Source: Lentilactobacillus parabuchneri DSM 5707 = NBRC 107865
GTDB taxonomy: Bacteria; Bacillota; Bacilli; Lactobacillales; Lactobacillaceae
DNA: 64,000 nt
Assembly (NCBI RefSeq): GCF_001435315.1
Contig: NZ_AZGK01000009.1
Span: 1 to 64,000, forward strand
Direction of reading: 5' to 3'
Below are positions 1-64,000 of the stretch, piece by piece. The stretch's first letter is position 1, and every line of letters starts with the position of its first letter. Both the position numbers and the translations under genes were made by a program. The notes under the pieces are model-generated. The model saw only the letters and a program-made list of their open reading frames with translations, was not told where the DNA came from and did not search any database.

Positions 1-24
1 TGCGAGGGTAGGACGTTGCCACGC
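1..24 (+). rRNA. rrf: 5S ribosomal RNA, 3' end (partial)
   Basis: The first bases (gcgagggtaggac...gccacgc) match the conserved 3' strand of Firmicutes 5S rRNA. The rest of the gene, and presumably 23S and 16S, lies before the window. A terminator hairpin follows directly. Confidence 0.8.
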
Positions 25-31
25 AATTTTG

Positions 32-67
32 AAAGCTTCGATAGTATTTACTATCGGAGCTTTTTTT
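32..67 (+). terminator. rRNA operon terminator hairpin
   Basis: Thirteen-base stem (aaagcttcgatag / ctatcggagcttt, one G-U pair) followed by a T run, 8 bases after the 5S end. The tRNA beyond it may depend on readthrough or on its own promoter. Confidence 0.75.
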
Positions 68-111
68 GATAATATCAGTTTGTTGTCGCATTTTCCGGAT
101 TGATTTATTTT

Positions 112-184
112 GCCGTTTTAGCTCAGAAGGTAGAGCATTTCCATGGTAAGGAAAAGGTCCCGGGTTCAAATCCCGGAAACGGCT
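112..184 (+). tRNA. tRNA-Thr (anticodon GGU)
   Basis: A complete 73-nt cloverleaf can be drawn. The acceptor stem is GCCGTTT/AAACGGC with discriminator T. The D arm is GCTC..GAGC, the anticodon stem TTTCC/GGAAA with loop ATGGTAA, and the T arm CCCGG/CCGGG with loop TTCAAAT. Loop positions 34-36 read GGT, so it decodes ACC/ACU threonine codons. CCA is not encoded. Confidence 0.93.
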
Positions 185-563
185 TACTTAAAAGGGTTAA
201 ACCAGCTCATAAAAACAAATGATTGGGTCGGGTCAAAACTGAATGTTTTGGTCCGACTTTTTTAGCCTCAATGTACCTAGTTGAATCGTATGCTAAAGTA
301 TAGTTCCCGGCTGTCAAAGCCAATGAGCCAATCATCCAAGCCTAAGATGGTTGGCTGTTTGCTTTGCAATTTGAAAGCCGATTACAATTTTTGCCCACAC
401 GCTTTTATTGTCTTTAAATTCATATAATTCATTTGGAAGTGAATATACCTCAAAAAAGTAATAGTGTTTCTGGATAGTTTCACCAGATTTTGGGAATGAA
501 GGCGCTTAAAAATGGTAAACTTACTATGTACATTATTTTACTTACTCTAGGGGGGATTATCGT
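185..563. other. Intergenic region between tRNA-Thr and the heme-uptake operon
   Basis: No coding sequence was seen in these 379 bases. They hold the tRNA terminator (227-263), a ten-pair hairpin without a T run (326-356, agccaatcat / atggttggct), and an 18-base imperfect palindrome at 427-444 (attcatttggaagtgaat) that could be an operator. A strong ribosome binding site (aggggggat) precedes the ATG at 564. No clear Fur or PerR box was found, although heme loci are often under such control. Confidence 0.5.
227..263 (+). terminator. Terminator after tRNA-Thr
   Basis: Long hairpin (GTCGGGTCAAAAC / GTTTTGGTCCGAC with a G-U pair) followed by TTTTTT. It closes the rRNA/tRNA unit. The inner CAAAAC/GTTTTG pairing recurs in other terminators of this window. 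Confidence 0.8.
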
Positions 564-1742
564 ATGAAAAAGCGATTAATGCATTTCATTCAATTAGTTT
601 TTGTTGCAATTATTTTTACAATAGCAGGAGGGGCGTTCGCTAACACTACCAGGGCCGACTCTGCAAATTTGAGTGATGGGATTTATACCGTCCCGGTCAC
701 ACTGTTAAAGAGTGGGAGTAGCGCTACTTCCATGGCCAACCATTTCTTTGATCAAACTGCCAATGTCACTGTTTCTAAGGGAAATTACAAGACAGTTTTG
801 ACGACCAACGGTGCCAACTATATTGCGTCCATATCAATGGGTGGGCAATCAGTTGGTCCAACGATTACCTCGGGGAATAACGGGACGTTGACATTCAACT
901 TGACCAACCCAAGCAACATCATTCCAGTTAGTTTTACGCTGTACAATATTCCACTGATCAACACAATGCAGGAATCAGCTGACTTTTCATTTAACTGGGC
1001 AAACGCCACTAAACAGGCTGATTTACCCGAGGATACAAGTACAACCACTGACACAACACCCGAAGCTGATAGTTCCAGTGCGACTTCATCAAGTACAACC
1101 AGCACAACAACACAACCGGCAACGCCGACAACAACTAAGACGACCACAACTACGACCACAACCAAGAAATCAAGTGTACCAACCACGACACGGACCTATG
1201 TTGTGTTAAAAGGCGATTCAAATTCAAAATCGATGGCCAACAAGTACTACACACGAAAAGCGGTTATTAAGAAAGTTGCCAAGCACTATAATGTTCAACT
1301 TAAAGTTGCCTACAAGAAGAGCCTTAAACTAGGATCCAAGGCTGTTCGTCCAGTGACCATTAATGGTAAAAAAGTCAAAGCGTCAACCGTTACGTATGGT
1401 AAATCAGGCAGTAACTACACTATGACCTATTCATTTAATATCGCCTCACTTAAGACCTTAAAGCATGTGATTAAAGGGTCTATTCACGTCGTTGTGCCAT
1501 ACGCTAACATCAGCACAACTTGGCCGATTCGTTTTAAATTTAGCCAGAGCGCACCCGCTAAAGCACATAAACACGCGGTCGCTTCAGCTGCCGTCATCAA
1601 TGGGTCGAGTTCTGCACAACCTTCACAAGAAAAATTGCCACAGACGAGTGACGCAAGTGAAAACGGCCTATCATTTCTCGGCTTCGTTTTAGCCGGTGGA
1701 TTGTCTTTTGTTTGGGGGAATAGCCATGAAATTCTCAAGTAA
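564..1742 (+). CDS. Cell-wall anchored NEAT-domain (heme-binding family) surface protein, two NEAT domains, LPQTS motif
   Basis: The 392-residue protein has an N-terminal signal peptide (KKR then a hydrophobic stretch, cut near residue 31). Two NEAT-like domains follow at about 37-148 and 211-330. Each starts with the family's short helix (SMANHFF, SMANKYY) and ends in a VxVP..FKF-type strand. A Thr/Ser-rich linker at about 154-205 joins them. The C-terminus carries a sortase signal: LPQTS at 358-362, a hydrophobic stretch and a short tail with a terminal Lys. NEAT proteins capture heme or hemoproteins at the surface and relay heme inward. By alignment with IsdA strand 8, neither domain has the axial Tyr (Ile/Trp in domain 2), so heme binding by this protein is uncertain. 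It is first gene of the heme operon. The SD is aggggggat. Confidence 0.85.
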   Translation: MKKRLMHFIQLVFVAIIFTIAGGAFANTTRADSANLSDGIYTVPVTLLKSGSSATSMANHFFDQTANVTVSKGNYKTVLTTNGANYIASISMGGQSVGPTITSGNNGTLTFNLTNPSNIIPVSFTLYNIPLINTMQESADFSFNWANATKQADLPEDTSTTTDTTPEADSSSATSSSTTSTTTQPATPTTTKTTTTTTTTKKSSVPTTTRTYVVLKGDSNSKSMANKYYTRKAVIKKVAKHYNVQLKVAYKKSLKLGSKAVRPVTINGKKVKASTVTYGKSGSNYTMTYSFNIASLKTLKHVIKGSIHVVVPYANISTTWPIRFKFSQSAPAKAHKHAVASAAVINGSSSAQPSQEKLPQTSDASENGLSFLGFVLAGGLSFVWGNSHEILK

Positions 1743-2547
1743 ATTCAAGTTGTTACTTGGGTTGGTGATGACATTGGGACTATTTGCCGTTGCTTCACCC
1801 AATGCAAATGCCCAGTCGATTTCTTATCACCCACTAAAATATGGGACGAATCAAACCTCGATGGCGGACGGGTACTTCGTCAAACCAGCGCAAGTCGTCG
1901 TTAAAGATCACATGTACTATGTCACAATGCAAATTAAGACTGCTAAGAGCTTGTCATCGTACCCCGTTAAAGTGATGTGGGTAAACGGCCGCGCACCGCT
2001 CAACGTTCGTAAAGCAAAGGATAGTGCCGGTAATTCGCATTTGTATTATTCATTTTATGCAAAGAGTCTTAGTAAACGGATTAATGCCAAGTTGGCAATT
2101 GACGTTCCCAAAGTTTATAAGGCCCGTCATTTAATCTCATTTAAATTCAGCACAGCGGGCTTGCCAAGCCTCGGCAGTGCCCATCGAAGTGTGACGACCA
2201 ATTCGAGTCACACAACCGCAACAACGGCTCAAAAAGCCGCAAATTCAAGCACTTCCAGTCAACCAAAAAACAAAGCCAATAAAACATCCAGTCAGTCACC
2301 GAAAGCAACCAAGAAGCATCAGTCGAAAAAAGCAACCAGCAAGAAGGCTGCTAAGAAAGAACCCAAAAAAGCTTCCAGTAGTTCCTCAACGCAGCCTGCT
2401 AAGAATGAGTCAACGACTTCCAAACCAGCCAAGAAAACTGCTGCCAAGCCAGTGACAACCAAGAAGAGCGGGATTCCTTGGATTGTTGGCGGTGTGACGT
2501 TGATTGCTGGTGTTTCTGCAGGTTTGTGGATTTACTTTAGACATTAG
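1726..2547 (+). CDS. Membrane-anchored NEAT-domain heme-binding protein
   Basis: The ATG at 1726 is preceded by gggggaat and gives 273 residues. The gene overlaps the previous one by 17 bases, indicating coupled translation. A signal peptide (1-30, ending NANA) precedes one NEAT domain (about 31-150), which carries the helix TSMADGYF and the strand VPKVYKARH...FKF. Here a Tyr with a His four residues later aligns with the YxxxY heme-iron motif of IsdA/IsdC, so this is the best candidate heme carrier of the pair. A very basic Lys/Ser/Ala-rich spacer (about 150-240) could cross the wall. A C-terminal transmembrane segment (about 248-270) ends in RH, with no LPxTG. Its position between the wall-anchored NEAT protein and the IsdE-like binder suggests an IsdC-like relay role. 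Confidence 0.85.
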   Translation: MKFSSKFKLLLGLVMTLGLFAVASPNANAQSISYHPLKYGTNQTSMADGYFVKPAQVVVKDHMYYVTMQIKTAKSLSSYPVKVMWVNGRAPLNVRKAKDSAGNSHLYYSFYAKSLSKRINAKLAIDVPKVYKARHLISFKFSTAGLPSLGSAHRSVTTNSSHTTATTAQKAANSSTSSQPKNKANKTSSQSPKATKKHQSKKATSKKAAKKEPKKASSSSSTQPAKNESTTSKPAKKTAAKPVTTKKSGIPWIVGGVTLIAGVSAGLWIYFRH

Positions 2548-2561
2548 GGGGCACTTCGGAA

Positions 2562-3467
2562 ATGAAAGGATCTCGTAAGATTGCCTTTGTTGTGCTCGCA
2601 GCTGTCTTGGTGGTTGGCGCGCTTTGTGGTATTTTTATCAGTCAAAGCGGTGCTGCCAATAAGCCCAAGAAGCCAAAGATCGTCGCCACAACGTTTGCGG
2701 TGGTTCAAATAGCCGACAAGTTGGATTTGCCACTTGTTGGCGTTCCAACCACTCAAAATAAGATTCCTGCTCGTTATGCCCACGCTACTCGGGTCGGAAA
2801 TCCGATGAACCCAAGTGTTGAAAAAATCGCAGCGCTCAAACCGACTGCGGTTTATTCAGTCACGACATTAAAAGATCAGTTTGGCAAAGCGTTTAAACAA
2901 CGTCATATACAACCGCATTTTCTGAATCTGACCAGCGTTGCGTCGCTTAAACGGACTATTTCAAGTATGGGGACGCAGTATCATCGAACCCGACAGGCCA
3001 AGGCGGCTGTCCGGGAAATCGATCAGTTTGAAAATCAAGTTAAAGCAGTTGCTCAAAAACACCGGGTCAAGCCACGGGTGTTGATTTTAATGGGTCTTCC
3101 CGGCGCGTCTTACATGATTGCCACAAATCGCTCATACGTGGGTGACTTGGTCGAAATCGCCGGTGGGAACAATGTTTTTGCGTCAAAGACTCAGGAATTT
3201 ATTCAACCAAATGATGAAGCGATCAAAAAAGCCCGGCCACAGGTCATCTTGCGGTTGGCTCATGCATTACCAAATATGGTGATTCCGCAATTTGATTCGG
3301 AGTTCAAATCGGATCCAATGTGGAAGACGGTTCCGGCTGTCAAAAATCACCGAGTTTATAATCTAGAGGAACCCAACTTTGATGCCACTGCGAATATGCG
3401 CGCACCCCAGGCACTCAAAATTGTGTCTAACTGGCTATACCCTCAGCAGGGGAGTGGTCAGAAGTGA
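2562..3467 (+). CDS. isdE: IsdE-like heme ABC transporter substrate-binding protein
   Basis: The 301-residue protein follows Staphylococcus aureus IsdE along most of its length. Shared blocks include GNPMNPSVEK, LILMGLPG, SYVGDLVEIAGG and LRLAHALP. The two heme axial ligands of IsdE (Met78, His229) have counterparts at Met82 and His234. It should take heme from the NEAT proteins and pass it to the permease. The N-terminus is a hydrophobic segment with a Cys at residue 22, but the preceding GAL is a poor lipobox, so it may be an uncleaved membrane anchor rather than a lipoprotein. The gene overlaps the permease by 4 bases (GTGA), so they are translationally coupled. Confidence 0.88.
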   Translation: MKGSRKIAFVVLAAVLVVGALCGIFISQSGAANKPKKPKIVATTFAVVQIADKLDLPLVGVPTTQNKIPARYAHATRVGNPMNPSVEKIAALKPTAVYSVTTLKDQFGKAFKQRHIQPHFLNLTSVASLKRTISSMGTQYHRTRQAKAAVREIDQFENQVKAVAQKHRVKPRVLILMGLPGASYMIATNRSYVGDLVEIAGGNNVFASKTQEFIQPNDEAIKKARPQVILRLAHALPNMVIPQFDSEFKSDPMWKTVPAVKNHRVYNLEEPNFDATANMRAPQALKIVSNWLYPQQGSGQK

Positions 3468-4429
3468 GTCGTGCTGAAAAACTATGGTATCCGATTGTCT
3501 TGACGTTACTCATCATTACGATTGTCATCTCGTTGATGGTGGGAGCCAGCTTCATTTCGCTTCAACAAATCATCAGTGCCTTTTCTGGCGGCAATCCCAA
3601 TCAGCTCAGCATTTTAACCAGTATTCGGCTTCCGCGGATCTTCGCTGCCATGCTTTGTGGTGGCATGCTGGCGGTGGCAGGGGCTGTGAGTCAGGCAGCT
3701 TTTCGAAACGTATTGGCGGACCCCAGTATTTTGGGTGTGACCAGTGCCGCTGATTTCTTTATTTTAATTGGCGCAATGTTGGTGCCGACCTTTCCGGGAA
3801 ACAAGTTCGTTTTCGCGTTGATTGGCGGCTTGGTTGCCTTGGCTTTGTTGACCAGTAAATCGGCGTTAAGCAGTCCCTACCGCCTGATAATTATCGGTGT
3901 TGCAATGATGCTGACTTTTACAGGATTTGAGCAGCTGTTTTCAAACGGAATGGGTGTTCAGACAACGGGTTCGTTTAATGGCATTACTTGGTCGCAGACA
4001 GAAGTCTTGCTGTTTCTCGGCGTCAGCGGCATGTTTGTCGCGGTGTTTCTTTCGCCGTGGGCAAATTATTTGAAACTATCTACCGAACAGCTCCAGACTA
4101 AAGGCGTTTCGGCCTCCATGATGCGGATCGGATTATTATGTGTGGTCGTCTTTTTGTCATCCAGCGTTTCATCGGTGGTTGGGACAATTCCGTTCATGGG
4201 AATTGTTGTGCCCAACATCGTCCGCTACCTGGTGGGGCGGGATTATCAGACAATTATTCCGCTTTCGATGCTCATGGGCGCTTGGCTGCTGTTAGTGATT
4301 GACACGATTGGGCGAATTATCGTCTTGCCGAGTGAACTGTCCGCAGCCGTTATTATGACCGTCATTGGGGGGCCATTTTTGATTATGATGCTGCAAAGGA
4401 AGAATTTTAATGGAATTAAATCAAGTTAG
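3464..4429 (+). CDS. isdF: Heme ABC transporter permease (FecCD/IsdF family)
   Basis: The 321-residue, strongly hydrophobic protein has about 8-10 membrane segments and FecCD/BtuC-family signatures (RLPRIFAAMLCGGMLAVAGA, GTIPFMGIVVPNIVRYLVG). Members form the membrane channel for siderophores, B12 or heme; the neighbouring IsdE-like binder points to heme. It starts at a GTG that overlaps the isdE stop codon. Its 3' end overlaps the ATPase gene by 20 bases. Only one permease gene is present, so it probably works as a homodimer. Confidence 0.88.
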   Translation: MSRAEKLWYPIVLTLLIITIVISLMVGASFISLQQIISAFSGGNPNQLSILTSIRLPRIFAAMLCGGMLAVAGAVSQAAFRNVLADPSILGVTSAADFFILIGAMLVPTFPGNKFVFALIGGLVALALLTSKSALSSPYRLIIIGVAMMLTFTGFEQLFSNGMGVQTTGSFNGITWSQTEVLLFLGVSGMFVAVFLSPWANYLKLSTEQLQTKGVSASMMRIGLLCVVVFLSSSVSSVVGTIPFMGIVVPNIVRYLVGRDYQTIIPLSMLMGAWLLLVIDTIGRIIVLPSELSAAVIMTVIGGPFLIMMLQRKNFNGIKSS

Positions 4430-5192
4430 CTATCATTATCCACAACAAAAAATGCTTCTAAATCAAATAACGGCAACCGTTCCGGAAGACCAAATTTTAT
4501 CGATTATTGGTCCCAACGGCGCAGGCAAGTCAACCTTGCTGAAACTGCTGGCGGGATTAATCCAGCCGACTTCCGGTAAGGTCTTATTAAACGATCAGCC
4601 AATTTCAAATTTTTCACGAAAAACCTTGGCCACCAAAGTTGCCGTTGTCAGCCAGCAAAATGATATTTTTGACGATATGAAAGTGATTGACATTGTTAAA
4701 ACCGGACGACTGGCACACCACAATTTGTTGGCAACGATTGATGATTCTGAAGTTGCTGACTACATTACAGCAACCAATTTGGCCGAGTTGGCGCAACGAC
4801 CGATTTCATCATTGTCGGGTGGTCAGCGACAGCGTGTTTGGTTAGCGTCTGCGTTGGCACAGGAGCCACAATATTTATTGCTGGATGAACCGACGACCTA
4901 CTTGGATATTCACTACCAAGCCGAATTAATGACAATTTTAAAGCGGCTCCACGAACAACAGCAGATGACAATTATTATGGTGCTTCATGATATCAATCAG
5001 GCGTTTCGAATCAGTGATCAATTATGGTTGGTAAAAGATGGCCAACTGGTCAAGCAGGGGCGTCCAGCTGATTGCTATGACCAACAACTGTTAGAGCAGA
5101 TTTTTGGCACCAATATTCAAATCGTCGATGTGCCAAATTATGGCCGCTACATCGTAGAAATCGCCGATGCCCAGCCCAATTTTGCTGAATGA
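4410..5192 (+). CDS. Heme ABC transporter ATP-binding protein (FepC/BtuD family)
   Basis: The 260-residue ATPase has Walker A (GPNGAGKST, about residues 34-42), signature (SSLSGGQRQRVWLA) and Walker B (YLLLDEPTTYLDI), followed by the switch His (VLHDIN). The family powers FecCD-type importers. The ATG is preceded by aggaag and lies inside the permease gene. It is the last gene of the heme operon; a bidirectional terminator follows within 20 bases. S. aureus IsdEF lacks its own ATPase gene and borrows FhuC, whereas here the ATPase is part of the operon. Confidence 0.9.
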   Translation: MELNQVSYHYPQQKMLLNQITATVPEDQILSIIGPNGAGKSTLLKLLAGLIQPTSGKVLLNDQPISNFSRKTLATKVAVVSQQNDIFDDMKVIDIVKTGRLAHHNLLATIDDSEVADYITATNLAELAQRPISSLSGGQRQRVWLASALAQEPQYLLLDEPTTYLDIHYQAELMTILKRLHEQQQMTIIMVLHDINQAFRISDQLWLVKDGQLVKQGRPADCYDQQLLEQIFGTNIQIVDVPNYGRYIVEIADAQPNFAE

Positions 5193-5210
5193 CGATATCT
5201 AAAAGACATG

Positions 5211-5261
5211 AAAAAACGGACAACCAAAGCAAATCACATTTGCCATGGTTGTCCGTTTTTT
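5211..5261. terminator. Bidirectional terminator between heme operon and ndh
   Basis: Fourteen-pair outer stem (aaaaacggacaacc / ggttgtccgttttt) with an inner hairpin gcaaat/atttgc, A run on one side and T run on the other. It separates two convergent transcription units. Confidence 0.85.
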
Positions 5262-5281
5262 ATCTATTAATCGCTAATGAC

Positions 5282-6913
5282 TTATTTTTTTGGTTCATAG
5301 ACAGCTTTTGGTGTCCCATAACGTGCTTTGCCCCAAGTCTTTTGCAACCATGGAACAAACCAGTAATCGATCCCAAATGAACGACCTGAACCATTCATTA
5401 ATGCAATGGCTGCGAAGATAATCCATGCGTGAGCCCAAGTTGGAATGCCCATCAAGAAGATGATGACCAATGCCAGGTCGGCCAGCCATGTGAACCAACC
5501 GAAGAAGATTAAGCACCCGATGATGCCTTCAAGTACGGTTAAGCCCATGCCAACCGGAATAATGGTATTGATCGAAAAGGCATCCACCATTAAGACGATT
5601 CCAAGGAATAATCGTAACGGCACGCTCCATAAAACGTTGCTTCGACGAGCGGTGTTGCCACCAAAGACGGTCCGGTTATTTTCAACTCTAAAGAATTCGT
5701 CAAGCAGGTACATCATCATGAAGTAGCCGGAACGAATTCGCCAGAAGTAAAGCAGGTTGGTTCCGTGCTTCATGATGGTTGCCAGCCAGCCACGAACACG
5801 TTTGCCGCCAAAGACTTGGGCAATGCCATAGTAGGCACCAAATGATACCGTGAAGCCCATATTCTTGTCTTTGAATTCGGTGTAGTTCTGATTGCCTTCA
5901 ATGTCAGCTGCAATGTTTTCGGCTGATACAATTGCTTCATTTTCAGCTTCCTGAGCAGTTTGTGGAACGGCACGTTCAGCACCCTGTTCAGTGGCGTTGG
6001 CGTCATCTCCGGCAACATAAATACTCTTGTCTTCAAAGCCTTTAGCTTGAAGGTATTGGTTGGTAACCAAACGACCACCACGGCCAGCATCAATTCCGAA
6101 ACTGTCGGCAGTGTGATTAGTTTTAACACCAGCGGTCCAAATCAACGTGTTGGTTGCAATGGAGTCTTGATCCTTAATGTCAACACTGTCCGGGTTAACC
6201 GAGGTAATCATTGATGACTTGCGGATTTCGATGTTGTTTTTCTTGATGTAAGCTTCAGCATGAGCGGCGTTGGTTCGGTCAAGCATGTTGATAATCGTTG
6301 GTGCAGCTTCAACCAAAATAATTTTAATTTCACTCGGATCAAGCTTGTAATCTTTTGCCAAAACTTTTCGGTAGTCGATTAATTCACCAATCGTTTCAGC
6401 ACCGGTAAACCCGGATCCACAGACAACCAATGTTAACATTGCCTTTCGTTTCTCTGGGTCTCGTTCAACAGCGCCTCGGGCAATAATTTCTCGGATGTGC
6501 TCTTTAAGCTGCAGCGCATCTTCCATTGACCAAAGTGTGAAGCCATTTTCTTTAACACCGGGAGTGCCAAAGTCGTTGGGTTCACCACCCATACTGATCA
6601 GCAGGCTATCAAATGGGTAGGTACCATTTTCACCAATGACCTTTTTATTTTCCTTATCAACTTCGGAAATGTTGTCCGTCACAATTTGGACATTCTTTTG
6701 CTTGTGAAAAATCCGTTGCAAGTCGCATTCTACACTGCTTGGCGCAACACGTTCTGTGGCAACTTCATGCAACCGGGTCAGGTAAGTGAAGTACGAGTGA
6801 CGATCAATCAACGTAATCTGAACGTCAGTGTTACTCTTAAAATGTTTAGCAAGCCGTTTGGTGGCGTAAACACCGGCAAAACCGGCACCAACAACGACGA
6901 TATTCTTTGTCAT
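5282..6913 (-). CDS. ndh: Type II NADH dehydrogenase with C-terminal DoxX-like membrane domain
   Basis: The 543-residue protein begins with an FAD Rossmann motif (VVVGAGFAG), has an NAD-binding motif (VVCGSGFTGAE, near residue 160) and the FAD contact AGDDAN ahead of PQTAQEA. This is the layout of non-proton-pumping NDH-2 enzymes, which pass electrons from NADH to quinone at the membrane. NDH-2 is usually near 400 residues. Here about 115 further residues form several hydrophobic segments resembling DoxX (LRLFLGIVLM..., MNGSGRSFG). The extension may anchor the enzyme or add a function. The SD agggggaa precedes the ATG. The gene is divergent from cydA and would feed electrons to cytochrome bd. 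Confidence 0.9.
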   Translation of the reverse strand: MTKNIVVVGAGFAGVYATKRLAKHFKSNTDVQITLIDRHSYFTYLTRLHEVATERVAPSSVECDLQRIFHKQKNVQIVTDNISEVDKENKKVIGENGTYPFDSLLISMGGEPNDFGTPGVKENGFTLWSMEDALQLKEHIREIIARGAVERDPEKRKAMLTLVVCGSGFTGAETIGELIDYRKVLAKDYKLDPSEIKIILVEAAPTIINMLDRTNAAHAEAYIKKNNIEIRKSSMITSVNPDSVDIKDQDSIATNTLIWTAGVKTNHTADSFGIDAGRGGRLVTNQYLQAKGFEDKSIYVAGDDANATEQGAERAVPQTAQEAENEAIVSAENIAADIEGNQNYTEFKDKNMGFTVSFGAYYGIAQVFGGKRVRGWLATIMKHGTNLLYFWRIRSGYFMMMYLLDEFFRVENNRTVFGGNTARRSNVLWSVPLRLFLGIVLMVDAFSINTIIPVGMGLTVLEGIIGCLIFFGWFTWLADLALVIIFLMGIPTWAHAWIIFAAIALMNGSGRSFGIDYWFVPWLQKTWGKARYGTPKAVYEPKK

Positions 6914-7041
6914 GGATATTTCCCCCTTTAAAAATAGCTGAAAAATAAGATTGATTTAATAAACAAAATACAATAATAGCATAAACTAATCTTATCACCA
7001 TTATTATAAATGGGTGGTGGTCAATTGTCTAATGAAAGCCA

Positions 7042-7058
7042 TTGCAATAATTTCACAA
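7042..7058. promoter_or_regulatory. Possible Rex (redox) operator, degenerate
   Basis: The sequence ttgcaataatttcacaa has ends matching the Rex consensus TTGTGAA-N4-TTCACAA, with a perfect right half. The left half is poor and the spacing is one base short. Rex commonly represses cyd genes in Firmicutes, so the position is plausible, but the match is weak. Confidence 0.3.
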
Positions 7059-7097
7059 GTGAATATTTTTTATTTTTAGATGTGAGAAACGCTGAAT

Positions 7098-7111
7098 TGA
7101 AGACGGTTACA
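7098..7111 (+). promoter_or_regulatory. cre-like CcpA site upstream of cydA
   Basis: The sequence tgaagacggttaca fits the catabolite-responsive consensus TGWAARCGNTNWCA at all but one position (G at position 5). It lies about 75 bases upstream of the cydA -35 element. CcpA control of cyd genes is known in Bacillus. Confidence 0.55.
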
Positions 7112-7184
7112 GTTTTTTTATTCATTTGTGTCCCTTGGCGTACCAGATTATGCATATTTTTAGATAATTATTTAGCATTTTAAT

Positions 7185-7213
7185 TTGAATGTTGGCCTAT
7201 TTCTATATACAAT
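7185..7213 (+). promoter_or_regulatory. cydA promoter
   Basis: Sigma-A type elements TTGAAT (7185-7190) and TACAAT (7208-7213) with a 17-base spacer. The start codon of cydA is about 50 bases downstream of the -10 box. Confidence 0.65.
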
Positions 7214-7263
7214 AGGGGTATATGAGGATAACTCATTAATATTTAGTAAGGGGGGATACAACA

Positions 7264-8718
7264 ATGTTAAATATTGGCATTACGATGCTTGGTTTGTCGC
7301 GGTTTCAGTTTGCGATGACCACGGTGTTTCATTTCTTCTTCGTACCGTTTTCTATTGGTTTAGCTTTTATTGTCGCAATTATGGAAACGGTCTACGTTGT
7401 TAACAAGGATGAAACATACAAAAATATGGCAAAATTCTGGGGGAAGATTTTCCTATTTAGTTTTGCTGTAGGTGTTGTTACAGGTATTATTCAAGAGTTC
7501 CAGTTTGGTATGAACTGGTCAGATTATTCACGATTCATGGGGGACATTTTCGGAGCGCCACTTGCAATTGAAGCTTTGGCCGCCTTCTTCCTTGAATCAA
7601 CTTTTATCGGTCTTTGGATGTTTACATGGGAGCGGTTTAACAAAACCATTCACTGTTTATTCATTTGGCTGACAGCATTTGGCTCAACTTTATCCGCTTT
7701 ATGGATCTTAGCAGCCAACAGTTTTATGCAAAACCCCGTTGGTTACGCGATGAACGCAGCTCAACACAAGGTTGAAATGACCAGCTTCTCTGCTGTTATC
7801 ATGAACCGTCAACTGTGGAATGAATTCCCACACGTTATCTTCGGTGCATTCTTAACGGCCGCATTTGTTGTTGCAGGATGTTCTGCATGGCGTTTACTTA
7901 AGAAGGATCATGAGAACTTCTATCGTAAATCCATGAAGGTTTCATTGATTATTGGTCTTTGTGCCTGCTTAGGTTCCGTTTGGTCAGGTGATACACAAAC
8001 TCGTTACCTGATTAATAACCAACCTATGAAGTTTGCCGCAATGGAAGGTCTCTACAAGAATTCAACGGACAAAGGTGATTGGGCATTAGCTGCCGGATTC
8101 AACGGTCCTAAGAAGACTTGGTCGATTGAAATTCCATACGCCTTAAACATTTTGGGCCATCACAGTTTAAACGGAACGTTTAAGGGTCAAAAGACGGTCA
8201 ATAAAGAATTAAAGGCTAAGTACAACAAGAACGATCAAACCAAGAATTACTATGTTCCAACCAAGACATTGTTCTGGAGCTTCAGAATTATGGCAATTTC
8301 TGCAGGATTGTTTGGCTTAGTTGCCATCATTGGCCTGTGGTTCAACCGTAAGAAGTCTCAGACCATTATGAGACAACGCTGGTTCCTATATTTGATGGGA
8401 CTGATGGTATGGCTTCCATTTATCGTTAATACCTGCGGCTGGTTCGTCACTGAATTCGGTCGTTATCCATGGGTTGTTTACGGCTTGTTGACAATCGCCG
8501 ATGCGGTTTCGCCAACGTCTACCGTGGCAAGTTTGATGTTCACCAATATCGTTTACTTCTTGATATTTGCTTCATTAGGAGCAGTCATGGTTATCTTGAG
8601 TCACCGTGTTCTCAAGCAAGGTCCCGACTCAGTCTTGACTGATGGATATTCAACTGAACCCCAGGATGATGCTAAAAAGGTAGATCCATATGAAATGGGG
8701 GCGGCTCATAATGACTAG
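7264..8718 (+). CDS. cydA: Cytochrome bd quinol oxidase subunit I
   Basis: The 484-residue multi-pass protein is the heme-carrying subunit of cytochrome bd, which oxidises quinol and reduces oxygen to water. Heme ligand positions are retained: His23 (TTVFHFFF), His190 (NEFPHVIFG) and Glu397 (GWFVTEFG). The usual GRQPW motif reads GRYPW at 399-403. The length fits the short-Q-loop class of Firmicutes. The SD aagggggg precedes the ATG. Its last 8 bases overlap cydB. Lactobacilli generally cannot make heme, so activity should depend on heme supplied by the import operon upstream. Confidence 0.96.
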   Translation: MLNIGITMLGLSRFQFAMTTVFHFFFVPFSIGLAFIVAIMETVYVVNKDETYKNMAKFWGKIFLFSFAVGVVTGIIQEFQFGMNWSDYSRFMGDIFGAPLAIEALAAFFLESTFIGLWMFTWERFNKTIHCLFIWLTAFGSTLSALWILAANSFMQNPVGYAMNAAQHKVEMTSFSAVIMNRQLWNEFPHVIFGAFLTAAFVVAGCSAWRLLKKDHENFYRKSMKVSLIIGLCACLGSVWSGDTQTRYLINNQPMKFAAMEGLYKNSTDKGDWALAAGFNGPKKTWSIEIPYALNILGHHSLNGTFKGQKTVNKELKAKYNKNDQTKNYYVPTKTLFWSFRIMAISAGLFGLVAIIGLWFNRKKSQTIMRQRWFLYLMGLMVWLPFIVNTCGWFVTEFGRYPWVVYGLLTIADAVSPTSTVASLMFTNIVYFLIFASLGAVMVILSHRVLKQGPDSVLTDGYSTEPQDDAKKVDPYEMGAAHND

Positions 8719-9724
8719 TTATCAATTTATCTGGTTTCTGTTAATTGGTGTGTTATTTAGTGGCTTCTTCTTCCTGGAAGGATTTGACTTTGGTATCGGG
8801 ATGTCGGTTCGATTCTTTGCCAAGAACCGGGCAGAACGTGATACCGTTATCCAAACCATCGGACCGCACTGGGATGGAAATGAAGTTTGGTTAATCACTG
8901 CCGGTGGTGCCATGTTTGCATCATTCCCAATGTGGTACGCATCACTATTTTCAGGCTACTACATCGTTTTGTTCTTGATTTTGGTTGCTTTAATCTTCAG
9001 AGGCGTTTCGTTTGAATTCCGTGCGAACATGCAGACGGAAAAATGGCGGAACTTCTGGGAGTGGGCATCAACCATTGGTAGCTTCTGTGCTGCTTTCTTA
9101 TTTGGGATGATGTTCACCAGTATGATTGAAGGCGTTCCAATTGACAAGAACGGCGACATTTATGGGACGTTTACCACTTACGTTAACTGGTTCTCAATCG
9201 TCGGTGGCGTCGCAGTTTCACTGCTTTGCTTCATCCACGGTTTGAACTTCTTAAGATTAAAGACGAGTGGTGAATTAAGAGAACGGGCTGAAAAATGGAG
9301 TAAAATCCTTTACCCTGTCTTACTTGCCGGTGAAGTTGTCTTTGTGATTTTGCTTTACTTAACCACTGATTTCTTCACACGCAAGCCAGTTTCAACCTGG
9401 TCAATCTTAATTGCCCTGGTTATCTTCACATTAGCTGCATGGTGGGGCACACAATCCAGTCATGACTGGGCATCATTTATTGCCAGTGGTTTATCACTGA
9501 TCAGTATCGTTGTCTTGATCTTCAACGGTTTATTCCCAAGAGTGATGATTGCGACCAACAGTGCCAACTCAATTTTAATTAAAAATGCATCAAGTTCACC
9601 ATATACACTGCACCTGATGACAATTTTGACGTTTACGATCCTGCCAATTGTTCTGATTTACTTCATTTGGAGTTACTGGGTATTTTACAAGCGGATCAAA
9701 TCGCCAAAACAAGCAGTTGAATAA
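8711..9724 (+). CDS. cydB: Cytochrome bd quinol oxidase subunit II
   Basis: The 337-residue multi-pass protein carries the subunit II hallmark near its N-terminus (FFLEGFDFGIGM) and DGNEVW further on. It pairs with CydA in the membrane. The ATG at 8711, preceded by gggggcgg, overlaps the cydA stop region, so translation is coupled. A terminator and then a large inverted repeat follow, which may separate cydAB from cydDC in transcription. Confidence 0.95.
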   Translation: MTSYQFIWFLLIGVLFSGFFFLEGFDFGIGMSVRFFAKNRAERDTVIQTIGPHWDGNEVWLITAGGAMFASFPMWYASLFSGYYIVLFLILVALIFRGVSFEFRANMQTEKWRNFWEWASTIGSFCAAFLFGMMFTSMIEGVPIDKNGDIYGTFTTYVNWFSIVGGVAVSLLCFIHGLNFLRLKTSGELRERAEKWSKILYPVLLAGEVVFVILLYLTTDFFTRKPVSTWSILIALVIFTLAAWWGTQSSHDWASFIASGLSLISIVVLIFNGLFPRVMIATNSANSILIKNASSSPYTLHLMTILTFTILPIVLIYFIWSYWVFYKRIKSPKQAVE

Positions 9725-9763
9725 TATTTCAACGCTTTAAGTTATCCTTAAAGTGGTAAACGC

Positions 9764-9807
9764 AAAAGCGACAATGGACGGATCGTTCATTGCCGCTTTT
9801 ACTATTT
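9764..9807 (+). terminator. Terminator after cydAB
   Basis: Stem aaaagcg-a-caatg / cattg-c-cgctttt (one mismatch) closing on a short loop, followed by a T-rich tail. Confidence 0.7.
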
Positions 9808-9814
9808 TAAAAAA

Positions 9815-9964
9815 CGGAGTGTGCCAAAAGGCGGGTTTGCTTCCGCCAAAGAGGCTTGGCATTTCATGGCCGGCGTAGCATAACCTAGAATGACTTTTTG
9901 AGCTGAAAGCTCGGAAAGTTATTCGTAGTTATGCCTAGGAAGCGGCCTTTTGGCACACGTTCCG
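9815..9964. repeat. Large nested inverted-repeat element (possible repeat unit or structured RNA)
   Basis: The outer arms GTGTGCCAAAAGGC (9819-9832) and GCCTTTTGGCACAC (9945-9958) are perfect complements, extended outward by CGGA/TCCG. Inside lie a small GGCGG/CCGCC hairpin, a second arm pair GCATAAC (9878-9884) / GTTATGC (9928-9934), and a central hairpin GAGCT-GAA-AGCTC (9900-9912). There is no ORF and no T run at its ends, so it is not a simple terminator. It could be a dispersed intergenic repeat or a structured RNA. Confidence 0.7.
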
Positions 9965-9984
9965 GCTATATAAAATAAAAAAAG

Positions 9985-10030
9985 CAAGGGGGCCGTTGGC
10001 AAAACGTTAATTTTATCACAGCCCCTTTCC
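9985..10030. terminator. Terminator-like hairpin upstream of cydD
   Basis: Stem aagggggc / gccccttt around an interior CAAAAC...TTTTATCAC segment of the kind seen in other terminators of the window. The flanking A and T runs are modest, so direction is unclear. Confidence 0.5.
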
Positions 10031-10145
10031 TATTTAAAAAACACCTAAAACATCCAAATACTTTGCTTTCTGATATTTCATTGTGCGCAATAATTCTTTA
10101 TACTAGAGTTTGTAAGTTAATTTTTCAGATGGGGGAGTGAAAAGT

Positions 10146-11876
10146 TTGATTGATAAAAGATTGTTCGATCTGCCCGGGATGAAAAAATACGCTGCGATTT
10201 TGGCAGTATTAGTATTCATTCAAGCAGTCGCAATAATTGCTCAGGCACGGGCGCTTTCGATTGCCATTGTTAATTTATGGAATTTGCAGTCGATTAACAC
10301 GATTGTTGCACCAACGATTGTGTTCACCATCGCCTTTTTAGCCCGTCATTTACTGACGGTGACTGAGAATCGGGTGCTGTTTCCATTTGTCGAAAAGACC
10401 AGTGGCGATATGCGTGAAGACCTGATGGCGAAGATTTTTCGACTGGGTCCTGCAGAGATTGATAAACGGGGAACCGGAAACATTGTCACGATGGCTCTGG
10501 AAGGAATCGATCAGGTCCAGACTTATTTAATGCTGGTGGTCATCAAAATATTGGATATGTCGATTACACCGTGGCTGATTTTACTTTACGTTCTTTTCCT
10601 GCGCTGGGAACAGGCAATTTTCTTATTTGCTATTTTTCCAATTATCATTTTGTTTATGATTATTCTTGGCCTCGCAGCGCAGAGCAAAGCCGACCGTCAG
10701 TATGAAGGCTATCAGCGATTATCCAATCACTTTGTTGACACCTTGCGGGGGTTGCCAACCCTTAAACAGTTAGGGTTGTCCAAACGATACGCGGATAACG
10801 TTTATGACGTCAGTGAATCTTATCGAAAAGAAACTATGTCCACCTTAAAAATTGCGCTGACGTCCACCTTTGCCCTGGACTTCTTCACTACGTTGTCAAT
10901 TGCCGTGGTTGCCGTCTTCCTTGGTTTTGATTTGATGGACGGCAAAGTCTTATTGTTGCCAGCCTTGACGATTCTGGTTTTGGCGCCTGAATACTTTTTG
11001 CCAATCAGAAATTTTGCAAACGATTACCACGCCACTTTGAACGGGAAGAATGCCATGACGGCTGTCTTGGACGTTTTGAACGAACCCGAAATGAGTGAAC
11101 GCGAAATCATGCCGGCATTCAAATGGGATAACGAATCGACACTTAAGCTGGATCAGGTTGCCTTAACCTATCCAGATACTGAAGAGGCGACGTTAAAAGA
11201 CATCAATGTCGATATTAAAGGGATGCAAAAGATTGGTATTATTGGCGCATCCGGTTCTGGTAAATCGACGTTGATCAACTTAATTGGCGGCTTCTTATCA
11301 CCAGACAAGAATGATCAAATTATTTTAAACGGCAAGTCGTTACCACATTTGAACCAGGCTGCTTGGCAGAAAAACTTTTTGTACATTCCACAAAATCCGT
11401 ATTTGTTCCACGCAACATTGGCTGATAACATTTCCTTTTATGTGGCGGATGCGACCACGGAGGCAATTGAAAATGCCGCTGAGAAGGCCGGATTAAGCGA
11501 TTGGATTAAGACGCTTCCGGATGGCTTGAACACCATGATTGGTGAAGGTGCCAGGACCGTCAGTGGGGGTCAGGCACAACGAATTGCCCTTGCCAGAGCG
11601 TTTTTGGATCCAAGCAGAAAAGTCTTGCTATTTGACGAGCCGACTGCCCATTTGGATATTGAAACCGAAGCCAGCTTGAAAAAGGATATCCTGCCGGTTT
11701 TTGAAGACCATTTGGTTTTCTTCGCCACCCACAGACTTCACTGGATTGGTGAGATGGATTATGTGCTCGTCATGGATCACGGGCGCGTGGTTGAACAGGG
11801 AACACCCGACGAATTGGCCAAACGCAATGGTGATTACGTCAAACTTCGTTCTGAAATGGAGGCGGCTGATCTATGA
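10146..11876 (+). CDS. cydD: Cytochrome bd assembly ABC exporter, CydD-type subunit
   Basis: This fused transmembrane-ATPase half of the CydDC exporter exports thiols and is needed for cytochrome bd assembly. The N-terminal half has the CydD-like AIIAQARALSIA segment and several membrane helices. The C-terminal ATPase has Walker A (GASGSGKST), signature (VSGGQAQR) and Walker B (LLFDEPTAHLD). A GTG at 10137 lies too close to the SD (gggggag), so the TTG at 10146 is preferred, giving 576 residues. It overlaps cydC by 4 bases. Bacillus literature calls the first gene cydC; the name here follows the E. coli-type subunit. Confidence 0.9.
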   Translation: MIDKRLFDLPGMKKYAAILAVLVFIQAVAIIAQARALSIAIVNLWNLQSINTIVAPTIVFTIAFLARHLLTVTENRVLFPFVEKTSGDMREDLMAKIFRLGPAEIDKRGTGNIVTMALEGIDQVQTYLMLVVIKILDMSITPWLILLYVLFLRWEQAIFLFAIFPIIILFMIILGLAAQSKADRQYEGYQRLSNHFVDTLRGLPTLKQLGLSKRYADNVYDVSESYRKETMSTLKIALTSTFALDFFTTLSIAVVAVFLGFDLMDGKVLLLPALTILVLAPEYFLPIRNFANDYHATLNGKNAMTAVLDVLNEPEMSEREIMPAFKWDNESTLKLDQVALTYPDTEEATLKDINVDIKGMQKIGIIGASGSGKSTLINLIGGFLSPDKNDQIILNGKSLPHLNQAAWQKNFLYIPQNPYLFHATLADNISFYVADATTEAIENAAEKAGLSDWIKTLPDGLNTMIGEGARTVSGGQAQRIALARAFLDPSRKVLLFDEPTAHLDIETEASLKKDILPVFEDHLVFFATHRLHWIGEMDYVLVMDHGRVVEQGTPDELAKRNGDYVKLRSEMEAADL

Positions 11877-13615
11877 AAAATTTCCGCAAAACGTTCGCAA
11901 ACGATACCTGGGTCATGCCTTACCTGAGAAAATACAAAGGTTTGTTGATTCTGGTTTTGTTTTTGGGCTTTATGACCTTCTTTTCAGGCGGTGCGTTGAT
12001 GTTTAACTCCGGCTTTCTGATTAGTGAGGCGGCTCGGCGGCCATCAAGCATTATTTATATTTACGTCCCGGTTGTCCTGGCCCGGGCCTTTGGGATTGCC
12101 CGGCCAGTCTTTCGGTATGTTGAACGATTGACCAGTCATAACTGGGTGTTAAGAATTGTCTCTGATTTTAGAAAAAAGCTGTATCAAACAGTCGAAAAAA
12201 AGGCCTCGGCCATTCAGCGGGCCCATCAGACCGGGGATATTTTAAGTATCTTGGCTGATGATATTGACCACATCGAAAACCTCTACTTGAGAACCGTCTT
12301 TCCAATGGTGATTGGGTGGCTGTTATACATTTTCGTCGTGATTGGCGTCGGGTCGCTCAACTGGGCGGTCGGCTTGCTGCTATTGTTATTATTGGGGATT
12401 ATCACGATCATTATGCCATTGATGTCGGTTGCCACTAACGGGGTTCGTGAGTTCAAACAGCATCAGATTCAACACGAATTTTATACCAATTTGACCGATG
12501 AAGTTATGGGATTGGGTGACTGGTTGATTTCAGGCCGTTACACTGATTTTATGAACCTGCAGAAAAAGCCGATTAAAGAGATTGCCGCTTTACGAAAACA
12601 GGATCACTATTTCCAATGGTGGCGTGAATTCTTTGTTCAATTTATTATCTTATTGACCACGATTACGCTGCTGGTTTGGTCGGCTTATCAATTTACAGCT
12701 ACCAAATCGATGGCGAACTGGGTCGCTGCCTTTGCCTTGGCAATCTTCCCGGCAGTTTCGCCGTTTGTTAATATGAGCCAGGGTGCCAGCGAATGGCCGG
12801 TTTACCGACGCTCAATTGAACGGGTTAATGCTTTGGATATCAGTGACGACAAGCCAATCGATCAACAGAAATTGGCCGGTTCTTTTAAAGAGCTGAAAAT
12901 CAACCAACTCACTTTCAAATATCAAGATGGCAATCGAAACGTGGTTAAACACATTTCAATGGATATTCATCCCGGTGAAAAAATTGCCTTACTGGGGCCA
13001 AGTGGGACTGGAAAGAGTACCTTCTTAAAATTAGTGGTTGGCGATTTGACCCCAACCGATGGGGAAGTGTTGATTAACGGTCAAAATATTTTGAACTTGC
13101 AATCAGTTCGATCCTCACTGTTTGGGATTTTGGACCAGCAGCCTTATTTATTTGATACGACGGTTATGAATAACGTTCGATTGGGCAACACGAACGCATC
13201 TGATCAGCAAGTTAAAGATGCCTTGGCGGCCGTTGGACTGAAAGATTTAATCGAGTCATTGCCGGATAAGTACGATACGGAAGTGCAAGAAGCCGGTAAA
13301 CGATTCTCGGGTGGTGAGCGACAACGCTTATCACTTGCCAGAATTTTGCTGCAGGATGCACCGATCATCATTTTGGATGAGCCAACCGTCAGTCTGGATC
13401 CAATTACCGAAAAGAAGTTGTTGGATAAGGTCTTTGAGTTACTGCATGATAAGACGATTATCTGGGTAACCCACCACTTGGCGGGAATTACCCACGTCGA
13501 TCAGGTCAGATTTATGGAAAATGGCGAATTTGATATGCAGGGGACACCCCAGGAGCTCTATCAAACCGAAGCCAGATTTAGACAATTGTACGATTTGGAT
13601 CGCGGAAGAGCGTGA
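11873..13615 (+). CDS. cydC: Cytochrome bd assembly ABC exporter, CydC-type subunit
   Basis: The 580-residue partner of CydD has the CydC-specific RYVERLTSHNWVLR segment near residues 80-95, six membrane helices, then Walker A (GPSGTGKST), signature (FSGGERQR) and Walker B (IIILDEPTVSLD). It starts with ATGA overlapping the cydD stop. The two make a heterodimeric exporter in the cytoplasmic membrane. A bidirectional terminator follows. Confidence 0.92.
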   Translation: MKNFRKTFANDTWVMPYLRKYKGLLILVLFLGFMTFFSGGALMFNSGFLISEAARRPSSIIYIYVPVVLARAFGIARPVFRYVERLTSHNWVLRIVSDFRKKLYQTVEKKASAIQRAHQTGDILSILADDIDHIENLYLRTVFPMVIGWLLYIFVVIGVGSLNWAVGLLLLLLLGIITIIMPLMSVATNGVREFKQHQIQHEFYTNLTDEVMGLGDWLISGRYTDFMNLQKKPIKEIAALRKQDHYFQWWREFFVQFIILLTTITLLVWSAYQFTATKSMANWVAAFALAIFPAVSPFVNMSQGASEWPVYRRSIERVNALDISDDKPIDQQKLAGSFKELKINQLTFKYQDGNRNVVKHISMDIHPGEKIALLGPSGTGKSTFLKLVVGDLTPTDGEVLINGQNILNLQSVRSSLFGILDQQPYLFDTTVMNNVRLGNTNASDQQVKDALAAVGLKDLIESLPDKYDTEVQEAGKRFSGGERQRLSLARILLQDAPIIILDEPTVSLDPITEKKLLDKVFELLHDKTIIWVTHHLAGITHVDQVRFMENGEFDMQGTPQELYQTEARFRQLYDLDRGRA

Positions 13616-13649
13616 TCTAAAATTCGGCTGATCGGATACTTTTACCGAT

Positions 13650-13706
13650 AAAAAATAAGAGGAGCGACGACAAAACAGTTGTTTTGTCACCGCTCCTCTT
13701 ATTTTT
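13650..13706. terminator. Bidirectional terminator between cydC and polyprenyl synthase
   Basis: Two-storey hairpin: outer stem AATAAGAGGAGCG / CGCTCCTCTTATT, inner stem GACAAAAC-AGTT-GTTTTGTC, with A and T runs at the two ends. Confidence 0.85.
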
Positions 13707-13719
13707 AATAACCGCTCAC

Positions 13720-14697
13720 TTACTGTTTGCGCGTCAACAACATGCGTGTCAATTTTTCCAGATCCTGCTTGGACTTTTGTTCCGGCAGCTTGGCAATTAG
13801 CCCAAGTGCCTTATCCGTTAACTCATCGGCAACCTCAATGGCTTTTTTTAGGCCGCCGGATTGAATGACAATCGTTTTGATGGCTTGAATGTCTGTATCC
13901 GTTAATTGATCTTTTTTGTCCAGCAGTGGCTTCAATGAGTCTGGTACCAATTGGTTGGCAAAAATCAGCGGCAGGGTATAGACCCCGGACTTCAAATCCT
14001 CTAAGACGGGTTTTTTAGTTTGCATTGTATCGCCACTGTAATCTAAAATATCGTCTAAAATTTGGTAAGCCTGGCCAATTGTAATCCCAATTTCGCCGCC
14101 CAGTTCAACGATTTCTGGTGCCGCATGCGTCACAATCGCACTCTGCTGGAAACAAAGTTTAAACAACTCGGCGGTTTTTCCGGTAATTTCATGGAAATAA
14201 TCGGCAGACGTCAACTGTTGATTAAAGTTGTACTTCATTTGGTCCAATTCGCCTGTCAGGATAACCTGCATGGCGTCGATGTGTCGCTTCATATCAGCCG
14301 GATCCTGCGTTGATTTGAGGACCTGGTTAAAGTAACACGTAAACAGGTAATCACCGGCGTAAATGGCGTTTTTTTGGCCATATTGGGTATGAATGGTGGC
14401 GACTCCGCGGCGCAAGGGAGATTCATCAATCACATCGTCATGAATGAGTGTCGCGACGTGAAGTAATTCGACTGCCGCGGCACCGGCTTTAACGACTGCC
14501 GGGTCGACGGGTTCGCCAAACTCGGAGTATATGTAAAAGAACCCGGGGCGAAGGAACTTGCCGCCTGATTTTAATAAGTCAACAATCTTATGATGAATGG
14601 GCTGATTGGAAAGATTTACTGCGTTAAGCAAATAAGGTTCCAAAGCGATTAATTTTAAATTAATACGCGGAAATTGGCGCCAAAGTGCATGAACCAT
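13720..14697 (-). CDS. Polyprenyl diphosphate synthase (menaquinone side chain)
   Basis: This trans-prenyltransferase of about 325 residues has both Asp-rich motifs (HDDVIDES and DDILDYSG), KFLRPG and GEL/QMK segments. The family condenses isopentenyl diphosphate into C30-C45 chains for quinones. It is the large subunit type of heptaprenyl diphosphate synthase (HepT/IspB-like). The ATG at 14697 follows gaggtg; an upstream TTG frame extension is less likely. Placed beside cydABDC, it fits supply of the quinone tail for the respiratory chain. Product chain length cannot be read from sequence alone. Confidence 0.85.
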   Translation of the reverse strand: MVHALWRQFPRINLKLIALEPYLLNAVNLSNQPIHHKIVDLLKSGGKFLRPGFFYIYSEFGEPVDPAVVKAGAAAVELLHVATLIHDDVIDESPLRRGVATIHTQYGQKNAIYAGDYLFTCYFNQVLKSTQDPADMKRHIDAMQVILTGELDQMKYNFNQQLTSADYFHEITGKTAELFKLCFQQSAIVTHAAPEIVELGGEIGITIGQAYQILDDILDYSGDTMQTKKPVLEDLKSGVYTLPLIFANQLVPDSLKPLLDKKDQLTDTDIQAIKTIVIQSGGLKKAIEVADELTDKALGLIAKLPEQKSKQDLEKLTRMLLTRKQ

Positions 14698-14756
14698 GGT
14701 ACACCTCAATTTAACAAAATTTTAACTACAACCTCTAAGATACAAATTCCTAAGGG

Positions 14757-14794
14757 ACTTGTCAATTAACAGTATGTGGAAATAATTGTCAAGT
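14757..14794. promoter_or_regulatory. Inverted repeat in divergent promoter region
   Basis: Arms acttgtcaatt (14757-14767) and aattgtcaagt (14784-14794) are complementary except at one position and lie between two divergent genes. A -10-like TACAAT (14799-14804) follows on the plus strand. It may be an operator for a regulator I cannot name. Confidence 0.4.
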
Positions 14795-14893
14795 AGACTA
14801 CAATGGATTTATGAAATATCGTTTTAAATCATTGCCAGCTTGAAACAGCCGGTGATAACGGGTTTCTTGGGATTATTTGAGGAGGAATTATTC

Positions 14894-16222
14894 ATGACAA
14901 AACAATACGACGTGGTCATCCTAGGTGGTGGGGTTGCCGGCGCATCGCTGGCACATTCCTTACGCCGGCAAAACAAAACTGTCGCTGTCGTCGAAGATAA
15001 TTTATTTGGTGGGACGTGTCCGAATCGTGGATGTGATCCCAAAAAGATATTGCTCTCGGGATTAGAAATCACCCAATTGGTCGATGACATGCAGGGAAAT
15101 GGGATTTCCGGCCGGGTTTCGGTTAATTGGCCGGACTTGATGCGCAAAAAGCGTCAGTATACAAACCCAATTTCAAGTGCGACTCAGAATTCACTAACCG
15201 CTGACGGTGTCGACACTTATCACGAGCACGCCCACTTTAACGCGGAAGGGCTGGTTGAGGCCGGAAACGAGCAGCTGTCAGCAGATAAATTTGTGATCGC
15301 AACCGGACAACGACCATCAATTCCTGATATAGCCGGTCACCAGTATTTCAAAACCAGTACCGATTTTTTGAATTTAGATGAGATGCCAAGTGACGTCACT
15401 TTTATCGGCGGTGGCTATATCGGCTTTGAATTGGCAGGAATTGCTCGGGCTGCAGGCGCCAAGGTCCATTTGATCCACCATAATGATCGGCCACTGAAGC
15501 AATTTGACCAACAGCTGGGCCAACAAGCCATCGACCATCTCAGCGAAATCGGAATTGATTTTCATTTCAATACGGAAGTTTCCCAAATAACGCAGGTTGG
15601 CGCCCAATTTGTCCTTGAAGGTGATCAATTCCAGCTGCCAACGGATATGGTCTTTGCGACGGCGGGTCGGACGCCGAACGTCGATACTCTTGGCTTGGAA
15701 AACGTTGGCGTCAATGTTGACCACCATGGTGTCGTTGTCAATGAACATTTGCAAACCACCAACCCAACCATTTTTGCAATGGGGGATGTGGTCAGCACCG
15801 AGCAGCCCAAGTTAACGCCGGTTGCTGGATACGAAGCGGGGTATTTGGCCAAGTATTTTGGCGGCGCCCCGGCTCCAATTGCCTTCAAGGCGATTCCCAC
15901 GATGGTCTTTGGCCAACCATCACTGGCTCAAGTTGGCGTACCGGCCAGTATCGCTGCTGATAACGACCAATACTTACTGATTACCAATGATATGCACAAA
16001 TGGTACAGTTACCATCGGCTAAATGAGCCGGTCGCCAAAGCCAAAGTCGTGATTGACCGGAACAATGAAACCGTCGTTGGGGCGACGATCTTAAGCAATC
16101 ACGCCGATTATTTAATTAATATCTTTACGTTAATGATCAACCAGCACATGAAAATCAGTGATTTCAATCAAGAAATTCTGGTCTACCCGACATTTGCCAG
16201 CGATATTCAATACCTTGTCTAA
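14894..16222 (+). CDS. FAD/NAD(P)-dependent disulfide oxidoreductase (glutathione-reductase-like)
   Basis: The protein has 442 residues from the ATG at 14894 (SD gaggaggaa). It has an FAD motif (VVILGGGVAGAS), a redox-active CPNRGC pair followed by DPKK, an NAD(P) motif (FIGGGYIGFELAG), and the FAD-contact GDV. The fold is that of glutathione reductase and dihydrolipoamide dehydrogenase. The C-terminal active-site block, normally HPTxxE, reads YPTFASD, so the catalytic His-Glu pair is missing. The substrate may therefore not be a classic disulfide. It is transcribed alone, divergent from the polyprenyl synthase and ended by a terminator. Confidence 0.8.
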   Translation: MTKQYDVVILGGGVAGASLAHSLRRQNKTVAVVEDNLFGGTCPNRGCDPKKILLSGLEITQLVDDMQGNGISGRVSVNWPDLMRKKRQYTNPISSATQNSLTADGVDTYHEHAHFNAEGLVEAGNEQLSADKFVIATGQRPSIPDIAGHQYFKTSTDFLNLDEMPSDVTFIGGGYIGFELAGIARAAGAKVHLIHHNDRPLKQFDQQLGQQAIDHLSEIGIDFHFNTEVSQITQVGAQFVLEGDQFQLPTDMVFATAGRTPNVDTLGLENVGVNVDHHGVVVNEHLQTTNPTIFAMGDVVSTEQPKLTPVAGYEAGYLAKYFGGAPAPIAFKAIPTMVFGQPSLAQVGVPASIAADNDQYLLITNDMHKWYSYHRLNEPVAKAKVVIDRNNETVVGATILSNHADYLINIFTLMINQHMKISDFNQEILVYPTFASDIQYLV

Positions 16223-16280
16223 TTCTGGCGGTTGTTTTCCGACAATTCAGTTCAGTGAATCAATCAGTTTTAAACATCAT

Positions 16281-16320
16281 AAAAGTCCACTTCCTCTTAA
16301 AACCCGGAAGTGGACTTTTA
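16281..16320. terminator. Bidirectional terminator
   Basis: Fourteen-pair perfect stem aaaagtccacttcc / ggaagtggactttt between two convergent genes. Confidence 0.85.
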
Positions 16321-16343
16321 TGACTGATTGTTTAAATTGGTAA

Positions 16344-18653
16344 TTACTTTTGAATCTTTTTTTCAATTTTAATTTTGCTGTTGCTTAATGTGCTATTGGC
16401 AATAATTGGTGTGACGTCACCCAGACTGATCAAAGTGAGGTGATGCATCGCTCGTGTAATGATCGTGTATAAAGTTCCCAGTAGGTTTTCATCCGGGTAG
16501 TTTTTCTCGGAAGTGTCCCAAGCGATGACCGAATCAAATTCCAATCCCTTGGCCAAATAGATCGGCAAGACCAATAAGCCACTTGGAAGTGTCCTGTCAG
16601 CATCTTTTAGCAGGGTCACGTCACCTTTGGCGTGCAGCTGCTTATATACCTGCTCTGCCTCAGTCATGTTCTTGGTCAAGACAGCAACCGTCTGATAGTG
16701 TTTTCGCTGTTTGGTAATGACCCGTTCCAATTGTTTAATGCCATCGGTAAAGTCCGTAGCCAGGATCAGTTCAGGGATGTCTCCGGGACGGTTAAATGCC
16801 TGAATATCGTCGCCGTTTGGCAGGATGGATTTGGCAAAATCTGTAATTGGCAAAGTCGATCGATAGGACCGCATCAAGCTGATCAAGCGTGAACGGCGGA
16901 CGTGAAAGGCCGAATTTAACTTGTTTAAAATTTCTTCGGGCTGTTCAACATCCTTAAATAAGGCTTGTTCACTATCACCCAGCAGGGTCCACTTGGTTTG
17001 AGGAAATGCGTATCGCAGATATTTCAGCTGAGCGACGGAATAATCCTGCATTTCATCGACAAATAAATACTTCATGGTGTTATTTTGGCCGCTGTTACAC
17101 ATGTAATCGCGCATGTAAAGCAGTGGAGCACAATCATCGAGCTTGATTGAATGAAACTCAATTGACTGGCTAAATTCGTCGATGGTTTGCTGCCACTGGG
17201 GTTGTTTAATATTTTGCGGTAAGTCGACCGTTTTTAAGAAATCGGCGTACTGCAGGTAGGCATCAAAGAAGTTGTCGTTAAAGATGGCGTCGTAGACAAC
17301 GCGCAGGCGGCTTGCAACAATTTTTCTGGCGATATAAAAGCGTTCATCGTCTTCATTTTGGAATTCACCAAGCGCTTTTCCGGACAGCAGGTCATGATAC
17401 TTTTCGTTACTTAACTGGTCGATTTCGTCGTTGACCCAAGTCGCTTTTGTTTCATCGTCAATTCGGCGTTTTAATTGCTTAATTAAGGCGTTTTTAGTCT
17501 GCAGGAAGCGGTCGTAAATCTTGGCTGCTTTCGGGAAACTATCAAAGATCCGACTGATTTCTTTTTTGGTGAAGAAAGGCGTGTCGTTAAAGATAATGTC
17601 ACTGAAGAAAATTTGCGACGAAGAGAGGTTGTCACAATATTCCTGCAGTTCATCCATAAACTTGGCGGATTCCTTGAAAGCACGCACATAGCGCTGTTGC
17701 TCCGTCAAGGTGCCATCAGTTTCGTAACGCTCAAACAAACTTTGGACATTTAATCCCTTCAAGCGGTTGTCGATAAATTCATCGAACGTCACTTGCCGCA
17801 TGTTACGCTCACCTAAACTTGGCAGGACTTCGGAGATATAGTGACTGAAAAGCTTATTGGGTGAAAATAAAATGATTTGGTCGGCTTCCAGCGTATCTCG
17901 GCTGTGATAAAGTAAAAAGGCAATTCGCTGTAAAATCGCCGACGTTTTACCGGAACCGGCAACTCCTTGGACCACCAATAAGTTACTGGTGGTATCTCGA
18001 ATGATGTCATTTTGTTCGTGTTGAATGGTGGCCACAATATTTTGCATATATTGATCGGTCTGTTCACCCAGCGCGCTTTGGAGCATTTCATCACCAACAG
18101 TCTCGTTGGTGTCAAACATGTTTCGTATTTGGCCATCGACAATTTGGAACTGACGTTTTTTCTTGAGCGTTGTTTTTTGTTCACCGATTGGGGTTTGGTA
18201 ACTAACCTCGCCAAGAGTGCCATTGTAGTAAACACTGGAAATTGGCGCCCGCCAATCATAAACTAAAAATTCACCGTCTTCATTTTCAAATGACGCGATC
18301 CCGATATATAACTTTTCGGGTTCGGTATCCCCTTGGTCTTGAATATCAATTCGACCGAAGTAAGGGGACTTTTTTAAATCTTTCAGTGTCGAAAGTTGGT
18401 TCTTCAAAATACTTTCGTTTTCGGTTAGTCGGGAAACCAACCCCCGTTGCTGCTGGAGTTCGGCACTCGTTTCAATTCGATCATCAACTTCAAAATAGTT
18501 GACTGACGTGTTGTCTGAATAGGTTTGTTGAACCTTTTTGGTTTCTGCGTGGGCCCGGTTAAGCTCTTCGTCAGTGCTGATGATCTTTTTGTCAATCCGC
18601 TTGACGACTTGGTCGACCCGCATCTGTTCTGTTTTCTTTTCGTTGTTTTCCAA
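16344..18653 (-). CDS. helD: HelD-like UvrD/Rep-family helicase
   Basis: The superfamily 1 protein of about 769 residues has an N-terminal coiled-coil region (about 1-110), Walker A (VQGVAGSGKTS), Walker B (LFVDEMQDYS) and a C-terminal motif VI region (TIITRAMHHL). The YDWRAPISSVYY block before Walker A is typical of HelD, the RNA-polymerase-binding ATPase that helps release stalled polymerase. The SD ggagga lies 6-7 bases before a TTG at 18653, which is preferred over the upstream ATG at 18683 that precedes that SD. It is monocistronic. Confidence 0.85.
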   Translation of the reverse strand: MENNEKKTEQMRVDQVVKRIDKKIISTDEELNRAHAETKKVQQTYSDNTSVNYFEVDDRIETSAELQQQRGLVSRLTENESILKNQLSTLKDLKKSPYFGRIDIQDQGDTEPEKLYIGIASFENEDGEFLVYDWRAPISSVYYNGTLGEVSYQTPIGEQKTTLKKKRQFQIVDGQIRNMFDTNETVGDEMLQSALGEQTDQYMQNIVATIQHEQNDIIRDTTSNLLVVQGVAGSGKTSAILQRIAFLLYHSRDTLEADQIILFSPNKLFSHYISEVLPSLGERNMRQVTFDEFIDNRLKGLNVQSLFERYETDGTLTEQQRYVRAFKESAKFMDELQEYCDNLSSSQIFFSDIIFNDTPFFTKKEISRIFDSFPKAAKIYDRFLQTKNALIKQLKRRIDDETKATWVNDEIDQLSNEKYHDLLSGKALGEFQNEDDERFYIARKIVASRLRVVYDAIFNDNFFDAYLQYADFLKTVDLPQNIKQPQWQQTIDEFSQSIEFHSIKLDDCAPLLYMRDYMCNSGQNNTMKYLFVDEMQDYSVAQLKYLRYAFPQTKWTLLGDSEQALFKDVEQPEEILNKLNSAFHVRRSRLISLMRSYRSTLPITDFAKSILPNGDDIQAFNRPGDIPELILATDFTDGIKQLERVITKQRKHYQTVAVLTKNMTEAEQVYKQLHAKGDVTLLKDADRTLPSGLLVLPIYLAKGLEFDSVIAWDTSEKNYPDENLLGTLYTIITRAMHHLTLISLGDVTPIIANSTLSNSKIKIEKKIQK

Positions 18654-18833
18654 AAGGGTTCCTCCATTCGGATTCCGGTTCATCGCTCAATTAAGAATGC
18701 TTCGACAATTTTAGTTGGATTGAGGGCCGTTGTCAATTCATCAGTCGGTTTGTTTTTCACCAAACGACTTTTCTTTTTTTGCGTCTGTTTGGAGCGTATA
18801 CTTTTTCATGTAAGAAACGAAAGGGATGGACTT

Positions 18834-19778
18834 ATGAAAATTTTAAATCTGTTTGAACTGAGTGCTCAAAACCGTGCCAAATTGGCTGCTTTAGGCGATG
18901 TTGAAGTCATTGACGGCGACAAATTAGGCGGTAACGCCAAAAACATCGACGTCATCTACGGCTGGGGCAAGCCTGCCGAATCTGTTCTGGCACAATCCAA
19001 CAAGCTCAAGTTTGTTCAGTCCAACTCTGCTGGTGTGGATTATTTGCCGTTGGCTGAATTTAAGGCAAAACAGATTTCACTTGCAAACGTGAGTGGCATT
19101 CATGCTGAGCCGATCAGTGAAATGGTGCTTGCCTACATCCTATCATTTGCCCGTGGCATCGAGGCCAGTCATGCTGCTCGCCGTGAACATAATTGGATTG
19201 GCGATCAAATTCGCAACCAGATCTACACATTGACGAATCGCACGGTTGTCATTTTTGGGACTGGACATATTGGCCAGGGGATTGCTGAAAAGCTCAAAGC
19301 CTTCGGGGTCACGACGATCGGCGTTAGTCGCCATGGCCGTCCCGCTGCTCATTTTGACCGGGTTGTGACTGACAAATCCGGTACAGTTGAAGCCGCCAAG
19401 GCGGACTTTGTGGTCAACATTATGCCGTTGACCGCTGAGACCCGGCACTTCTTTAATCCGGCATTCTTTGACCAGATGGAAAATCAGCCGGTCTTTATTA
19501 ACGTCGGTCGTGGTCCCTCGGTGGATACCAAGGCGCTGATTGACGCACTGGATACCCATCAACTGGCTGGTGCCGCATTGGACGTCTTTGAAAATGAGCC
19601 GCTTGAGGCAACGTCGCCGTTATGGGAGATGGATAATGTCATCATCACGCCACATATTTCCGGAGGTTTTCGTGAATATGGGCAGGCAGCCTTTAACATT
19701 TTCTACAAGAACCTGACCACGTTCATTCAGACTGGTACTATTGCCATCAATCAGGTTAATTTATCAGCCGGATATTAA
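18834..19778 (+). CDS. D-2-hydroxyacid dehydrogenase family protein
   Basis: The NAD-dependent enzyme has 314 residues. It has the Rossmann motif GTGHIGQG (near residue 140), the signature NVGRGPSVDTKAL with the catalytic Arg, LDVFENEPL with the Glu, and ITPHISGG with the catalytic His. The family reduces 2-keto acids to D-2-hydroxy acids or oxidises 3-phosphoglycerate-like substrates. The short N-terminal domain and lone context do not identify the substrate. The ATG at 18834 follows gaaagggatgg. Confidence 0.85.
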   Translation: MKILNLFELSAQNRAKLAALGDVEVIDGDKLGGNAKNIDVIYGWGKPAESVLAQSNKLKFVQSNSAGVDYLPLAEFKAKQISLANVSGIHAEPISEMVLAYILSFARGIEASHAARREHNWIGDQIRNQIYTLTNRTVVIFGTGHIGQGIAEKLKAFGVTTIGVSRHGRPAAHFDRVVTDKSGTVEAAKADFVVNIMPLTAETRHFFNPAFFDQMENQPVFINVGRGPSVDTKALIDALDTHQLAGAALDVFENEPLEATSPLWEMDNVIITPHISGGFREYGQAAFNIFYKNLTTFIQTGTIAINQVNLSAGY

Positions 19779-19857
19779 CGAACAAACTTCTTTAAATTCC
19801 GATTAAACGGGGTTTACTTTTAAGTGGTTTATCAGTAAAATTAAATTGTTATTAAAA

Positions 19858-20036
19858 AGTGAGTAGAATCGTCAGTAACAGAGAGGTCGATTAGCTGAAA
19901 ACGGCCACGACGAGACGAATTGGATTTATTAAAAGGGTGACGCCCATATCGTCTAGAGCGGTGGCTAAATAGTAGTCGCAATTTAGGTGGTACCACGTAT
20001 AAGCGTCCTATTGTTAAAGCAATAGGGCGTTTTTTG
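19858..20036 (+). promoter_or_regulatory. Tryptophan T-box riboswitch upstream of trpS
   Basis: The leader contains the T-box motif aggtggtaccacg (19985-19997), which binds the tRNA acceptor end, and a terminator gcgtcctattg / caatagggcgttttttt-like (20003-20035). A TGG triplet at 19921-19923 sits where the specifier codon is expected, matching tRNA-Trp and the trpS gene downstream. Uncharged tRNA-Trp would stabilise the antiterminator and switch on trpS. The exact 5' end is estimated. Confidence 0.9.
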
Positions 20037-20050
20037 AAAGGATGGATATG

Positions 20051-21067
20051 ATGACAAAGAAGATTATTTTGACAGGTGACAGACCAACCGGCAAGCTGCA
20101 TATCGGCCATTACGTTGGTTCATTAAAAAACCGGGTGGCATTACAAAACTCCGGTGACTACGAAACATTTATCATGATTGCCGACATGCAGGCACTGACT
20201 GATAATGCCCGTGATCCCGAAAAAATTCGCCACAGCCTGATTCAAGTTGCTTTGGATTACTTGGCTGTTGGCATTGATCCCGAAAAGTCGACCATTTTGG
20301 TGCAGTCGCAGATTCCGGCGCTGCCAGAATTAACCCAGCACTATTCGAATTTGGTGACAGTTTCCCGGTTGAACCGTAATCCAACCGTTAAGAACGAAAT
20401 TAAGCAAAAAGCCTTTGGCCAAAGCGTTCCAGTTGGTTTTGCGATGTATCCGATCAGCCAAGCTGCTGATATCACCGCCTTTAAAGCAACAACCGTTCCG
20501 GTGGGGGATGACCAGGAACCAATGCTGGAACAGACCCGAGAAATCGTGCGGACATTTAATTCCGTGTATCACGATGATATTTTGGTTGAACCCGAAGGCT
20601 ATTTCCCACCAAAGGGAATGGGAAGAATTCCTGGACTTGATGGGAACGCCAAGATGAGCAAATCGCTGGGCAATGCTATTTATCTGTCAGACGACGAAGA
20701 CACGATTCAAAAGAAAGTCATGTCGATGTATACGGACCCCAACCATATTCACGTCGAAGATCCTGGGCAAGTCGAGGGCAACACTGTCTTCACTTATTTG
20801 GACATTTTTGATCCGGATAAGCAGAAGGTCCAAGAACTAAAGGAACAATACGGTCACGGTGGTTTGGGCGACGTCAAGATTAAACGTTACTTAAACGACG
20901 TCCTTCAAGCTGAATTAAAGCCGATTCGGGAACGTCGCAACCAATACGCTGAAGACGAACAGGGAGTTTACGACATTCTTAAAAAGGGCAGTGAATCGGC
21001 TAATAAAGTGGCTAATCAAACTCTTAAAGAAGTTCGGGACGCCATTGGCATTAACTATTTTGACTAA
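20051..21067 (+). CDS. trpS: Tryptophanyl-tRNA synthetase
   Basis: This class I synthetase has about 338 residues, with [17 protein letters not shown] (HIGH motif) and KMSKS ([11 protein letters not shown]). It charges tRNA-Trp. Three in-frame ATGs lie near the start (20042, 20048, 20051). The SD gaaagg ends at 20041, so 20051 or 20048 is more likely than 20042. It is controlled by the T-box leader. Confidence 0.95.
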
Positions 21068-21090
21068 TATGTCCAGAAAGGGTGGCAGGG

Positions 21091-22023
21091 ATGGAAAACC
21101 TTGTAATTTTGGATATTGGTTCCAATTCAGTCAGAATGGCAATCAATCAGATTTCAGCAGACGGATCTTACCGCGAGATTAAACGGATTAAAAGTGACAG
21201 TCGGTTGTCTGAAGGGATGGGGCGCGGCAAGATTTTACAGCCCGCCGCCATGGAACGGACCATTGAATCATTAGCTGACTTTAAGCAGATTTATTCCCAG
21301 TATCAGGACAAACGGGTGATTGGGATTGCGACTGCAGCTGTTCGGCAGGCTAAAAATCAAGCTCAATTTCTGCAGGCCGTTAAAAGCAGAATTGGAATTT
21401 CCCTGAAAGTGCTGACCGGAAGCCAAGAAGCCTATTACGATTATCTGGGCGTTATCAATCGTTTGGGAATCAAAAATTGTCTCATTTTAGATATTGGCGG
21501 TGCCAGTTGTGAACTCATTCGGGTGAGCAATGGCGAAAGTGCCAATTTGACCAGTATTCCAATTGGGGCGGTTAATATTACCGAGCGCTACCATTTGAAC
21601 GACAATATCACTGGAGCCAATTTATTTAACGCGCAATTTAACATTCGTAAAATTTATTCAAAGATTGACTGGTTGGCCCGGGCTACTCATCAGCCCCTTG
21701 TCCTGCTTGGGGGTGCGAACCGAACCTTGGCAAGAATTAACCGGCGCCGTCAAAACATGGTCCGAATTGATGCCATCCACGGCTATCATTTGACCGCTGA
21801 ACAAGTGAATCGGACTTATTTGAATTTGCTCAAGGGAAACGTCAACCGACGTCGCAAGATTCAAGGACTTGAACACGATCGTGCCGACATCATCGTCGGC
21901 GGCCTTCTGCCACTGATTGTGTTGATGGATAAAATTGAAGCAAAAAAGGTGCTGTTTTCAGAGAGCGGGGTTCGTGAAGGCATCATTACCGAATATATCC
22001 AAAAAGAATATGGGACATCATAA
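21091..22023 (+). CDS. ppx: Ppx/GppA family phosphatase (exopolyphosphatase-like)
   Basis: The 310-residue protein has the ASKHA fold motifs VILDIGSNSVRMAI at the N-terminus and LILDIGGASCELI near residue 135. Such enzymes hydrolyse polyphosphate or (p)ppGpp. It is about the length of the short, N-terminal-domain-only form, so the exact substrate is open. The ATG at 21091 follows aaaggg. The gene starts 24 bases after trpS and ends in a small hairpin terminator. Confidence 0.8.
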   Translation: MENLVILDIGSNSVRMAINQISADGSYREIKRIKSDSRLSEGMGRGKILQPAAMERTIESLADFKQIYSQYQDKRVIGIATAAVRQAKNQAQFLQAVKSRIGISLKVLTGSQEAYYDYLGVINRLGIKNCLILDIGGASCELIRVSNGESANLTSIPIGAVNITERYHLNDNITGANLFNAQFNIRKIYSKIDWLARATHQPLVLLGGANRTLARINRRRQNMVRIDAIHGYHLTAEQVNRTYLNLLKGNVNRRRKIQGLEHDRADIIVGGLLPLIVLMDKIEAKKVLFSESGVREGIITEYIQKEYGTS

Positions 22024-22024
22024 A

Positions 22025-22050
22025 GGCTGGCAGATAACCAGCTTTTTGTG
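22025..22050 (+). terminator. Short terminator after ppx
   Basis: GCTGG / CCAGC stem with a 7-base loop followed by TTTTT. It is weak, so readthrough into mvaA is possible. Confidence 0.5.
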
Positions 22051-22073
22051 CATTCAAAACCGATGGTGATAAT

Positions 22074-23324
22074 ATGGACAGTAAGTGGAACCACTTTTAT
22101 AAGAAACCATTCCAGAAAAGATTAGACTTGATCGCTGAAGAAGCCGGGTTGACACCGGACCAATTGGATTTAATCAAGCAGCAGTTTTCACAGCCGTCCG
22201 GTCAGGTCATTGAAAATTATGTGACCGACTTTGGCCTGCCACAGGGCGTTGCGGTTGGCGTGGTGGTTAACGGCCATTCGCACCTGGTGCCGATGGTGAC
22301 TGAAGAGCCGTCGGTCATCGCAGCGGCCAGTAATGGCAGTCGGCTGTTAGCGGCCGGTGGCGGGATTCAAGCAGAAGTTGCCAGTCAACTGACCGGCGGC
22401 CAAATAATCATCAAAAATGGCGCTTTTTCTCAACTTCGCGCGTTTGTGGCTGACCACCAAGCGGAGATGATCGAAATTGCAAATGACAGCCATCCAAGCA
22501 TTTTAAGCTATGGCGGCGGTGCAAAACGCCTCTCGGTCCGCCAGTTGGATTCAACCTTTACGTCCATCGACTTGATGGTTGATACGGGTGAGGCGATGGG
22601 CGCCAACATGATCAATACGATGTTGGAGGCACTTTCTAACTGGCTCAGAAACCAAATGAACGCCGAAATCACCATGGCGATTTTGACAAATTACGCGGAT
22701 GAAGCAGTGGTCCATGTTTCGGGTAAAGTGCCACTTGCACAGTTAGCAACCCAATCGATGAGCGGACAAGTGGTCGGCCAGCGGATCGTTGATGCCAGCC
22801 AAGTGGCTCAACTGGACTTCCGACGCGCGGCGACTCACAATAAGGGAATTATGAACGGTGTCGATGCCGCGACAATTGCCTTTGGTAACGATTGGCGGGC
22901 GGTTGAAAGTGCGGTCCATTCATATGCTGCGCGGACAGGGGCGTATAAGGGCCTCAGCACGTGGCAGATGAGCGATAAAGACTTGATTGGACAAATGGAC
23001 CTGCCAGTTCCAATCGGCTTTGTAGGCGGCGCTAACAAGGTTTTACCGCTGGTGGCGATCAATAAGCAAATTGCAGCGATTCATAACACCCAAGAAGAAA
23101 TGGCGTTGATTGCCGCGGTGGGGCTGGCCCAAAACTTGGCGGCTCTAAAAGCGTTGGTAACAGAGGGAATTCAAAAAGGTCACATGAACCTGCAGTTAAA
23201 ATCTTTAGCTTTATCAAATGGGGCCCAGGATTTTGAATTGCCGCAAGTGATTAATCAGCTAAGACAACTCAAGAACCCCGATTCTCGGGCAGTTAAACAA
23301 ATTTTAAAGACGATACGCAGATAG
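22074..23324 (+). CDS. mvaA: Hydroxymethylglutaryl-CoA reductase (class II)
   Basis: The 416-residue enzyme has the class II motifs ENYVTDFGLPQG, TEEPSVIAAASNG (catalytic Glu), GEAMGANM, FVGGANKVLP (catalytic Lys), GVDAATIAFGND (Asp) and the C-terminal KGHMNL (catalytic His). It reduces HMG-CoA to mevalonate, the committed step of isoprenoid synthesis in lactic acid bacteria. It would supply precursors for undecaprenol and for the polyprenyl synthase at 13720-14697. A short gap (9 bases) separates it from the next gene, so they probably share a transcript. Confidence 0.93.
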   Translation: MDSKWNHFYKKPFQKRLDLIAEEAGLTPDQLDLIKQQFSQPSGQVIENYVTDFGLPQGVAVGVVVNGHSHLVPMVTEEPSVIAAASNGSRLLAAGGGIQAEVASQLTGGQIIIKNGAFSQLRAFVADHQAEMIEIANDSHPSILSYGGGAKRLSVRQLDSTFTSIDLMVDTGEAMGANMINTMLEALSNWLRNQMNAEITMAILTNYADEAVVHVSGKVPLAQLATQSMSGQVVGQRIVDASQVAQLDFRRAATHNKGIMNGVDAATIAFGNDWRAVESAVHSYAARTGAYKGLSTWQMSDKDLIGQMDLPVPIGFVGGANKVLPLVAINKQIAAIHNTQEEMALIAAVGLAQNLAALKALVTEGIQKGHMNLQLKSLALSNGAQDFELPQVINQLRQLKNPDSRAVKQILKTIRR

Positions 23325-23333
23325 GAGAACAAC

Positions 23334-24305
23334 ATGGATAACAACATTGATATCGAGCTTAACAAGGACGTCCACGGCTTAATTGACGCGGTCAATAACT
23401 TTTTCCCCGGAAACATTGCGGTGACCTTTATCGGCAAGCTGCAATCCGGATATGTCCGTCACGATCAAGCTCAAACAGTCCAGGATGGAAAGAATATTAT
23501 TGTCCAAATTGCTGATTTGAGTGCACCGAACTACACGGCTTCTCATGAGCTGCTTCATTTATTGATGGTGCTGCGGGGCTTTCCACAGGTCTTTTATTCA
23601 CTCACAACCGGTGATGACAATTTAGATGAACAGCTCAAAATGATGGGGACCGAACTCTACGATATTGTCTCGCATTTTGTGGTCGTATCCGAACAGCGCA
23701 AGCACCACTTGATCAATCAGGAAATTGAGGACATGTACCTCAAAGGTGTATACGCAACCATCAAGCCTGAACCGGATCCGTTAGACGATCAAATGATGTT
23801 AAGATTGACAACTCTGCTTGACGCACTCGTCTTTTATGGCGACGGTGTCGATCAAGTTGCCGACAAATTTGCCAAGGACTTTCCGGTTTCATTTGCCGCC
23901 GCTCAAAAGCTGTACCAGGTGATTTCTGAAAAGCCAACGGATTCTCCTTTCAGCTTGCGCAGAAATGTTGTCAAACTCTTCAAGGCCTTTGATGAGCAGC
24001 TCAAGGACTGGGAATTGCCGGCGCTTCACAACACAGAGTTCACCACGGTGACAAGTGTCTTATCGGAACGTCAGTTGGGGCTTAAAGTCAAGCAATTATT
24101 TGAAATTTACCACTCGGATCTTGTTGAAGTTAAAAGCAATACCAAAGGATACGTTGGCTTTAACCGGGTTGATGACCAGAATTCGTTTGTTTTGGCGAAT
24201 CCAAAGGGGAATCAAGACGATCCTGAATTTTTCAAAAAGGTTTATGATCAAACGGTTCGCGAGTTGTTTGAAGACTTGAAAATGCCATATATTATCCGAA
24301 AATAG
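23334..24305 (+). CDS. Conserved protein resembling lactobacillar 'IpaB/EvcA family' proteins, with an HExxH motif
   Basis: The 323-residue soluble protein has no signal peptide or membrane segment. Residues 71-75 read HELLH in a hydrophobic helix (TASHELLHLLMVLRG), the zinc-binding active-site motif of many metallopeptidases. A further TELYDIVSH block at about 106-114 could give a third ligand. The IpaB/EvcA name is inherited annotation and says little about function. The C-terminal half is mixed and unrecognised. It follows mvaA by 9 bases and precedes the sirtuin by 17, so it sits in a probable operon. A protease role is inferred only from the motif. Confidence 0.6.
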   Translation: MDNNIDIELNKDVHGLIDAVNNFFPGNIAVTFIGKLQSGYVRHDQAQTVQDGKNIIVQIADLSAPNYTASHELLHLLMVLRGFPQVFYSLTTGDDNLDEQLKMMGTELYDIVSHFVVVSEQRKHHLINQEIEDMYLKGVYATIKPEPDPLDDQMMLRLTTLLDALVFYGDGVDQVADKFAKDFPVSFAAAQKLYQVISEKPTDSPFSLRRNVVKLFKAFDEQLKDWELPALHNTEFTTVTSVLSERQLGLKVKQLFEIYHSDLVEVKSNTKGYVGFNRVDDQNSFVLANPKGNQDDPEFFKKVYDQTVRELFEDLKMPYIIRK

Positions 24306-24322
24306 TTCATGAAAGGAGACAG

Positions 24323-25042
24323 ATGATGATTGATCCTAAGATTCAAGCTGAATTTGATCAGGCAAACAACATTGTGTTTTTAACCGGGGCCGGGGTGTCA
24401 ACGGCATCTGGGATTCCTGATTATCGTTCCAAAAATGGCCTGTACACAAATGACCAGTCGGATAAACCGGCCGAGTATTATTTGAGTTCGGACTGTTTGC
24501 GTGACGAGCCAGAAGTTTTTTGGCAATATGAAAAATCAAATATGTATTATCCGGACGCCAAACCAAACGTTATTCACGAAAAACAAGCGGCATTTACCCA
24601 TCAAAAGGATGCGGTTGTTGTCACGCAAAATATTGACAGTTTGTATCGAAAGGCCGGGACTCAAAATCTAATTGAATTTCACGGCAACTTATACACGGTC
24701 TATTGTCAAAAATGCGGCAAGAAGGTCGACTACAAGGATTACCTGAAGAGCATGTATCACGAAAACTGCGGCGGAATTTTGCGTCCTGACATCGTCTTAT
24801 ACGGTGAAGGGTTGGATCCGGACGCAATCTCTAAGAGTGTTGAGGCAGTATCAAGGGCTGACCTGCTCGTTATCGTTGGGACGTCAATGCGGGTCTACCC
24901 ATTTGCCGGCCTGATCGATTATCGTTCAGCGAACGCAAAGGTTTTAGCCGTAAACGAAGAACAATTGACCTTTAATTTTCCATTTACAATGATCAAAGAA
25001 AATGCGGTCGACTTTTTCAAGGATCTGCAGGTTCATGCTTAA
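24323..25042 (+). CDS. SIR2-family NAD-dependent protein deacylase
   Basis: The 239-residue sirtuin has GAGVSTASGIPDYR, TQNID and the catalytic His (IEFHGNLY). The zinc module has CQKC, but the second pair reads HENC before GGILRPDIV, so one Cys ligand is replaced by His. It would remove acyl groups from lysines using NAD. The SD aaaggaga precedes the ATG; a second ATG one codon later is possible. It lies in line with the HExxH protein and the DUF72 gene. Confidence 0.88.
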   Translation: MMIDPKIQAEFDQANNIVFLTGAGVSTASGIPDYRSKNGLYTNDQSDKPAEYYLSSDCLRDEPEVFWQYEKSNMYYPDAKPNVIHEKQAAFTHQKDAVVVTQNIDSLYRKAGTQNLIEFHGNLYTVYCQKCGKKVDYKDYLKSMYHENCGGILRPDIVLYGEGLDPDAISKSVEAVSRADLLVIVGTSMRVYPFAGLIDYRSANAKVLAVNEEQLTFNFPFTMIKENAVDFFKDLQVHA

Positions 25043-25060
25043 AACGAGGAGGCGGGATGA

Positions 25061-25909
25061 TTGATTACAATTGGACTCACAACGTTTTCCGATCATCCGG
25101 CTTTAATTGATGGCGCAAAACGCAAAGTCAGACTCACAGAATATAGTGCTCACTTTCCGGTGGTGGAATTGGATACGCCGTTTTATGCAATTCCCAAGTC
25201 AACGGTGATCGAAAATTGGTTGCATCAGGTTCCGAAGAATTTTCAGTTCATTTTGAAAGCCAACCGAGTGATGACGATGCATGATCAGGGTAGTTCAGAG
25301 CCGGTGGGCAACGAAGAGCGGCTGGTTGTCTTTAACGACTACAAACGCGCGATTGCCCCGCTAATGGCAACTCACCAGTTAAAGGCGGTCTTATTTCAGT
25401 TTCCGCCATACTTTGCCAGAAGCGTCGCGACCATTGAATATCTCCGCCGCATCAGTCTGTTAATGCAAGGGTATCCAATCGCCGTGGAATTTCGCAATTC
25501 AACTTGGTATGGGGATGAGATTACCAGGGATGTTGCCGGCTATTTAAAAGAACTGGGAATCACACTGGTGGCGGTGGACGAGCCGCACACCACCAATCGC
25601 GGCGTGCCATTTGAGCCTGTCGTGACCAGTTCAAAATTGGCATTGCTGAGACTTCACGGGCGAAACGTTTCGGGATGGACCGATCAATCCAGTGAGTGGC
25701 GAAGCAGGCGAACGTTATATCGGTATTCCGAAGCCGAACTTAGCGAATTTAAGCAAACGGTTCAAACGCTCAACGACCAGGTAGATGAAGTTTGCGTTAT
25801 TTTCAACAATAATTCCGGCGGTGACGCGGCAGATAATGCCCTGCAGCTCAAGGAGATGCTCGGATTAACCTTTGGTGGGCTCGGGCCGCTTCAGATGAAT
25901 TTGTTTTAA
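25061..25909 (+). CDS. DUF72 domain-containing protein
   Basis: The 282-residue protein matches the DUF72 (YecE-like) TIM-barrel family: an N-terminal IGLTTFSDHP strand, VELDTPFYAIP, FILKANRVMT and AVEFRNSTWY blocks. The biochemical role of the family is unknown to me. The start is a TTG at 25061 behind gaggaggcggg; a nearby ATG (25057) is in another frame. It is probably co-transcribed with the sirtuin gene. Confidence 0.8.
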   Translation: MITIGLTTFSDHPALIDGAKRKVRLTEYSAHFPVVELDTPFYAIPKSTVIENWLHQVPKNFQFILKANRVMTMHDQGSSEPVGNEERLVVFNDYKRAIAPLMATHQLKAVLFQFPPYFARSVATIEYLRRISLLMQGYPIAVEFRNSTWYGDEITRDVAGYLKELGITLVAVDEPHTTNRGVPFEPVVTSSKLALLRLHGRNVSGWTDQSSEWRSRRTLYRYSEAELSEFKQTVQTLNDQVDEVCVIFNNNSGGDAADNALQLKEMLGLTFGGLGPLQMNLF

Positions 25910-26042
25910 CCGTTAATGGTGTGATCAATAGACTGCTCGTTCAGTGAGGTCGTTATTACTATGCAAAGTTTGGCGACGTGCAAATCTCATCGCCATTCTA
26001 AAAAATATTTGCTATACTTGATTGTATTAAATTAAAGATTAA

Positions 26043-28094
<2,052 letters not shown>

Positions 28095-28130
28095 ATCAAG
28101 TAGTTGTGGCAAGCTAATCGGAGTGAAAAC

Positions 28131-28178
28131 TAGGGATTGGAAACAAGACGCAAGTTTTGTCACAATCCCTATTTTTAT
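28131..28178 (+). terminator. Terminator after metG
   Basis: Outer stem tagggattg / caatcccta and inner stem ACAAGAC-GCAA-GTTTTGT, then TTTTT. It has the same two-storey design as 13650-13706. Confidence 0.8.
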
Positions 28179-28198
28179 CGATGAACATGGAGTAAGAA

Positions 28199-28975
28199 AT
28201 GAAAATTTTTGATTCACATACGCATTTAAATGATTCACAATTGTATCCACAAGCAGATCAGTACTTTCAACACGCTCAAAATTTGGGCGTCGTTAAGATT
28301 GCCAACGTGGGTTCTAACCAAAAGCTCAATGATTTATCACTCGAACTGGCGGCACAATATGACGACATGTATTCGATTATTGGTTGGCACCCGGAAGACT
28401 CGATTCACTATCATGAGGCTGAGGAGAAACTGCTGATTGAACAGCTCCAGAGTCCTAAAGTCGTTGCGTTAGGTGAAATCGGGCTCGATTATCACCAAAC
28501 AACGTCTCCAAGAGAAGTCCAAAAACGCGTCTTCAAGCGTCAAATTGATATTGCCAAGCAATTGCACCTGCCGATTTCGATTCATAACCGGGATGCGTTT
28601 GAAGATACCTACGCCATTCTTAAAGAAATGGACGTTTCGGATATTCGTGGCGTGATGCACAGTTTTAATGGGGATGTTGAATGGCTTAAAAAGTTTCTGG
28701 ATTTGGGGATGCTGGTTTCTTATAGCGGTGTTGCCAGCTTCAAGAAGACCCACGAGGTTCACGACGCCGTCAGAAACACTCCGTTTGATGAGATGCTGGT
28801 CGAAACGGATGCACCATATTTGGCACCGGAGCCCATGCGCGGTAAACAAAATGAGCCGGCGTACACGCTGTACACGGTTGAAGCGATTGCCAGAATTTGT
28901 GATGTTAATCCGGACGTCATTGCTGATCACACCTATCACAACGCACTGAGATTATTTGGAATTGAGGATAAATGA
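28199..28975 (+). CDS. tatD: TatD-family metal-dependent hydrolase
   Basis: The 258-residue TIM-barrel nuclease family member has FDSHTHLND at the N-terminus, ALGEIGLDYH, SIHNRDAF and the C-terminal VETDAPYL. Members act as Mg-dependent DNases. It is first of the conserved tatD-rnmV-ksgA string and overlaps rnmV by 4 bases (ATGA). The SD is ggagtaag. Confidence 0.92.
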   Translation: MKIFDSHTHLNDSQLYPQADQYFQHAQNLGVVKIANVGSNQKLNDLSLELAAQYDDMYSIIGWHPEDSIHYHEAEEKLLIEQLQSPKVVALGEIGLDYHQTTSPREVQKRVFKRQIDIAKQLHLPISIHNRDAFEDTYAILKEMDVSDIRGVMHSFNGDVEWLKKFLDLGMLVSYSGVASFKKTHEVHDAVRNTPFDEMLVETDAPYLAPEPMRGKQNEPAYTLYTVEAIARICDVNPDVIADHTYHNALRLFGIEDK

Positions 28976-29538
28976 AAAAAATTAAAGAAGTGATTGTCGT
29001 TGAAGGAAAAGACGACACGAAACGAATTCAAAGAGCAGTTGATGCCGATACGATCGAGACGAGGGGATCAGCGATTCCAGATGAAACTTTGGATCTGATT
29101 AAAAAGGTTGCCGAAACTCGGGGAATCATTGTGTTTACCGATCCGGATTTTTCCGGCGAAAAAATTCGCAAAACAATTTCAGCTGAAGTTCCCAATGCAA
29201 AGCACGCATTTATTACCAAGAAGCAGGGGGTTCCCAACCGATCTGACGGGTCACTTGGCGTAGAGCATGCCAGTATCGAGTCAATTCGTGAGGCGCTCAG
29301 CAAAGTTTACACGGAAGATGATTCGGCCGCCGAGTTGATTTCTAGAGAAGAACTGATGCATGAAGGCCTAATGGGCAATCCAAGCGCCAAAAAACGGCGG
29401 GAACAACTTGGCGAGCTGTTACGAATCGGCTACGTCAATGGCAAGCAGCTGCAACACCGGCTGCGAATGTTTGGCATTACCCGTGACCAGTTTTTGGCTG
29501 CTGTTAAGCAGATTGATAAGGAGGATTCAAATGACTGA
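28972..29538 (+). CDS. rnmV: Ribonuclease M5
   Basis: The 188-residue TOPRIM-domain protein has VVEGKDDTKRI (catalytic Glu) and FTDPDFSGEKIR (DxD) motifs. RNase M5 trims 5S rRNA precursors. The order tatD-rnmV-ksgA matches Bacillus. It overlaps both neighbours (4 bases with tatD, 8 with ksgA), so the three are translated as a coupled unit. Confidence 0.94.
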   Translation: MKKIKEVIVVEGKDDTKRIQRAVDADTIETRGSAIPDETLDLIKKVAETRGIIVFTDPDFSGEKIRKTISAEVPNAKHAFITKKQGVPNRSDGSLGVEHASIESIREALSKVYTEDDSAAELISREELMHEGLMGNPSAKKRREQLGELLRIGYVNGKQLQHRLRMFGITRDQFLAAVKQIDKEDSND

Positions 29539-30421
29539 ATACCCACAAATTGCCAGTCCAACGCGGACCCAAGCGATTTTGAACCAGTATCATCTGTCAG
29601 CTAAGAAGAGCCTCGGTCAAAATTTCTTGACTGATTTAGATGTCTTAGACAACATTGTTGAAGCGGCTCAGATTCCCAAGGATGATAACGTGATTGAGAT
29701 TGGGCCTGGAATTGGCGGCTTGACGGAGCAGCTGGCTAAAGCAGCCAACAAAGTTTTGGGGTTTGAAATTGATGCCAACTTGTTGCCGGTTTTAAGCGAA
29801 ACTTTGGCACCGTACGATAACATAAAAATTATCAATCAGGATATTTTAAAAGCAAATTTACCTGAAATTATTTCACAGGAATTTGATGCTAATAAATCCC
29901 TGAAAGTTGTTGCCAATCTCCCATATTACATTACGACGCCGATTGTGATGAATCTGATTGCCGGTCAGGTGACCTTTGACGCGATTGTTGTCATGATGCA
30001 AAAAGAGGTCGCCGAACGACTGACGGCCGTGCCTTCAACAAAGCCGTATGGGTCTTTGTCTGTGATTGTCCAAGAATTAAACGATGTCGAAATTTCGTTT
30101 ATTGTCCCAAAGACGGCCTTTATCCCGCAACCCAAAGTTGATTCAGCGATTGTGAAGCTGTCACCGAAAACTGACCGGAAAGTCACGCCTTTCGACTCGA
30201 AAATATTTATTAGTTTTGTCAGGGGATGCTTCATGCATCAGCGGAAGACACTTTGGAATAATTTACAGGGTGTTTTTGGTAAAACGCCTGAAAGGAAAGC
30301 AGCGATTAAGGAAGTTTTAAACCAGGTCGCAATTGATCCAAGTGATCGGCCGGAAAGTCTCACCGTGGAGCAGTTTGTCGCGATGGCAAATGCCTTTCAT
30401 ACTTCGACAAATCTAATCTAA
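29531..30421 (+). CDS. ksgA: 16S rRNA dimethyladenosine transferase (KsgA)
   Basis: The 296-residue SAM-dependent methyltransferase has NFLTD, VIEIGPGIGGLTEQL (SAM site), and the catalytic NLPYYITTPI motif. It dimethylates two adenines near the 16S rRNA 3' end. The ATG at 29531 is preceded by aaggagg inside the end of rnmV. An upstream in-frame extension exists but overlaps rnmV and lacks that SD. Confidence 0.95.
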   Translation: MTEYPQIASPTRTQAILNQYHLSAKKSLGQNFLTDLDVLDNIVEAAQIPKDDNVIEIGPGIGGLTEQLAKAANKVLGFEIDANLLPVLSETLAPYDNIKIINQDILKANLPEIISQEFDANKSLKVVANLPYYITTPIVMNLIAGQVTFDAIVVMMQKEVAERLTAVPSTKPYGSLSVIVQELNDVEISFIVPKTAFIPQPKVDSAIVKLSPKTDRKVTPFDSKIFISFVRGCFMHQRKTLWNNLQGVFGKTPERKAAIKEVLNQVAIDPSDRPESLTVEQFVAMANAFHTSTNLI

Positions 30422-30467
30422 TTCTCATCGTTCTATTGTTGTCAGATGACCTGATTTGTGGTAAAAA

Positions 30468-30496
30468 TTGCTTTTCTATTACTCATGTGGTATAAT
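30468..30496 (+). promoter_or_regulatory. veg promoter
   Basis: TTGCTT (30468-30473) and a consensus TATAAT (30491-30496) with a 17-base spacer, 22 bases ahead of the veg start codon. The Bacillus veg promoter is also very strong. Confidence 0.8.
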
Positions 30497-30518
30497 TAGC
30501 CATCGTGAGGTGAATAGG

Positions 30519-30767
30519 ATGCCAGTGACTTTATCTGTGATTAAGCATAAGATGGACGATCATATCGGCCAGCATGTACTCGTAACTTCTCAAATCGGGA
30601 GAAGAAAGACGACTAAACGAACGGGAATTTTGAGGGAAACGTTCCCGGCTGTTTTTGTTGTCGAATTAGACCCGGGGAAGGCCAACTTCGAGCGCGTATC
30701 ATACAGTTATACTGATATTTTAACCAAAAATATTGAAGTTGACTTTGATCATATCCAGGCAGTCTAA
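30519..30767 (+). CDS. veg: Veg family protein
   Basis: The small 82-residue protein begins MPVTLSVIKHKMDDHIGQ and contains RRKTTKRTGILRETFPAVFVV, typical of Veg (DUF1021). In Bacillus it affects biofilm gene expression. The place between ksgA and ispE is conserved. The ATG at 30519 follows gaggtgaata. A short hairpin terminator follows. Confidence 0.9.
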   Translation: MPVTLSVIKHKMDDHIGQHVLVTSQIGRRKTTKRTGILRETFPAVFVVELDPGKANFERVSYSYTDILTKNIEVDFDHIQAV

Positions 30768-30792
30768 TGCCATCTTGTTGGATAATCAATTT

Positions 30793-30811
30793 GGGCCCGC
30801 GAGGCCTTTTT
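30793..30811 (+). terminator. Small terminator after veg
   Basis: GGCC / GGCC stem with a 5-base loop and a following TTTTT. It is short and probably leaky. Confidence 0.5.
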
Positions 30812-30902
30812 GTTTTACCCAAATCCAACTTATTCACTGACATTTTATTAATAATTTAGTATAATTTTGTTATTAGTGAATGAGTGGAGGGGGCGAGGCG
30901 AA

Positions 30903-31772
30903 TTGAAAATGATTATGCGGGCACCGGCTAAGTTAAACTTAGGGCTGGATGTCCCCTTTATTCATGCTGACGGGACAATTGAGTGGCGGATGGTCATGAC
31001 TTCGATTGGATTAAGTGATCACGTCCAGGTGGCCACTCAAAATTCCCGGTCGATTACCATCCGCTCCGATAGTGGCTTTTTGCCGAATGATAAACGTAAT
31101 CTGGCGTATCAAGCTGCCCACCTGTTTTTACAACAAATGAATATCAAGTCCGGTTTGGATATTGTCATCGAAAAAAACATTCCGGTTGCTGCTGGGCTCG
31201 GTGGCGGCTCATCTGATGCAGCCGCCGTGTTGCGGGCCCTTAATTGCATTTTTGAAACCAACCTATCGTTGGCCGAACTCGCCCGTTTGGGTCTGCACGT
31301 GGATTCCGATGTTCCTTACTGTGTGTATAGCAGAACCGCGCTTGTTAGTGGCCGGGGAGAAGTGGTGACCCCGCTTAACAAATTACCGAAGATGTGGTTT
31401 GTTCTTGCCAAGCCCAATGTGAGTGTATCGACACCCAAAATTTTGAAACGACTAGCTCATACCGAGATCACGCATCCAAATATTGACGCCTTATTAATGG
31501 GGATTGAATCAGCAAACTACGATCAAATCACCGAAAATATTGGCAATTCATTAGAAGTTATCACGGCTGCCAGTCATCCACAGATTGCCACGCTCAAGCG
31601 GCGATTGATTGAGTACGGCGCGGATGGTTCTGAAATGAGCGGAAGTGGGCCAACTGTTTTTGGGATTTGTCGCACAGAATCGCGTGCTCATCGGGTTTAC
31701 AACAGCATTTCCGGATTTTGCAACGAAGCTTATATTGCCCAGCCGGAATGCGAGACGGATCCGGTTATTTAA
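30903..31772 (+). CDS. ispE: IspE-type GHMP kinase (4-diphosphocytidyl-2-C-methylerythritol kinase family)
   Basis: The protein of about 289 residues has RAPAKLNLGLDV at the start, the GHMP ATP loop PVAAGLGGGSSDAAA and a C-terminal MSGSGPTVFG. IspE works in the methylerythritol phosphate pathway, yet this genome encodes mvaA of the mevalonate route, so the gene is probably an orphan with another or unknown role, as noted in other lactobacilli. The start is uncertain: TTG at 30903 or ATG at 30909 or 30915; the SD aggggg favours 30903. Confidence 0.85.
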   Translation: MKMIMRAPAKLNLGLDVPFIHADGTIEWRMVMTSIGLSDHVQVATQNSRSITIRSDSGFLPNDKRNLAYQAAHLFLQQMNIKSGLDIVIEKNIPVAAGLGGGSSDAAAVLRALNCIFETNLSLAELARLGLHVDSDVPYCVYSRTALVSGRGEVVTPLNKLPKMWFVLAKPNVSVSTPKILKRLAHTEITHPNIDALLMGIESANYDQITENIGNSLEVITAASHPQIATLKRRLIEYGADGSEMSGSGPTVFGICRTESRAHRVYNSISGFCNEAYIAQPECETDPVI

Positions 31773-31799
31773 CCGACAAACGGATATCATTAACAACAT

Positions 31800-31843
31800 A
31801 GGGTTGCCAGCAAAACTTAAGTTTTGTTCAAGCAACCCTTTTT
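31800..31843 (+). terminator. Terminator after ispE
   Basis: Outer stem agggttgc / gcaaccct, inner stem CAAAAC-TTAA-GTTTTG, then TTTTT. Confidence 0.82.
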
Positions 31844-31886
31844 ATGTGCTGACAGCGATTGACAAAAATTTGTTTTCATCTAAACT

Positions 31887-31909
31887 AAAATAGTAATAAT
31901 TACTTTTTA
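31887..31909. promoter_or_regulatory. Zur-like operator upstream of zinc transporter genes
   Basis: A 23-base near-perfect palindrome is centred on aGTAATAATTACt (31892-31904). The core GTAAT-N-ATTAC is the core of the Bacillus Zur box. It lies 24 bases ahead of the transporter start codon, where a bound repressor would block transcription. Confidence 0.65.
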
Positions 31910-31932
31910 CAAAGTTGCGGAGGTCGTTTCAT

Positions 31933-32616
31933 TTGAATGAAACATTAATTTCAGTAGAACAATTATCGTTAAGCTTTCCGAATCATCTAGTGCTCTCAGA
32001 TTTGAGCTTCAAGGTCCACCGCGGTGAGTTTTTAGGGATTATCGGCGAAAACGGGGTAGGAAAAACGACCCTTGTCCGACTTATCTTAGAGCAGTTAAGG
32101 CCATCAGCCGGTAAAATCAACATCAAGCCAGGTCTCAAAATTGGCTACGTCCCTCAATTTCGAAACGTGGATGTTGAATACCCATTATCAATTGAAGATT
32201 TTATCTCGCTGAACTTTACCGGAATTAAGCTGCCCTGGTTGTCTCGAAAAGAAAAGGCAAAGGTTCAATCTGTGATCAAGCAGGTGAACCTGGACCACAT
32301 TGCAAAACGGCCGCTTGGATTGGCATCCGGTGGTGAAAAGCAAAAGGCTTATCTGGCACAAGCACTCATTAACGATCCTGACCTGTTAATTCTCGATGAA
32401 TCAACGGCCAGTTTGGATCCAAATACCAAGCGGGAACTGTTGGATGTCGTCCTTCGACTAAACAAGGAGCTTGGGTTGACCGTGATCTTTGTTTCTCATG
32501 ATATGCAAGTCATTCACGAGTATCCGGATCACTTCCTTTGGTTGACCAAACAAGGATACACGCAAGGCCCAATTGATGAGCTGCATAATGATTCAAAGGA
32601 GGGCGAATATGTTTAG
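31933..32616 (+). CDS. adcC: Zinc ABC transporter ATP-binding protein
   Basis: The 227-residue ATPase has Walker A (GENGVGKTT), signature (LASGGEKQKAYLA), Walker B (LLILDESTASLD) and switch His (VSHDM). It belongs to the AdcC/ZnuC group that drives metal uptake with a cluster 9 permease. It begins at TTG 31933 behind ggaggt. It overlaps the permease gene by 8 bases. The Zur-like palindrome upstream supports zinc rather than manganese. No substrate-binding protein is encoded here. Confidence 0.88.
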   Translation: MNETLISVEQLSLSFPNHLVLSDLSFKVHRGEFLGIIGENGVGKTTLVRLILEQLRPSAGKINIKPGLKIGYVPQFRNVDVEYPLSIEDFISLNFTGIKLPWLSRKEKAKVQSVIKQVNLDHIAKRPLGLASGGEKQKAYLAQALINDPDLLILDESTASLDPNTKRELLDVVLRLNKELGLTVIFVSHDMQVIHEYPDHFLWLTKQGYTQGPIDELHNDSKEGEYV

Positions 32617-33412
32617 TCTTGAATTTATGCAAAACGCCTATTTGGCGGGGACGTTGATTGCAATTGTCAGTGGCATCATGGGCGTCTTCGTGGTTGCACG
32701 AAATATGCCCTTTATGACGCACACACTTTCTGAAATCGGCTTTGCGGGCGCGGCTTTTGGTATTTTTATCGGCTGGACGCCTTTGAACGGGATGCTGGCG
32801 TTTACGACCGTCAGTTCAATTTTGGTGGGTGAACTCAGCGGCGCCGTTGAATCTCGTCGTGAGTCAGTGATTAGTGCCATTTCTGGGTTATTTATTGGGC
32901 TGGGAATTTTATTTTTGTCACTTTCCAACAAGAATTCCAGTTACGCCACCAATATTTTATTTGGAAGCGTCATTGGGATCAGCCATCAAGAAGTTGTCCA
33001 AATGGCTTCGCTGTCCGTACTCGTGTTAATCGTCTTATTCGTCATTTTTAGAAACTTGAAGGACGACTCGTTCGACGCTGTCGGTGCCAAAACAAATCAC
33101 ATTCACAGTGCCTTGATTTCAATTATTTTCTTAGTCTTACTGGCATTTAGTGTCAGTGTTGCCGCGCAGATTGTCGGTTCACTCTTGATTTTTGTGCTGC
33201 TGACATTGCCGGCTGCCAGTTCGAAATATTTCGCCCATACCGTGATTCAAATGATGTTATTGGCAATCGCCTTTGCTCTTTTTGGTGTTTGGTTTGGCCT
33301 TTATCTGGGATATGTTACCAACTGGCCGGTAACCTTTTTCATTGCCACAATTGAAGCAGTTATTTACGCTTCGGCATTACTGTATAATTCGATTAGTAAT
33401 AAGAGTCGTTAA
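32609..33412 (+). CDS. adcB: Zinc ABC transporter permease
   Basis: The 267-residue protein with about 8 membrane helices is of the ZnuB/AdcB (ABC-3) family; FVVARNMPFMTHTLSEIGFAG-like N-terminal helix and SLLIFVLLTLPAA are typical. It forms the channel with the ATPase just upstream. The ATG at 32609 is preceded by aaggaggg. The AdcA-type binder must come from elsewhere in the genome. Confidence 0.87.
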   Translation: MFSLEFMQNAYLAGTLIAIVSGIMGVFVVARNMPFMTHTLSEIGFAGAAFGIFIGWTPLNGMLAFTTVSSILVGELSGAVESRRESVISAISGLFIGLGILFLSLSNKNSSYATNILFGSVIGISHQEVVQMASLSVLVLIVLFVIFRNLKDDSFDAVGAKTNHIHSALISIIFLVLLAFSVSVAAQIVGSLLIFVLLTLPAASSKYFAHTVIQMMLLAIAFALFGVWFGLYLGYVTNWPVTFFIATIEAVIYASALLYNSISNKSR

Positions 33413-33443
33413 AATTTGGACTAATTTTGTATGTTAATTCCCT

Positions 33444-33456
33444 AAAGCCGAACTAT
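33444..33456 (+). promoter_or_regulatory. PurBox upstream of purR
   Basis: The sequence aaagCCGAACTAT matches the PurR-box consensus AWWWCCGAACWWT at all but one base. It sits about 47 bases before the purR start codon and suggests autoregulation by PurR with PRPP. A clear second box in inverted orientation was not found. Confidence 0.55.
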
Positions 33457-33502
33457 TTATGATAAAATCAAATAGATATTACATAAACTCGAGGTGGAAT
33501 TT

Positions 33503-34321
33503 TTGAAAGTAAGAAGAAGTGATCGACTGATCGATATGACGCGTTACTTACTTGAACGGCCGCATACGCTGGTCCCTTTGACCTTTTTTGCGGATCGCTA
33601 TGAGTCGGCCAAGTCTTCAATCAGCGAAGATTTAACAATATTAAAACGAACATTTCAAAATCGTGGAACTGGTCTACTTGAAACAATTCCTGGTGCTGCT
33701 GGCGGTACCAGGTTTTTGCCGTATATCTTAAAAGAAGAGGCGCAAGAAGTCGTCAATCAGCTGATTGCTGAGATGTCTTCAGATGCCCGTTATCTTCCGG
33801 GGGGCTACGTTTATATGTCTGATTTATTGGGCAGTCCGGCCACGTTGCGACAAATTGGCCGAATTTTTGCGACCCAATATTTAAACCAAAACGTCGACGC
33901 CGTCATGACGATTGCGACCAAGGGTGTTCCAATTGCGCAAAGCGTTGCGGACTTCTTGAACGTGCCGTTTGTGATTGTTCGACACGATACTGAAATCACC
34001 GAAGGATCAACGGTCAACGTCAACTATGTATCTGGTTCTTCGACTCGAATCGAAAAAATGTCGTTGTCCAAACGCAGTCTGAAGCCTGATTCAAACGTGT
34101 TAATCGTTGACGATTATATGCGTGGCGGCGGAACCGTTGGGGGCATGATTTCAATGGTCGACGAATTTGATGCTAATTTGATTGGTGTCGGTGTGGTTGC
34201 TGAAAGCACTGCGCCAAACGGTCGAACGATTGGTGACTATACCTCACTCATGAGAGTGGACGCTGAAAACAATACTGTAGTTTCCCAACCAGGAAATTAC
34301 CTTGATAAAATTTTTAATTAG
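33503..34321 (+). CDS. purR: Pur operon repressor
   Basis: The 272-residue protein has an N-terminal winged helix (KVRRSDRLIDMTRYLLE, YESAKSSISEDL) and a C-terminal phosphoribosyltransferase-like domain with the PRPP loop VLIVDDYMRGGGTVGG. It senses PRPP and controls purine genes. The start is TTG 33503 behind gaggtgg; the upstream GTG (33494) lies within that SD. The purR-glmU-prs order is conserved with Bacillus. Confidence 0.93.
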   Translation: MKVRRSDRLIDMTRYLLERPHTLVPLTFFADRYESAKSSISEDLTILKRTFQNRGTGLLETIPGAAGGTRFLPYILKEEAQEVVNQLIAEMSSDARYLPGGYVYMSDLLGSPATLRQIGRIFATQYLNQNVDAVMTIATKGVPIAQSVADFLNVPFVIVRHDTEITEGSTVNVNYVSGSSTRIEKMSLSKRSLKPDSNVLIVDDYMRGGGTVGGMISMVDEFDANLIGVGVVAESTAPNGRTIGDYTSLMRVDAENNTVVSQPGNYLDKIFN

Positions 34322-34345
34322 AAAAGCATTGGGGAGACATAAATA

Positions 34346-35722
34346 ATGGCAACAAAAAACACAATCATACTAGCCGCCGGCAAAGGCACCCGAATGAAGT
34401 CAAAACTTTATAAGGTGCTGCACCGCCTATGCGGCAAAACAATGGTTGATCACGTTTTAACGGCAGTTGAGAAGGCCAATATGGATAATGTTGTGACGAT
34501 TGTCGGCTTTGGGGCTGACGCCGTCCGTCAAAATCTGGGGAACCGAACACAGTATGCCGTCCAAGAAAAGCAGTTGGGGACCGGACACGCTGTTTTACAG
34601 GCCGAAAAATTATTGGGCAACTTAGATGGGATGACGATGGTTGTCAGTGGCGATACACCATTGTTGACAACCAAAACCTTTAATGACCTGTTTACCTACC
34701 ACCAAAATAAAAAGGCAAAAGCCACGATTTTAACTTCCAAAGCGCCTGATCCAACCGGTTATGGCCGGATTGTCCGCAATGACTTGGGAATTGTTGAAAA
34801 AATCGTTGAACAAAAAGATGCCACCCGTGAAGAACAGGCAATCGATGAAATTAACACCGGTGTCTATGTTTTCGACAACAAGGCGTTGTTTGATGCTTTA
34901 CATCAGTTGACCAATGATAATGCCCAGGGTGAGTATTATTTGACTGACGTCATCGAAATTTTGAAATCGGAGGGCGAAACGATTGCCGCATACAAGATGG
35001 ATGATTTCGATGAATCTATGGGTGTCAACGATCGAATTGCGTTGGCTCGGGCAACTAAAATTATGCGGACCCGGATTAACCGCCAACACATGATGGATGG
35101 AATCTCAATGATTGACCCGGAACGGACCTACATCGATGCCGGTGTTAAGATTGGCGCTGACACCATTATTGAACCCGGCGTCCAGCTCAAAGGCAACACG
35201 GTTATCGGCAGCAATTGTTATATTGGCGCCAACTCTGAAATTCGCGACTCAATTCTGCACGATCACGTGAAAGTGACGTCTTCGTTAATTGAATCGTCCG
35301 AAATGATGGACCACTCGGATATCGGTCCCAACAGTCATTTGCGGCCCGAGGCACGGATTGGCAAACACGTTCATTTGGGTAACTTTGTTGAAATTAAAAA
35401 GGCTTCAATTGGCGAAGGCACCAAGGTTGGCCATTTGACATACGTTGGTAACGCCAAGCTTGGCAAAAACATCAACGTTGGCTGTGGGGTTATTTTCGCC
35501 AATTACGACGGTGCTCATAAGCATGACGTCACGGTTGGCGACGATTCATTTATCGGCAGCAACTCCAATTTAATTGCGCCACTTGAAGTTGCCGACCATT
35601 CATTTATTGCTGCTGGATCCACCATTAACAAGACGGTTAATCAGTACGATATGGCCATCGCCCGCGCACGTCAGACAAACAAAGCCGGCTATTTTAAAAA
35701 GTTGCCGTATCAGAAAGATTAA
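34346..35722 (+). CDS. glmU: Bifunctional UDP-N-acetylglucosamine pyrophosphorylase / glucosamine-1-phosphate acetyltransferase
   Basis: The 458-residue enzyme has an N-terminal uridylyltransferase domain ([25 protein letters not shown]) and a C-terminal left-handed beta-helix of hexapeptide repeats from about residue 250. It makes UDP-GlcNAc for peptidoglycan and wall polymers, feeding MurA at 43631-44914. The SD ggggag precedes the ATG. It follows purR by 24 bases. Confidence 0.96.
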
Positions 35723-35799
35723 CTCTGATTTTTAATTAAAACATTGTATAATTAAGTCATTGGGATAAAGAGTTAACAAAAAACATATTGGAGGATCAT

Positions 35800-36780
35800 A
35801 TGGCTCAGCAATATTTTGATTCGAAACTAAAGATTTTCGCGCTGAATTCTAATCGGCCCTTGGCTGAAAAAATTGCTCAAACTGTTGGTGTACCTTTGGG
35901 TAAAACGTCGGTTGATCGTTTCAGCGATGGTGAAATTCGAATAAACATTGACGAAAGTATCCGCGGTGATAATATATTTATTATCCAGTCGACATCCGCT
36001 CCGGTTAATGATAACTTGATGGAGCTGCTCATTATGGTTGATGCTTTGAGAAGAGCCAGTGCCGGAACAATTAATGTGGTCATTCCGTATTACGGTTATG
36101 CCCGTCAAGATCGAAAAGCCCGTTCCCGCGAGCCAATTACCGCTAAGTTGGTGGCGAATATGTTACAAACAGACGGCGTCGATCGGTTGGTTGCACTGGA
36201 TCTTCATGCCGCTCAAATCCAAGGATTCTTCGATATTCCTGTTGATCATTTGATGGGCGCCCCGTTACTTGCTGACCACTTTATTAAGCAGGGATTTGGC
36301 AGTAATGACGTCGTTGTTTCACCTGATCACGGTGGTGTTTCCAGAGCACGCGCTTTGGCCGAATTCTTAAAGGCACCGATTGCCATCATTGATAAACGCC
36401 GTCCGCGCGCAAACGTTGCTGAAATCATGAATATCATCGGTGATGTGAAAGGCAAACGCTGTCTGATGATCGATGATATGATTGATACGGCCGGAACAAT
36501 TACCTTGGGTGCTCAAGCACTGATGGATGCCGGCGCAAGCGAAGTTTATGCCTGCTGCACGCACCCGGTTCTTTCCGGGCCTGCAATTGATCGAATTCAA
36601 AAGTCACCGATTAAACAGTTGGTAGTGACCGATACGATCCAATTAACCAAAGAAAAGCAAGTTGACAAGATTGAACAGGTTTCCGTTGGGCCATTGATTG
36701 GTGACGCGATTAAGCGGATTAATGAAAATAAGCCGGTTAGCCCGTTATTCAATAATCGATTTCGTGGTGCCGAGAATTAA
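35800..36780 (+). CDS. prs: Ribose-phosphate pyrophosphokinase
   Basis: The 326-residue enzyme has [17 protein letters not shown], the catalytic flexible-loop region [13 protein letters not shown] and the PRPP-binding [13 protein letters not shown]. It makes PRPP for nucleotides, His and Trp, the effector of PurR two genes upstream. The ATG at 35800 follows ttggagg. A -10-like TATAAT at 35747-35752 suggests its own promoter, though the -35 is poor. Confidence 0.96.
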
Positions 36781-37145
36781 TGATTGAGTTGATTAAAAAG
36801 TCACCGATCTGGTCTTCAATTATTGCGCTTGCGATCATCAATATTTTGGCGATTTTGTTTCGATTGCCAAAAATGTTAATTGGAAACATTGACTTTTTAG
36901 TTGGCCTGTTTCTGATTGTGCTTGGATCAATTTTTATTGTTGGAGCTGGTCATTTATTCACTGGCTGGCGCTTTCATATCCGAAAGAAAAGTGATCTGGA
37001 AGCTGAAAACGACCCGAAGCATCCTAAAGCCCGGGAAGTGGCGTCAATTAAGAACCAACCGATCAGAGTGAACCGGTACGCCAAGTTTTGTTTGGCAACC
37101 GGGGGCTTCCTGATCGCGTTGGGTGTCATTTTAACCAGTATTTAA
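36780..37145 (+). CDS. Small membrane protein, DUF3899-like
   Basis: The 121-residue protein has two N-terminal membrane helices (about 10-30 and 37-60), a charged cytoplasmic stretch and a third helix at about 98-118. The pattern fits DUF3899, whose function is unknown. Its ATG shares a base with the prs stop codon (TAATG), so it is translated with prs. A strong terminator follows. Confidence 0.65.
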   Translation: MIELIKKSPIWSSIIALAIINILAILFRLPKMLIGNIDFLVGLFLIVLGSIFIVGAGHLFTGWRFHIRKKSDLEAENDPKHPKAREVASIKNQPIRVNRYAKFCLATGGFLIALGVILTSI

Positions 37146-37160
37146 CGTTTTGAATAGTTA

Positions 37161-37210
37161 AAGAAGAGGTCAAACGCAAATTTTCATTTTGCGTTTGACC
37201 TCTTCTTTTT
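37161..37210. terminator. Strong bidirectional terminator
   Basis: Perfect 20-pair stem (aagaagaggtcaaacgcaaa and complement) with a 7-base loop and T run. Confidence 0.88.
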
Positions 37211-37287
37211 GTTTGCGATGAAGCTGGAAAAGTCTCAGCTTTTAACTCAGCCATGCCATTATCTGGCTTAAACGGACGACAAGCGAT

Positions 37288-38094
37288 CTAGTTAACGTAC
37301 TTATTAATGGCAAACGCAACCCCATCTTCGGAGTTGGGCTTGGTCACAAATTGAGCCGCTTGTTTAACCTCGTCAATGGCGTTTCCCATGGCGACGCCTA
37401 ATCCTGCGTATTTCACCATGGTTAAGTCGTTGCCTTGGTCGCCGATTGCCATGACGTTGTCTTCTGTTAAGTTCAATTGAGCAGCAAGTTCGCCCAAAGT
37501 CTTACCCTTGCTGGCTTGTTTGTTCATCATCTCGATGAAAAACGGTTCAGTTTGAACAACGTACATTTTTTCCTTGAGGCTCGCTGGAATTAACGCCTTT
37601 GCCTTGGTAATCTGATCAGGAAAATCAACGAACATCGCCTTTGACATGACCAGATCCCTGGGAATTTCTTCCGGAGATCTGAACTTAATCGGTAATCGGA
37701 CCAAGAAACTTTCAGCAATACCGTAAGGATTGGTGTCCCGATTCGTGGTATAAATGCTGTCGGTTGTTTCAATTTGGTAATGCACGTTGAGCTTTCGACT
37801 CAGCATTTCTGTCTCTAAAAAATCATCGTAAGTAATGGTGTGGTTGACCATGACGTTGCCGTCCAGGCTTTGGGCCATGGCACCATTGAAGGTAATTGCA
37901 AATTCCGACTTACCGGTGATTTCAAGCTTATCTAAATATGGTTGAACGCCGCTTAACGGGCGGCCGGTACACAAGACAACTTTGACGCCCTTTTGTTTTG
38001 CCAGTTGAATGGCGTCAATGGTTGCCTGAGCTAATTCGTTTTTTTCGTTCAGAAGCGTTCCATCAATGTCGATGGCAATTAATTTGATGTCCAT
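37288..38094 (-). CDS. Cof-type HAD-superfamily phosphatase
   Basis: The 268-residue protein has the HAD motif I IDIDGTLL, motif II LCTGRP and motif [18 protein letters not shown]. These Cof-type enzymes hydrolyse sugar phosphates or flavin phosphates; the substrate cannot be told from sequence. The SD aaggagag precedes the ATG. It is last in a three-gene minus-strand group with the HD protein and the lipoyl-type transferase. Confidence 0.88.
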
Positions 38095-38112
38095 AGGGGT
38101 TACTCTCCTTGA

Positions 38113-39447
38113 TTATTTAATGAGTTTGTCATTGCGAATATGGCGGTTAAATTCGTCATATTCCGGTTGAAACAAGTCGACATTTTCATCCGGTTTGAGA
38201 ATTTCTCGTGGGAAAAAGAAACGGTTATCACCGGTTTGCTTGTCGGAAATGGCCCGAACCAGTGGGCTGACCGATGAAAGGGAGACCAGGGTGCCGTCTT
38301 CCTGCATCAAATGGATCTGTTTTTTATCAGCCTGATAGGCATCGTAGGGCAGATCAAAACTGTTGTCCGTTGCCGTGTAGTAATCCGGGTTAAATCCTGA
38401 CTGTTCGATTATCTCACGCAATCTGGGGAGTAGGTCAACCGTTGTTTTGTCATATTTAACTGATTTTAAGGGTTTACGGTCAATAAACCGGCTGGCTAAA
38501 TTACTGAGGATGTCGTCAGGGTAGCGTTTCCAGTGGATAAAGTAGGTGTTTAAGACCCCATCGTCCAATTGGAGATAATCATCTAAATTGAAATCACCTT
38601 TGAAGAAGGGCAACAGCAGGTAAGGCGTCTGCTGATCGGATTGAACTTCCGAACTGAAGATCAGCTTGGCCCGCTTCAACAAGCGGTTTAAAATCACTTC
38701 CATCGACCGTGAGACTGGGTGAAAATAAACCTGCTGATACATTTGAAAGCGACTGACGATGTAGTCTTCAACGGCGTGCATGCCGTTCATTTCAAAGCAA
38801 ATGCCGTCTTGATAAGGGCGCATGACCTCTAAAATTCGCGACAAGTCAAAGGTGCCGTACTTAACGCCAGTGTTATAAGCGTCTCGCAACAGATAATCCA
38901 TCCGGTCGGCGTCTAATTGACTGGAAATCATCTCAACCACTTGCTTGTTGGGATAAGTCTTATTAATCACACTGGCAACCTTTTCCGGAAAGTCGGGACT
39001 GACCCTTCGTAAAACCTGGTTAATTTCCGTTGTGGGCGAAGTTATGATCGCTTGGGTAATCTGTTCATGATTGGTGCCAAAGATGTGCTCAAAGGTGTGT
39101 GAGTACGCTCCATGGCCAACGTCGTGCAAGAGTGCCGCGCACAATGCCACCATTTTTTCGGAATCGTCCCACAGGCCATCGCCAGGATGCTTGGAAGGGA
39201 AGTTTTTCTGAAAAGACTCGATGATCCGCCGGGCAATTTCGTATACCCCAACCGAATGAGAGAACCGGGAATGTTCCGCACCGTGAAAAATCAGCGAAGT
39301 GGTCCCCAACTGGTGAACGCGACGCAGACGTTGAAATTCCGAGGTGTTGATTAAATCCAAAATCACTTGATATTTAACATAGACATAGTTATGAACCGGA
39401 TCTCGAAAGACCTTTTCACGTTTTAATTGTTGATGTGCGTAATCCAA
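38113..39447 (-). CDS. HD-domain phosphohydrolase (YwfO/EF1143-like)
   Basis: The 444-residue protein has the HD signature (HSRFSHSVGVYE, LLHDVGHGAYSHTFEH) and QLDADRMDYLLRDA. It resembles Bacillus YwfO and the enterococcal EF1143 dNTP triphosphohydrolase, so it may hydrolyse dNTPs. The start is TTG 39447 behind aaggaggc. Adjacency to a LipL-type gene is also seen in Bacillus (ywfO next to ywfL). Confidence 0.85.
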   Translation of the reverse strand: MDYAHQQLKREKVFRDPVHNYVYVKYQVILDLINTSEFQRLRRVHQLGTTSLIFHGAEHSRFSHSVGVYEIARRIIESFQKNFPSKHPGDGLWDDSEKMVALCAALLHDVGHGAYSHTFEHIFGTNHEQITQAIITSPTTEINQVLRRVSPDFPEKVASVINKTYPNKQVVEMISSQLDADRMDYLLRDAYNTGVKYGTFDLSRILEVMRPYQDGICFEMNGMHAVEDYIVSRFQMYQQVYFHPVSRSMEVILNRLLKRAKLIFSSEVQSDQQTPYLLLPFFKGDFNLDDYLQLDDGVLNTYFIHWKRYPDDILSNLASRFIDRKPLKSVKYDKTTVDLLPRLREIIEQSGFNPDYYTATDNSFDLPYDAYQADKKQIHLMQEDGTLVSLSSVSPLVRAISDKQTGDNRFFFPREILKPDENVDLFQPEYDEFNRHIRNDKLIK

Positions 39448-39459
39448 AAAATTGCCTCC

Positions 39460-40287
39460 TTAGACAATTGGTAATTGAGCGTTTCTCAATTGAATTTTTC
39501 GTAACTGCTTTTGTCGTTCCGCTGTGAATTCCTGCGAGATTAATAAATCCGATCCCGAAGTCACGTCAACGTCGATATTTTGTTGATTGATGCTTTCTAA
39601 AAACTTGTGTTCAACGTCTGATCGGGTAATATCGGAGAATCCCAGTTGTTGAACCGTTGTCATCGACGTTTTGTCAACTTTTGGGAAGGTCCAGCGGGAT
39701 TGACTATAGGCATCCGCCTCGTTATAGAATTCAGCAACTGTTTCGCTGCGACCGTCCTGATCGCCATTAACGCTCAGGTATAACATTAACACCAGCGCGT
39801 TTGTGGTCCGCCGTTGGGCAATCCCGGCAATCTTTTGGCCATTGACCGACAAATCGTATTTGCCCGGACAATAGGAATTCGTGACCTCATAGCTTTGAAT
39901 GTCGAGCTGTGGAAAGGACATGCTGATTAAGCCCTTGATAATCTCGTATGCTTGGTCGATGGAATAGGCTGTATCCGGCTGGGGGATGAATAAGGAGATA
40001 TTCAAAATCCCTGGATCACTCACGACGGCCAGTCCACCTGAGTTTCTTAAAAAATAATCATAGTGATTGCTAATGAGACTTCTAAGGCCATCAGGGAGTT
40101 TTGGCAGGTGACGATCGTTGATCCCTAAAATGAGCGTTGCTTCCTCAGTTGTCCAAAAATGAACGAACGGTTGAAGGTTGCGATCACATATTTCGAGCAG
40201 GGCATTGGTGTCTGCGAAGGCATCTAATTTGTTACTTTTAGAATAGAGTTGATTGATGACCGTTATCGGCACGTTTGTAAATGACAT
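39460..40287 (-). CDS. Lipoate/octanoyl transferase family protein (LipL-like)
   Basis: The protein of about 275 residues is from the biotin/lipoate ligase fold. It has RNSGGLAVVSDPGILNISL and SYCPGKYDLSVNGQKIAG. The Cys in SYCPG matches the catalytic Cys of Bacillus LipL, which moves octanoyl groups from GcvH to E2 subunits; the Lys in GQKIAG is the usual lysine. The ATG at 40287 has SD ggag at good spacing, so the two upstream in-frame ATGs are less likely. The context beside the ywfO homologue agrees with LipL. Confidence 0.78.
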   Translation of the reverse strand: MSFTNVPITVINQLYSKSNKLDAFADTNALLEICDRNLQPFVHFWTTEEATLILGINDRHLPKLPDGLRSLISNHYDYFLRNSGGLAVVSDPGILNISLFIPQPDTAYSIDQAYEIIKGLISMSFPQLDIQSYEVTNSYCPGKYDLSVNGQKIAGIAQRRTTNALVLMLYLSVNGDQDGRSETVAEFYNEADAYSQSRWTFPKVDKTSMTTVQQLGFSDITRSDVEHKFLESINQQNIDVDVTSGSDLLISQEFTAERQKQLRKIQLRNAQLPIV

Positions 40288-40449
40288 TTTCATTCTCCAT
40301 TTCTTAAAATAAACAATCAAATTAATTATAACAGACGGCCAATCATAAATAAGAAAAGTTGCATCATTTCAACGAGATGACTTTAGTGCAAAAACGGGTC
40401 GTTGGATATATAATAAATTAGTTAGAACAGATTATAAAGAAGGTGTATT

Positions 40450-40884
40450 ATGGATAATTTAGCAACGGGGGTTCCGGTACAAATTCACTTGGAAACCAAC
40501 ATTTTGCAAGAAGGACAACGTTCAAATTTTGTCTTTGATGTCGTCGGCCAGCTGGTGCGAGTTGGAACCAGCATTTACATTCGTTATAACGAAGATGCTG
40601 ATGAGGGACCGGTACCGGTTACCATTAAAATTTCTGATGACGGCAACATTAAGCTCACACGTTCGGGAGAAAATCGGCTGCAGTTGATTTTTAGCGACGG
40701 TAAGCGGATTGCTGCCCGTTATCGGACACCTTATGGGATGATGGACGTTCAAACCGTGACGTCAGCGCTTGATACGGAGATTTTGAGTTCACCGTTGCGC
40801 GGCAATGTCGGCGTCGATTATTTACTTTACGCAGGCGATCAATTACTCGGTAAATACAATATTCGATTGCAATTTACAATTTAA
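40450..40884 (+). CDS. DUF1934 family protein (YwiB-like)
   Basis: The 144-residue beta-rich protein matches the DUF1934/YwiB family (calycin-like; IHLETNILQEGQ, GMMDVQTVTSAL blocks). Function is unknown. It stands just upstream of rpoE as in many Firmicutes. The SD aaggtg precedes the ATG, and a TATAAT-like box lies at 40409-40414. Confidence 0.75.
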   Translation: MDNLATGVPVQIHLETNILQEGQRSNFVFDVVGQLVRVGTSIYIRYNEDADEGPVPVTIKISDDGNIKLTRSGENRLQLIFSDGKRIAARYRTPYGMMDVQTVTSALDTEILSSPLRGNVGVDYLLYAGDQLLGKYNIRLQFTI

Positions 40885-40939
40885 TCGAGTATAGTGATTT
40901 TTAGACTGTTGTTAGACTGTTGAAAGGACGTGTACCAGT

Positions 40940-41557
40940 TTGGAATTAGAAGTCTTTAAAGGCCAAAACAAAAATGAACTATCGATGATCGAGGTCGCAC
41001 ACGCAATCTTGGCAAAACGTGGGGACACCATGCCATTTGCTGATTTAGCCAATGCGGTCCAGGAGTATTTAGGCGATAGTAACAAAGAAATTCGTGACCG
41101 TTTGTCGCAATTTTATACTGATTTGAACATTGATGGCAGCTTTATTTCTCTTGGTGACAATCTTTGGGGCTTACGAACTTGGTACCCTTATGAATCCATT
41201 GATGAAGCAACTGTCCATACAGAAGAAGACGAAGATCGGCCAAAGCGCAAAAAGCGCCGTAAGGTTAATGCCTTTCTTGCCGATGCTTCTGACGATGACG
41301 ATGTCATTGATTACGATGATGATGATCCAGAAGATCAAGACGACGATGATTTTGAAGACGAACCTGAAGATGATGAAGACTCAGATGATGAAGCAGAAGA
41401 TCTGGGTAAATATAACAAGGATCTTCAAGACATCGATTCCGATGATACCGATGACGATGACTTACCGGACGGAATTGAAGGTCAGTTGAACGAGTTGAAT
41501 GATGACGATTCATTAGACGATGATGACGATGACTTCAATTCAAAAGACGACCATTAG
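40940..41557 (+). CDS. rpoE: DNA-directed RNA polymerase delta subunit
   Basis: The 205-residue protein has an N-terminal HARE-HTH domain (about 1-90: [31 protein letters not shown]). A basic KRKKRRK patch follows, then an acidic Asp/Glu-rich tail of about 110 residues, as in Bacillus delta. It binds RNA polymerase and raises promoter selectivity. The start is TTG 40940 with SD gaaagga somewhat far upstream. The repeated gat/gac codons make this DNA low-complexity. The pyrG promoter begins 4 bases after its stop. Confidence 0.93.
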
Positions 41558-41560
41558 TTC

Positions 41561-41589
41561 TTGACTAATAATTAAAAAGTATGTATTAT
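41561..41589 (+). promoter_or_regulatory. pyrG promoter
   Basis: TTGACT (41561-41566), 17-base spacer, TATTAT (41584-41589), then GGGC at 41597, at the expected distance for the transcription start. Confidence 0.85.
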
Positions 41590-41596
41590 ATTTTTT

Positions 41597-41673
41597 GGGC
41601 TCCTTGAGTTTCAAGGACATCTGAACGATGATTAAATTGTTCCCTATTCACTTTTTGGATAGGGATTTTTTTA
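41597..41673 (+). promoter_or_regulatory. pyrG CTP-responsive attenuator leader
   Basis: The predicted transcript begins GGGCUCC and ends in a terminator CCCTATTC / GGATAGGG followed by ATTTTTTT (about 41642-41673). In Bacillus and Lactococcus, pyrG transcripts start with GGGC. When CTP is low, polymerase stutters and adds extra G residues that pair with the C/U-rich left arm of the terminator and block it. All parts are present here. Confidence 0.8.
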
Positions 41674-41693
41674 TTTGTGAATTCCCCGGCTAA

Positions 41694-43334
<1,641 letters not shown>

Positions 43335-43345
43335 CCAAAAATCGC

Positions 43346-43397
43346 AAGGCGAGGTTGGGGCAAAAGTGTCGACTTTTGACTCGGCCCCGCCTTTTTT
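43346..43397 (+). terminator. Terminator after pyrG
   Basis: Outer stem AAGGCG / CGCCTT extended by GG..GGGGC / G..CGGCCCC, inner stem CAAAAGT-GTCG-ACTTTTG, then TTTTTT. Confidence 0.78.
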
Positions 43398-43511
43398 GAT
43401 GCCATAAGACGAGCCGATATTTGTTCTACACTCTTCTTGTAACAATCGTTGGTGTTGACTGCCATGTGAAGCTTTCTTGCATGCGGTGGCCCGATTGGTT
43501 GTACTTAACAA

Positions 43512-43539
43512 TTGTTTTAATTGTTACAAATTGTATAAT
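43512..43539 (+). promoter_or_regulatory. murA promoter
   Basis: TTGTTT (43512-43517), 16-base spacer and consensus TATAAT (43534-43539). The leader to the murA ATG would be about 85 bases. Confidence 0.6.
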
Positions 43540-43630
43540 TCAAGCAGAGGTCTTGTATTTTGCAGCTATTTTGGATAATATATTTCTTGACATGAAAAAT
43601 GTGCGAATACACAAAGTGAGGAAAGTTTCG

Positions 43631-44914
43631 ATGAGTAAATTAATCATAGATGGAGGCAAACGGCTATCCGGAGAGATCTCGATCGGCGGTGCTAAAAATA
43701 GCACAGTTGCCCTGATTCCCGCAGCAATTTTGGCGGATACACCCGTTAGATTCGACTCTGTCCCAGACATTTTAGATGTTCACAATTTAATGCTAATTTT
43801 AAAGTCCATGAACGTTTCGTCTGAGTTTAAGGGCGATGTCCTAACGATTGATCCAACCAATATTGTTGAAGCGCCATTGCCCAGCAAAGCAATTAAGAGT
43901 TTGCGGGCATCCTATTATTTTATGGGCGCACTTTTGGGTCGATTTCAACGGGCAACTGTGAGCTTTCCCGGTGGTGATAATATCGGGCCGCGGCCAATTG
44001 ATCAACATATCAAGGCCTTTAAAGCTTTGGGTGCCGAAGTCAGTGAGCACGACGGAACGGTGACCATCAAAACGGGGCCGGACGGTCTTCATGGGGCGCA
44101 AATCTTTTTAGATATCGTTTCAGTTGGTGCGACCATCAACACCATTCTGGCGTCCGTTAAAGCACCGGGGACGACTGTGATTGGCAATGCTGCCAAGGAA
44201 CCGGAAATCATTGATATTGCCACTTTCTTGAACAACATGGGCGCAAATATCAGAGGAGCCGGAACTGACGTTATCCGTATCGAAGGCGTCCCAACCCTTC
44301 AGGCTCGAAATACCCATACTATTATTCCCGATAGAATCGAAGCCGGAACTTATCTCTCACTTGCTGCCGCAGTTGGCGATGGCATTTTAATTACCAACAT
44401 CATTCCAGAACATCTGGAAGCGTTTGTTGCCAAATTAGAGGAAATGGGCTGTGACCTAACCGTTTATGAAGATAGTATTTACGTTGGGCCATCGCATCAT
44501 CTTAAACCAATTCGAATCAAAGTAATGCCGTATCCCGGCTTTGCGACAGATCTTCAGCAGCCTCTGACACCTCTATTATTTAAGGCCGATGGCAGAAGCG
44601 TCATTATCGATACGATTTATCCAAAACGCATTAAGCATATTACCGAATTAAATAAACTCGGCGGCAAAATTAAGTCAGAGGATACTGATGAAGGCATTAT
44701 TGTCGTTGATCACTCCCCTAAACTGACCGGCGCCAAAGTTCAGGCAGGGGAAATCCGAGCCGGCGCTTCGCTGGTTATTGCCGGTTTGATGGCAGATGGG
44801 ACGACTGAAATTTGTCACGCGGATAACATTCTTCGGGGCTACGGCAACATCGTCGACAAGCTTCGAGGCGTTGGCGCAGACGTCACATTAGAAGTTGAAG
44901 AAAGAGTCAATTGA
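43631..44914 (+). CDS. murA: UDP-N-acetylglucosamine 1-carboxyvinyltransferase with Asp at the catalytic-Cys position
   Basis: The 427-residue EPSP-synthase-fold enzyme catalyses the first committed step of peptidoglycan synthesis (enolpyruvyl transfer to UDP-GlcNAc). GGAKNSTVALIPA holds the conserved Lys-Asn pair. The active-site loop, usually GGCxIGxRP, reads GGDNIGPRP, so Asp116 replaces the Cys attacked by fosfomycin. That change is known to give fosfomycin resistance while keeping activity. The ATG at 43631 follows aaagtgagg; a long upstream extension is not supported. The genome may hold a second MurA. Confidence 0.94.
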   Translation: MSKLIIDGGKRLSGEISIGGAKNSTVALIPAAILADTPVRFDSVPDILDVHNLMLILKSMNVSSEFKGDVLTIDPTNIVEAPLPSKAIKSLRASYYFMGALLGRFQRATVSFPGGDNIGPRPIDQHIKAFKALGAEVSEHDGTVTIKTGPDGLHGAQIFLDIVSVGATINTILASVKAPGTTVIGNAAKEPEIIDIATFLNNMGANIRGAGTDVIRIEGVPTLQARNTHTIIPDRIEAGTYLSLAAAVGDGILITNIIPEHLEAFVAKLEEMGCDLTVYEDSIYVGPSHHLKPIRIKVMPYPGFATDLQQPLTPLLFKADGRSVIIDTIYPKRIKHITELNKLGGKIKSEDTDEGIIVVDHSPKLTGAKVQAGEIRAGASLVIAGLMADGTTEICHADNILRGYGNIVDKLRGVGADVTLEVEERVN

Positions 44915-44917
44915 TGA

Positions 44918-44946
44918 TTGATTGACTAATTAATTTATGGTACACT
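44918..44946 (+). promoter_or_regulatory. rpmE promoter
   Basis: TTGATT (44918-44923), 17-base spacer, TACACT (44941-44946), immediately after murA. The leader of about 60 bases contains a weak AATCT/AGATT hairpin; autoregulation cannot be judged. Confidence 0.6.
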
Positions 44947-45012
44947 AACAAAGTTGACTAATCGATAATCTCTGGGTCATCAGATTGATTCAGGGCAAAG
45001 GAGCGATATATA

Positions 45013-45264
45013 ATGAAAAAAGGAATTCATCCAGCATATCAACAAGTTGTATTTCAAGATTCATCTACCGGGTTCAAGTTTATCTCAGGATCAACTAAGA
45101 CCTCAGACGAAACAATCAAGATGGACGATGGCAACACATACCCATTGATTCGTGTTGAAATTTCATCTGATTCACATCCATTCTACACTGGTAAGCAAAA
45201 GTTTACTCAAGCAGATGGTGCCGTAGATCGTTTCAACAAGAAATACGGACTTACAGACAAATAA
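45013..45264 (+). CDS. rpmE2: 50S ribosomal protein L31, type B
   Basis: The 83-residue protein begins [16 protein letters not shown] and contains [13 protein letters not shown] and [13 protein letters not shown]. It lacks the Cys pairs of the zinc-binding form, so it is the zinc-free type B L31, often induced under zinc shortage. The SD aaaggagcg precedes the ATG. No Zur-like site was found at this promoter, unlike the zinc transporter. Confidence 0.95.
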
Positions 45265-45276
45265 CTATTTTCAAAA

Positions 45277-45309
45277 GAGCGGGGAACTTAATTGTTCCGC
45301 GCTTTTTTT
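45277..45309 (+). terminator. Terminator after rpmE2
   Basis: Stem AGCG-GGGAAC / GTTCC-GCGCT followed by TTTTTTT. Confidence 0.85.
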
Positions 45310-45317
45310 ATTTTAAA

Positions 45318-45361
45318 AAGCAAGAGCTGGACAAATCTGTTTGATTGTCCAACTCTTGCTT
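45318..45361 (-). terminator. Terminator of the MFS gene
   Basis: Stem AGCAAGAG-c-TGGACAA and its complement around an 8-base loop; on the minus strand it is followed by a T run. Confidence 0.75.
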
Positions 45362-45394
45362 AACGTTAAATGGTACGATATAAAAGTGATTTTA

Positions 45395-46624
45395 TTAGTC
45401 TATATTCATCCGGCGGGCCTTTCTCATACTGCGGGTGTGATTGAAGACTAGAGTCAAATTGATGACCACAAGAACGGCGGTTGAAATGAAGACACCAGCG
45501 TAGTCAAACGATGTCGCGACCACGGAGCCAATCATTGGGCCGGCGACATTTCCCATCGCTTGGAAGGATTGATTCCAGCTAAACACCCGTCCAGTTACGT
45601 GGGGTGGCGTATTTTTCGCCAGAATCGATTGGACGGCGGGAAGCATTGATGCGTTGGCAATTCCGATCAGAAAGCGCAACCCAATCAGTTCCCAGACGTT
45701 TGTCACAAACGCCATTGGCACGTAGACCAGGATTGCAAACACAAAGCCAATGATTAAAATGCGGTCGGCACCTATCCGGTCTCCTAAACGGCCGAGAGCG
45801 GGGGCAGCAGCCAATGTTGCAATTCCGGGTACCGCAGCGACGATTCCGCTATAAAACGTCGTCGTCGGGCTGTTATGCATGATTTGACGGACATATAATG
45901 CTAAAATTGGGACGATAGAGTTATTAGCGGCTTGAATGATCATCGTGGTGATGAACATACCAAAGACTAATTTCGCATTTCCCAACTCGGTGATGACCCC
46001 TTTGGTATCGAGCATTTTCGATTTGGCGACGGGCTTGAAATCTTCATGAACCAAGAATGCCGTGATCAAAAAGACGCCAATAAATAAAATACCGGTGATG
46101 AAAAACGTGACCCGATAACTGAATAACGAGGCCAACGTGCCACCTAGCAGAGGTCCAAGCAGCGCGCCCGAAACGTTTCCGGTAACCAGTGTTCCCAATG
46201 CCTGTCCACTGCGGCGTTTTGGAACCTGGGTGGCAATCAGGGCGTTGGCATTACTAATATATCCTGAGAAGACACCTTGCAGTAGGCGCAGTCCAATGAG
46301 CTGCCAGACGTTGGTGACAAGCCCCATTAAAATGAAGACCACCGCCATTCCGGCTGAGGCCCTGATTAACATGAGTTTTCGTCCGGTCCGGTCTGCTAAT
46401 TTTCCCCAAAGAGGAGAGGCGATGGCGGTTACCAAGTAGCTGGCTGCAAACGCCAGGCCACTGTATAGGCTTAATTCATCGTGGGAAAAGCGTCCCAGCG
46501 AATCGACGTAAAGTGACAGAAATGGCATGATTTCACTAAAACCAATTCCTGCCATGAAGGTTCCAAACCAAAGAACGGCTAAATTGCGCCGCCAGGAATT
46601 AGGACCAACTTGTTTGGTTGACAA
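45395..46624 (-). CDS. MFS transporter (multidrug efflux type)
   Basis: The protein of about 409 residues has 12 predicted membrane helices. It has the MFS loop motif GKLADRTGRKLM between helices 2 and 3 and its internal repeat GRLGDRIGADRI, plus the antiporter-like LGTLVTGNVSGALLGPLLGG helix. It resembles MdtG-type drug exporters; the substrate is unknown. The start is TTG 46624 with aaaggagga upstream, not the ATG at 46669, which lies before that SD. It is divergent from the sortase gene. Confidence 0.85.
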   Translation of the reverse strand: MSTKQVGPNSWRRNLAVLWFGTFMAGIGFSEIMPFLSLYVDSLGRFSHDELSLYSGLAFAASYLVTAIASPLWGKLADRTGRKLMLIRASAGMAVVFILMGLVTNVWQLIGLRLLQGVFSGYISNANALIATQVPKRRSGQALGTLVTGNVSGALLGPLLGGTLASLFSYRVTFFITGILFIGVFLITAFLVHEDFKPVAKSKMLDTKGVITELGNAKLVFGMFITTMIIQAANNSIVPILALYVRQIMHNSPTTTFYSGIVAAVPGIATLAAAPALGRLGDRIGADRILIIGFVFAILVYVPMAFVTNVWELIGLRFLIGIANASMLPAVQSILAKNTPPHVTGRVFSWNQSFQAMGNVAGPMIGSVVATSFDYAGVFISTAVLVVINLTLVFNHTRSMRKARRMNID

Positions 46625-46686
46625 TGAGGTTCCTCCTTTATAGATTTCAAAATTAGATGATTCATTCAATTACGGTGGAGGTATTT

Positions 46687-47406
46687 ATGAAAACAGGACT
46701 CCTGAAAAAAATCGTGATCAACGTGATTTTTGCGTTGCTGGTCATTGTAGCACTCGGGATGATTTTTAACCGACCAATTAAAAATACGATTATTAAATCG
46801 TATGATCCAAAAGTCACCCGCCAAACAGTGACCCAGACTGAGAAGCGGCAAAAAGCGGACAGCAAGCGCCATAAACAAAATGTCAGCTATAATTTCAAAA
46901 AAGTAAAATCGTTGGACTTTCAAACTGCCGCGCGGGCGAGAATGAATACTGACAAAATTGAAGTCATTGGTGAAATTCTTGTCCCAAACGCCGGCATTCA
47001 CCTACCAATCGGCTTAGGCGTTGCCAACTCAACCTTGGCACTGGCAGCTGGAACCATGCGCCCGGATCAACGAATGGGGAAAGGAAACTATCCACTTGCC
47101 GGCCATCACATGGTGAACCGTCACGTCTTATTTGGCCCGTTATACTTTAAAACCCGGGTTGGGGACAAAGTCTACCTCAGTGATCTCAAGCACGTTTATC
47201 AATATCAAGTCTACCGGCGTGAATTTATTGCCGCGACTCGAGTGGATGTTGTCCGCCAAACCAAGCGCTCAATTGTGACGTTGATCACCTGTGACGCGAC
47301 TGGTGCCGGTCGGTTAATGATTCGGGGGAAACTTCAAAAAAGTTATTTACTCAATCAAGCCTCACCCAAAATAAAACGAGCCTTATTGGGGCCCGTCAAC
47401 AGTTAG
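46687..47406 (+). CDS. srtA: Class A sortase
   Basis: The 239-residue membrane-anchored transpeptidase has an N-terminal helix (about 8-28). The catalytic triad is visible: His in LAGHHM, Cys in TLITCDA and Arg in RLMIRGKL. It cleaves LPxTG-type signals and links surface proteins to peptidoglycan. It would be the enzyme to anchor the LPQTS heme protein at 564-1742. The ATG at 46687 has a good ggaggt SD. Its stop codon overlaps the convergent phosphatase gene by 4 bases. Confidence 0.93.
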   Translation: MKTGLLKKIVINVIFALLVIVALGMIFNRPIKNTIIKSYDPKVTRQTVTQTEKRQKADSKRHKQNVSYNFKKVKSLDFQTAARARMNTDKIEVIGEILVPNAGIHLPIGLGVANSTLALAAGTMRPDQRMGKGNYPLAGHHMVNRHVLFGPLYFKTRVGDKVYLSDLKHVYQYQVYRREFIAATRVDVVRQTKRSIVTLITCDATGAGRLMIRGKLQKSYLLNQASPKIKRALLGPVNS

Positions 47407-47870
47407 TCTAGTTGTGCTTTAATTTTATCCAACCATTTTGGCAGGGTTTCCGACAGTTGCCGGTATGTTCGATCGAATTTGTGATCAAACCAAGGATCCG
47501 GAATATCAGTTCCTTCCTTGCCAGGAATAATATTATAGCAAAGAAAAATCTTTCGTCGATCCGCAAACGGGGCCATCTGGTTGAGATAATAGATGTTTTG
47601 ATTATCCATGCCGATGATGTAATCCGATTGGTCAAATTCCGCTTTGGTGATTGGCTGAGACGTTTTGTTGCCGACGGAAAGACCATGCTTGGCCAACTCG
47701 GCAATCGCCCCGGGGTGGGGTGGATTTCCCTGTTCTTCGACACTGATGGCAGCAGAAGAAACGTGAATTTTATTTTGTAAATTGTCGTCTTGAACCATCT
47801 TTTTGAACATGACTTCCGCCATTGGAGACCGGCAGATGTTGCCAAGACAGACAAATAAGACATTCGTCAT
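47403..47870 (-). CDS. Low-molecular-weight protein-tyrosine phosphatase
   Basis: The 155-residue enzyme has the P-loop VCLGNICRSP (Cys and Arg of the active site) near the N-terminus and the general-acid DPWFD loop near residue 123. Such phosphatases often counter tyrosine kinases of polysaccharide synthesis, but no partner is nearby. The gene ends in overlap with srtA and has no terminator between them. Confidence 0.9.
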   Translation of the reverse strand: MTNVLFVCLGNICRSPMAEVMFKKMVQDDNLQNKIHVSSAAISVEEQGNPPHPGAIAELAKHGLSVGNKTSQPITKAEFDQSDYIIGMDNQNIYYLNQMAPFADRRKIFLCYNIIPGKEGTDIPDPWFDHKFDRTYRQLSETLPKWLDKIKAQLD

Positions 47871-47959
47871 ATTAATAACCTCACACTATCGTTACGTTAA
47901 CAATAATGTTACCAATGAATTGGTAAAAGGGCAAACTAATACATTTCTGATTTAATTTT

Positions 47960-47988
47960 AAGACATATATTGTCTGGGGTAGTACAAT
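47960..47988 (+). promoter_or_regulatory. Promoter with overlapping inverted repeat
   Basis: AAGACA and TACAAT (47983-47988) with about a 17-base spacer. The inverted repeat AGACA-N5-TGTCT (47961-47975) covers the -35 and spacer, where a repressor could bind. It drives the unrecognised gene at 48021. Confidence 0.45.
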
Positions 47989-48020
47989 AAATTTAGATAT
48001 AAATATGGGGTAATAAAACA

Positions 48021-48788
48021 ATGAAGGGCAATTTGATTTTCATAAATACGAATCCGATTTCCAACATGATTCTCTCATCGGGGATCACTGCGGCTGATTT
48101 TATTAACGGCTTGGATGAATTGCCACAAAACATCATTTTATTAAACAATGATCAACAAGCTGCCAATGGGTATAATTCTCATTCTAAGTTTAACTTAATT
48201 GCCGGAACCGGAGAGATTCGCACCTATTTACTCAAGAATCCGGACCAAAAAAAGAAATTCATTGATTTTGACTCGGAAGATTCCGTTAACAATCTTTCTC
48301 CGTTTGAAATTGCGGAGCTTCTTTATTTGGCGCACATGGGAACACCGATGGGCCGACCATTTTCGTCGAAATTAAACAACCACTATATCTACCTTAGCCA
48401 AGACAACGGCACAATTCGGTCGTACTACCGACGCTTTTCTGATTTTAATCACGTTTTAGAAATTGCGATCAAACGTAATTTACGAGAAACCCACAATACA
48501 CTCCGGGTTTTTCTGCGGCCCTTTTCAATTAAAGATATCGACCGGGAAATTTTGCTTGATCTGATTACCAAGTCTAACGATGGGCTCTTCATTTCATTTG
48601 GTGCCTTACGGGAGCGGACTCGAACCTATCATATTCCCCTTCGAATTTTGAAGGATCCGGATAAAGTTTCGATTATTCTTCGAACTGATACTGTTGACGA
48701 AAATACCGTCTATGCGGGTGATTTAAGTTATAATCTGCAAACATCAAAATGGGATTTAAAATGGCAGGAACAAACGGCGGGTGTTTAG
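48021..48788 (+). CDS. Conserved-looking protein of unknown function
   Basis: I do not recognise this 255-residue protein. It is soluble, without signal peptide, membrane segment or known catalytic motif. The middle part reads ELLYLAHMGTPMGRPFSSKLNNHY and is followed by IYLSQDNGTIRSYYRRFSD-type alternating charged and aromatic residues; the ends are beta-rich. It has its own promoter and its own terminator, whose left arm lies in the last codons, so it is monocistronic. It stands between the phosphatase gene and murF. Codon use looks like its neighbours, so recent transfer is not suggested. Confidence 0.75.
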   Translation: MKGNLIFINTNPISNMILSSGITAADFINGLDELPQNIILLNNDQQAANGYNSHSKFNLIAGTGEIRTYLLKNPDQKKKFIDFDSEDSVNNLSPFEIAELLYLAHMGTPMGRPFSSKLNNHYIYLSQDNGTIRSYYRRFSDFNHVLEIAIKRNLRETHNTLRVFLRPFSIKDIDREILLDLITKSNDGLFISFGALRERTRTYHIPLRILKDPDKVSIILRTDTVDENTVYAGDLSYNLQTSKWDLKWQEQTAGV

Positions 48789-48802
48789 CCGTTTGTTTTT
48801 TT
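48771..48802 (+). terminator. Terminator overlapping the end of the unknown gene
   Basis: CAAACGGC / GCCGTTTG stem with a 9-base loop and TTTTTTT; the left arm is coding. A TATAAT-like box for murF follows at 48805-48810. Confidence 0.8.
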
Positions 48803-48845
48803 GTTATAATTGAAGAACACTATTTTATAATTGGAGCGCAAATAA

Positions 48846-50240
48846 ATGAAAATGACGATTGGCGAGATTGCAAAGGCAATTAATGCCAACATAGATAATT
48901 TCAATGATCAGTTACTGAATCGACCAGTCACGGGGGTTTGTTTCGATACCCGCAAGATGCAGGCGGGACAATTATTTATCCCTCTGGCAGGTGAACACGA
49001 TGGCCATGACTACATCGACAATGCAATACTTGGTGGGGCGGTCGCCACGCTTTGGTCAAAGGAACACGTTGACCGGCTACCGCTGAAAATTCCGGCCTTG
49101 GTGGTTGATGACCCCTTAGCGGCCTTTCAAGAACTCAGCCAGTATTATCTGGATAAAATTAATCCGCGAGTGATTGCCGTGACCGGCAGCAACGGAAAAA
49201 CAACCACTAAAGATATGGTGGCTGCCATTCTTTCAAGTACATTTCACGTCACGAAAACCCATGATAATTTTAATAATGAAATTGGCGTCCCGTATACAAT
49301 TCTGCAAATGGAATCCAATACGGAATTTTTGGTTGTTGAGATGGGGATGGATCGTCCCGGACAACTTGATTTCTTATCCAAATTAGCGCAGCCCGACGTT
49401 GCGATCATCACCATGATTGGCGAAGCGCACATTGAGTTTTTTGGGACGCGCGATAAAATTGCCGATGCTAAAATGGAAATCACCCATGGATTAAAGGCCG
49501 ATGGGTATTTTGTGTACGATGGCGATGAGCCGCTGCTACGGCAACGTGCGGAGACGGTCGATGTTGCACAATCAACCTTTGGCAGAAATCCCCAAAATGA
49601 TGTTTATGCACTTGATTCACAGGACGGGCAATACGCGACCGAGTTTCATGTCAATCTGTGGCCGGAGATTTCCTTTACGATCCCAATGATGGGGGATTAT
49701 AACGTGAATAATGCCTTGGCAGCGATTTCGGTTGGCCGAATCTTTCAAATTCATCCAACCATTATGCAGCAAAAGCTAGCGAAATTTGATTTGACTAAGA
49801 ATCGAACGGAGTGGCTGACAGGCAAAAAGGGCGAACGGATTTTAAGCGACGTCTATAATTCCAATCCAACGGCTGCTAAAGAGGTTTTAAGGGCGTTCAA
49901 GGCCACTGAGACAAATGGTCGGCGAATTGCTGTGTTGGGCGACATGCTGGAGCTTGGCGACCACTCGGAGGAAATGCACGCCTCTTTGGCGGATAGTATC
50001 GATCCGGCACTGATTTCGGTGATTTATTTGATTGGCGACGATATGCGTGCGTTGTATACTAAGTTAAAGCCGGTTTTTGCCCCAGAGAATCTGCATTATT
50101 ACCGTGCGGATCAGCTGGATCAGCTGAGCCAAGACCTCGAGTCCGACTTAACGCCGGACGATGAAGTGATGCTCAAGGCAAGTCATGGCTTGCATCTTGA
50201 AAATGTTGTCGCCAAGTTGGTTGCTAAACCGACGAAGTGA
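48846..50240 (+). CDS. murF: UDP-N-acetylmuramoyl-tripeptide--D-alanyl-D-alanine ligase
   Basis: The 464-residue Mur ligase has the ATP loop TGSNGKTTTKDM, FNNEIGVP and EMGMDRPGQL. The C-terminal domain has DVYNSNPTA and LGDMLELG. It joins D-Ala-D-Ala to the UDP-MurNAc tripeptide; alanine racemase further on (52372-53496) serves the same pathway. It lies ahead of the helicase cshA as in other lactobacilli. Confidence 0.95.
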   Translation: MKMTIGEIAKAINANIDNFNDQLLNRPVTGVCFDTRKMQAGQLFIPLAGEHDGHDYIDNAILGGAVATLWSKEHVDRLPLKIPALVVDDPLAAFQELSQYYLDKINPRVIAVTGSNGKTTTKDMVAAILSSTFHVTKTHDNFNNEIGVPYTILQMESNTEFLVVEMGMDRPGQLDFLSKLAQPDVAIITMIGEAHIEFFGTRDKIADAKMEITHGLKADGYFVYDGDEPLLRQRAETVDVAQSTFGRNPQNDVYALDSQDGQYATEFHVNLWPEISFTIPMMGDYNVNNALAAISVGRIFQIHPTIMQQKLAKFDLTKNRTEWLTGKKGERILSDVYNSNPTAAKEVLRAFKATETNGRRIAVLGDMLELGDHSEEMHASLADSIDPALISVIYLIGDDMRALYTKLKPVFAPENLHYYRADQLDQLSQDLESDLTPDDEVMLKASHGLHLENVVAKLVAKPTK

Positions 50241-50258
50241 CAAGTTTGCCCGTTTGAC

Positions 50259-50287
50259 TTGCTTAATGTTAAATGACGGTGTAAACT
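50259..50287 (+). promoter_or_regulatory. cshA promoter
   Basis: TTGCTT (50259-50264), 17-base spacer and TAAACT (50282-50287). It leaves a leader of about 110 bases. Confidence 0.55.
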
Positions 50288-50325
50288 AAAAAGGTTATTT
50301 TGTAATAAATGATTGTAGGTCAAGT

Positions 50326-50366
50326 GGCCAACGCATTCCGGGAAACGGATTTTTCCCCAGTTGGTC
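50326..50366 (+). promoter_or_regulatory. Structured 5' leader hairpin of cshA
   Basis: Outer stem GGCCAAC / GTTGGTC and inner stem GGGAAA / TTTTCCC, without a T run, inside the cshA leader. It may affect mRNA stability or translation, perhaps as part of helicase autoregulation. Confidence 0.4.
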
Positions 50367-50405
50367 GCGGAACCTTGATTGTTTCAAATTTAGGAGGAAA
50401 CATAT

Positions 50406-51920
50406 TTGAAGTTTAGTGAATTAGGATTATCAGACCACTTACTAACAGCTATTTCCAACAGTGGTTTTGAAGAAGCAACGCCAATCCAGGCTGAAACCAT
50501 CCCAATGGTCCTTAAGGGTCAGGATGTTATCGGTCAAGCTCAAACCGGAACTGGAAAGACCGCCGCATTTGGTTTACCAATCTTACAGAAGATTGATTTT
50601 GACAACCCAAATGTTCAAGCTCTGATTATTTCACCAACCAGAGAGCTGGCCATCCAGACACAAGAAGAAATCTATCGATTAGGAAAAGATGAAAAGGCTA
50701 AAGTCCAAGTTGTTTATGGTGGTGCAGATATTCGCCGTCAAATCAACGCTTTGAAGGGCCACCCACAGATTGTGGTTGGAACTCCCGGCCGAATTCTTGA
50801 TCATATTAGACGTCATACTTTAAAGTTAGAGCACGTTAAGACATTAGTTTTAGATGAAGCAGATGAAATGTTAAACATGGGCTTCCTTGATGATATTGAA
50901 GATATCATTAAGCAAACGCCTAAAGAACGTCAGACTTTGCTGTTCTCAGCTACCATGCCTGCTCAAATCAAGCGGGTTGGGGTTCAGTTTATGAACGATC
51001 CTCAACAAGTCACCATTAAAGCTAAGGAACTGACCACTGATTTAATCGATCAGTACTACGTTCGTGTCAAAGAATACGAGAAGTTCGATACGATGACTCG
51101 GTTCTTCGATGTTCAAGATCCTGAAGTCACAATCGTCTTCTGTCGGACTAAGCGCCGGGTTGATGAAGTTTCCAAGGGTCTGGAAGCACGTGGCTACAAA
51201 GCAGCTGGGCTTCACGGCGATTTGACGCAAGCTCGTCGAACTCAAATCATGCAGGAATTCAAAGCTGGCAAGATTGATATCTTGGTTGCAACCGATGTGG
51301 CTGCCCGTGGAATTGATATTTCCGGTGTGACCCATGTTTACAACTACGATATTCCTCAAGATCCTGATGGTTATGTCCATCGTGTAGGTCGTACCGGCCG
51401 TGCCGGTAAGCATGGTGTTTCAATCACCTTTGCAACGCCAAACGAAATGGATTACCTTCGAGAAATCGAAAAATTAACCAAGGTGCGGATGCTGCCTTTG
51501 AAGCCACCAACGATTCAAGAAGCCTTTGTGGGTCAATTGAATTCAGCTGAATCAGATATTGCCGACTTAATTAAGAAGACAAATACTGATAAGTACGAAA
51601 AGATGGCTGACAAGCTGCTTGAAGAGTACGAAGCAACCGATTTGGTTGCCGCATTGTTGAACGATATTACCCGTGACAATGTGAAGGTTAAGATTACGCC
51701 AGAACGCCCATTATCACGTCATCATGGTGGTGGCCATCGAAACGATCGTCGCGGTGGCGGTCATGGTGGTCATTACAAGGGTTCTAAGAATCGTCGTAAT
51801 GGCGATCGGAATTCAAGCCATAACCGTGGTCATTATGAAGGATCAAATGATCGTAAGCATAGTGATAAGCGCTCAGGCAGCAATAACAAGAAGCGACGTT
51901 TTACCATCAAAAATAGTTAA
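50406..51920 (+). CDS. cshA: DEAD-box RNA helicase
   Basis: The 504-residue helicase has the Q motif region, AQTGTGKTAAF, PTRELA, VLDEADEML, SAT and HRVGRTGRAGKHG motifs. The C-terminal tail (from about residue 435) is rich in Gly, His, Arg and Asn (HHGGGHRNDRRGGGHGG), a likely disordered RNA-binding region. It fits CshA, which joins the RNA degradosome and helps ribosome assembly in the cold. The start is TTG 50406 behind aggagga. Confidence 0.94.
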   Translation: MKFSELGLSDHLLTAISNSGFEEATPIQAETIPMVLKGQDVIGQAQTGTGKTAAFGLPILQKIDFDNPNVQALIISPTRELAIQTQEEIYRLGKDEKAKVQVVYGGADIRRQINALKGHPQIVVGTPGRILDHIRRHTLKLEHVKTLVLDEADEMLNMGFLDDIEDIIKQTPKERQTLLFSATMPAQIKRVGVQFMNDPQQVTIKAKELTTDLIDQYYVRVKEYEKFDTMTRFFDVQDPEVTIVFCRTKRRVDEVSKGLEARGYKAAGLHGDLTQARRTQIMQEFKAGKIDILVATDVAARGIDISGVTHVYNYDIPQDPDGYVHRVGRTGRAGKHGVSITFATPNEMDYLREIEKLTKVRMLPLKPPTIQEAFVGQLNSAESDIADLIKKTNTDKYEKMADKLLEEYEATDLVAALLNDITRDNVKVKITPERPLSRHHGGGHRNDRRGGGHGGHYKGSKNRRNGDRNSSHNRGHYEGSNDRKHSDKRSGSNNKKRRFTIKNS

Positions 51921-51930
51921 TAATTATTTA

Positions 51931-51960
51931 GGATTGTCTCTCGTTGAGACAATCCTTTTT
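51931..51960 (+). terminator. Terminator after cshA
   Basis: Perfect ten-pair stem GGATTGTCTC / GAGACAATCC followed by TTTTT. Confidence 0.88.
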
Positions 51961-52008
51961 ATTTTGTGGTACGATTGTCCTATCTTTTTGGTTTGCGAGG
52001 GATTATAA

Positions 52009-52368
52009 ATGATTGCAGGAATTGGGATTGATGTAACGGATATCAGAAGAGTTGTTGCTGCAGTTGAGCGCAACGAACACTTTACCAAACGTATCCTGAC
52101 TGATGATGAAATGACCCAGCTTGCCCAGTTGTCTGATAAACGTCGTTTTGAATACATTTCCGGGCGCTTTTCGGCAAAGGAAGCATATTCCAAAGCCTAT
52201 GGTTCAGGTTTGGGGTCACAGGTTAGATTTCATGATTTATGTATTGTTAACAACGAAAATGGCAAACCATATTTTTCCAAACAGCCATTTGACGGCAACG
52301 CATTTGTATCGATTTCACATACCGATGACATTGTTGTTACCCAAGTTATTCTAGAGAATCGGGGTTAG
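52009..52368 (+). CDS. acpS: Holo-[acyl-carrier-protein] synthase
   Basis: The 119-residue phosphopantetheinyl transferase has GIGIDVTDIRR at the N-terminus and the catalytic block RFSAKEAYSKAYG. It activates ACP for fatty acid synthesis. It is followed after 3 bases by alr, an order conserved in Bacilli, so the two share a transcript. The SD gcgaggg is short but present. Confidence 0.94.
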   Translation: MIAGIGIDVTDIRRVVAAVERNEHFTKRILTDDEMTQLAQLSDKRRFEYISGRFSAKEAYSKAYGSGLGSQVRFHDLCIVNNENGKPYFSKQPFDGNAFVSISHTDDIVVTQVILENRG

Positions 52369-52371
52369 TTC

Positions 52372-53496
52372 ATGACAGTCGGAAATTTACGAAATGCACA
52401 ATTGGTGATTGATTTAAACGCACTGTATTCAAATATCAAAAATGCCAAAGACCGTTTGGAGAACGGAACCGAATTATTTCAGGTGGTTAAAGCCGACGGG
52501 TATGGTCATGGGGCTGTTCAAGTTGCCCGAACTGCTGAAAAAGCCGGTGCGACCGGATTTTGTGTGGCCATTTTGGATGAAGCTTTGGAACTGCGACATG
52601 CGGGGCTGACTCAGCCGATCTTAGTGTTGGGGATTACCGACCCTGAAGTAGCCGTAATTGCCGCTCAAAATAACATCTCACTGACGGTCGGTTCAACGGA
52701 TTGGATTGAAAAGGCCGCCCATCTTTTAAAAGCTGCCGATCATCAGTCCGTTTTGAAGATTCATTTGGCTTTGGATACCGGAATGGGTCGGATCGGATTT
52801 CAGACACCTGACGAGCTTAAAGAAGCACTTTCACTACTTAAGGCCAATTCGGATGTCTTATTGTTTGAGGGAATCTTCACCCATTTTGCAACCGCTGATA
52901 GTCCGGATGACGACTATTTCAAGTTCCAGTATCAAAATTTCAAAGACTTCATGTCAGTTGTCGACAAGCGGCCCCGGTACGTTCATGTGGCTAATTCTGC
53001 AACGAGTTTATGGCATCAAGTGTGTGACGGTAATATGATTCGTTACGGCATCTCTGCATACGGCCTGAACCCCTCGGGTCGAGAAATTACGAAGCTGCCA
53101 TATGCACTTCAACCGGCGTTGTCGTTAACGACAGAACTCACCTTTTCAAAATTAGTCAAAAAGGGTCGCTCAATTGGTTACGGTGCGACGTATACCGCAG
53201 ACTCCGATCAATGGATTGGGACGATTCCGGTTGGCTATGCTGACGGAATCCCCCGTGCGATGCAGGGCTTTTCTGTGTTGGTCGATGGCAACTTTTGTCC
53301 AATTGTTGGCCGCGTTTGTATGGACCAACTCATGATTCGCCTCCCCAAGCAATATGAGTATGGCACTCAGGTGACGATTATTGGCAAGTCCGGGTCAGCA
53401 TCAATTTCGGCTGACGATGTGGCTGATTACCTCAACACCATTAGTTATGAGGTCATTTGTGGGTTCAGTTCGCGATTACGGCGAAAATATGTATGA
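52372..53496 (+). CDS. alr: Alanine racemase
   Basis: The 374-residue PLP enzyme has VVKADGYGHGA with the PLP-binding Lys near residue 40, MIRYGISAYG and the catalytic Tyr in SIGYGATY. It makes D-alanine for peptidoglycan and teichoic acids. It is followed by a mazEF-type module, as in Bacillus (alr-ndoAI-ndoA). Confidence 0.95.
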   Translation: MTVGNLRNAQLVIDLNALYSNIKNAKDRLENGTELFQVVKADGYGHGAVQVARTAEKAGATGFCVAILDEALELRHAGLTQPILVLGITDPEVAVIAAQNNISLTVGSTDWIEKAAHLLKAADHQSVLKIHLALDTGMGRIGFQTPDELKEALSLLKANSDVLLFEGIFTHFATADSPDDDYFKFQYQNFKDFMSVVDKRPRYVHVANSATSLWHQVCDGNMIRYGISAYGLNPSGREITKLPYALQPALSLTTELTFSKLVKKGRSIGYGATYTADSDQWIGTIPVGYADGIPRAMQGFSVLVDGNFCPIVGRVCMDQLMIRLPKQYEYGTQVTIIGKSGSASISADDVADYLNTISYEVICGFSSRLRRKYV

Positions 53497-53561
53497 TTTT
53501 TTACTGATTTCATGTTATATTAGACAGTACAGTAATCTGGAGCATATAGGGGAAAATACAA

Positions 53562-53846
53562 ATGGAAAAAGCAGCTAATTCGAAGCATTTTTCAGTTATG
53601 ATCAACGACCGAATTGCGGATCGCTTGGCACAATTCAGCTCGACAGTGGGAATATCCGAAAGTGCGGCAGTTGAGATTGCAATCAACTATTTTTTTGATG
53701 ATCCAAAAGTTATCGATGGCTTAATGAAGGGTTATCGCGAAATGGGGAGCTTGAATCAAGAAATTAGTAAGGATTTTTCCTGTTGTGAAGAGGACGCTGA
53801 CATTCATTTAACTCAGTATCGTCAAAGATTACGAAATTTACAGTAA
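53562..53846 (+). CDS. mazE: Ribbon-helix-helix antitoxin (MazE/EndoAI-like)
   Basis: The 94-residue protein has an N-terminal ribbon-helix-helix (about 8-45: FSVMINDRIADRLAQF, ESAAVEIAI) for DNA binding and dimerisation. An acidic, variable tail could bind the toxin. It sits 30 bases ahead of a MazF toxin start and after alr, matching Bacillus EndoAI. The complex probably represses its own promoter. Confidence 0.8.
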   Translation: MEKAANSKHFSVMINDRIADRLAQFSSTVGISESAAVEIAINYFFDDPKVIDGLMKGYREMGSLNQEISKDFSCCEEDADIHLTQYRQRLRNLQ

Positions 53847-53876
53847 ATGTAAGTTGCGATGATGGGAGGTATGAGA

Positions 53877-54233
53877 GTGACTGACGTTATTTTTAAACGT
53901 GGAGACATTTTTTATGCTGATCTATCACCAGTCGTAGGTTCTGAGCAGGGCGGCATGCGGCCTGTCTTGATTGTCCAAAATGACATTGGCAATCATTACA
54001 GTCCGACCGTCATTGTTGCTGCAATCACTGCCCGAATTTCAAAGCCTAAGATGCCGACCCACGTTGGGATTACCGCGGGAAATGGCATTGAGCGAGATTC
54101 GGTTATCCTCCTTGAGCAAATTAGGACGATTGATAAACAACGTTTGAAGGATAAAGTGACCCACCTTGATCCGTCAACGATGAGCAAGGTGGACAAGGCA
54201 ATCAAGATAAGCTTGGGATTAACCAAAGGCTAG
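53877..54233 (+). CDS. mazF: MazF/EndoA family mRNA endoribonuclease toxin
   Basis: The 118-residue PemK/MazF protein begins [26 protein letters not shown]-type, with RPVLIVQND and the [16 protein letters not shown] block. It cleaves single-stranded mRNA at short motifs, and the antitoxin upstream inhibits it. The start is GTG 53877 behind gggaggt at good spacing; the ATG at 53871 touches the SD. A terminator lies about 90 bases downstream. Confidence 0.92.
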
Positions 54234-54319
54234 TGACTGATCACAATACATAAATAGTGCAACATGCGATAAAAGCCCGTGGTTTTGGGGGTTCAATAAG
54301 TAATATGTGACAGGTTGGT

Positions 54320-54352
54320 TTCAGGCGGGGACGTCTGGAGCCTGCCTTTTTT
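54320..54352 (+). terminator. Terminator after mazEF
   Basis: CAGGC / GCCTG stem with a 13-base loop, then TTTTTT. Confidence 0.65.
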
Positions 54353-54399
54353 CTTAATAGCGAACTCAGTATTTGAAGATAATTAAATTAGCAACAATT

Positions 54400-54442
54400 A
54401 AAAAGTCCAGCCGTGCGCATTTGCGCATAACTGGACTTTTTT
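54400..54442. terminator. Bidirectional terminator
   Basis: Outer stem aaaagtccag / ctggactttt and inner TGCGCA/TGCGCA pairing, between convergent units. Confidence 0.82.
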
Positions 54443-54466
54443 GGCGGCACAGGGTGTCGGTTCTCA

Positions 54467-55111
54467 CTACTTGTTTTCTTCTTTTAAATTCTCAACTTCT
54501 GGAACTCTGAATTCTTTCCGTTCCAGTGCGGCAATAATTCGATTCAATCGATCTTGATCAACTTCAGCTGGGAGGGTAAACATAATTCGGTGAACCAGTT
54601 CGCCTTCTTGCGCGTCTAACGAAATGACACTGGCAATGCTTGTATACTTGGTAATAATTTTGGCAATTTCTTCCAAATCACCACGTTCACCGCTGGAAAC
54701 CACGGTTAATACATAACTGCCGATATTAACATTCCACGATTGAGATAGCATATCCAGCAACCGGGTATGGGTCAGAATCCCGTAAAAGTTATTCCGTTCG
54801 TCTAAAACGGCAATGTAGGGTAAATCTTTGATTGAGAAAAATACTTGGAAAAACGCGGAGTTGACGTTGATAAACTTGGTGGCGTTTTTCAATAAGGTCG
54901 TAACGGGTAATGACATGTCGCCACCCCGTGATTTGTGGCGATAAATATGCATTTTATAAATGTTTCCGCGGAATATCTTGCCAGTTTCGTCAAGAATTGG
55001 GACACAACGATAACCAGAATCTTCAAGTGTTTGTAAAGCCTCTTCTAAAGTAGCGTCTTCTTTGACGGTCACTAATCGTTCTTTAGGCTTCACCAATGTT
55101 TTTAATAGCAT
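54467..55111 (-). CDS. cbpA: CBS-pair/ACT domain protein, CbpA-like (c-di-AMP binding)
   Basis: The 214-residue protein has two CBS motifs (about 5-65 and 75-140) and a C-terminal ACT-like domain (about 148-210, YVLTVVSSGERGDLEEIAKI). This layout matches Listeria CbpA, a cyclic-di-AMP binder. Its downstream target is not known. The ATG at 55111 follows ttggaggaa; an upstream in-frame start lies before this SD. Confidence 0.75.
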   Translation of the reverse strand: MLLKTLVKPKERLVTVKEDATLEEALQTLEDSGYRCVPILDETGKIFRGNIYKMHIYRHKSRGGDMSLPVTTLLKNATKFINVNSAFFQVFFSIKDLPYIAVLDERNNFYGILTHTRLLDMLSQSWNVNIGSYVLTVVSSGERGDLEEIAKIITKYTSIASVISLDAQEGELVHRIMFTLPAEVDQDRLNRIIAALERKEFRVPEVENLKEENK

Positions 55112-55228
55112 GTTTAATTCCTCCAACTTAAGCTCTATACATCTATGATACCATAGCAAAATTTATAAAAGAACTGCAATAATTGATTATTCTCATTATT
55201 TTATAAAAAAATTAGAATAATTGCCAAA

Positions 55229-55261
55229 AAGAAAACCGGGGCAGCATTCACCACGGTTTCC
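55229..55261 (-). terminator. ldh terminator
   Basis: On the minus strand, stem gaaaccg / cggttttc around a long loop followed by CTTTTTGG. Confidence 0.6.
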
Positions 55262-55278
55262 AATTGATCAATAGATGA

Positions 55279-56298
<1,020 letters not shown>

Positions 56299-56450
56299 TC
56301 ACATAAAATCCACTTTTATTTTTACTACCTAGCTAAAAGGCTGATTGCCGCACAGTATGATATAATTTGTATGTTAAATTAAATTTCCAACAGCTGAACA
56401 GCTTATGTTCAGCCATTTTGTGTTGGAAGAAACGTGAGGATGAACGACGA

Positions 56451-57011
56451 ATGAAAATGATTGTCGGTTTAGGAAATATTGGCCCCCAATACGAAGGTAC
56501 GAGGCACAACACAGGATTTATAGTCGTTGAACAATTTGCCAAGAGCCACGACATTGTGATTAAAACTCGGAAGATGAATGCCAAATACGGATCCGGCTTT
56601 GTTAACGGTGAAAAAGTGATGGTGGTCGAACCCACGACGTTTATGAATGATTCCGGATTAGCAGTCCGGCCCCTGATGGATTACTTTGATATTGCAGTTA
56701 AAGATATTATCATCGTGCATGATGATATGGATTTGCCAGTTGGCAAGATTCGGATTAAGGATAAGGGGTCTGCCGGCGGCCACAACGGAATTAAGAGCAT
56801 CATTGCCAGCGTCGGGACTGAAAATTTCGATCGGATTCGGGTTGGCATTGACCATCCTGATCACGGCAATACCGTCGTCAATTACGTTTTGGGACGTTTC
56901 GGCAAAGATCAGCTGCCCGTCTTTAAGCAGGCCGCTGACCATGCGGTTAACGCCTTAGATGACTGGATTGACGGCACCTCAATTCCAGACTTGGAAAATC
57001 GTTATAATTAG
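56451..57011 (+). CDS. pth: Peptidyl-tRNA hydrolase
   Basis: The 186-residue enzyme has IVGLGNIGPQYEGTRHNTGF (with the catalytic His), KPxTFMNDSG-type EPTTFMNDSG and HDDMDLPVGKIR motifs. It releases peptides from dropped-off tRNAs. The ATG at 56451 (or 56457) follows gtgagga. A TATAAT box lies at 56361-56366. It heads the conserved pth-mfd string. Confidence 0.95.
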   Translation: MKMIVGLGNIGPQYEGTRHNTGFIVVEQFAKSHDIVIKTRKMNAKYGSGFVNGEKVMVVEPTTFMNDSGLAVRPLMDYFDIAVKDIIIVHDDMDLPVGKIRIKDKGSAGGHNGIKSIIASVGTENFDRIRVGIDHPDHGNTVVNYVLGRFGKDQLPVFKQAADHAVNALDDWIDGTSIPDLENRYN

Positions 57012-57027
57012 TGAAAGGACGATTAAT

Positions 57028-60000
57028 TTGCAATTAGATCAACTACTAACAACAATTCCACAGTATTCGGACCTTATTTCAGGGTTAAAACCAGGCAGCC
57101 GCCAGTTGGTCACGGGAATTGGTGGGTCGGCTCGGACCTTGCTGATTGATAACCTGATCCAGTCAACTGATCGGCCAACCGTTGTCGTAGTTGATTCGCT
57201 GTTTCATGCTGACCAGCTGGTGAACGATTTATCAAATTTGCTGCCAGATGACCAGTTGTTTGAATTTCCTGTCGAGGAGATGGGCGCAGCCGAACTTGCG
57301 ACCAGTTCACCAGAATATAAGGCACAACGAGTGCTGGCGCTTGATAAATTAGTCAGTGGTGAGCCGGCAGTGATCGTGACGTCGGTTTCCGGCGTGCGTC
57401 GGTTGTTACCGGCCAAGGAACAGTTCAAACAAGCTCGACTCACACTCAAGATGGACGGCACTTACGATCTGGAAAATTTAAAACTTCAGTTACATCAAAT
57501 GGGGTACAGCTTTCAAAAAATGGTGGCGGCTCCCGGAGATTTTTCAATTCGGGGCTCAATTTTGGATATTTTTCCGTTGAACCATCAAGATCCCGTTCGA
57601 ATTGATTTCTTTGATACCGATGTTGATTCGATGCGAACCTTTGATGTTTCTAATCAGCGGAGTATCAAAAATATTGAAACCATCTCAATTTTGCCGGCAA
57701 CTGACTTACTGATTGATAACGACCAACGAAAAGCGGTCGCTTCTCAATTAAGAAAAAGAATGATCGCAGAACAAAGCAAGCTTGAGTCAAAAGATGCCAA
57801 GAAATTAGCCGGCAACCTGGAATCTCAAATCATGGATCTCGAAAATGGGCTGAATGATCCACGGTGGTTGCTGTTTGCAGATATGATATATGGCAGGCAA
57901 TATTCGCTGTTGGATTATCTCGATGAGAATGGGATCGTGATTCTTGACGATTATTCAAGAATTTCCGATACTGCCCGTCAGCTGGAAAGCGATGACGGTG
58001 AGTGGCTGATGGATAAGATTCAGCATTTGGAAGTCTTGAAATCAACCACGTACACCAATGATTTCAAATCCGTGCTCACCAAAGATAAACACACGACTTT
58101 AATTCTGTCATTGTTCCAAAAGGGGATGGGCCGATTAAGGCTGAGTGCCATTATCGACATCACCGTTCGACCCATGCAGCAATTCTTCTCTCAAATGCCG
58201 ATGCTTCGAACGGAAATTTTACGTTGGCAAAAAATGAAGCAGGCCGTCATCATCATGGTTCAAGATGAAAAGCGCCTGCAAAAAGTGTCACAGACGCTGA
58301 CTGATTTTGAGATTACCGCTACTCAAACTGATCAGGACCACATTTTACCGCATCAGGTACAACTGATTGCTGGCAATTTGGACAATGGGTTTGAACTGCC
58401 TTTGGCAAATGTGGTGATTATTACTGAAAAAGAAATGTTTGGCACGGTCGCTAAGAAACGCCCTCGCCAGACGACGTTCAATAATGCTGAGCGAATCAAA
58501 AGTTATACCGATCTCAAACCGGGCGATTACGTGGTCCATGTTAATCACGGAATTGGTCGGTATGAAGGCATGAAAACGATGGAGGTCGACGGCAAGCACC
58601 AAGATTACCTGACGATTTCCTATAAGGATGATGCCCAGCTGTTTATTCCGGTAACGCAGCTGAACCTGATTCAAAAATACGTGTCATCTGAGGATAAACA
58701 CCCACGGATCAATAAATTGGGTGGCAGTGAGTGGGCGAAAACCAAGGCCAAAGTGGCTTCCAAGATTGAAGACATTGCCGATGAATTGATTGATTTGTAC
58801 GCCAAACGCAGTGCCGAAAAGGGGTATGCATACCCCCAAGATGATTCCCTGCAGGCGGAGTTTGAAGCGGCCTTTCCATACTCGGAAACCCCGGATCAAC
58901 TCCGAAGTGCAACGGAAATCAAGCAGGATATGCAACGTCAACATCCAATGGACCGTTTGTTAGTCGGTGATGTCGGTTACGGAAAGACGGAAGTTGCCTT
59001 AAGAGCAGCCTTTAAAGCGATTGAAGTCGGAAAACAAGTTGCCTTCTTAGTGCCAACGACCATTTTGGCTCAGCAGCATTATGAGACCATGCTGGATCGT
59101 TTCCGCGACTACCCCATTAGTGTCAGAGTTTTGTCACGTTTCCAAACAACCAAGCAGGTCCGAGAAACGCTGGCTGGACTCAAAGACGGCACGGTGGACG
59201 TCGTTGTTGGAACTCATCGGTTGCTCTCAAAGGATGTTAAATTCAATAACCTCGGCTTATTAATCATTGATGAGGAACAGCGTTTTGGTGTCAAGCATAA
59301 GGAGCGAATTAAAGAGATGCGCGCGGATGTCGACGTCTTGACGTTGACGGCGACACCGATTCCACGAACACTGAATATGTCCATGATGGGCGTTCGGGAC
59401 TTATCAGTCATTGAGACGCCACCGTCCAACCGATATCCGATCCAAACGTACGTGATCGAACAAAATGCCGGCACGATTCGAGAAGCAATTGAGCGGGAAA
59501 TGGCTCGCGGCGGCCAGGTCTTTTATCTCCATAACCGCGTTTCAGATATCGAAAAGACCGTCGAGCAGATCAGTGCATTGGTTCCTGAAGCCCGGGTGGG
59601 ATACATCCATGGGCAAATGTCGGAAAATCAAATGGAAGATATTTTGTACGATTTCATTAATGGTGAATATGACGTCCTGGTGACGACAACCATTATTGAA
59701 ACCGGCGTCGATATTCCAAACGTCAACACGTTATTCGTTGAGAATGCGGATCGAATGGGTCTTTCCCAGCTCTATCAACTACGTGGACGGATTGGCAGAA
59801 GCAGCCGGGTTGCCTATGCCTATTTCATGTATCAACCCAATAAGGTATTGACTGAGATCGGTGAAAAACGACTCGAGGCAATCCGTGACTTTACGGAACT
59901 GGGTTCAGGCTTCAAGATTGCCATGCGCGATTTGTCAATTCGTGGTGCGGGAAATCTGTTAGGTAAACAACAACACGGATTCGTTGATTCGGTGGGGTAT

Positions 60001-60564
60001 GATTTGTATACCCAAATGTTATCCGACGCCGTGGCCAAGAAACGGGGCAAAGAATTCGAGTACCGCACGGATGCGACGATCGAATTATCGTTGGAAGCCT
60101 ATCTGCCAAGCGATTACATTTCAGATAATCAACAAAAAATTGAATTATACAAACGGATTCGCCAAATTGAAAATGAAGACCAGCTGCATGAGGTTGAAGA
60201 CGATTTGATCGATCGGTTCGGAGATTATCCTGAACCGGTGGCTAATTTGTTGAAAATTTCTCAGCTGAAGATGTTTGCCGATTACGCAATGGTTGATAAA
60301 ATTCATCAAGAAGCGCCTAAGATTACCATCACGTTCTCGCCACGGGCAGCCACTGAATTTTCCAGTAAAGAATTACTCGAGGCGATTGCTCAGACGAAGT
60401 TTCGGGCAACCATCAATACAAATAATGATCAGTATCAAATTCAACTCATTGTTCAGCCCAATATGAAAAAATGGTTGGACGGTTTAATTGCATTAGTCAA
60501 ACAATTGTCACAGACGCGAAAAATGCATCGGACAAACCATAAGGTAAAGAGTCATGAAAAATAG
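57028..60564 (+). CDS. mfd: Transcription-repair coupling factor
   Basis: The 1178-residue protein has a UvrB-like N-terminal part, the RNA-polymerase-interacting (CarD-like) domain around residues 505-570 (KPGDYVVHVNHGIGRYEG), and a RecG-like translocase with GDVGYGKTEVA, IIDEEQRFG and TATPIPRTLNMS. It removes stalled polymerase and recruits UvrA. The start is TTG 57028 behind gaaagga, 16 bases after pth. It overlaps the next gene by 11 bases. Confidence 0.96.
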   Translation: MQLDQLLTTIPQYSDLISGLKPGSRQLVTGIGGSARTLLIDNLIQSTDRPTVVVVDSLFHADQLVNDLSNLLPDDQLFEFPVEEMGAAELATSSPEYKAQRVLALDKLVSGEPAVIVTSVSGVRRLLPAKEQFKQARLTLKMDGTYDLENLKLQLHQMGYSFQKMVAAPGDFSIRGSILDIFPLNHQDPVRIDFFDTDVDSMRTFDVSNQRSIKNIETISILPATDLLIDNDQRKAVASQLRKRMIAEQSKLESKDAKKLAGNLESQIMDLENGLNDPRWLLFADMIYGRQYSLLDYLDENGIVILDDYSRISDTARQLESDDGEWLMDKIQHLEVLKSTTYTNDFKSVLTKDKHTTLILSLFQKGMGRLRLSAIIDITVRPMQQFFSQMPMLRTEILRWQKMKQAVIIMVQDEKRLQKVSQTLTDFEITATQTDQDHILPHQVQLIAGNLDNGFELPLANVVIITEKEMFGTVAKKRPRQTTFNNAERIKSYTDLKPGDYVVHVNHGIGRYEGMKTMEVDGKHQDYLTISYKDDAQLFIPVTQLNLIQKYVSSEDKHPRINKLGGSEWAKTKAKVASKIEDIADELIDLYAKRSAEKGYAYPQDDSLQAEFEAAFPYSETPDQLRSATEIKQDMQRQHPMDRLLVGDVGYGKTEVALRAAFKAIEVGKQVAFLVPTTILAQQHYETMLDRFRDYPISVRVLSRFQTTKQVRETLAGLKDGTVDVVVGTHRLLSKDVKFNNLGLLIIDEEQRFGVKHKERIKEMRADVDVLTLTATPIPRTLNMSMMGVRDLSVIETPPSNRYPIQTYVIEQNAGTIREAIEREMARGGQVFYLHNRVSDIEKTVEQISALVPEARVGYIHGQMSENQMEDILYDFINGEYDVLVTTTIIETGVDIPNVNTLFVENADRMGLSQLYQLRGRIGRSSRVAYAYFMYQPNKVLTEIGEKRLEAIRDFTELGSGFKIAMRDLSIRGAGNLLGKQQHGFVDSVGYDLYTQMLSDAVAKKRGKEFEYRTDATIELSLEAYLPSDYISDNQQKIELYKRIRQIENEDQLHEVEDDLIDRFGDYPEPVANLLKISQLKMFADYAMVDKIHQEAPKITITFSPRAATEFSSKELLEAIAQTKFRATINTNNDQYQIQLIVQPNMKKWLDGLIALVKQLSQTRKMHRTNHKVKSHEK

Positions 60565-62152
60565 GTCTAGAAGAAAACAGGTCTTGGCCGGCACGCTCCT
60601 GCTGACAATTGCTTCTTTTGTCGCGAAGTTGTTAAGCGCGGTTTATCGCATTCCGTTTCAAAATATGGTGGGTAACATTGGCTTTTACGTTTACCAACAA
60701 ATCTATCCAATCTATGGCATTGGGATGACGTTTGCCCTGACAGGCCTTCCGGTATTTATTTCGAAGTTGGTTGTCGATACCAGGGAGCCTGAAAATCAAG
60801 TGGCACTGGTGTTTCGGATTCAACGGATTTTACTTGTCATTTGCCTGGTTATCTTTTGTATCCTACAATTTGGCGCCGGGTTAATTGCTGTCAGGATGGA
60901 CGACTCTCGGTTGACCCCCGTCATTCAATCGGTCAGCTGGATGTTTTTACTGATTCCATTTCTATCATCATGGCGGGGCTATTTTCAAGGCAAAATGGAA
61001 ATGCGGCCGACTGCTTACTCACAAGTCATTGAGCAAATTGTCCGGGTATCGGTTATTTTGGTTGTTGCCTACTGGGCGACACATCACGCAGTCAGCCCAT
61101 ACAAGATGGGGCAGTTTGCGATGTTATCTGCGCCGATTGCCGGTGTGTTTGCACTAACCGTTATTCTGGCTTGGGTCTGGGTGCATCGACCAGTTCGGCG
61201 CACCGCAAAAAGTATCGCTGAAATGAGGCAGCAGCCGCTTGTTTCACGAATCCTGCTTGAGGGCGGGACGCTTTGCCTGGTGTCTGCCGTGATGCTCCTG
61301 CTGCAATTAGCCGACTCATTTTCAGTTGTTTCCGGGTTGCGATCTTTTGGTTACACATTGGGGGCGGCCCAAAACATCAAGGGAATTTACGATCGTTCTC
61401 AGACGCTGGTGCAACTGGGGCAGGTATTGAGTACGGCATCGGTGACTGCGGTTCTTCCGGGGTTGGTCATGGCCCACAAGCGGCATCAAGACGTTACCTT
61501 CGAGCATATTGCAACGACTAATTTGAGGACCAATTTGGCACTATCGCTGGCGATGAGCGTTGGCCTGTTCGCACTGATGCCAGAGGTCAACCGGTTATTG
61601 TTCTCTTCGGCTGAGTTAAACGGAACCATCAGCCTTTACTGCACCAGCATTGTTCTGACGAGTATTTTGATGACCTATAACGCCATTTTGCAGAGTAAAA
61701 ATCAGTATAAAAATACAATGGCTGCGATTTTGTTTGGCTTTGTCGTCAAGCTTTTGATCAATCAACCACTCATTGCATATTTTGGAATTATTGGCGCCAG
61801 CATGGCAACTTTGTTAAGCTTGGTGTCAATGGTTCTCTTATTGCACCTTTTAGCCCGCCGTGATCTCCAGAGATTAATCTCTGGTATGCAGGTGGTTAAG
61901 CTCAGTGTGGTTCTGGGATTAATGTGGTTGGCCGTTCATTCTGCGGTGGTGGTTGTGAACGCGATGAGTCCAATTACCAGTCTTCGGTTGCAGGCCTTGG
62001 TGATTGCCGTTGTTTGTATTCCGGTGGGCATCATCTTTTTCTTTGGGGGATGTCTCGTCTTAAAAGTCTTCAGTGTTCGTGAATGGCTGGCAATTCCGCT
62101 GGTCAGCAAGTACATTAAAATTAAAGGAGTTCCAACTCATGAGAATCGATAA
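60554..62152 (+). CDS. MATE-like polysaccharide/lipid II flippase family protein (SpoVB/YabM-like)
   Basis: The 532-residue protein with about 14 membrane helices is of the MOP superfamily (SpoVB/MurJ/Wzx group; [23 protein letters not shown] at the start, [12 protein letters not shown]). The place after mfd matches Bacillus yabM. It may flip lipid-linked wall precursors, but the exact cargo is open. The ATG at 60554 is within the end of mfd, and its own end overlaps rqcP by 14 bases. Confidence 0.85.
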
Positions 62153-62411
62153 ATTTTTAAAGGTTTCAAGAATTATTAAGCGCCGATCCGTTGCGAAGGA
62201 AATTGCCGACAAGGGCCGCATTTTCATTAACGGCCGGGCTGCCAAGTCATCGACTGAGGTCAAGCCAAACGACGAGGTGGTCATCAAGTTTGGAAATAAG
62301 ACACTGACGGTTTTAGTGAAGCAGCTGCTTGACACGACAAAAAAAGACGATGCCGAGCAAATGTATGAAATTAAGTCAGAATCGTATGAACACGATTATC
62401 GCAACGAATAG
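62139..62411 (+). CDS. rqcP: S4-domain ribosome quality control protein RqcP
   Basis: The 90-residue protein begins [21 protein letters not shown], a classical S4 RNA-binding domain (YabO/Hsp15 family). In Bacillus it assists RqcH in alanine tailing of stalled nascent chains on 50S subunits. The SD aaaggag precedes the ATG. It overlaps the flippase gene, so translation is coupled. Confidence 0.92.
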
Positions 62412-62452
62412 TTTCGATTTGATAAAAAAGTTTGAAAACATCCTGAATCATA

Positions 62453-62480
62453 TAGACAAACGTTCATTTATTGGTATAAT
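62453..62480 (+). promoter_or_regulatory. divIC promoter
   Basis: TAGACA (62453-62458) and consensus TATAAT (62475-62480) with a 16-base spacer, 37 bases ahead of the start codon. Confidence 0.7.
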
Positions 62481-62517
62481 TTATTTATAGAACGTGCGAA
62501 TGATCGGGGGATTTAGC

Positions 62518-62928
62518 ATGATGCAACAACGTGGGAAGATTCAAAAGCTTGACAACGATTTTACGCGTCGTCGAGAAATTGAGCTCAATAATTCTAAAGT
62601 TACCGCTGTTTTGTCTGACAGACGAAAAAAGCGGGCAATGATTATCTGTGCCGTCTTCCTATTTTTTGCGTCAATTTTCCTGATCCAAATTGTCCGAGCA
62701 AAGGTCAACTATGCGGATGTTAATACGAGAATTGCCAGACAACAGAAACATTTAAAAAAGCAACAGGCGGATCATAAAGTCCTTAAGGCTCAGGTGGCTC
62801 AGCTCAATGATAAAAGCTACGTTGAGCAAATCATTCGGGACCGCTACTATTACACGAAGCCAGGGGAAACCGTTTATAGTTTTCCTAACAAAGCACCTAA
62901 AGATGTTAATGATTACGATGTTAAATAA
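62518..62928 (+). CDS. divIC: Septum formation initiator DivIC (FtsB family)
   Basis: The 136-residue bitopic protein has a basic cytoplasmic part (1-42), a single membrane helix (about 43-63), an extracytoplasmic coiled coil (about 65-105) and the YVEQIIRDRYYYTKPGE region. It is a divisome scaffold working with DivIB and FtsL. The ATG at 62518 follows gggggat; a second ATG is one codon on. Confidence 0.9.
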   Translation: MMQQRGKIQKLDNDFTRRREIELNNSKVTAVLSDRRKKRAMIICAVFLFFASIFLIQIVRAKVNYADVNTRIARQQKHLKKQQADHKVLKAQVAQLNDKSYVEQIIRDRYYYTKPGETVYSFPNKAPKDVNDYDVK

Positions 62929-62962
62929 AAACCAGCGATGAGCAGCATCGCTGGTTTTTATT
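62928..62962 (+). terminator. Terminator after divIC
   Basis: Stem AACCAGCGATG / CATCGCTGGTT with a 5-base loop and TTTTATTT. Confidence 0.87.
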
Positions 62963-63039
62963 TGCATATTTGAATGTACGTCTTAAAATAAAATATGATA
63001 TACTTGTTGCACTATTACATGGGAGGAACATTTTTTTAG

Positions 63040-63546
63040 ATGGCAATTGAAGTTGGAGAAAAAGTTAACGGTAAAGTTTCCGGAATCACAAATTTTGGTG
63101 CATTTATTGATTTAGGTGATCATCGAACCGGTTTGGTTCATATCAGCGAAGTTTCTGACGGATTTGTTAAGGATATTCATGATGTTTTGAAGGTTGGCGA
63201 TGACGTAACGGTTAAAGTCCTTAAGATTGAGGGCAATAACAAGATCAGCTTATCAATTCGAAAAGCATCAGATACACATGAACATGAAGAATCCCGTAAC
63301 GAAAGTCATTCTCACAGAAGCAATCACGACAACGAGCATGAAAGCCATGAAAATCACGGTGGTCATGAGAATCGTGGGTATCATTCAAGAAATAACGGCG
63401 GCGCTCGCAACAGCCATTCGGATAACCATGGCGAGAGTTTTGATGATATGATGTCTGGCTTCCTGAAGGAAAGCGAGGATCGGTTATCGACACTTCGTAA
63501 GAATACCGAGGGCAAACGTGGGGGCCGTGGCGGTCGTCGAAGTTAA
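63040..63546 (+). CDS. yabR: S1-domain RNA-binding protein (YabR-like)
   Basis: The 168-residue protein has an N-terminal S1 domain (about 4-75: GEKVNGKVSGITNFGAFIDL, GLVHISEVSDGFV). A His/Asn/Glu/Ser-rich tail of about 60 residues and a GGRGGRR terminus follow. It belongs to the general stress protein 13/YabR group. The SD gggagga is 12 bases from the ATG, longer than usual. It lies between divIC and tilS as in Bacillus. Confidence 0.88.
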   Translation: MAIEVGEKVNGKVSGITNFGAFIDLGDHRTGLVHISEVSDGFVKDIHDVLKVGDDVTVKVLKIEGNNKISLSIRKASDTHEHEESRNESHSHRSNHDNEHESHENHGGHENRGYHSRNNGGARNSHSDNHGESFDDMMSGFLKESEDRLSTLRKNTEGKRGGRGGRRS

Positions 63547-63574
63547 CAATCATTTGGATAGATAATAATTTCTT

Positions 63575-63609
63575 GGTGGCTGGGGCAAAAACAACTGTTT
63601 GCGCCGGCC
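63575..63609. repeat. Hairpin between yabR and tilS
   Basis: Thirteen-pair imperfect stem tggctggggcaaa / tttgcgccggcca without a following T run. It resembles the terminator after pyrG in its GGGGCAAA core. Confidence 0.5.
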
Positions 63610-63653
63610 ATATTTGTGTTCTAAATGAACCGATTGTCAGGTAGGAGGTTCAA

Positions 63654-64000
63654 ATGGATTTACAAGCACGTTTTAATGCAATTGTGGCGCGCCATCATTG
63701 GTGGGATGACGGTGAGCGGATTGTTATCGCGGTATCGACCGGCGTTGATTCGATGGTTCTGCTCCACTTGGTTGAACATTTGACCAGAAAACGTCCGGAG
63801 ATTATTGTGGCTTACGTTGATCATCAACTGCGGGAACAAAGTCGCCAAGAAAGCCGTTACATCCGTGCCTATTGTCGGGACCATCAGCTGCAGCTACAAG
63901 AAACAGCTTGGCCAATTGAACAGCACCCAAAATCCGGTGTGGAGGCGGCTGCCAGAGCATTTCGCTATGACTGGTTCAACCAGTTGCTCAGAAAGTATCA
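63654..64000 (+). CDS. tilS: tRNA(Ile)-lysidine synthase, N-terminal part (cut by window end)
   Basis: About 115 residues are visible. They include the PP-loop AVSTGVDSMVLLHL (the usual SGGxDS reads STGVDS), AYVDHQLREQS and EAAARAFRYDWF, all typical of TilS. The enzyme modifies the wobble C of the AUA-reading tRNA-Ile to lysidine. The ATG at 63654 follows taggaggt. The yabR-tilS order is conserved; hpt and ftsH are expected beyond the window. Confidence 0.92.
   Translation, partial: MDLQARFNAIVARHHWWDDGERIVIAVSTGVDSMVLLHLVEHLTRKRPEIIVAYVDHQLREQSRQESRYIRAYCRDHQLQLQETAWPIEQHPKSGVEAAARAFRYDWFNQLLRKY

Follow-up and report, generated by a model that had tools for sequence, protein, structure and literature searches.

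The locus described here raises the question of whether a predicted heme importer of the Isd type, encoded beside a cytochrome bd respiratory chain, supplies heme to that chain. An Isd importer is a good candidate for the route of heme entry in respiring, heme-auxotrophic lactic acid bacteria. A growth response to heme and menaquinone has been shown for Lentilactobacillus buchneri DSM 20057 and L. brevis, and heme- and menaquinone-stimulated lactobacilli are described as carrying cydABCD and partial sets of menaquinone genes, as found here, with no importer named in the excerpts of these papers (PMC8303990, PMC2696406). According to the same excerpts, aerobic cultures of DSM 20057 rose from an OD of 1.5 to 3.4 with heme plus menaquinone (PMC8303990), and oxygen raises cydA and cydB in L. 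buchneri CD034 according to part of another paper (PMC4521753). In its available portion, a 2024 review states that a high-affinity heme importer has not been described for Lactococcus (PMC11282960), and a 2021 paper that heme import functions are not known in an 'E.' species.

The window, the 64,000-nucleotide stretch of the Lentilactobacillus parabuchneri DSM 5707 genome that was analysed, carries at positions 564–14709 five isd-type genes, ndh, cydAB-cydDC, and a polyprenyl synthase gene. Each named gene is an open frame at the place given in the original prediction, and the overlapping genes reported there were recovered as five overlaps of 17, 4, 20, 8, and 4 bases. The gene ndh is convergent to the isd genes, cydAB-cydDC is divergent from ndh, and the polyprenyl synthase gene is convergent to cydDC.

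The isd set comprises two NEAT proteins (three NEAT domains together), IsdE, a permease, and an ATPase. The IsdE-type putative heme-binding protein (2562–3467, forward strand) scored 356.7 bits against TIGR03659 (cut-off 298.65), and its top PDB matches were Listeria Lmo2184 (5joq) and Staphylococcus aureus IsdE (2q8p). Residues M82 and H234 did not vary in any of the 13 aligned sequences and align with the heme-ligand places of both structures, where IsdE has a Met and a His as its heme ligands. In the same gene row stand an IsdF-like permease of the FecCD family (3464–4429, forward; PF01032, 231.6 bits) and the ABC ATPase of the importer (4410–5192, forward; profile matches).

NEAT protein 1 (564–1742, forward; PF05031, 72.7 bits in two stretches, over the cut-off) comprises a signal peptide, two NEAT domains, a Thr/Ser-rich linker, and a terminal LPQTS sorting signal, and the fold-search matches of its structure model were filled by NEAT structures. 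NEAT protein 2 (1726–2547, forward; PF05031, 55.3 bits, over the cut-off) comprises a single NEAT domain with a YxxxH motif, a low-complexity Lys/Ser/Thr stalk, and a C-terminal membrane helix without a sorting signal. Y131 and H135 of the motif were invariant in 36 of 36 sequences aligned with that of the window, which came from 79 candidate rows with some genomes repeated; a further sequence (L141), which ends before the strand in question, was left out. The structure model of NEAT protein 2 was weak (mean pLDDT 67.4) and its fold search placed NEAT structures on top with weak E-values and other beta folds intermixed, so that our conclusions on this protein are drawn from its sequence.

The YxxxY heme motif of NEAT strand 8 was absent from NEAT protein 2 and from both domains of NEAT protein 1, with an ambiguous register in domain 1. 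The YxxxY places of domain 2 are occupied by I316 and W320. Tyr is absent from the last strand of domain 1 (133–145), for which two registers are possible, and the profile alignment of this domain with NEAT protein 2 stops short of that strand. M135 of domain 1 is nearly invariant and is a candidate Met ligand. As excerpted, PMC4143258 gives the YxxxY motif for 165 of 343 known NEAT domains; absence of the motif is thus compatible with membership in the Isd type. The same excerpt gives no heme binding by a B. anthracis NEAT domain with the first Tyr only.

Collectively, these observations suggest that the five-gene set is an Isd-type heme importer with predicted heme binding and transport. The system would belong to a known kind, with a predicted role in the transport and use of heme. 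Like S. aureus Isd and Listeria Hbp-Hup, it has NEAT proteins, Met and His places in IsdE, a FecCD permease, and an ABC ATPase. It differs from them in the YxxxH motif of NEAT protein 2, in the lack of Tyr at the YxxxY places of NEAT protein 1, in that neither a sortase nor an NPQTN signal (and thus no NPQTN-anchored IsdC) was found among the five genes, in that no heme oxygenase was found, and in that heme is here likely to be a cofactor rather than an iron source. External heme is reportedly also imported by an ECF-type importer in Lactobacillus sakei and by one in Staphylococcus lugdunensis, a likeness in function with a protein family different from Isd. Another likeness is provided by Carnobacterium, for which excerpts of two papers describe heme-dependent lactic acid bacteria with predicted isd homologs and a cytochrome bd chain (PMC5341603, PMC6857183). 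Unlike here, an isdG gene is listed for Carnobacterium (PMC6857183), and linkage of isd and cyd goes unmentioned in either excerpt.

The respiratory part of the locus begins with ndh (5282–6913, reverse strand). Its assignment as an NDH-2-type NADH dehydrogenase rests on the Pfam model Pyr_redox_2 (PF07992, 140.1 bits, over the cut-off), length, and place, its NCBIfam matches including no NDH-2 model. Subunit I of cytochrome bd, CydA (7264–8718, forward; 525 bits), has H23, H190, and M343 at heme-ligand places when aligned with mycobacterial CydA; two His and one Met are the heme ligands of this subunit. Subunit II, CydB (8711–9724, forward), scored 340 bits, and 313.7 bits against TIGR00203 (cut-off 117.3); it is followed by two ABC proteins of the CydD/C type for cytochrome bd assembly (10137–11876 and 11873–13615, both forward; profile matches). 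The ligand residues of subunit I, subunit II, and two CydDC-type ABC genes identify the complex as a cytochrome bd. The predicted polyprenyl diphosphate synthase (13720–14709, reverse) has both DDxxD motifs, scored 192.5 bits against the HepT model TIGR02748, below its cut-off of 456.55, and likely serves the menaquinone side chain. MenA and MenG are encoded elsewhere in the genome.

The locus had originally been described as a functional unit, which is not supported if a single transcription unit is meant. The isd genes and ndh converge on a bidirectional terminator-like hairpin (5211–5261; 24-bp arms, 92% complementary, with an A run and a T run) that was unlisted by the terminator scan and that separates isd from ndh, indicating that the isd and respiratory genes are not one operon. 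In addition, no full Rex, Fur, PerR, or HrtR-like site common to the isd and cyd upstream regions was found. A common ndh-cydA control region, as proposed, is present at 6914–7263 and holds two divergent promoter-like sites, one for ndh (7003–7031, reverse; TAGACA-17-TATAAT, 11/12) and one for cydA (7185–7213, forward; TTGAAT-17-TACAAT, 9/12), each conserved in most alignment rows. Promoter-like sites in positions 1–16400 are at chance level (28 found versus 29.5 expected), and support for these two therefore comes from their conservation across aligned ndh-cydA regions (16 of 18, two longer regions being left out).

Regulatory motifs were counted in upstream regions that are related, and the counts are hence not independent. 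A Rex-type half-site (TTCACAA or its complement) occurred in 12 of 18 ndh-cyd regions (versus 7% of shuffles) and 6 of 20 isd regions (versus 9%), and a loose Rex match (≤4 mismatches of 18) in 9 of 18 and 5 of 20, respectively, versus about 8%. The isd upstream region of the window itself had no Rex-type half-site. As far as motif matches indicate, Rex may exert control, chiefly of cyd. A PerR-like match (≤4 mismatches) in 16 of 20 isd regions, versus 53% of shuffles, is a weak signal. CcpA control of ndh-cyd is not claimed: the cre-like site (≤2 mismatches; 16 of 18 regions versus about 17%) lies directly against the conserved −35 element of ndh and in most cases has no CG core. Counterpoints to a link between importer and cytochrome bd are NEAT protein 1, in which the known ligand is missing, the B. 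anthracis domain that fails to bind heme with its first Tyr only, and the lack of a common operon or full operator.

Co-occurrence was evaluated in 397 Lactobacillaceae genomes; none was excluded, although 20 fall below the quality line. NEAT matches at E 0.001 were present in 142 genomes (131 over the cut-off), cydA in 283, and catalase in 80. IsdE matches of any strength were detected in 146 genomes; 47 with ≤89 bits were dropped, and the 99 scored as positive comprise 57 over the cut-off and 42 at 196.9–288 bits. Co-occurrence with cyd, on which the original prediction hinged, was found for both markers: of the 99 genomes with a strong IsdE match 97 encode cydA, versus 186 of the other 298, and of the 142 with a NEAT match 139 do, versus 144 of the other 255. 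The same pattern was observed among genera, with cydA in 17/17 with NEAT versus 11/23 without (hand-compiled lists that agree with the tallies: NEAT 17, CydA 28, and catalase 20). Three genomes encoded NEAT without cydA (G057, G263, and G376), two of which also have IsdE.

The heme users sought were cytochrome bd and catalase, and the latter served as a control. Catalase was detected in 26 of 142 genomes with NEAT versus 54 of 255 without (p 0.52; p-values here ignore the kinship of genomes and so overstate the evidence). It was rarer with IsdE over the cut-off (3/57 versus 77/340 in the rest), and the control thus shows no trend for NEAT or for the full set of 99 IsdE genomes but does show one for the class over the cut-off. 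No catalase match was found in the genome of the window, and catalase was therefore rejected as a heme user there.

These observations make it probable that, in a heme-auxotrophic Lentilactobacillus, the Isd-type importer takes up intact heme for cytochrome bd to use as its cofactor. The nested co-occurrence, the independence of NEAT and catalase, the lack of catalase and heme oxygenase matches in the genome itself, the ligand residues of IsdE, and the adjacency of the genes support an importer that serves cytochrome bd. The original claim that the importer feeds this oxidase thus has indirect support, whereas strict dependence does not follow: 144 of the 283 cydA-positive genomes, about half, have no NEAT match, and two Lentilactobacillus genomes retain cyd without isd, so respiration, on added heme for instance, does not in general depend on the importer.

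An alternative explanation is that heme is mainly a source of iron, as in S. aureus, and that the link to cyd is a secondary effect of genomes being larger and less reduced. The Isd systems of pathogens work in this way according to an excerpt of PMC5341603. Within Lentilactobacillus, isd was identified in 16 of 18 cydA-positive and 0 of 6 cydA-negative genomes, and size and cyd are inseparable: the six cydA-negative genomes, two of which are 83–88% complete, span 1.2–2.0 Mb and the 18 cydA-positive genomes 2.0–3.3 Mb. Genome reduction alone could therefore account for the isd/cyd pattern in this genus, where the two are fully confounded; among the 397 genomes, sizes are listed for few that lack cydA. 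Across the family, however, catalase does not track NEAT, and thus not every accessory gene does. Moreover, no HO-1-type heme oxygenase was detected in the genome of the window or in any of the 24 Lentilactobacillus genomes, and Fur-like sites in 20 isd upstream regions were not above shuffled expectation. IsdG belongs to the ABM family, and the sole ABM-fold protein of the window's genome was best matched by LsrG, below the LsrG cut-off; searches of the ABM-fold and HO-1 families detected no IsdG-type heme-degrading enzyme in this genome. We consider iron supply as the main role unlikely.

It is also improbable, in our view, that the importer carries porphyrins such as protoporphyrin IX besides heme, to be finished by a retained ferrochelatase. 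Lentilactobacillus apparently lacks the capacity for de novo heme synthesis. Porphobilinogen deaminase had no match in the genome of the window and HemQ was not found there, from which it would follow that a finished porphyrin is needed from outside. This genome has HemH (ferrochelatase), encoded beside MntH, and HemH is present in 17 of 18 cydA-positive versus 0 of 6 cydA-negative Lentilactobacillus genomes. Conversely, one genome (G233) has isd and cyd but no HemH, two others (G249 and G355) have HemH and cyd but no isd, and IsdE retains a Met and a His that a metal-free porphyrin would not need.

The chromosomal setting bears on whether the neighborhood of isd and cyd has meaning. The isd genes adjoin ndh-cyd in 13 of the 16 isd-positive Lentilactobacillus genomes (11 on one contig and two inferred from contig ends) and lie elsewhere in three, whereas neither cydA nor cydB was found near isd in any of 52 loci of other genera (≤10 kb per side). 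Within the genus, ndh adjoins cydA in all 18 cydA-positive genomes, that of the window included. A tRNA-Thr (GGT; 112–184, forward) forms the boundary ahead of isd; some relatives that lack isd at this place have it ahead of ndh-cyd instead. The original prediction placed the locus right after an rRNA operon and this tRNA; the tRNA was confirmed, and the visible rRNA amounts to about 22 bases of a 5S-like tail, recognized by eye and unscored in the Rfam scan, because the contig begins at window base 1. The same tail occurs in 8 of 22 relatives' loci, all 8 with tRNA-Thr. In G249 and G355, tRNA-Thr and ndh-cyd are present and isd is absent. In G233, the 5S tail and tRNA-Thr are followed after about 80 bases by ndh, and isd lies at a distance of 1.25 Mb on this contig of 2.10 Mb. 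Where isd is missing, either a group II intron or an IS110 element occupies the slot.

The main groups of the cyd tree recur in the isd tree. A wide isd tree, from which 12 near-duplicate loci were left out, groups mostly by genus; the 16 Lentilactobacillus sets were not recovered as one clade, although a single clade was not rejected (p-AU 0.316). Most simply, a single entry of isd into the tRNA-Thr/ndh slot preceded the ancestor of 15 sampled genomes and was followed by two losses. This direction depends on rooting the cyd tree at G233, G264, and G372; it is less simple that isd and cyd were ancestral neighbors that parted in these three. The three displaced sets, the 0/52 loci in other genera, and the elements found in the slot would suit a mobile or hitch-hiking cassette that came to lie beside cyd by accident, with no functional significance. 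Against this, the arrangement was retained in 13 of 15 genomes of the clade once joined, the nesting of isd within cyd extends far beyond adjacency, base composition equals background, and direct repeats flanking the tRNA end were sought and not found, so that an accidental placement appears quite improbable. Joint acquisition of the whole 14-kb stretch at the rRNA/tRNA-Thr site, as originally suggested from its position directly after the 5S-like tail and tRNA-Thr, is rejected as highly improbable given tRNA-Thr followed by ndh-cyd with no isd at that site in G233, G249, and G355, the two trees, the ordinary composition, and the lack of a flanking repeat.

If the importer does supply cytochrome bd, heme or a heme protein would first meet the wall-anchored two-NEAT protein, and heme would be handed to the Tyr/His pocket of the membrane-anchored NEAT protein 2, passed to the Met/His site of IsdE, and then pumped inward by the permease and ATPase. 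Rather than being broken down for iron, the imported heme would be inserted into CydAB, a step assisted by CydDC. NDH-2 would pass electrons through menaquinone, the side chain of which would be made by the polyprenyl synthase beside cyd and attached by MenA, with the ring or the whole quinone coming largely from outside. Importer and chain would be transcribed separately and, most simply, have become neighbors by one event inside the genus.

A broader and more tentative possibility is that the Isd systems of Lactobacillaceae form a respiratory branch, kept almost only with cytochrome bd, without heme breakdown, and with an altered NEAT relay (a receptor without Tyr and a YxxxH carrier) that supplies the oxidase with intact heme and perhaps with porphyrin that HemH has completed. 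If true, this would be at odds with a published view, according to which Gram-positive heme auxotrophs may manage without a dedicated importer. A curated IsdE that in this family is almost confined to genomes with cytochrome bd, and that adjoins cyd in a heme-responsive genus, offers a direct gene target, and two species with cyd and without isd provide natural contrasts. Such an importer would be relevant to the yield of starter cultures, oxygen tolerance, and the stability of silage.

Every gene listed in the original prediction was recovered with an open frame by profile and open reading frame evidence in the window, which forms the first 64 kb of contig C50 in a 2.57-Mb Lentilactobacillus genome. 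The importer comprises five genes (isd), encoding two NEAT proteins, IsdE, a FecCD permease, and an ABC ATPase, with three NEAT domains in total as the first NEAT protein (NEAT 1) holds two. The isd genes run rightward to their last base at 5192 and ndh runs leftward with its end at 5282, such that the two are convergent. The interval between them contains a 24-bp hairpin (5211-5261), flanked on opposite sides by an A run and a T run, that looks like a putative bidirectional terminator, although it was missing from the output of a simple terminator scan. As had been proposed, ndh and cydA share a control region, diverging out of one stretch of 350 bases. This region contains promoter-like sites for ndh (TAGACA-17-TATAAT) and cydA (TTGAAT-17-TACAAT), both kept in most aligned rows (16 of 18 Lentilactobacillus ndh-cydA regions) and least so in genome G372; across positions 1-16400, the frequency of promoter-like sites is not above chance. 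The locus may thus be read, from its sequence, as at least four transcription units: isd, ndh, cydAB-cydDC, and the polyprenyl synthase gene. A glutathione-reductase-like flavoprotein gene (14888-16222) adjoins the latter and was matched in only part of the stretches from relatives, some of which stop early. Elsewhere in the window, an L31 ribosomal-protein leader RNA was identified at 44970-45003 (RF03156; 34.5 bits, barely above threshold).

The proposal that the importer feeds cytochrome bd as a functional unit was evaluated by searching one set of 397 Lactobacillaceae genomes for IsdE, NEAT, CydA, and catalase. IsdE matches scored over the curated cut-off in 57 genomes and between 196.9 and 288 bits in 42, with matches of 89 bits or less left out of counts. 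The co-occurrence was borne out: CydA was encoded in 97 of 99 genomes with IsdE versus 186 of the 298 without it; for NEAT, the corresponding figures were 139 of 142 versus 144 of 255. Because genomes are related, genera were also tallied. CydA was identified somewhere in all 17 genera with NEAT versus 11 of 23 without (p 0.0003), and in all 15 genera with IsdE versus 13 of 25 without (p 0.001). Exceptions were two genomes with IsdE and no CydA (G057 and G376) and one with NEAT alone (G263). Four genomes (G011, G021, G089, and G156) encode a lower-class IsdE-like protein with no NEAT match.

Catalase was included for comparison as a second heme enzyme and as a partial control for genome richness. 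Across the 397 genomes it was not associated with NEAT (26/142 versus 54/255 others, p 0.52), with all IsdE (16/99 versus 64/298, p 0.31), or with CydA (p 0.58). It was rarer with over-cut-off IsdE (3/57 versus 77/340, p 0.001) and slightly commoner with the lower IsdE class (13/42 versus 67/355, p 0.07). Within Lentilactobacillus, isd was identified in 16 of 18 cydA-positive and none of six cydA-negative genomes, although the latter are also the smallest (1.2-2.0 Mb), such that genome size and cyd are inseparable in the genus. The converse relationship fails, as about half of the cydA genomes among the 397 lack a NEAT match, indicating that the importer is not needed by cytochrome bd everywhere.

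Residues of the binding proteins were also compared. In all 13 Lactobacillaceae IsdE sequences compared, M82 and H234 are invariant, and they align with the Met and His of Staphylococcus aureus IsdE, which we take to be heme ligands. H23, H190, and M343 of CydA are conserved. The second NEAT protein carries the motif Y131-K-A-x-H135 (R in one L. brevis row); its Y and H are shared by all 36 sequences aligned, which represent eight named genera. In a 2014 survey, YxxxH is a known minority NEAT type (31 of 343), and 50 Lactobacillales domains are grouped in one cluster (PMC4143258). In NEAT 1, I316 and W320 occupy the Y/H motif places of domain 2 in a profile alignment, and the last strand of domain 1 in the window protein lacks Tyr. 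A structure model of NEAT 1 bears its best likeness to two-NEAT hemoglobin receptors and single NEAT domains, and thus a role as a heme-protein receptor or a non-binding helper is possible. In each of 15 comparisons, identity to the window proteins was lower for isd than for cyd (e.g., 78 versus 91%), and isd therefore evolves faster than cyd.

Acquisition as a block after an rRNA operon and tRNA-Thr had been suggested, and the synteny comparison does not support it. Of the 16 Lentilactobacillus genomes with isd, 13 are counted as joined: in 11 the isd genes immediately precede ndh on a single contig, and in two (G133 and G364) adjacency is deduced from contigs that end exactly at the isd/ndh junction. 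In G233, G264, and G372, isd is elsewhere or on a separate contig. tRNA-Thr precedes isd in 11 of the 13 joined genomes; none was found within the stretch examined from G291, and the contig of G326 ends there. In G233, a 5S tail and tRNA-Thr are followed some 80 bases on by ndh, with isd 1.25 Mb away on the same 2.10-Mb contig. In the cydA-positive, isd-less genomes G249 and G355, tRNA-Thr and ndh-cyd are present and isd is absent from the gap. The slot is occupied in G249 by a group II intron reverse transcriptase that has a maturase domain (L084 1027-2433) and in G355 by an IS110-family transposase (L085 927-2096) accompanied by other genes. In a cyd tree for which G233, G264, and G372 were chosen as the root, an assumption, G249 and G355 nest within the clade that the 13 joined genomes form, and the main groups recur in the isd tree. 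The simplest reading, with the root assumed, is a single insertion of isd into a slot that already existed, with two later losses. The GC and GC3 of isd match background, a tree of 57 isd sets groups mostly by genus, and neither cydA nor cydB was found near isd in the stretches examined for 52 loci from other genera. One of these 52, from Lactobacillus pasteurii (L149), is a second case of isd (7909-12537) beside an electron transport chain: about 2.5 kb away lies an apparent flavin-based extracellular electron transfer locus (15080-20226) that encodes PplA (NF041941, 440.3 bits; cut-off 325), an NDH-like protein of 632 aa, a NusG-II protein, and the two components of heptaprenyl synthase. IsdE of G326 carries an in-frame stop (G326:C233:68737-69531), and the ndh and NEAT 1 frames of G364 are split (L081 72-1705 and L080 1354-2570), either through decay or through errors in the draft assemblies.

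The 20 regions upstream of isd and the 18 ndh-cyd regions examined have no full Rex, Fur, PerR, or HrtR-like site in common. Rex-type half-sites (TTCACAA or its complement; window copy at 7052-7058) were present in 12 of 18 ndh-cyd regions versus 7% of shuffles, and in 6 of 20 isd regions versus 9% of shuffles. In L. buchneri CD034, cydA and cydB are up with oxygen, and a search for PerR and Rex sites accompanying that transcriptome yielded, in the available portion of the report, a site for npr only, plus perR itself (PMC4521753).

Searches for heme genes in the genome itself recovered no catalase (1 of 24 genomes in the genus), porphobilinogen deaminase (7 of 24), HemQ (1 of 24), or HO-1-type heme oxygenase (0 of 24). 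Porphobilinogen deaminase possibly serves cobalamin; the seven genomes are G336 (two copies), G355, G249, G180, G304, G316, and G380, which include both cyd-positive, isd-less genomes. IsdG is a member of the ABM fold, and the sole ABM-fold protein of the genome scored best, under the cut-off, as LsrG. Ferrochelatase is present beside an MntH-type metal transporter (L170 8509-9525; G000:C2:48532-49455) in this genome without porphobilinogen deaminase, and may finish porphyrins acquired from outside. It was identified in 17 of 18 cydA-positive and none of six cydA-negative Lentilactobacillus genomes, and UbiA/MenA in 18 of 18 and none of six, with the genome size confounding applying to both; MenA and MenG are present in the genome itself. 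In G364 (L. farraginis), a second ferrochelatase and the sole HemQ-family gene found in the genus are some 1.4 kb apart (G364:C62:2147-2752 and 4193-5086), possibly a heme pathway remnant or a gain.

The men genes of Lent. buchneri DSM 20057 are menA, menB, menE, and menG only, heme plus menaquinone raised its aerobic OD from 1.5 to 3.4, and a heme catalase was suggested as a reason for the partial effect of heme alone (PMC8303990). The accessible part of the CD034 report identifies no catalase (PMC4521753), in agreement with the genome studied here, and makes that explanation doubtful, although the strain differs.

Our search of the open-access literature, as far as its accessible text extends, found no publication linking Isd to cytochrome bd in Lactobacillaceae. 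Excerpts of published work place IsdE on the Lev. brevis surface by proteomics (PMC9504196) and tie Carnobacterium isd genes to respiration by prediction (PMC6857183, PMC5341603). Collectively, our findings indicate that these genes form a genuine and conserved importer of the Isd type, located next to genes of heme-dependent respiration. We infer that this importer most likely supplies heme as a cofactor to cytochrome bd. Its nested distribution, together with the altered NEAT residues, is what makes the importer worth a bench test.
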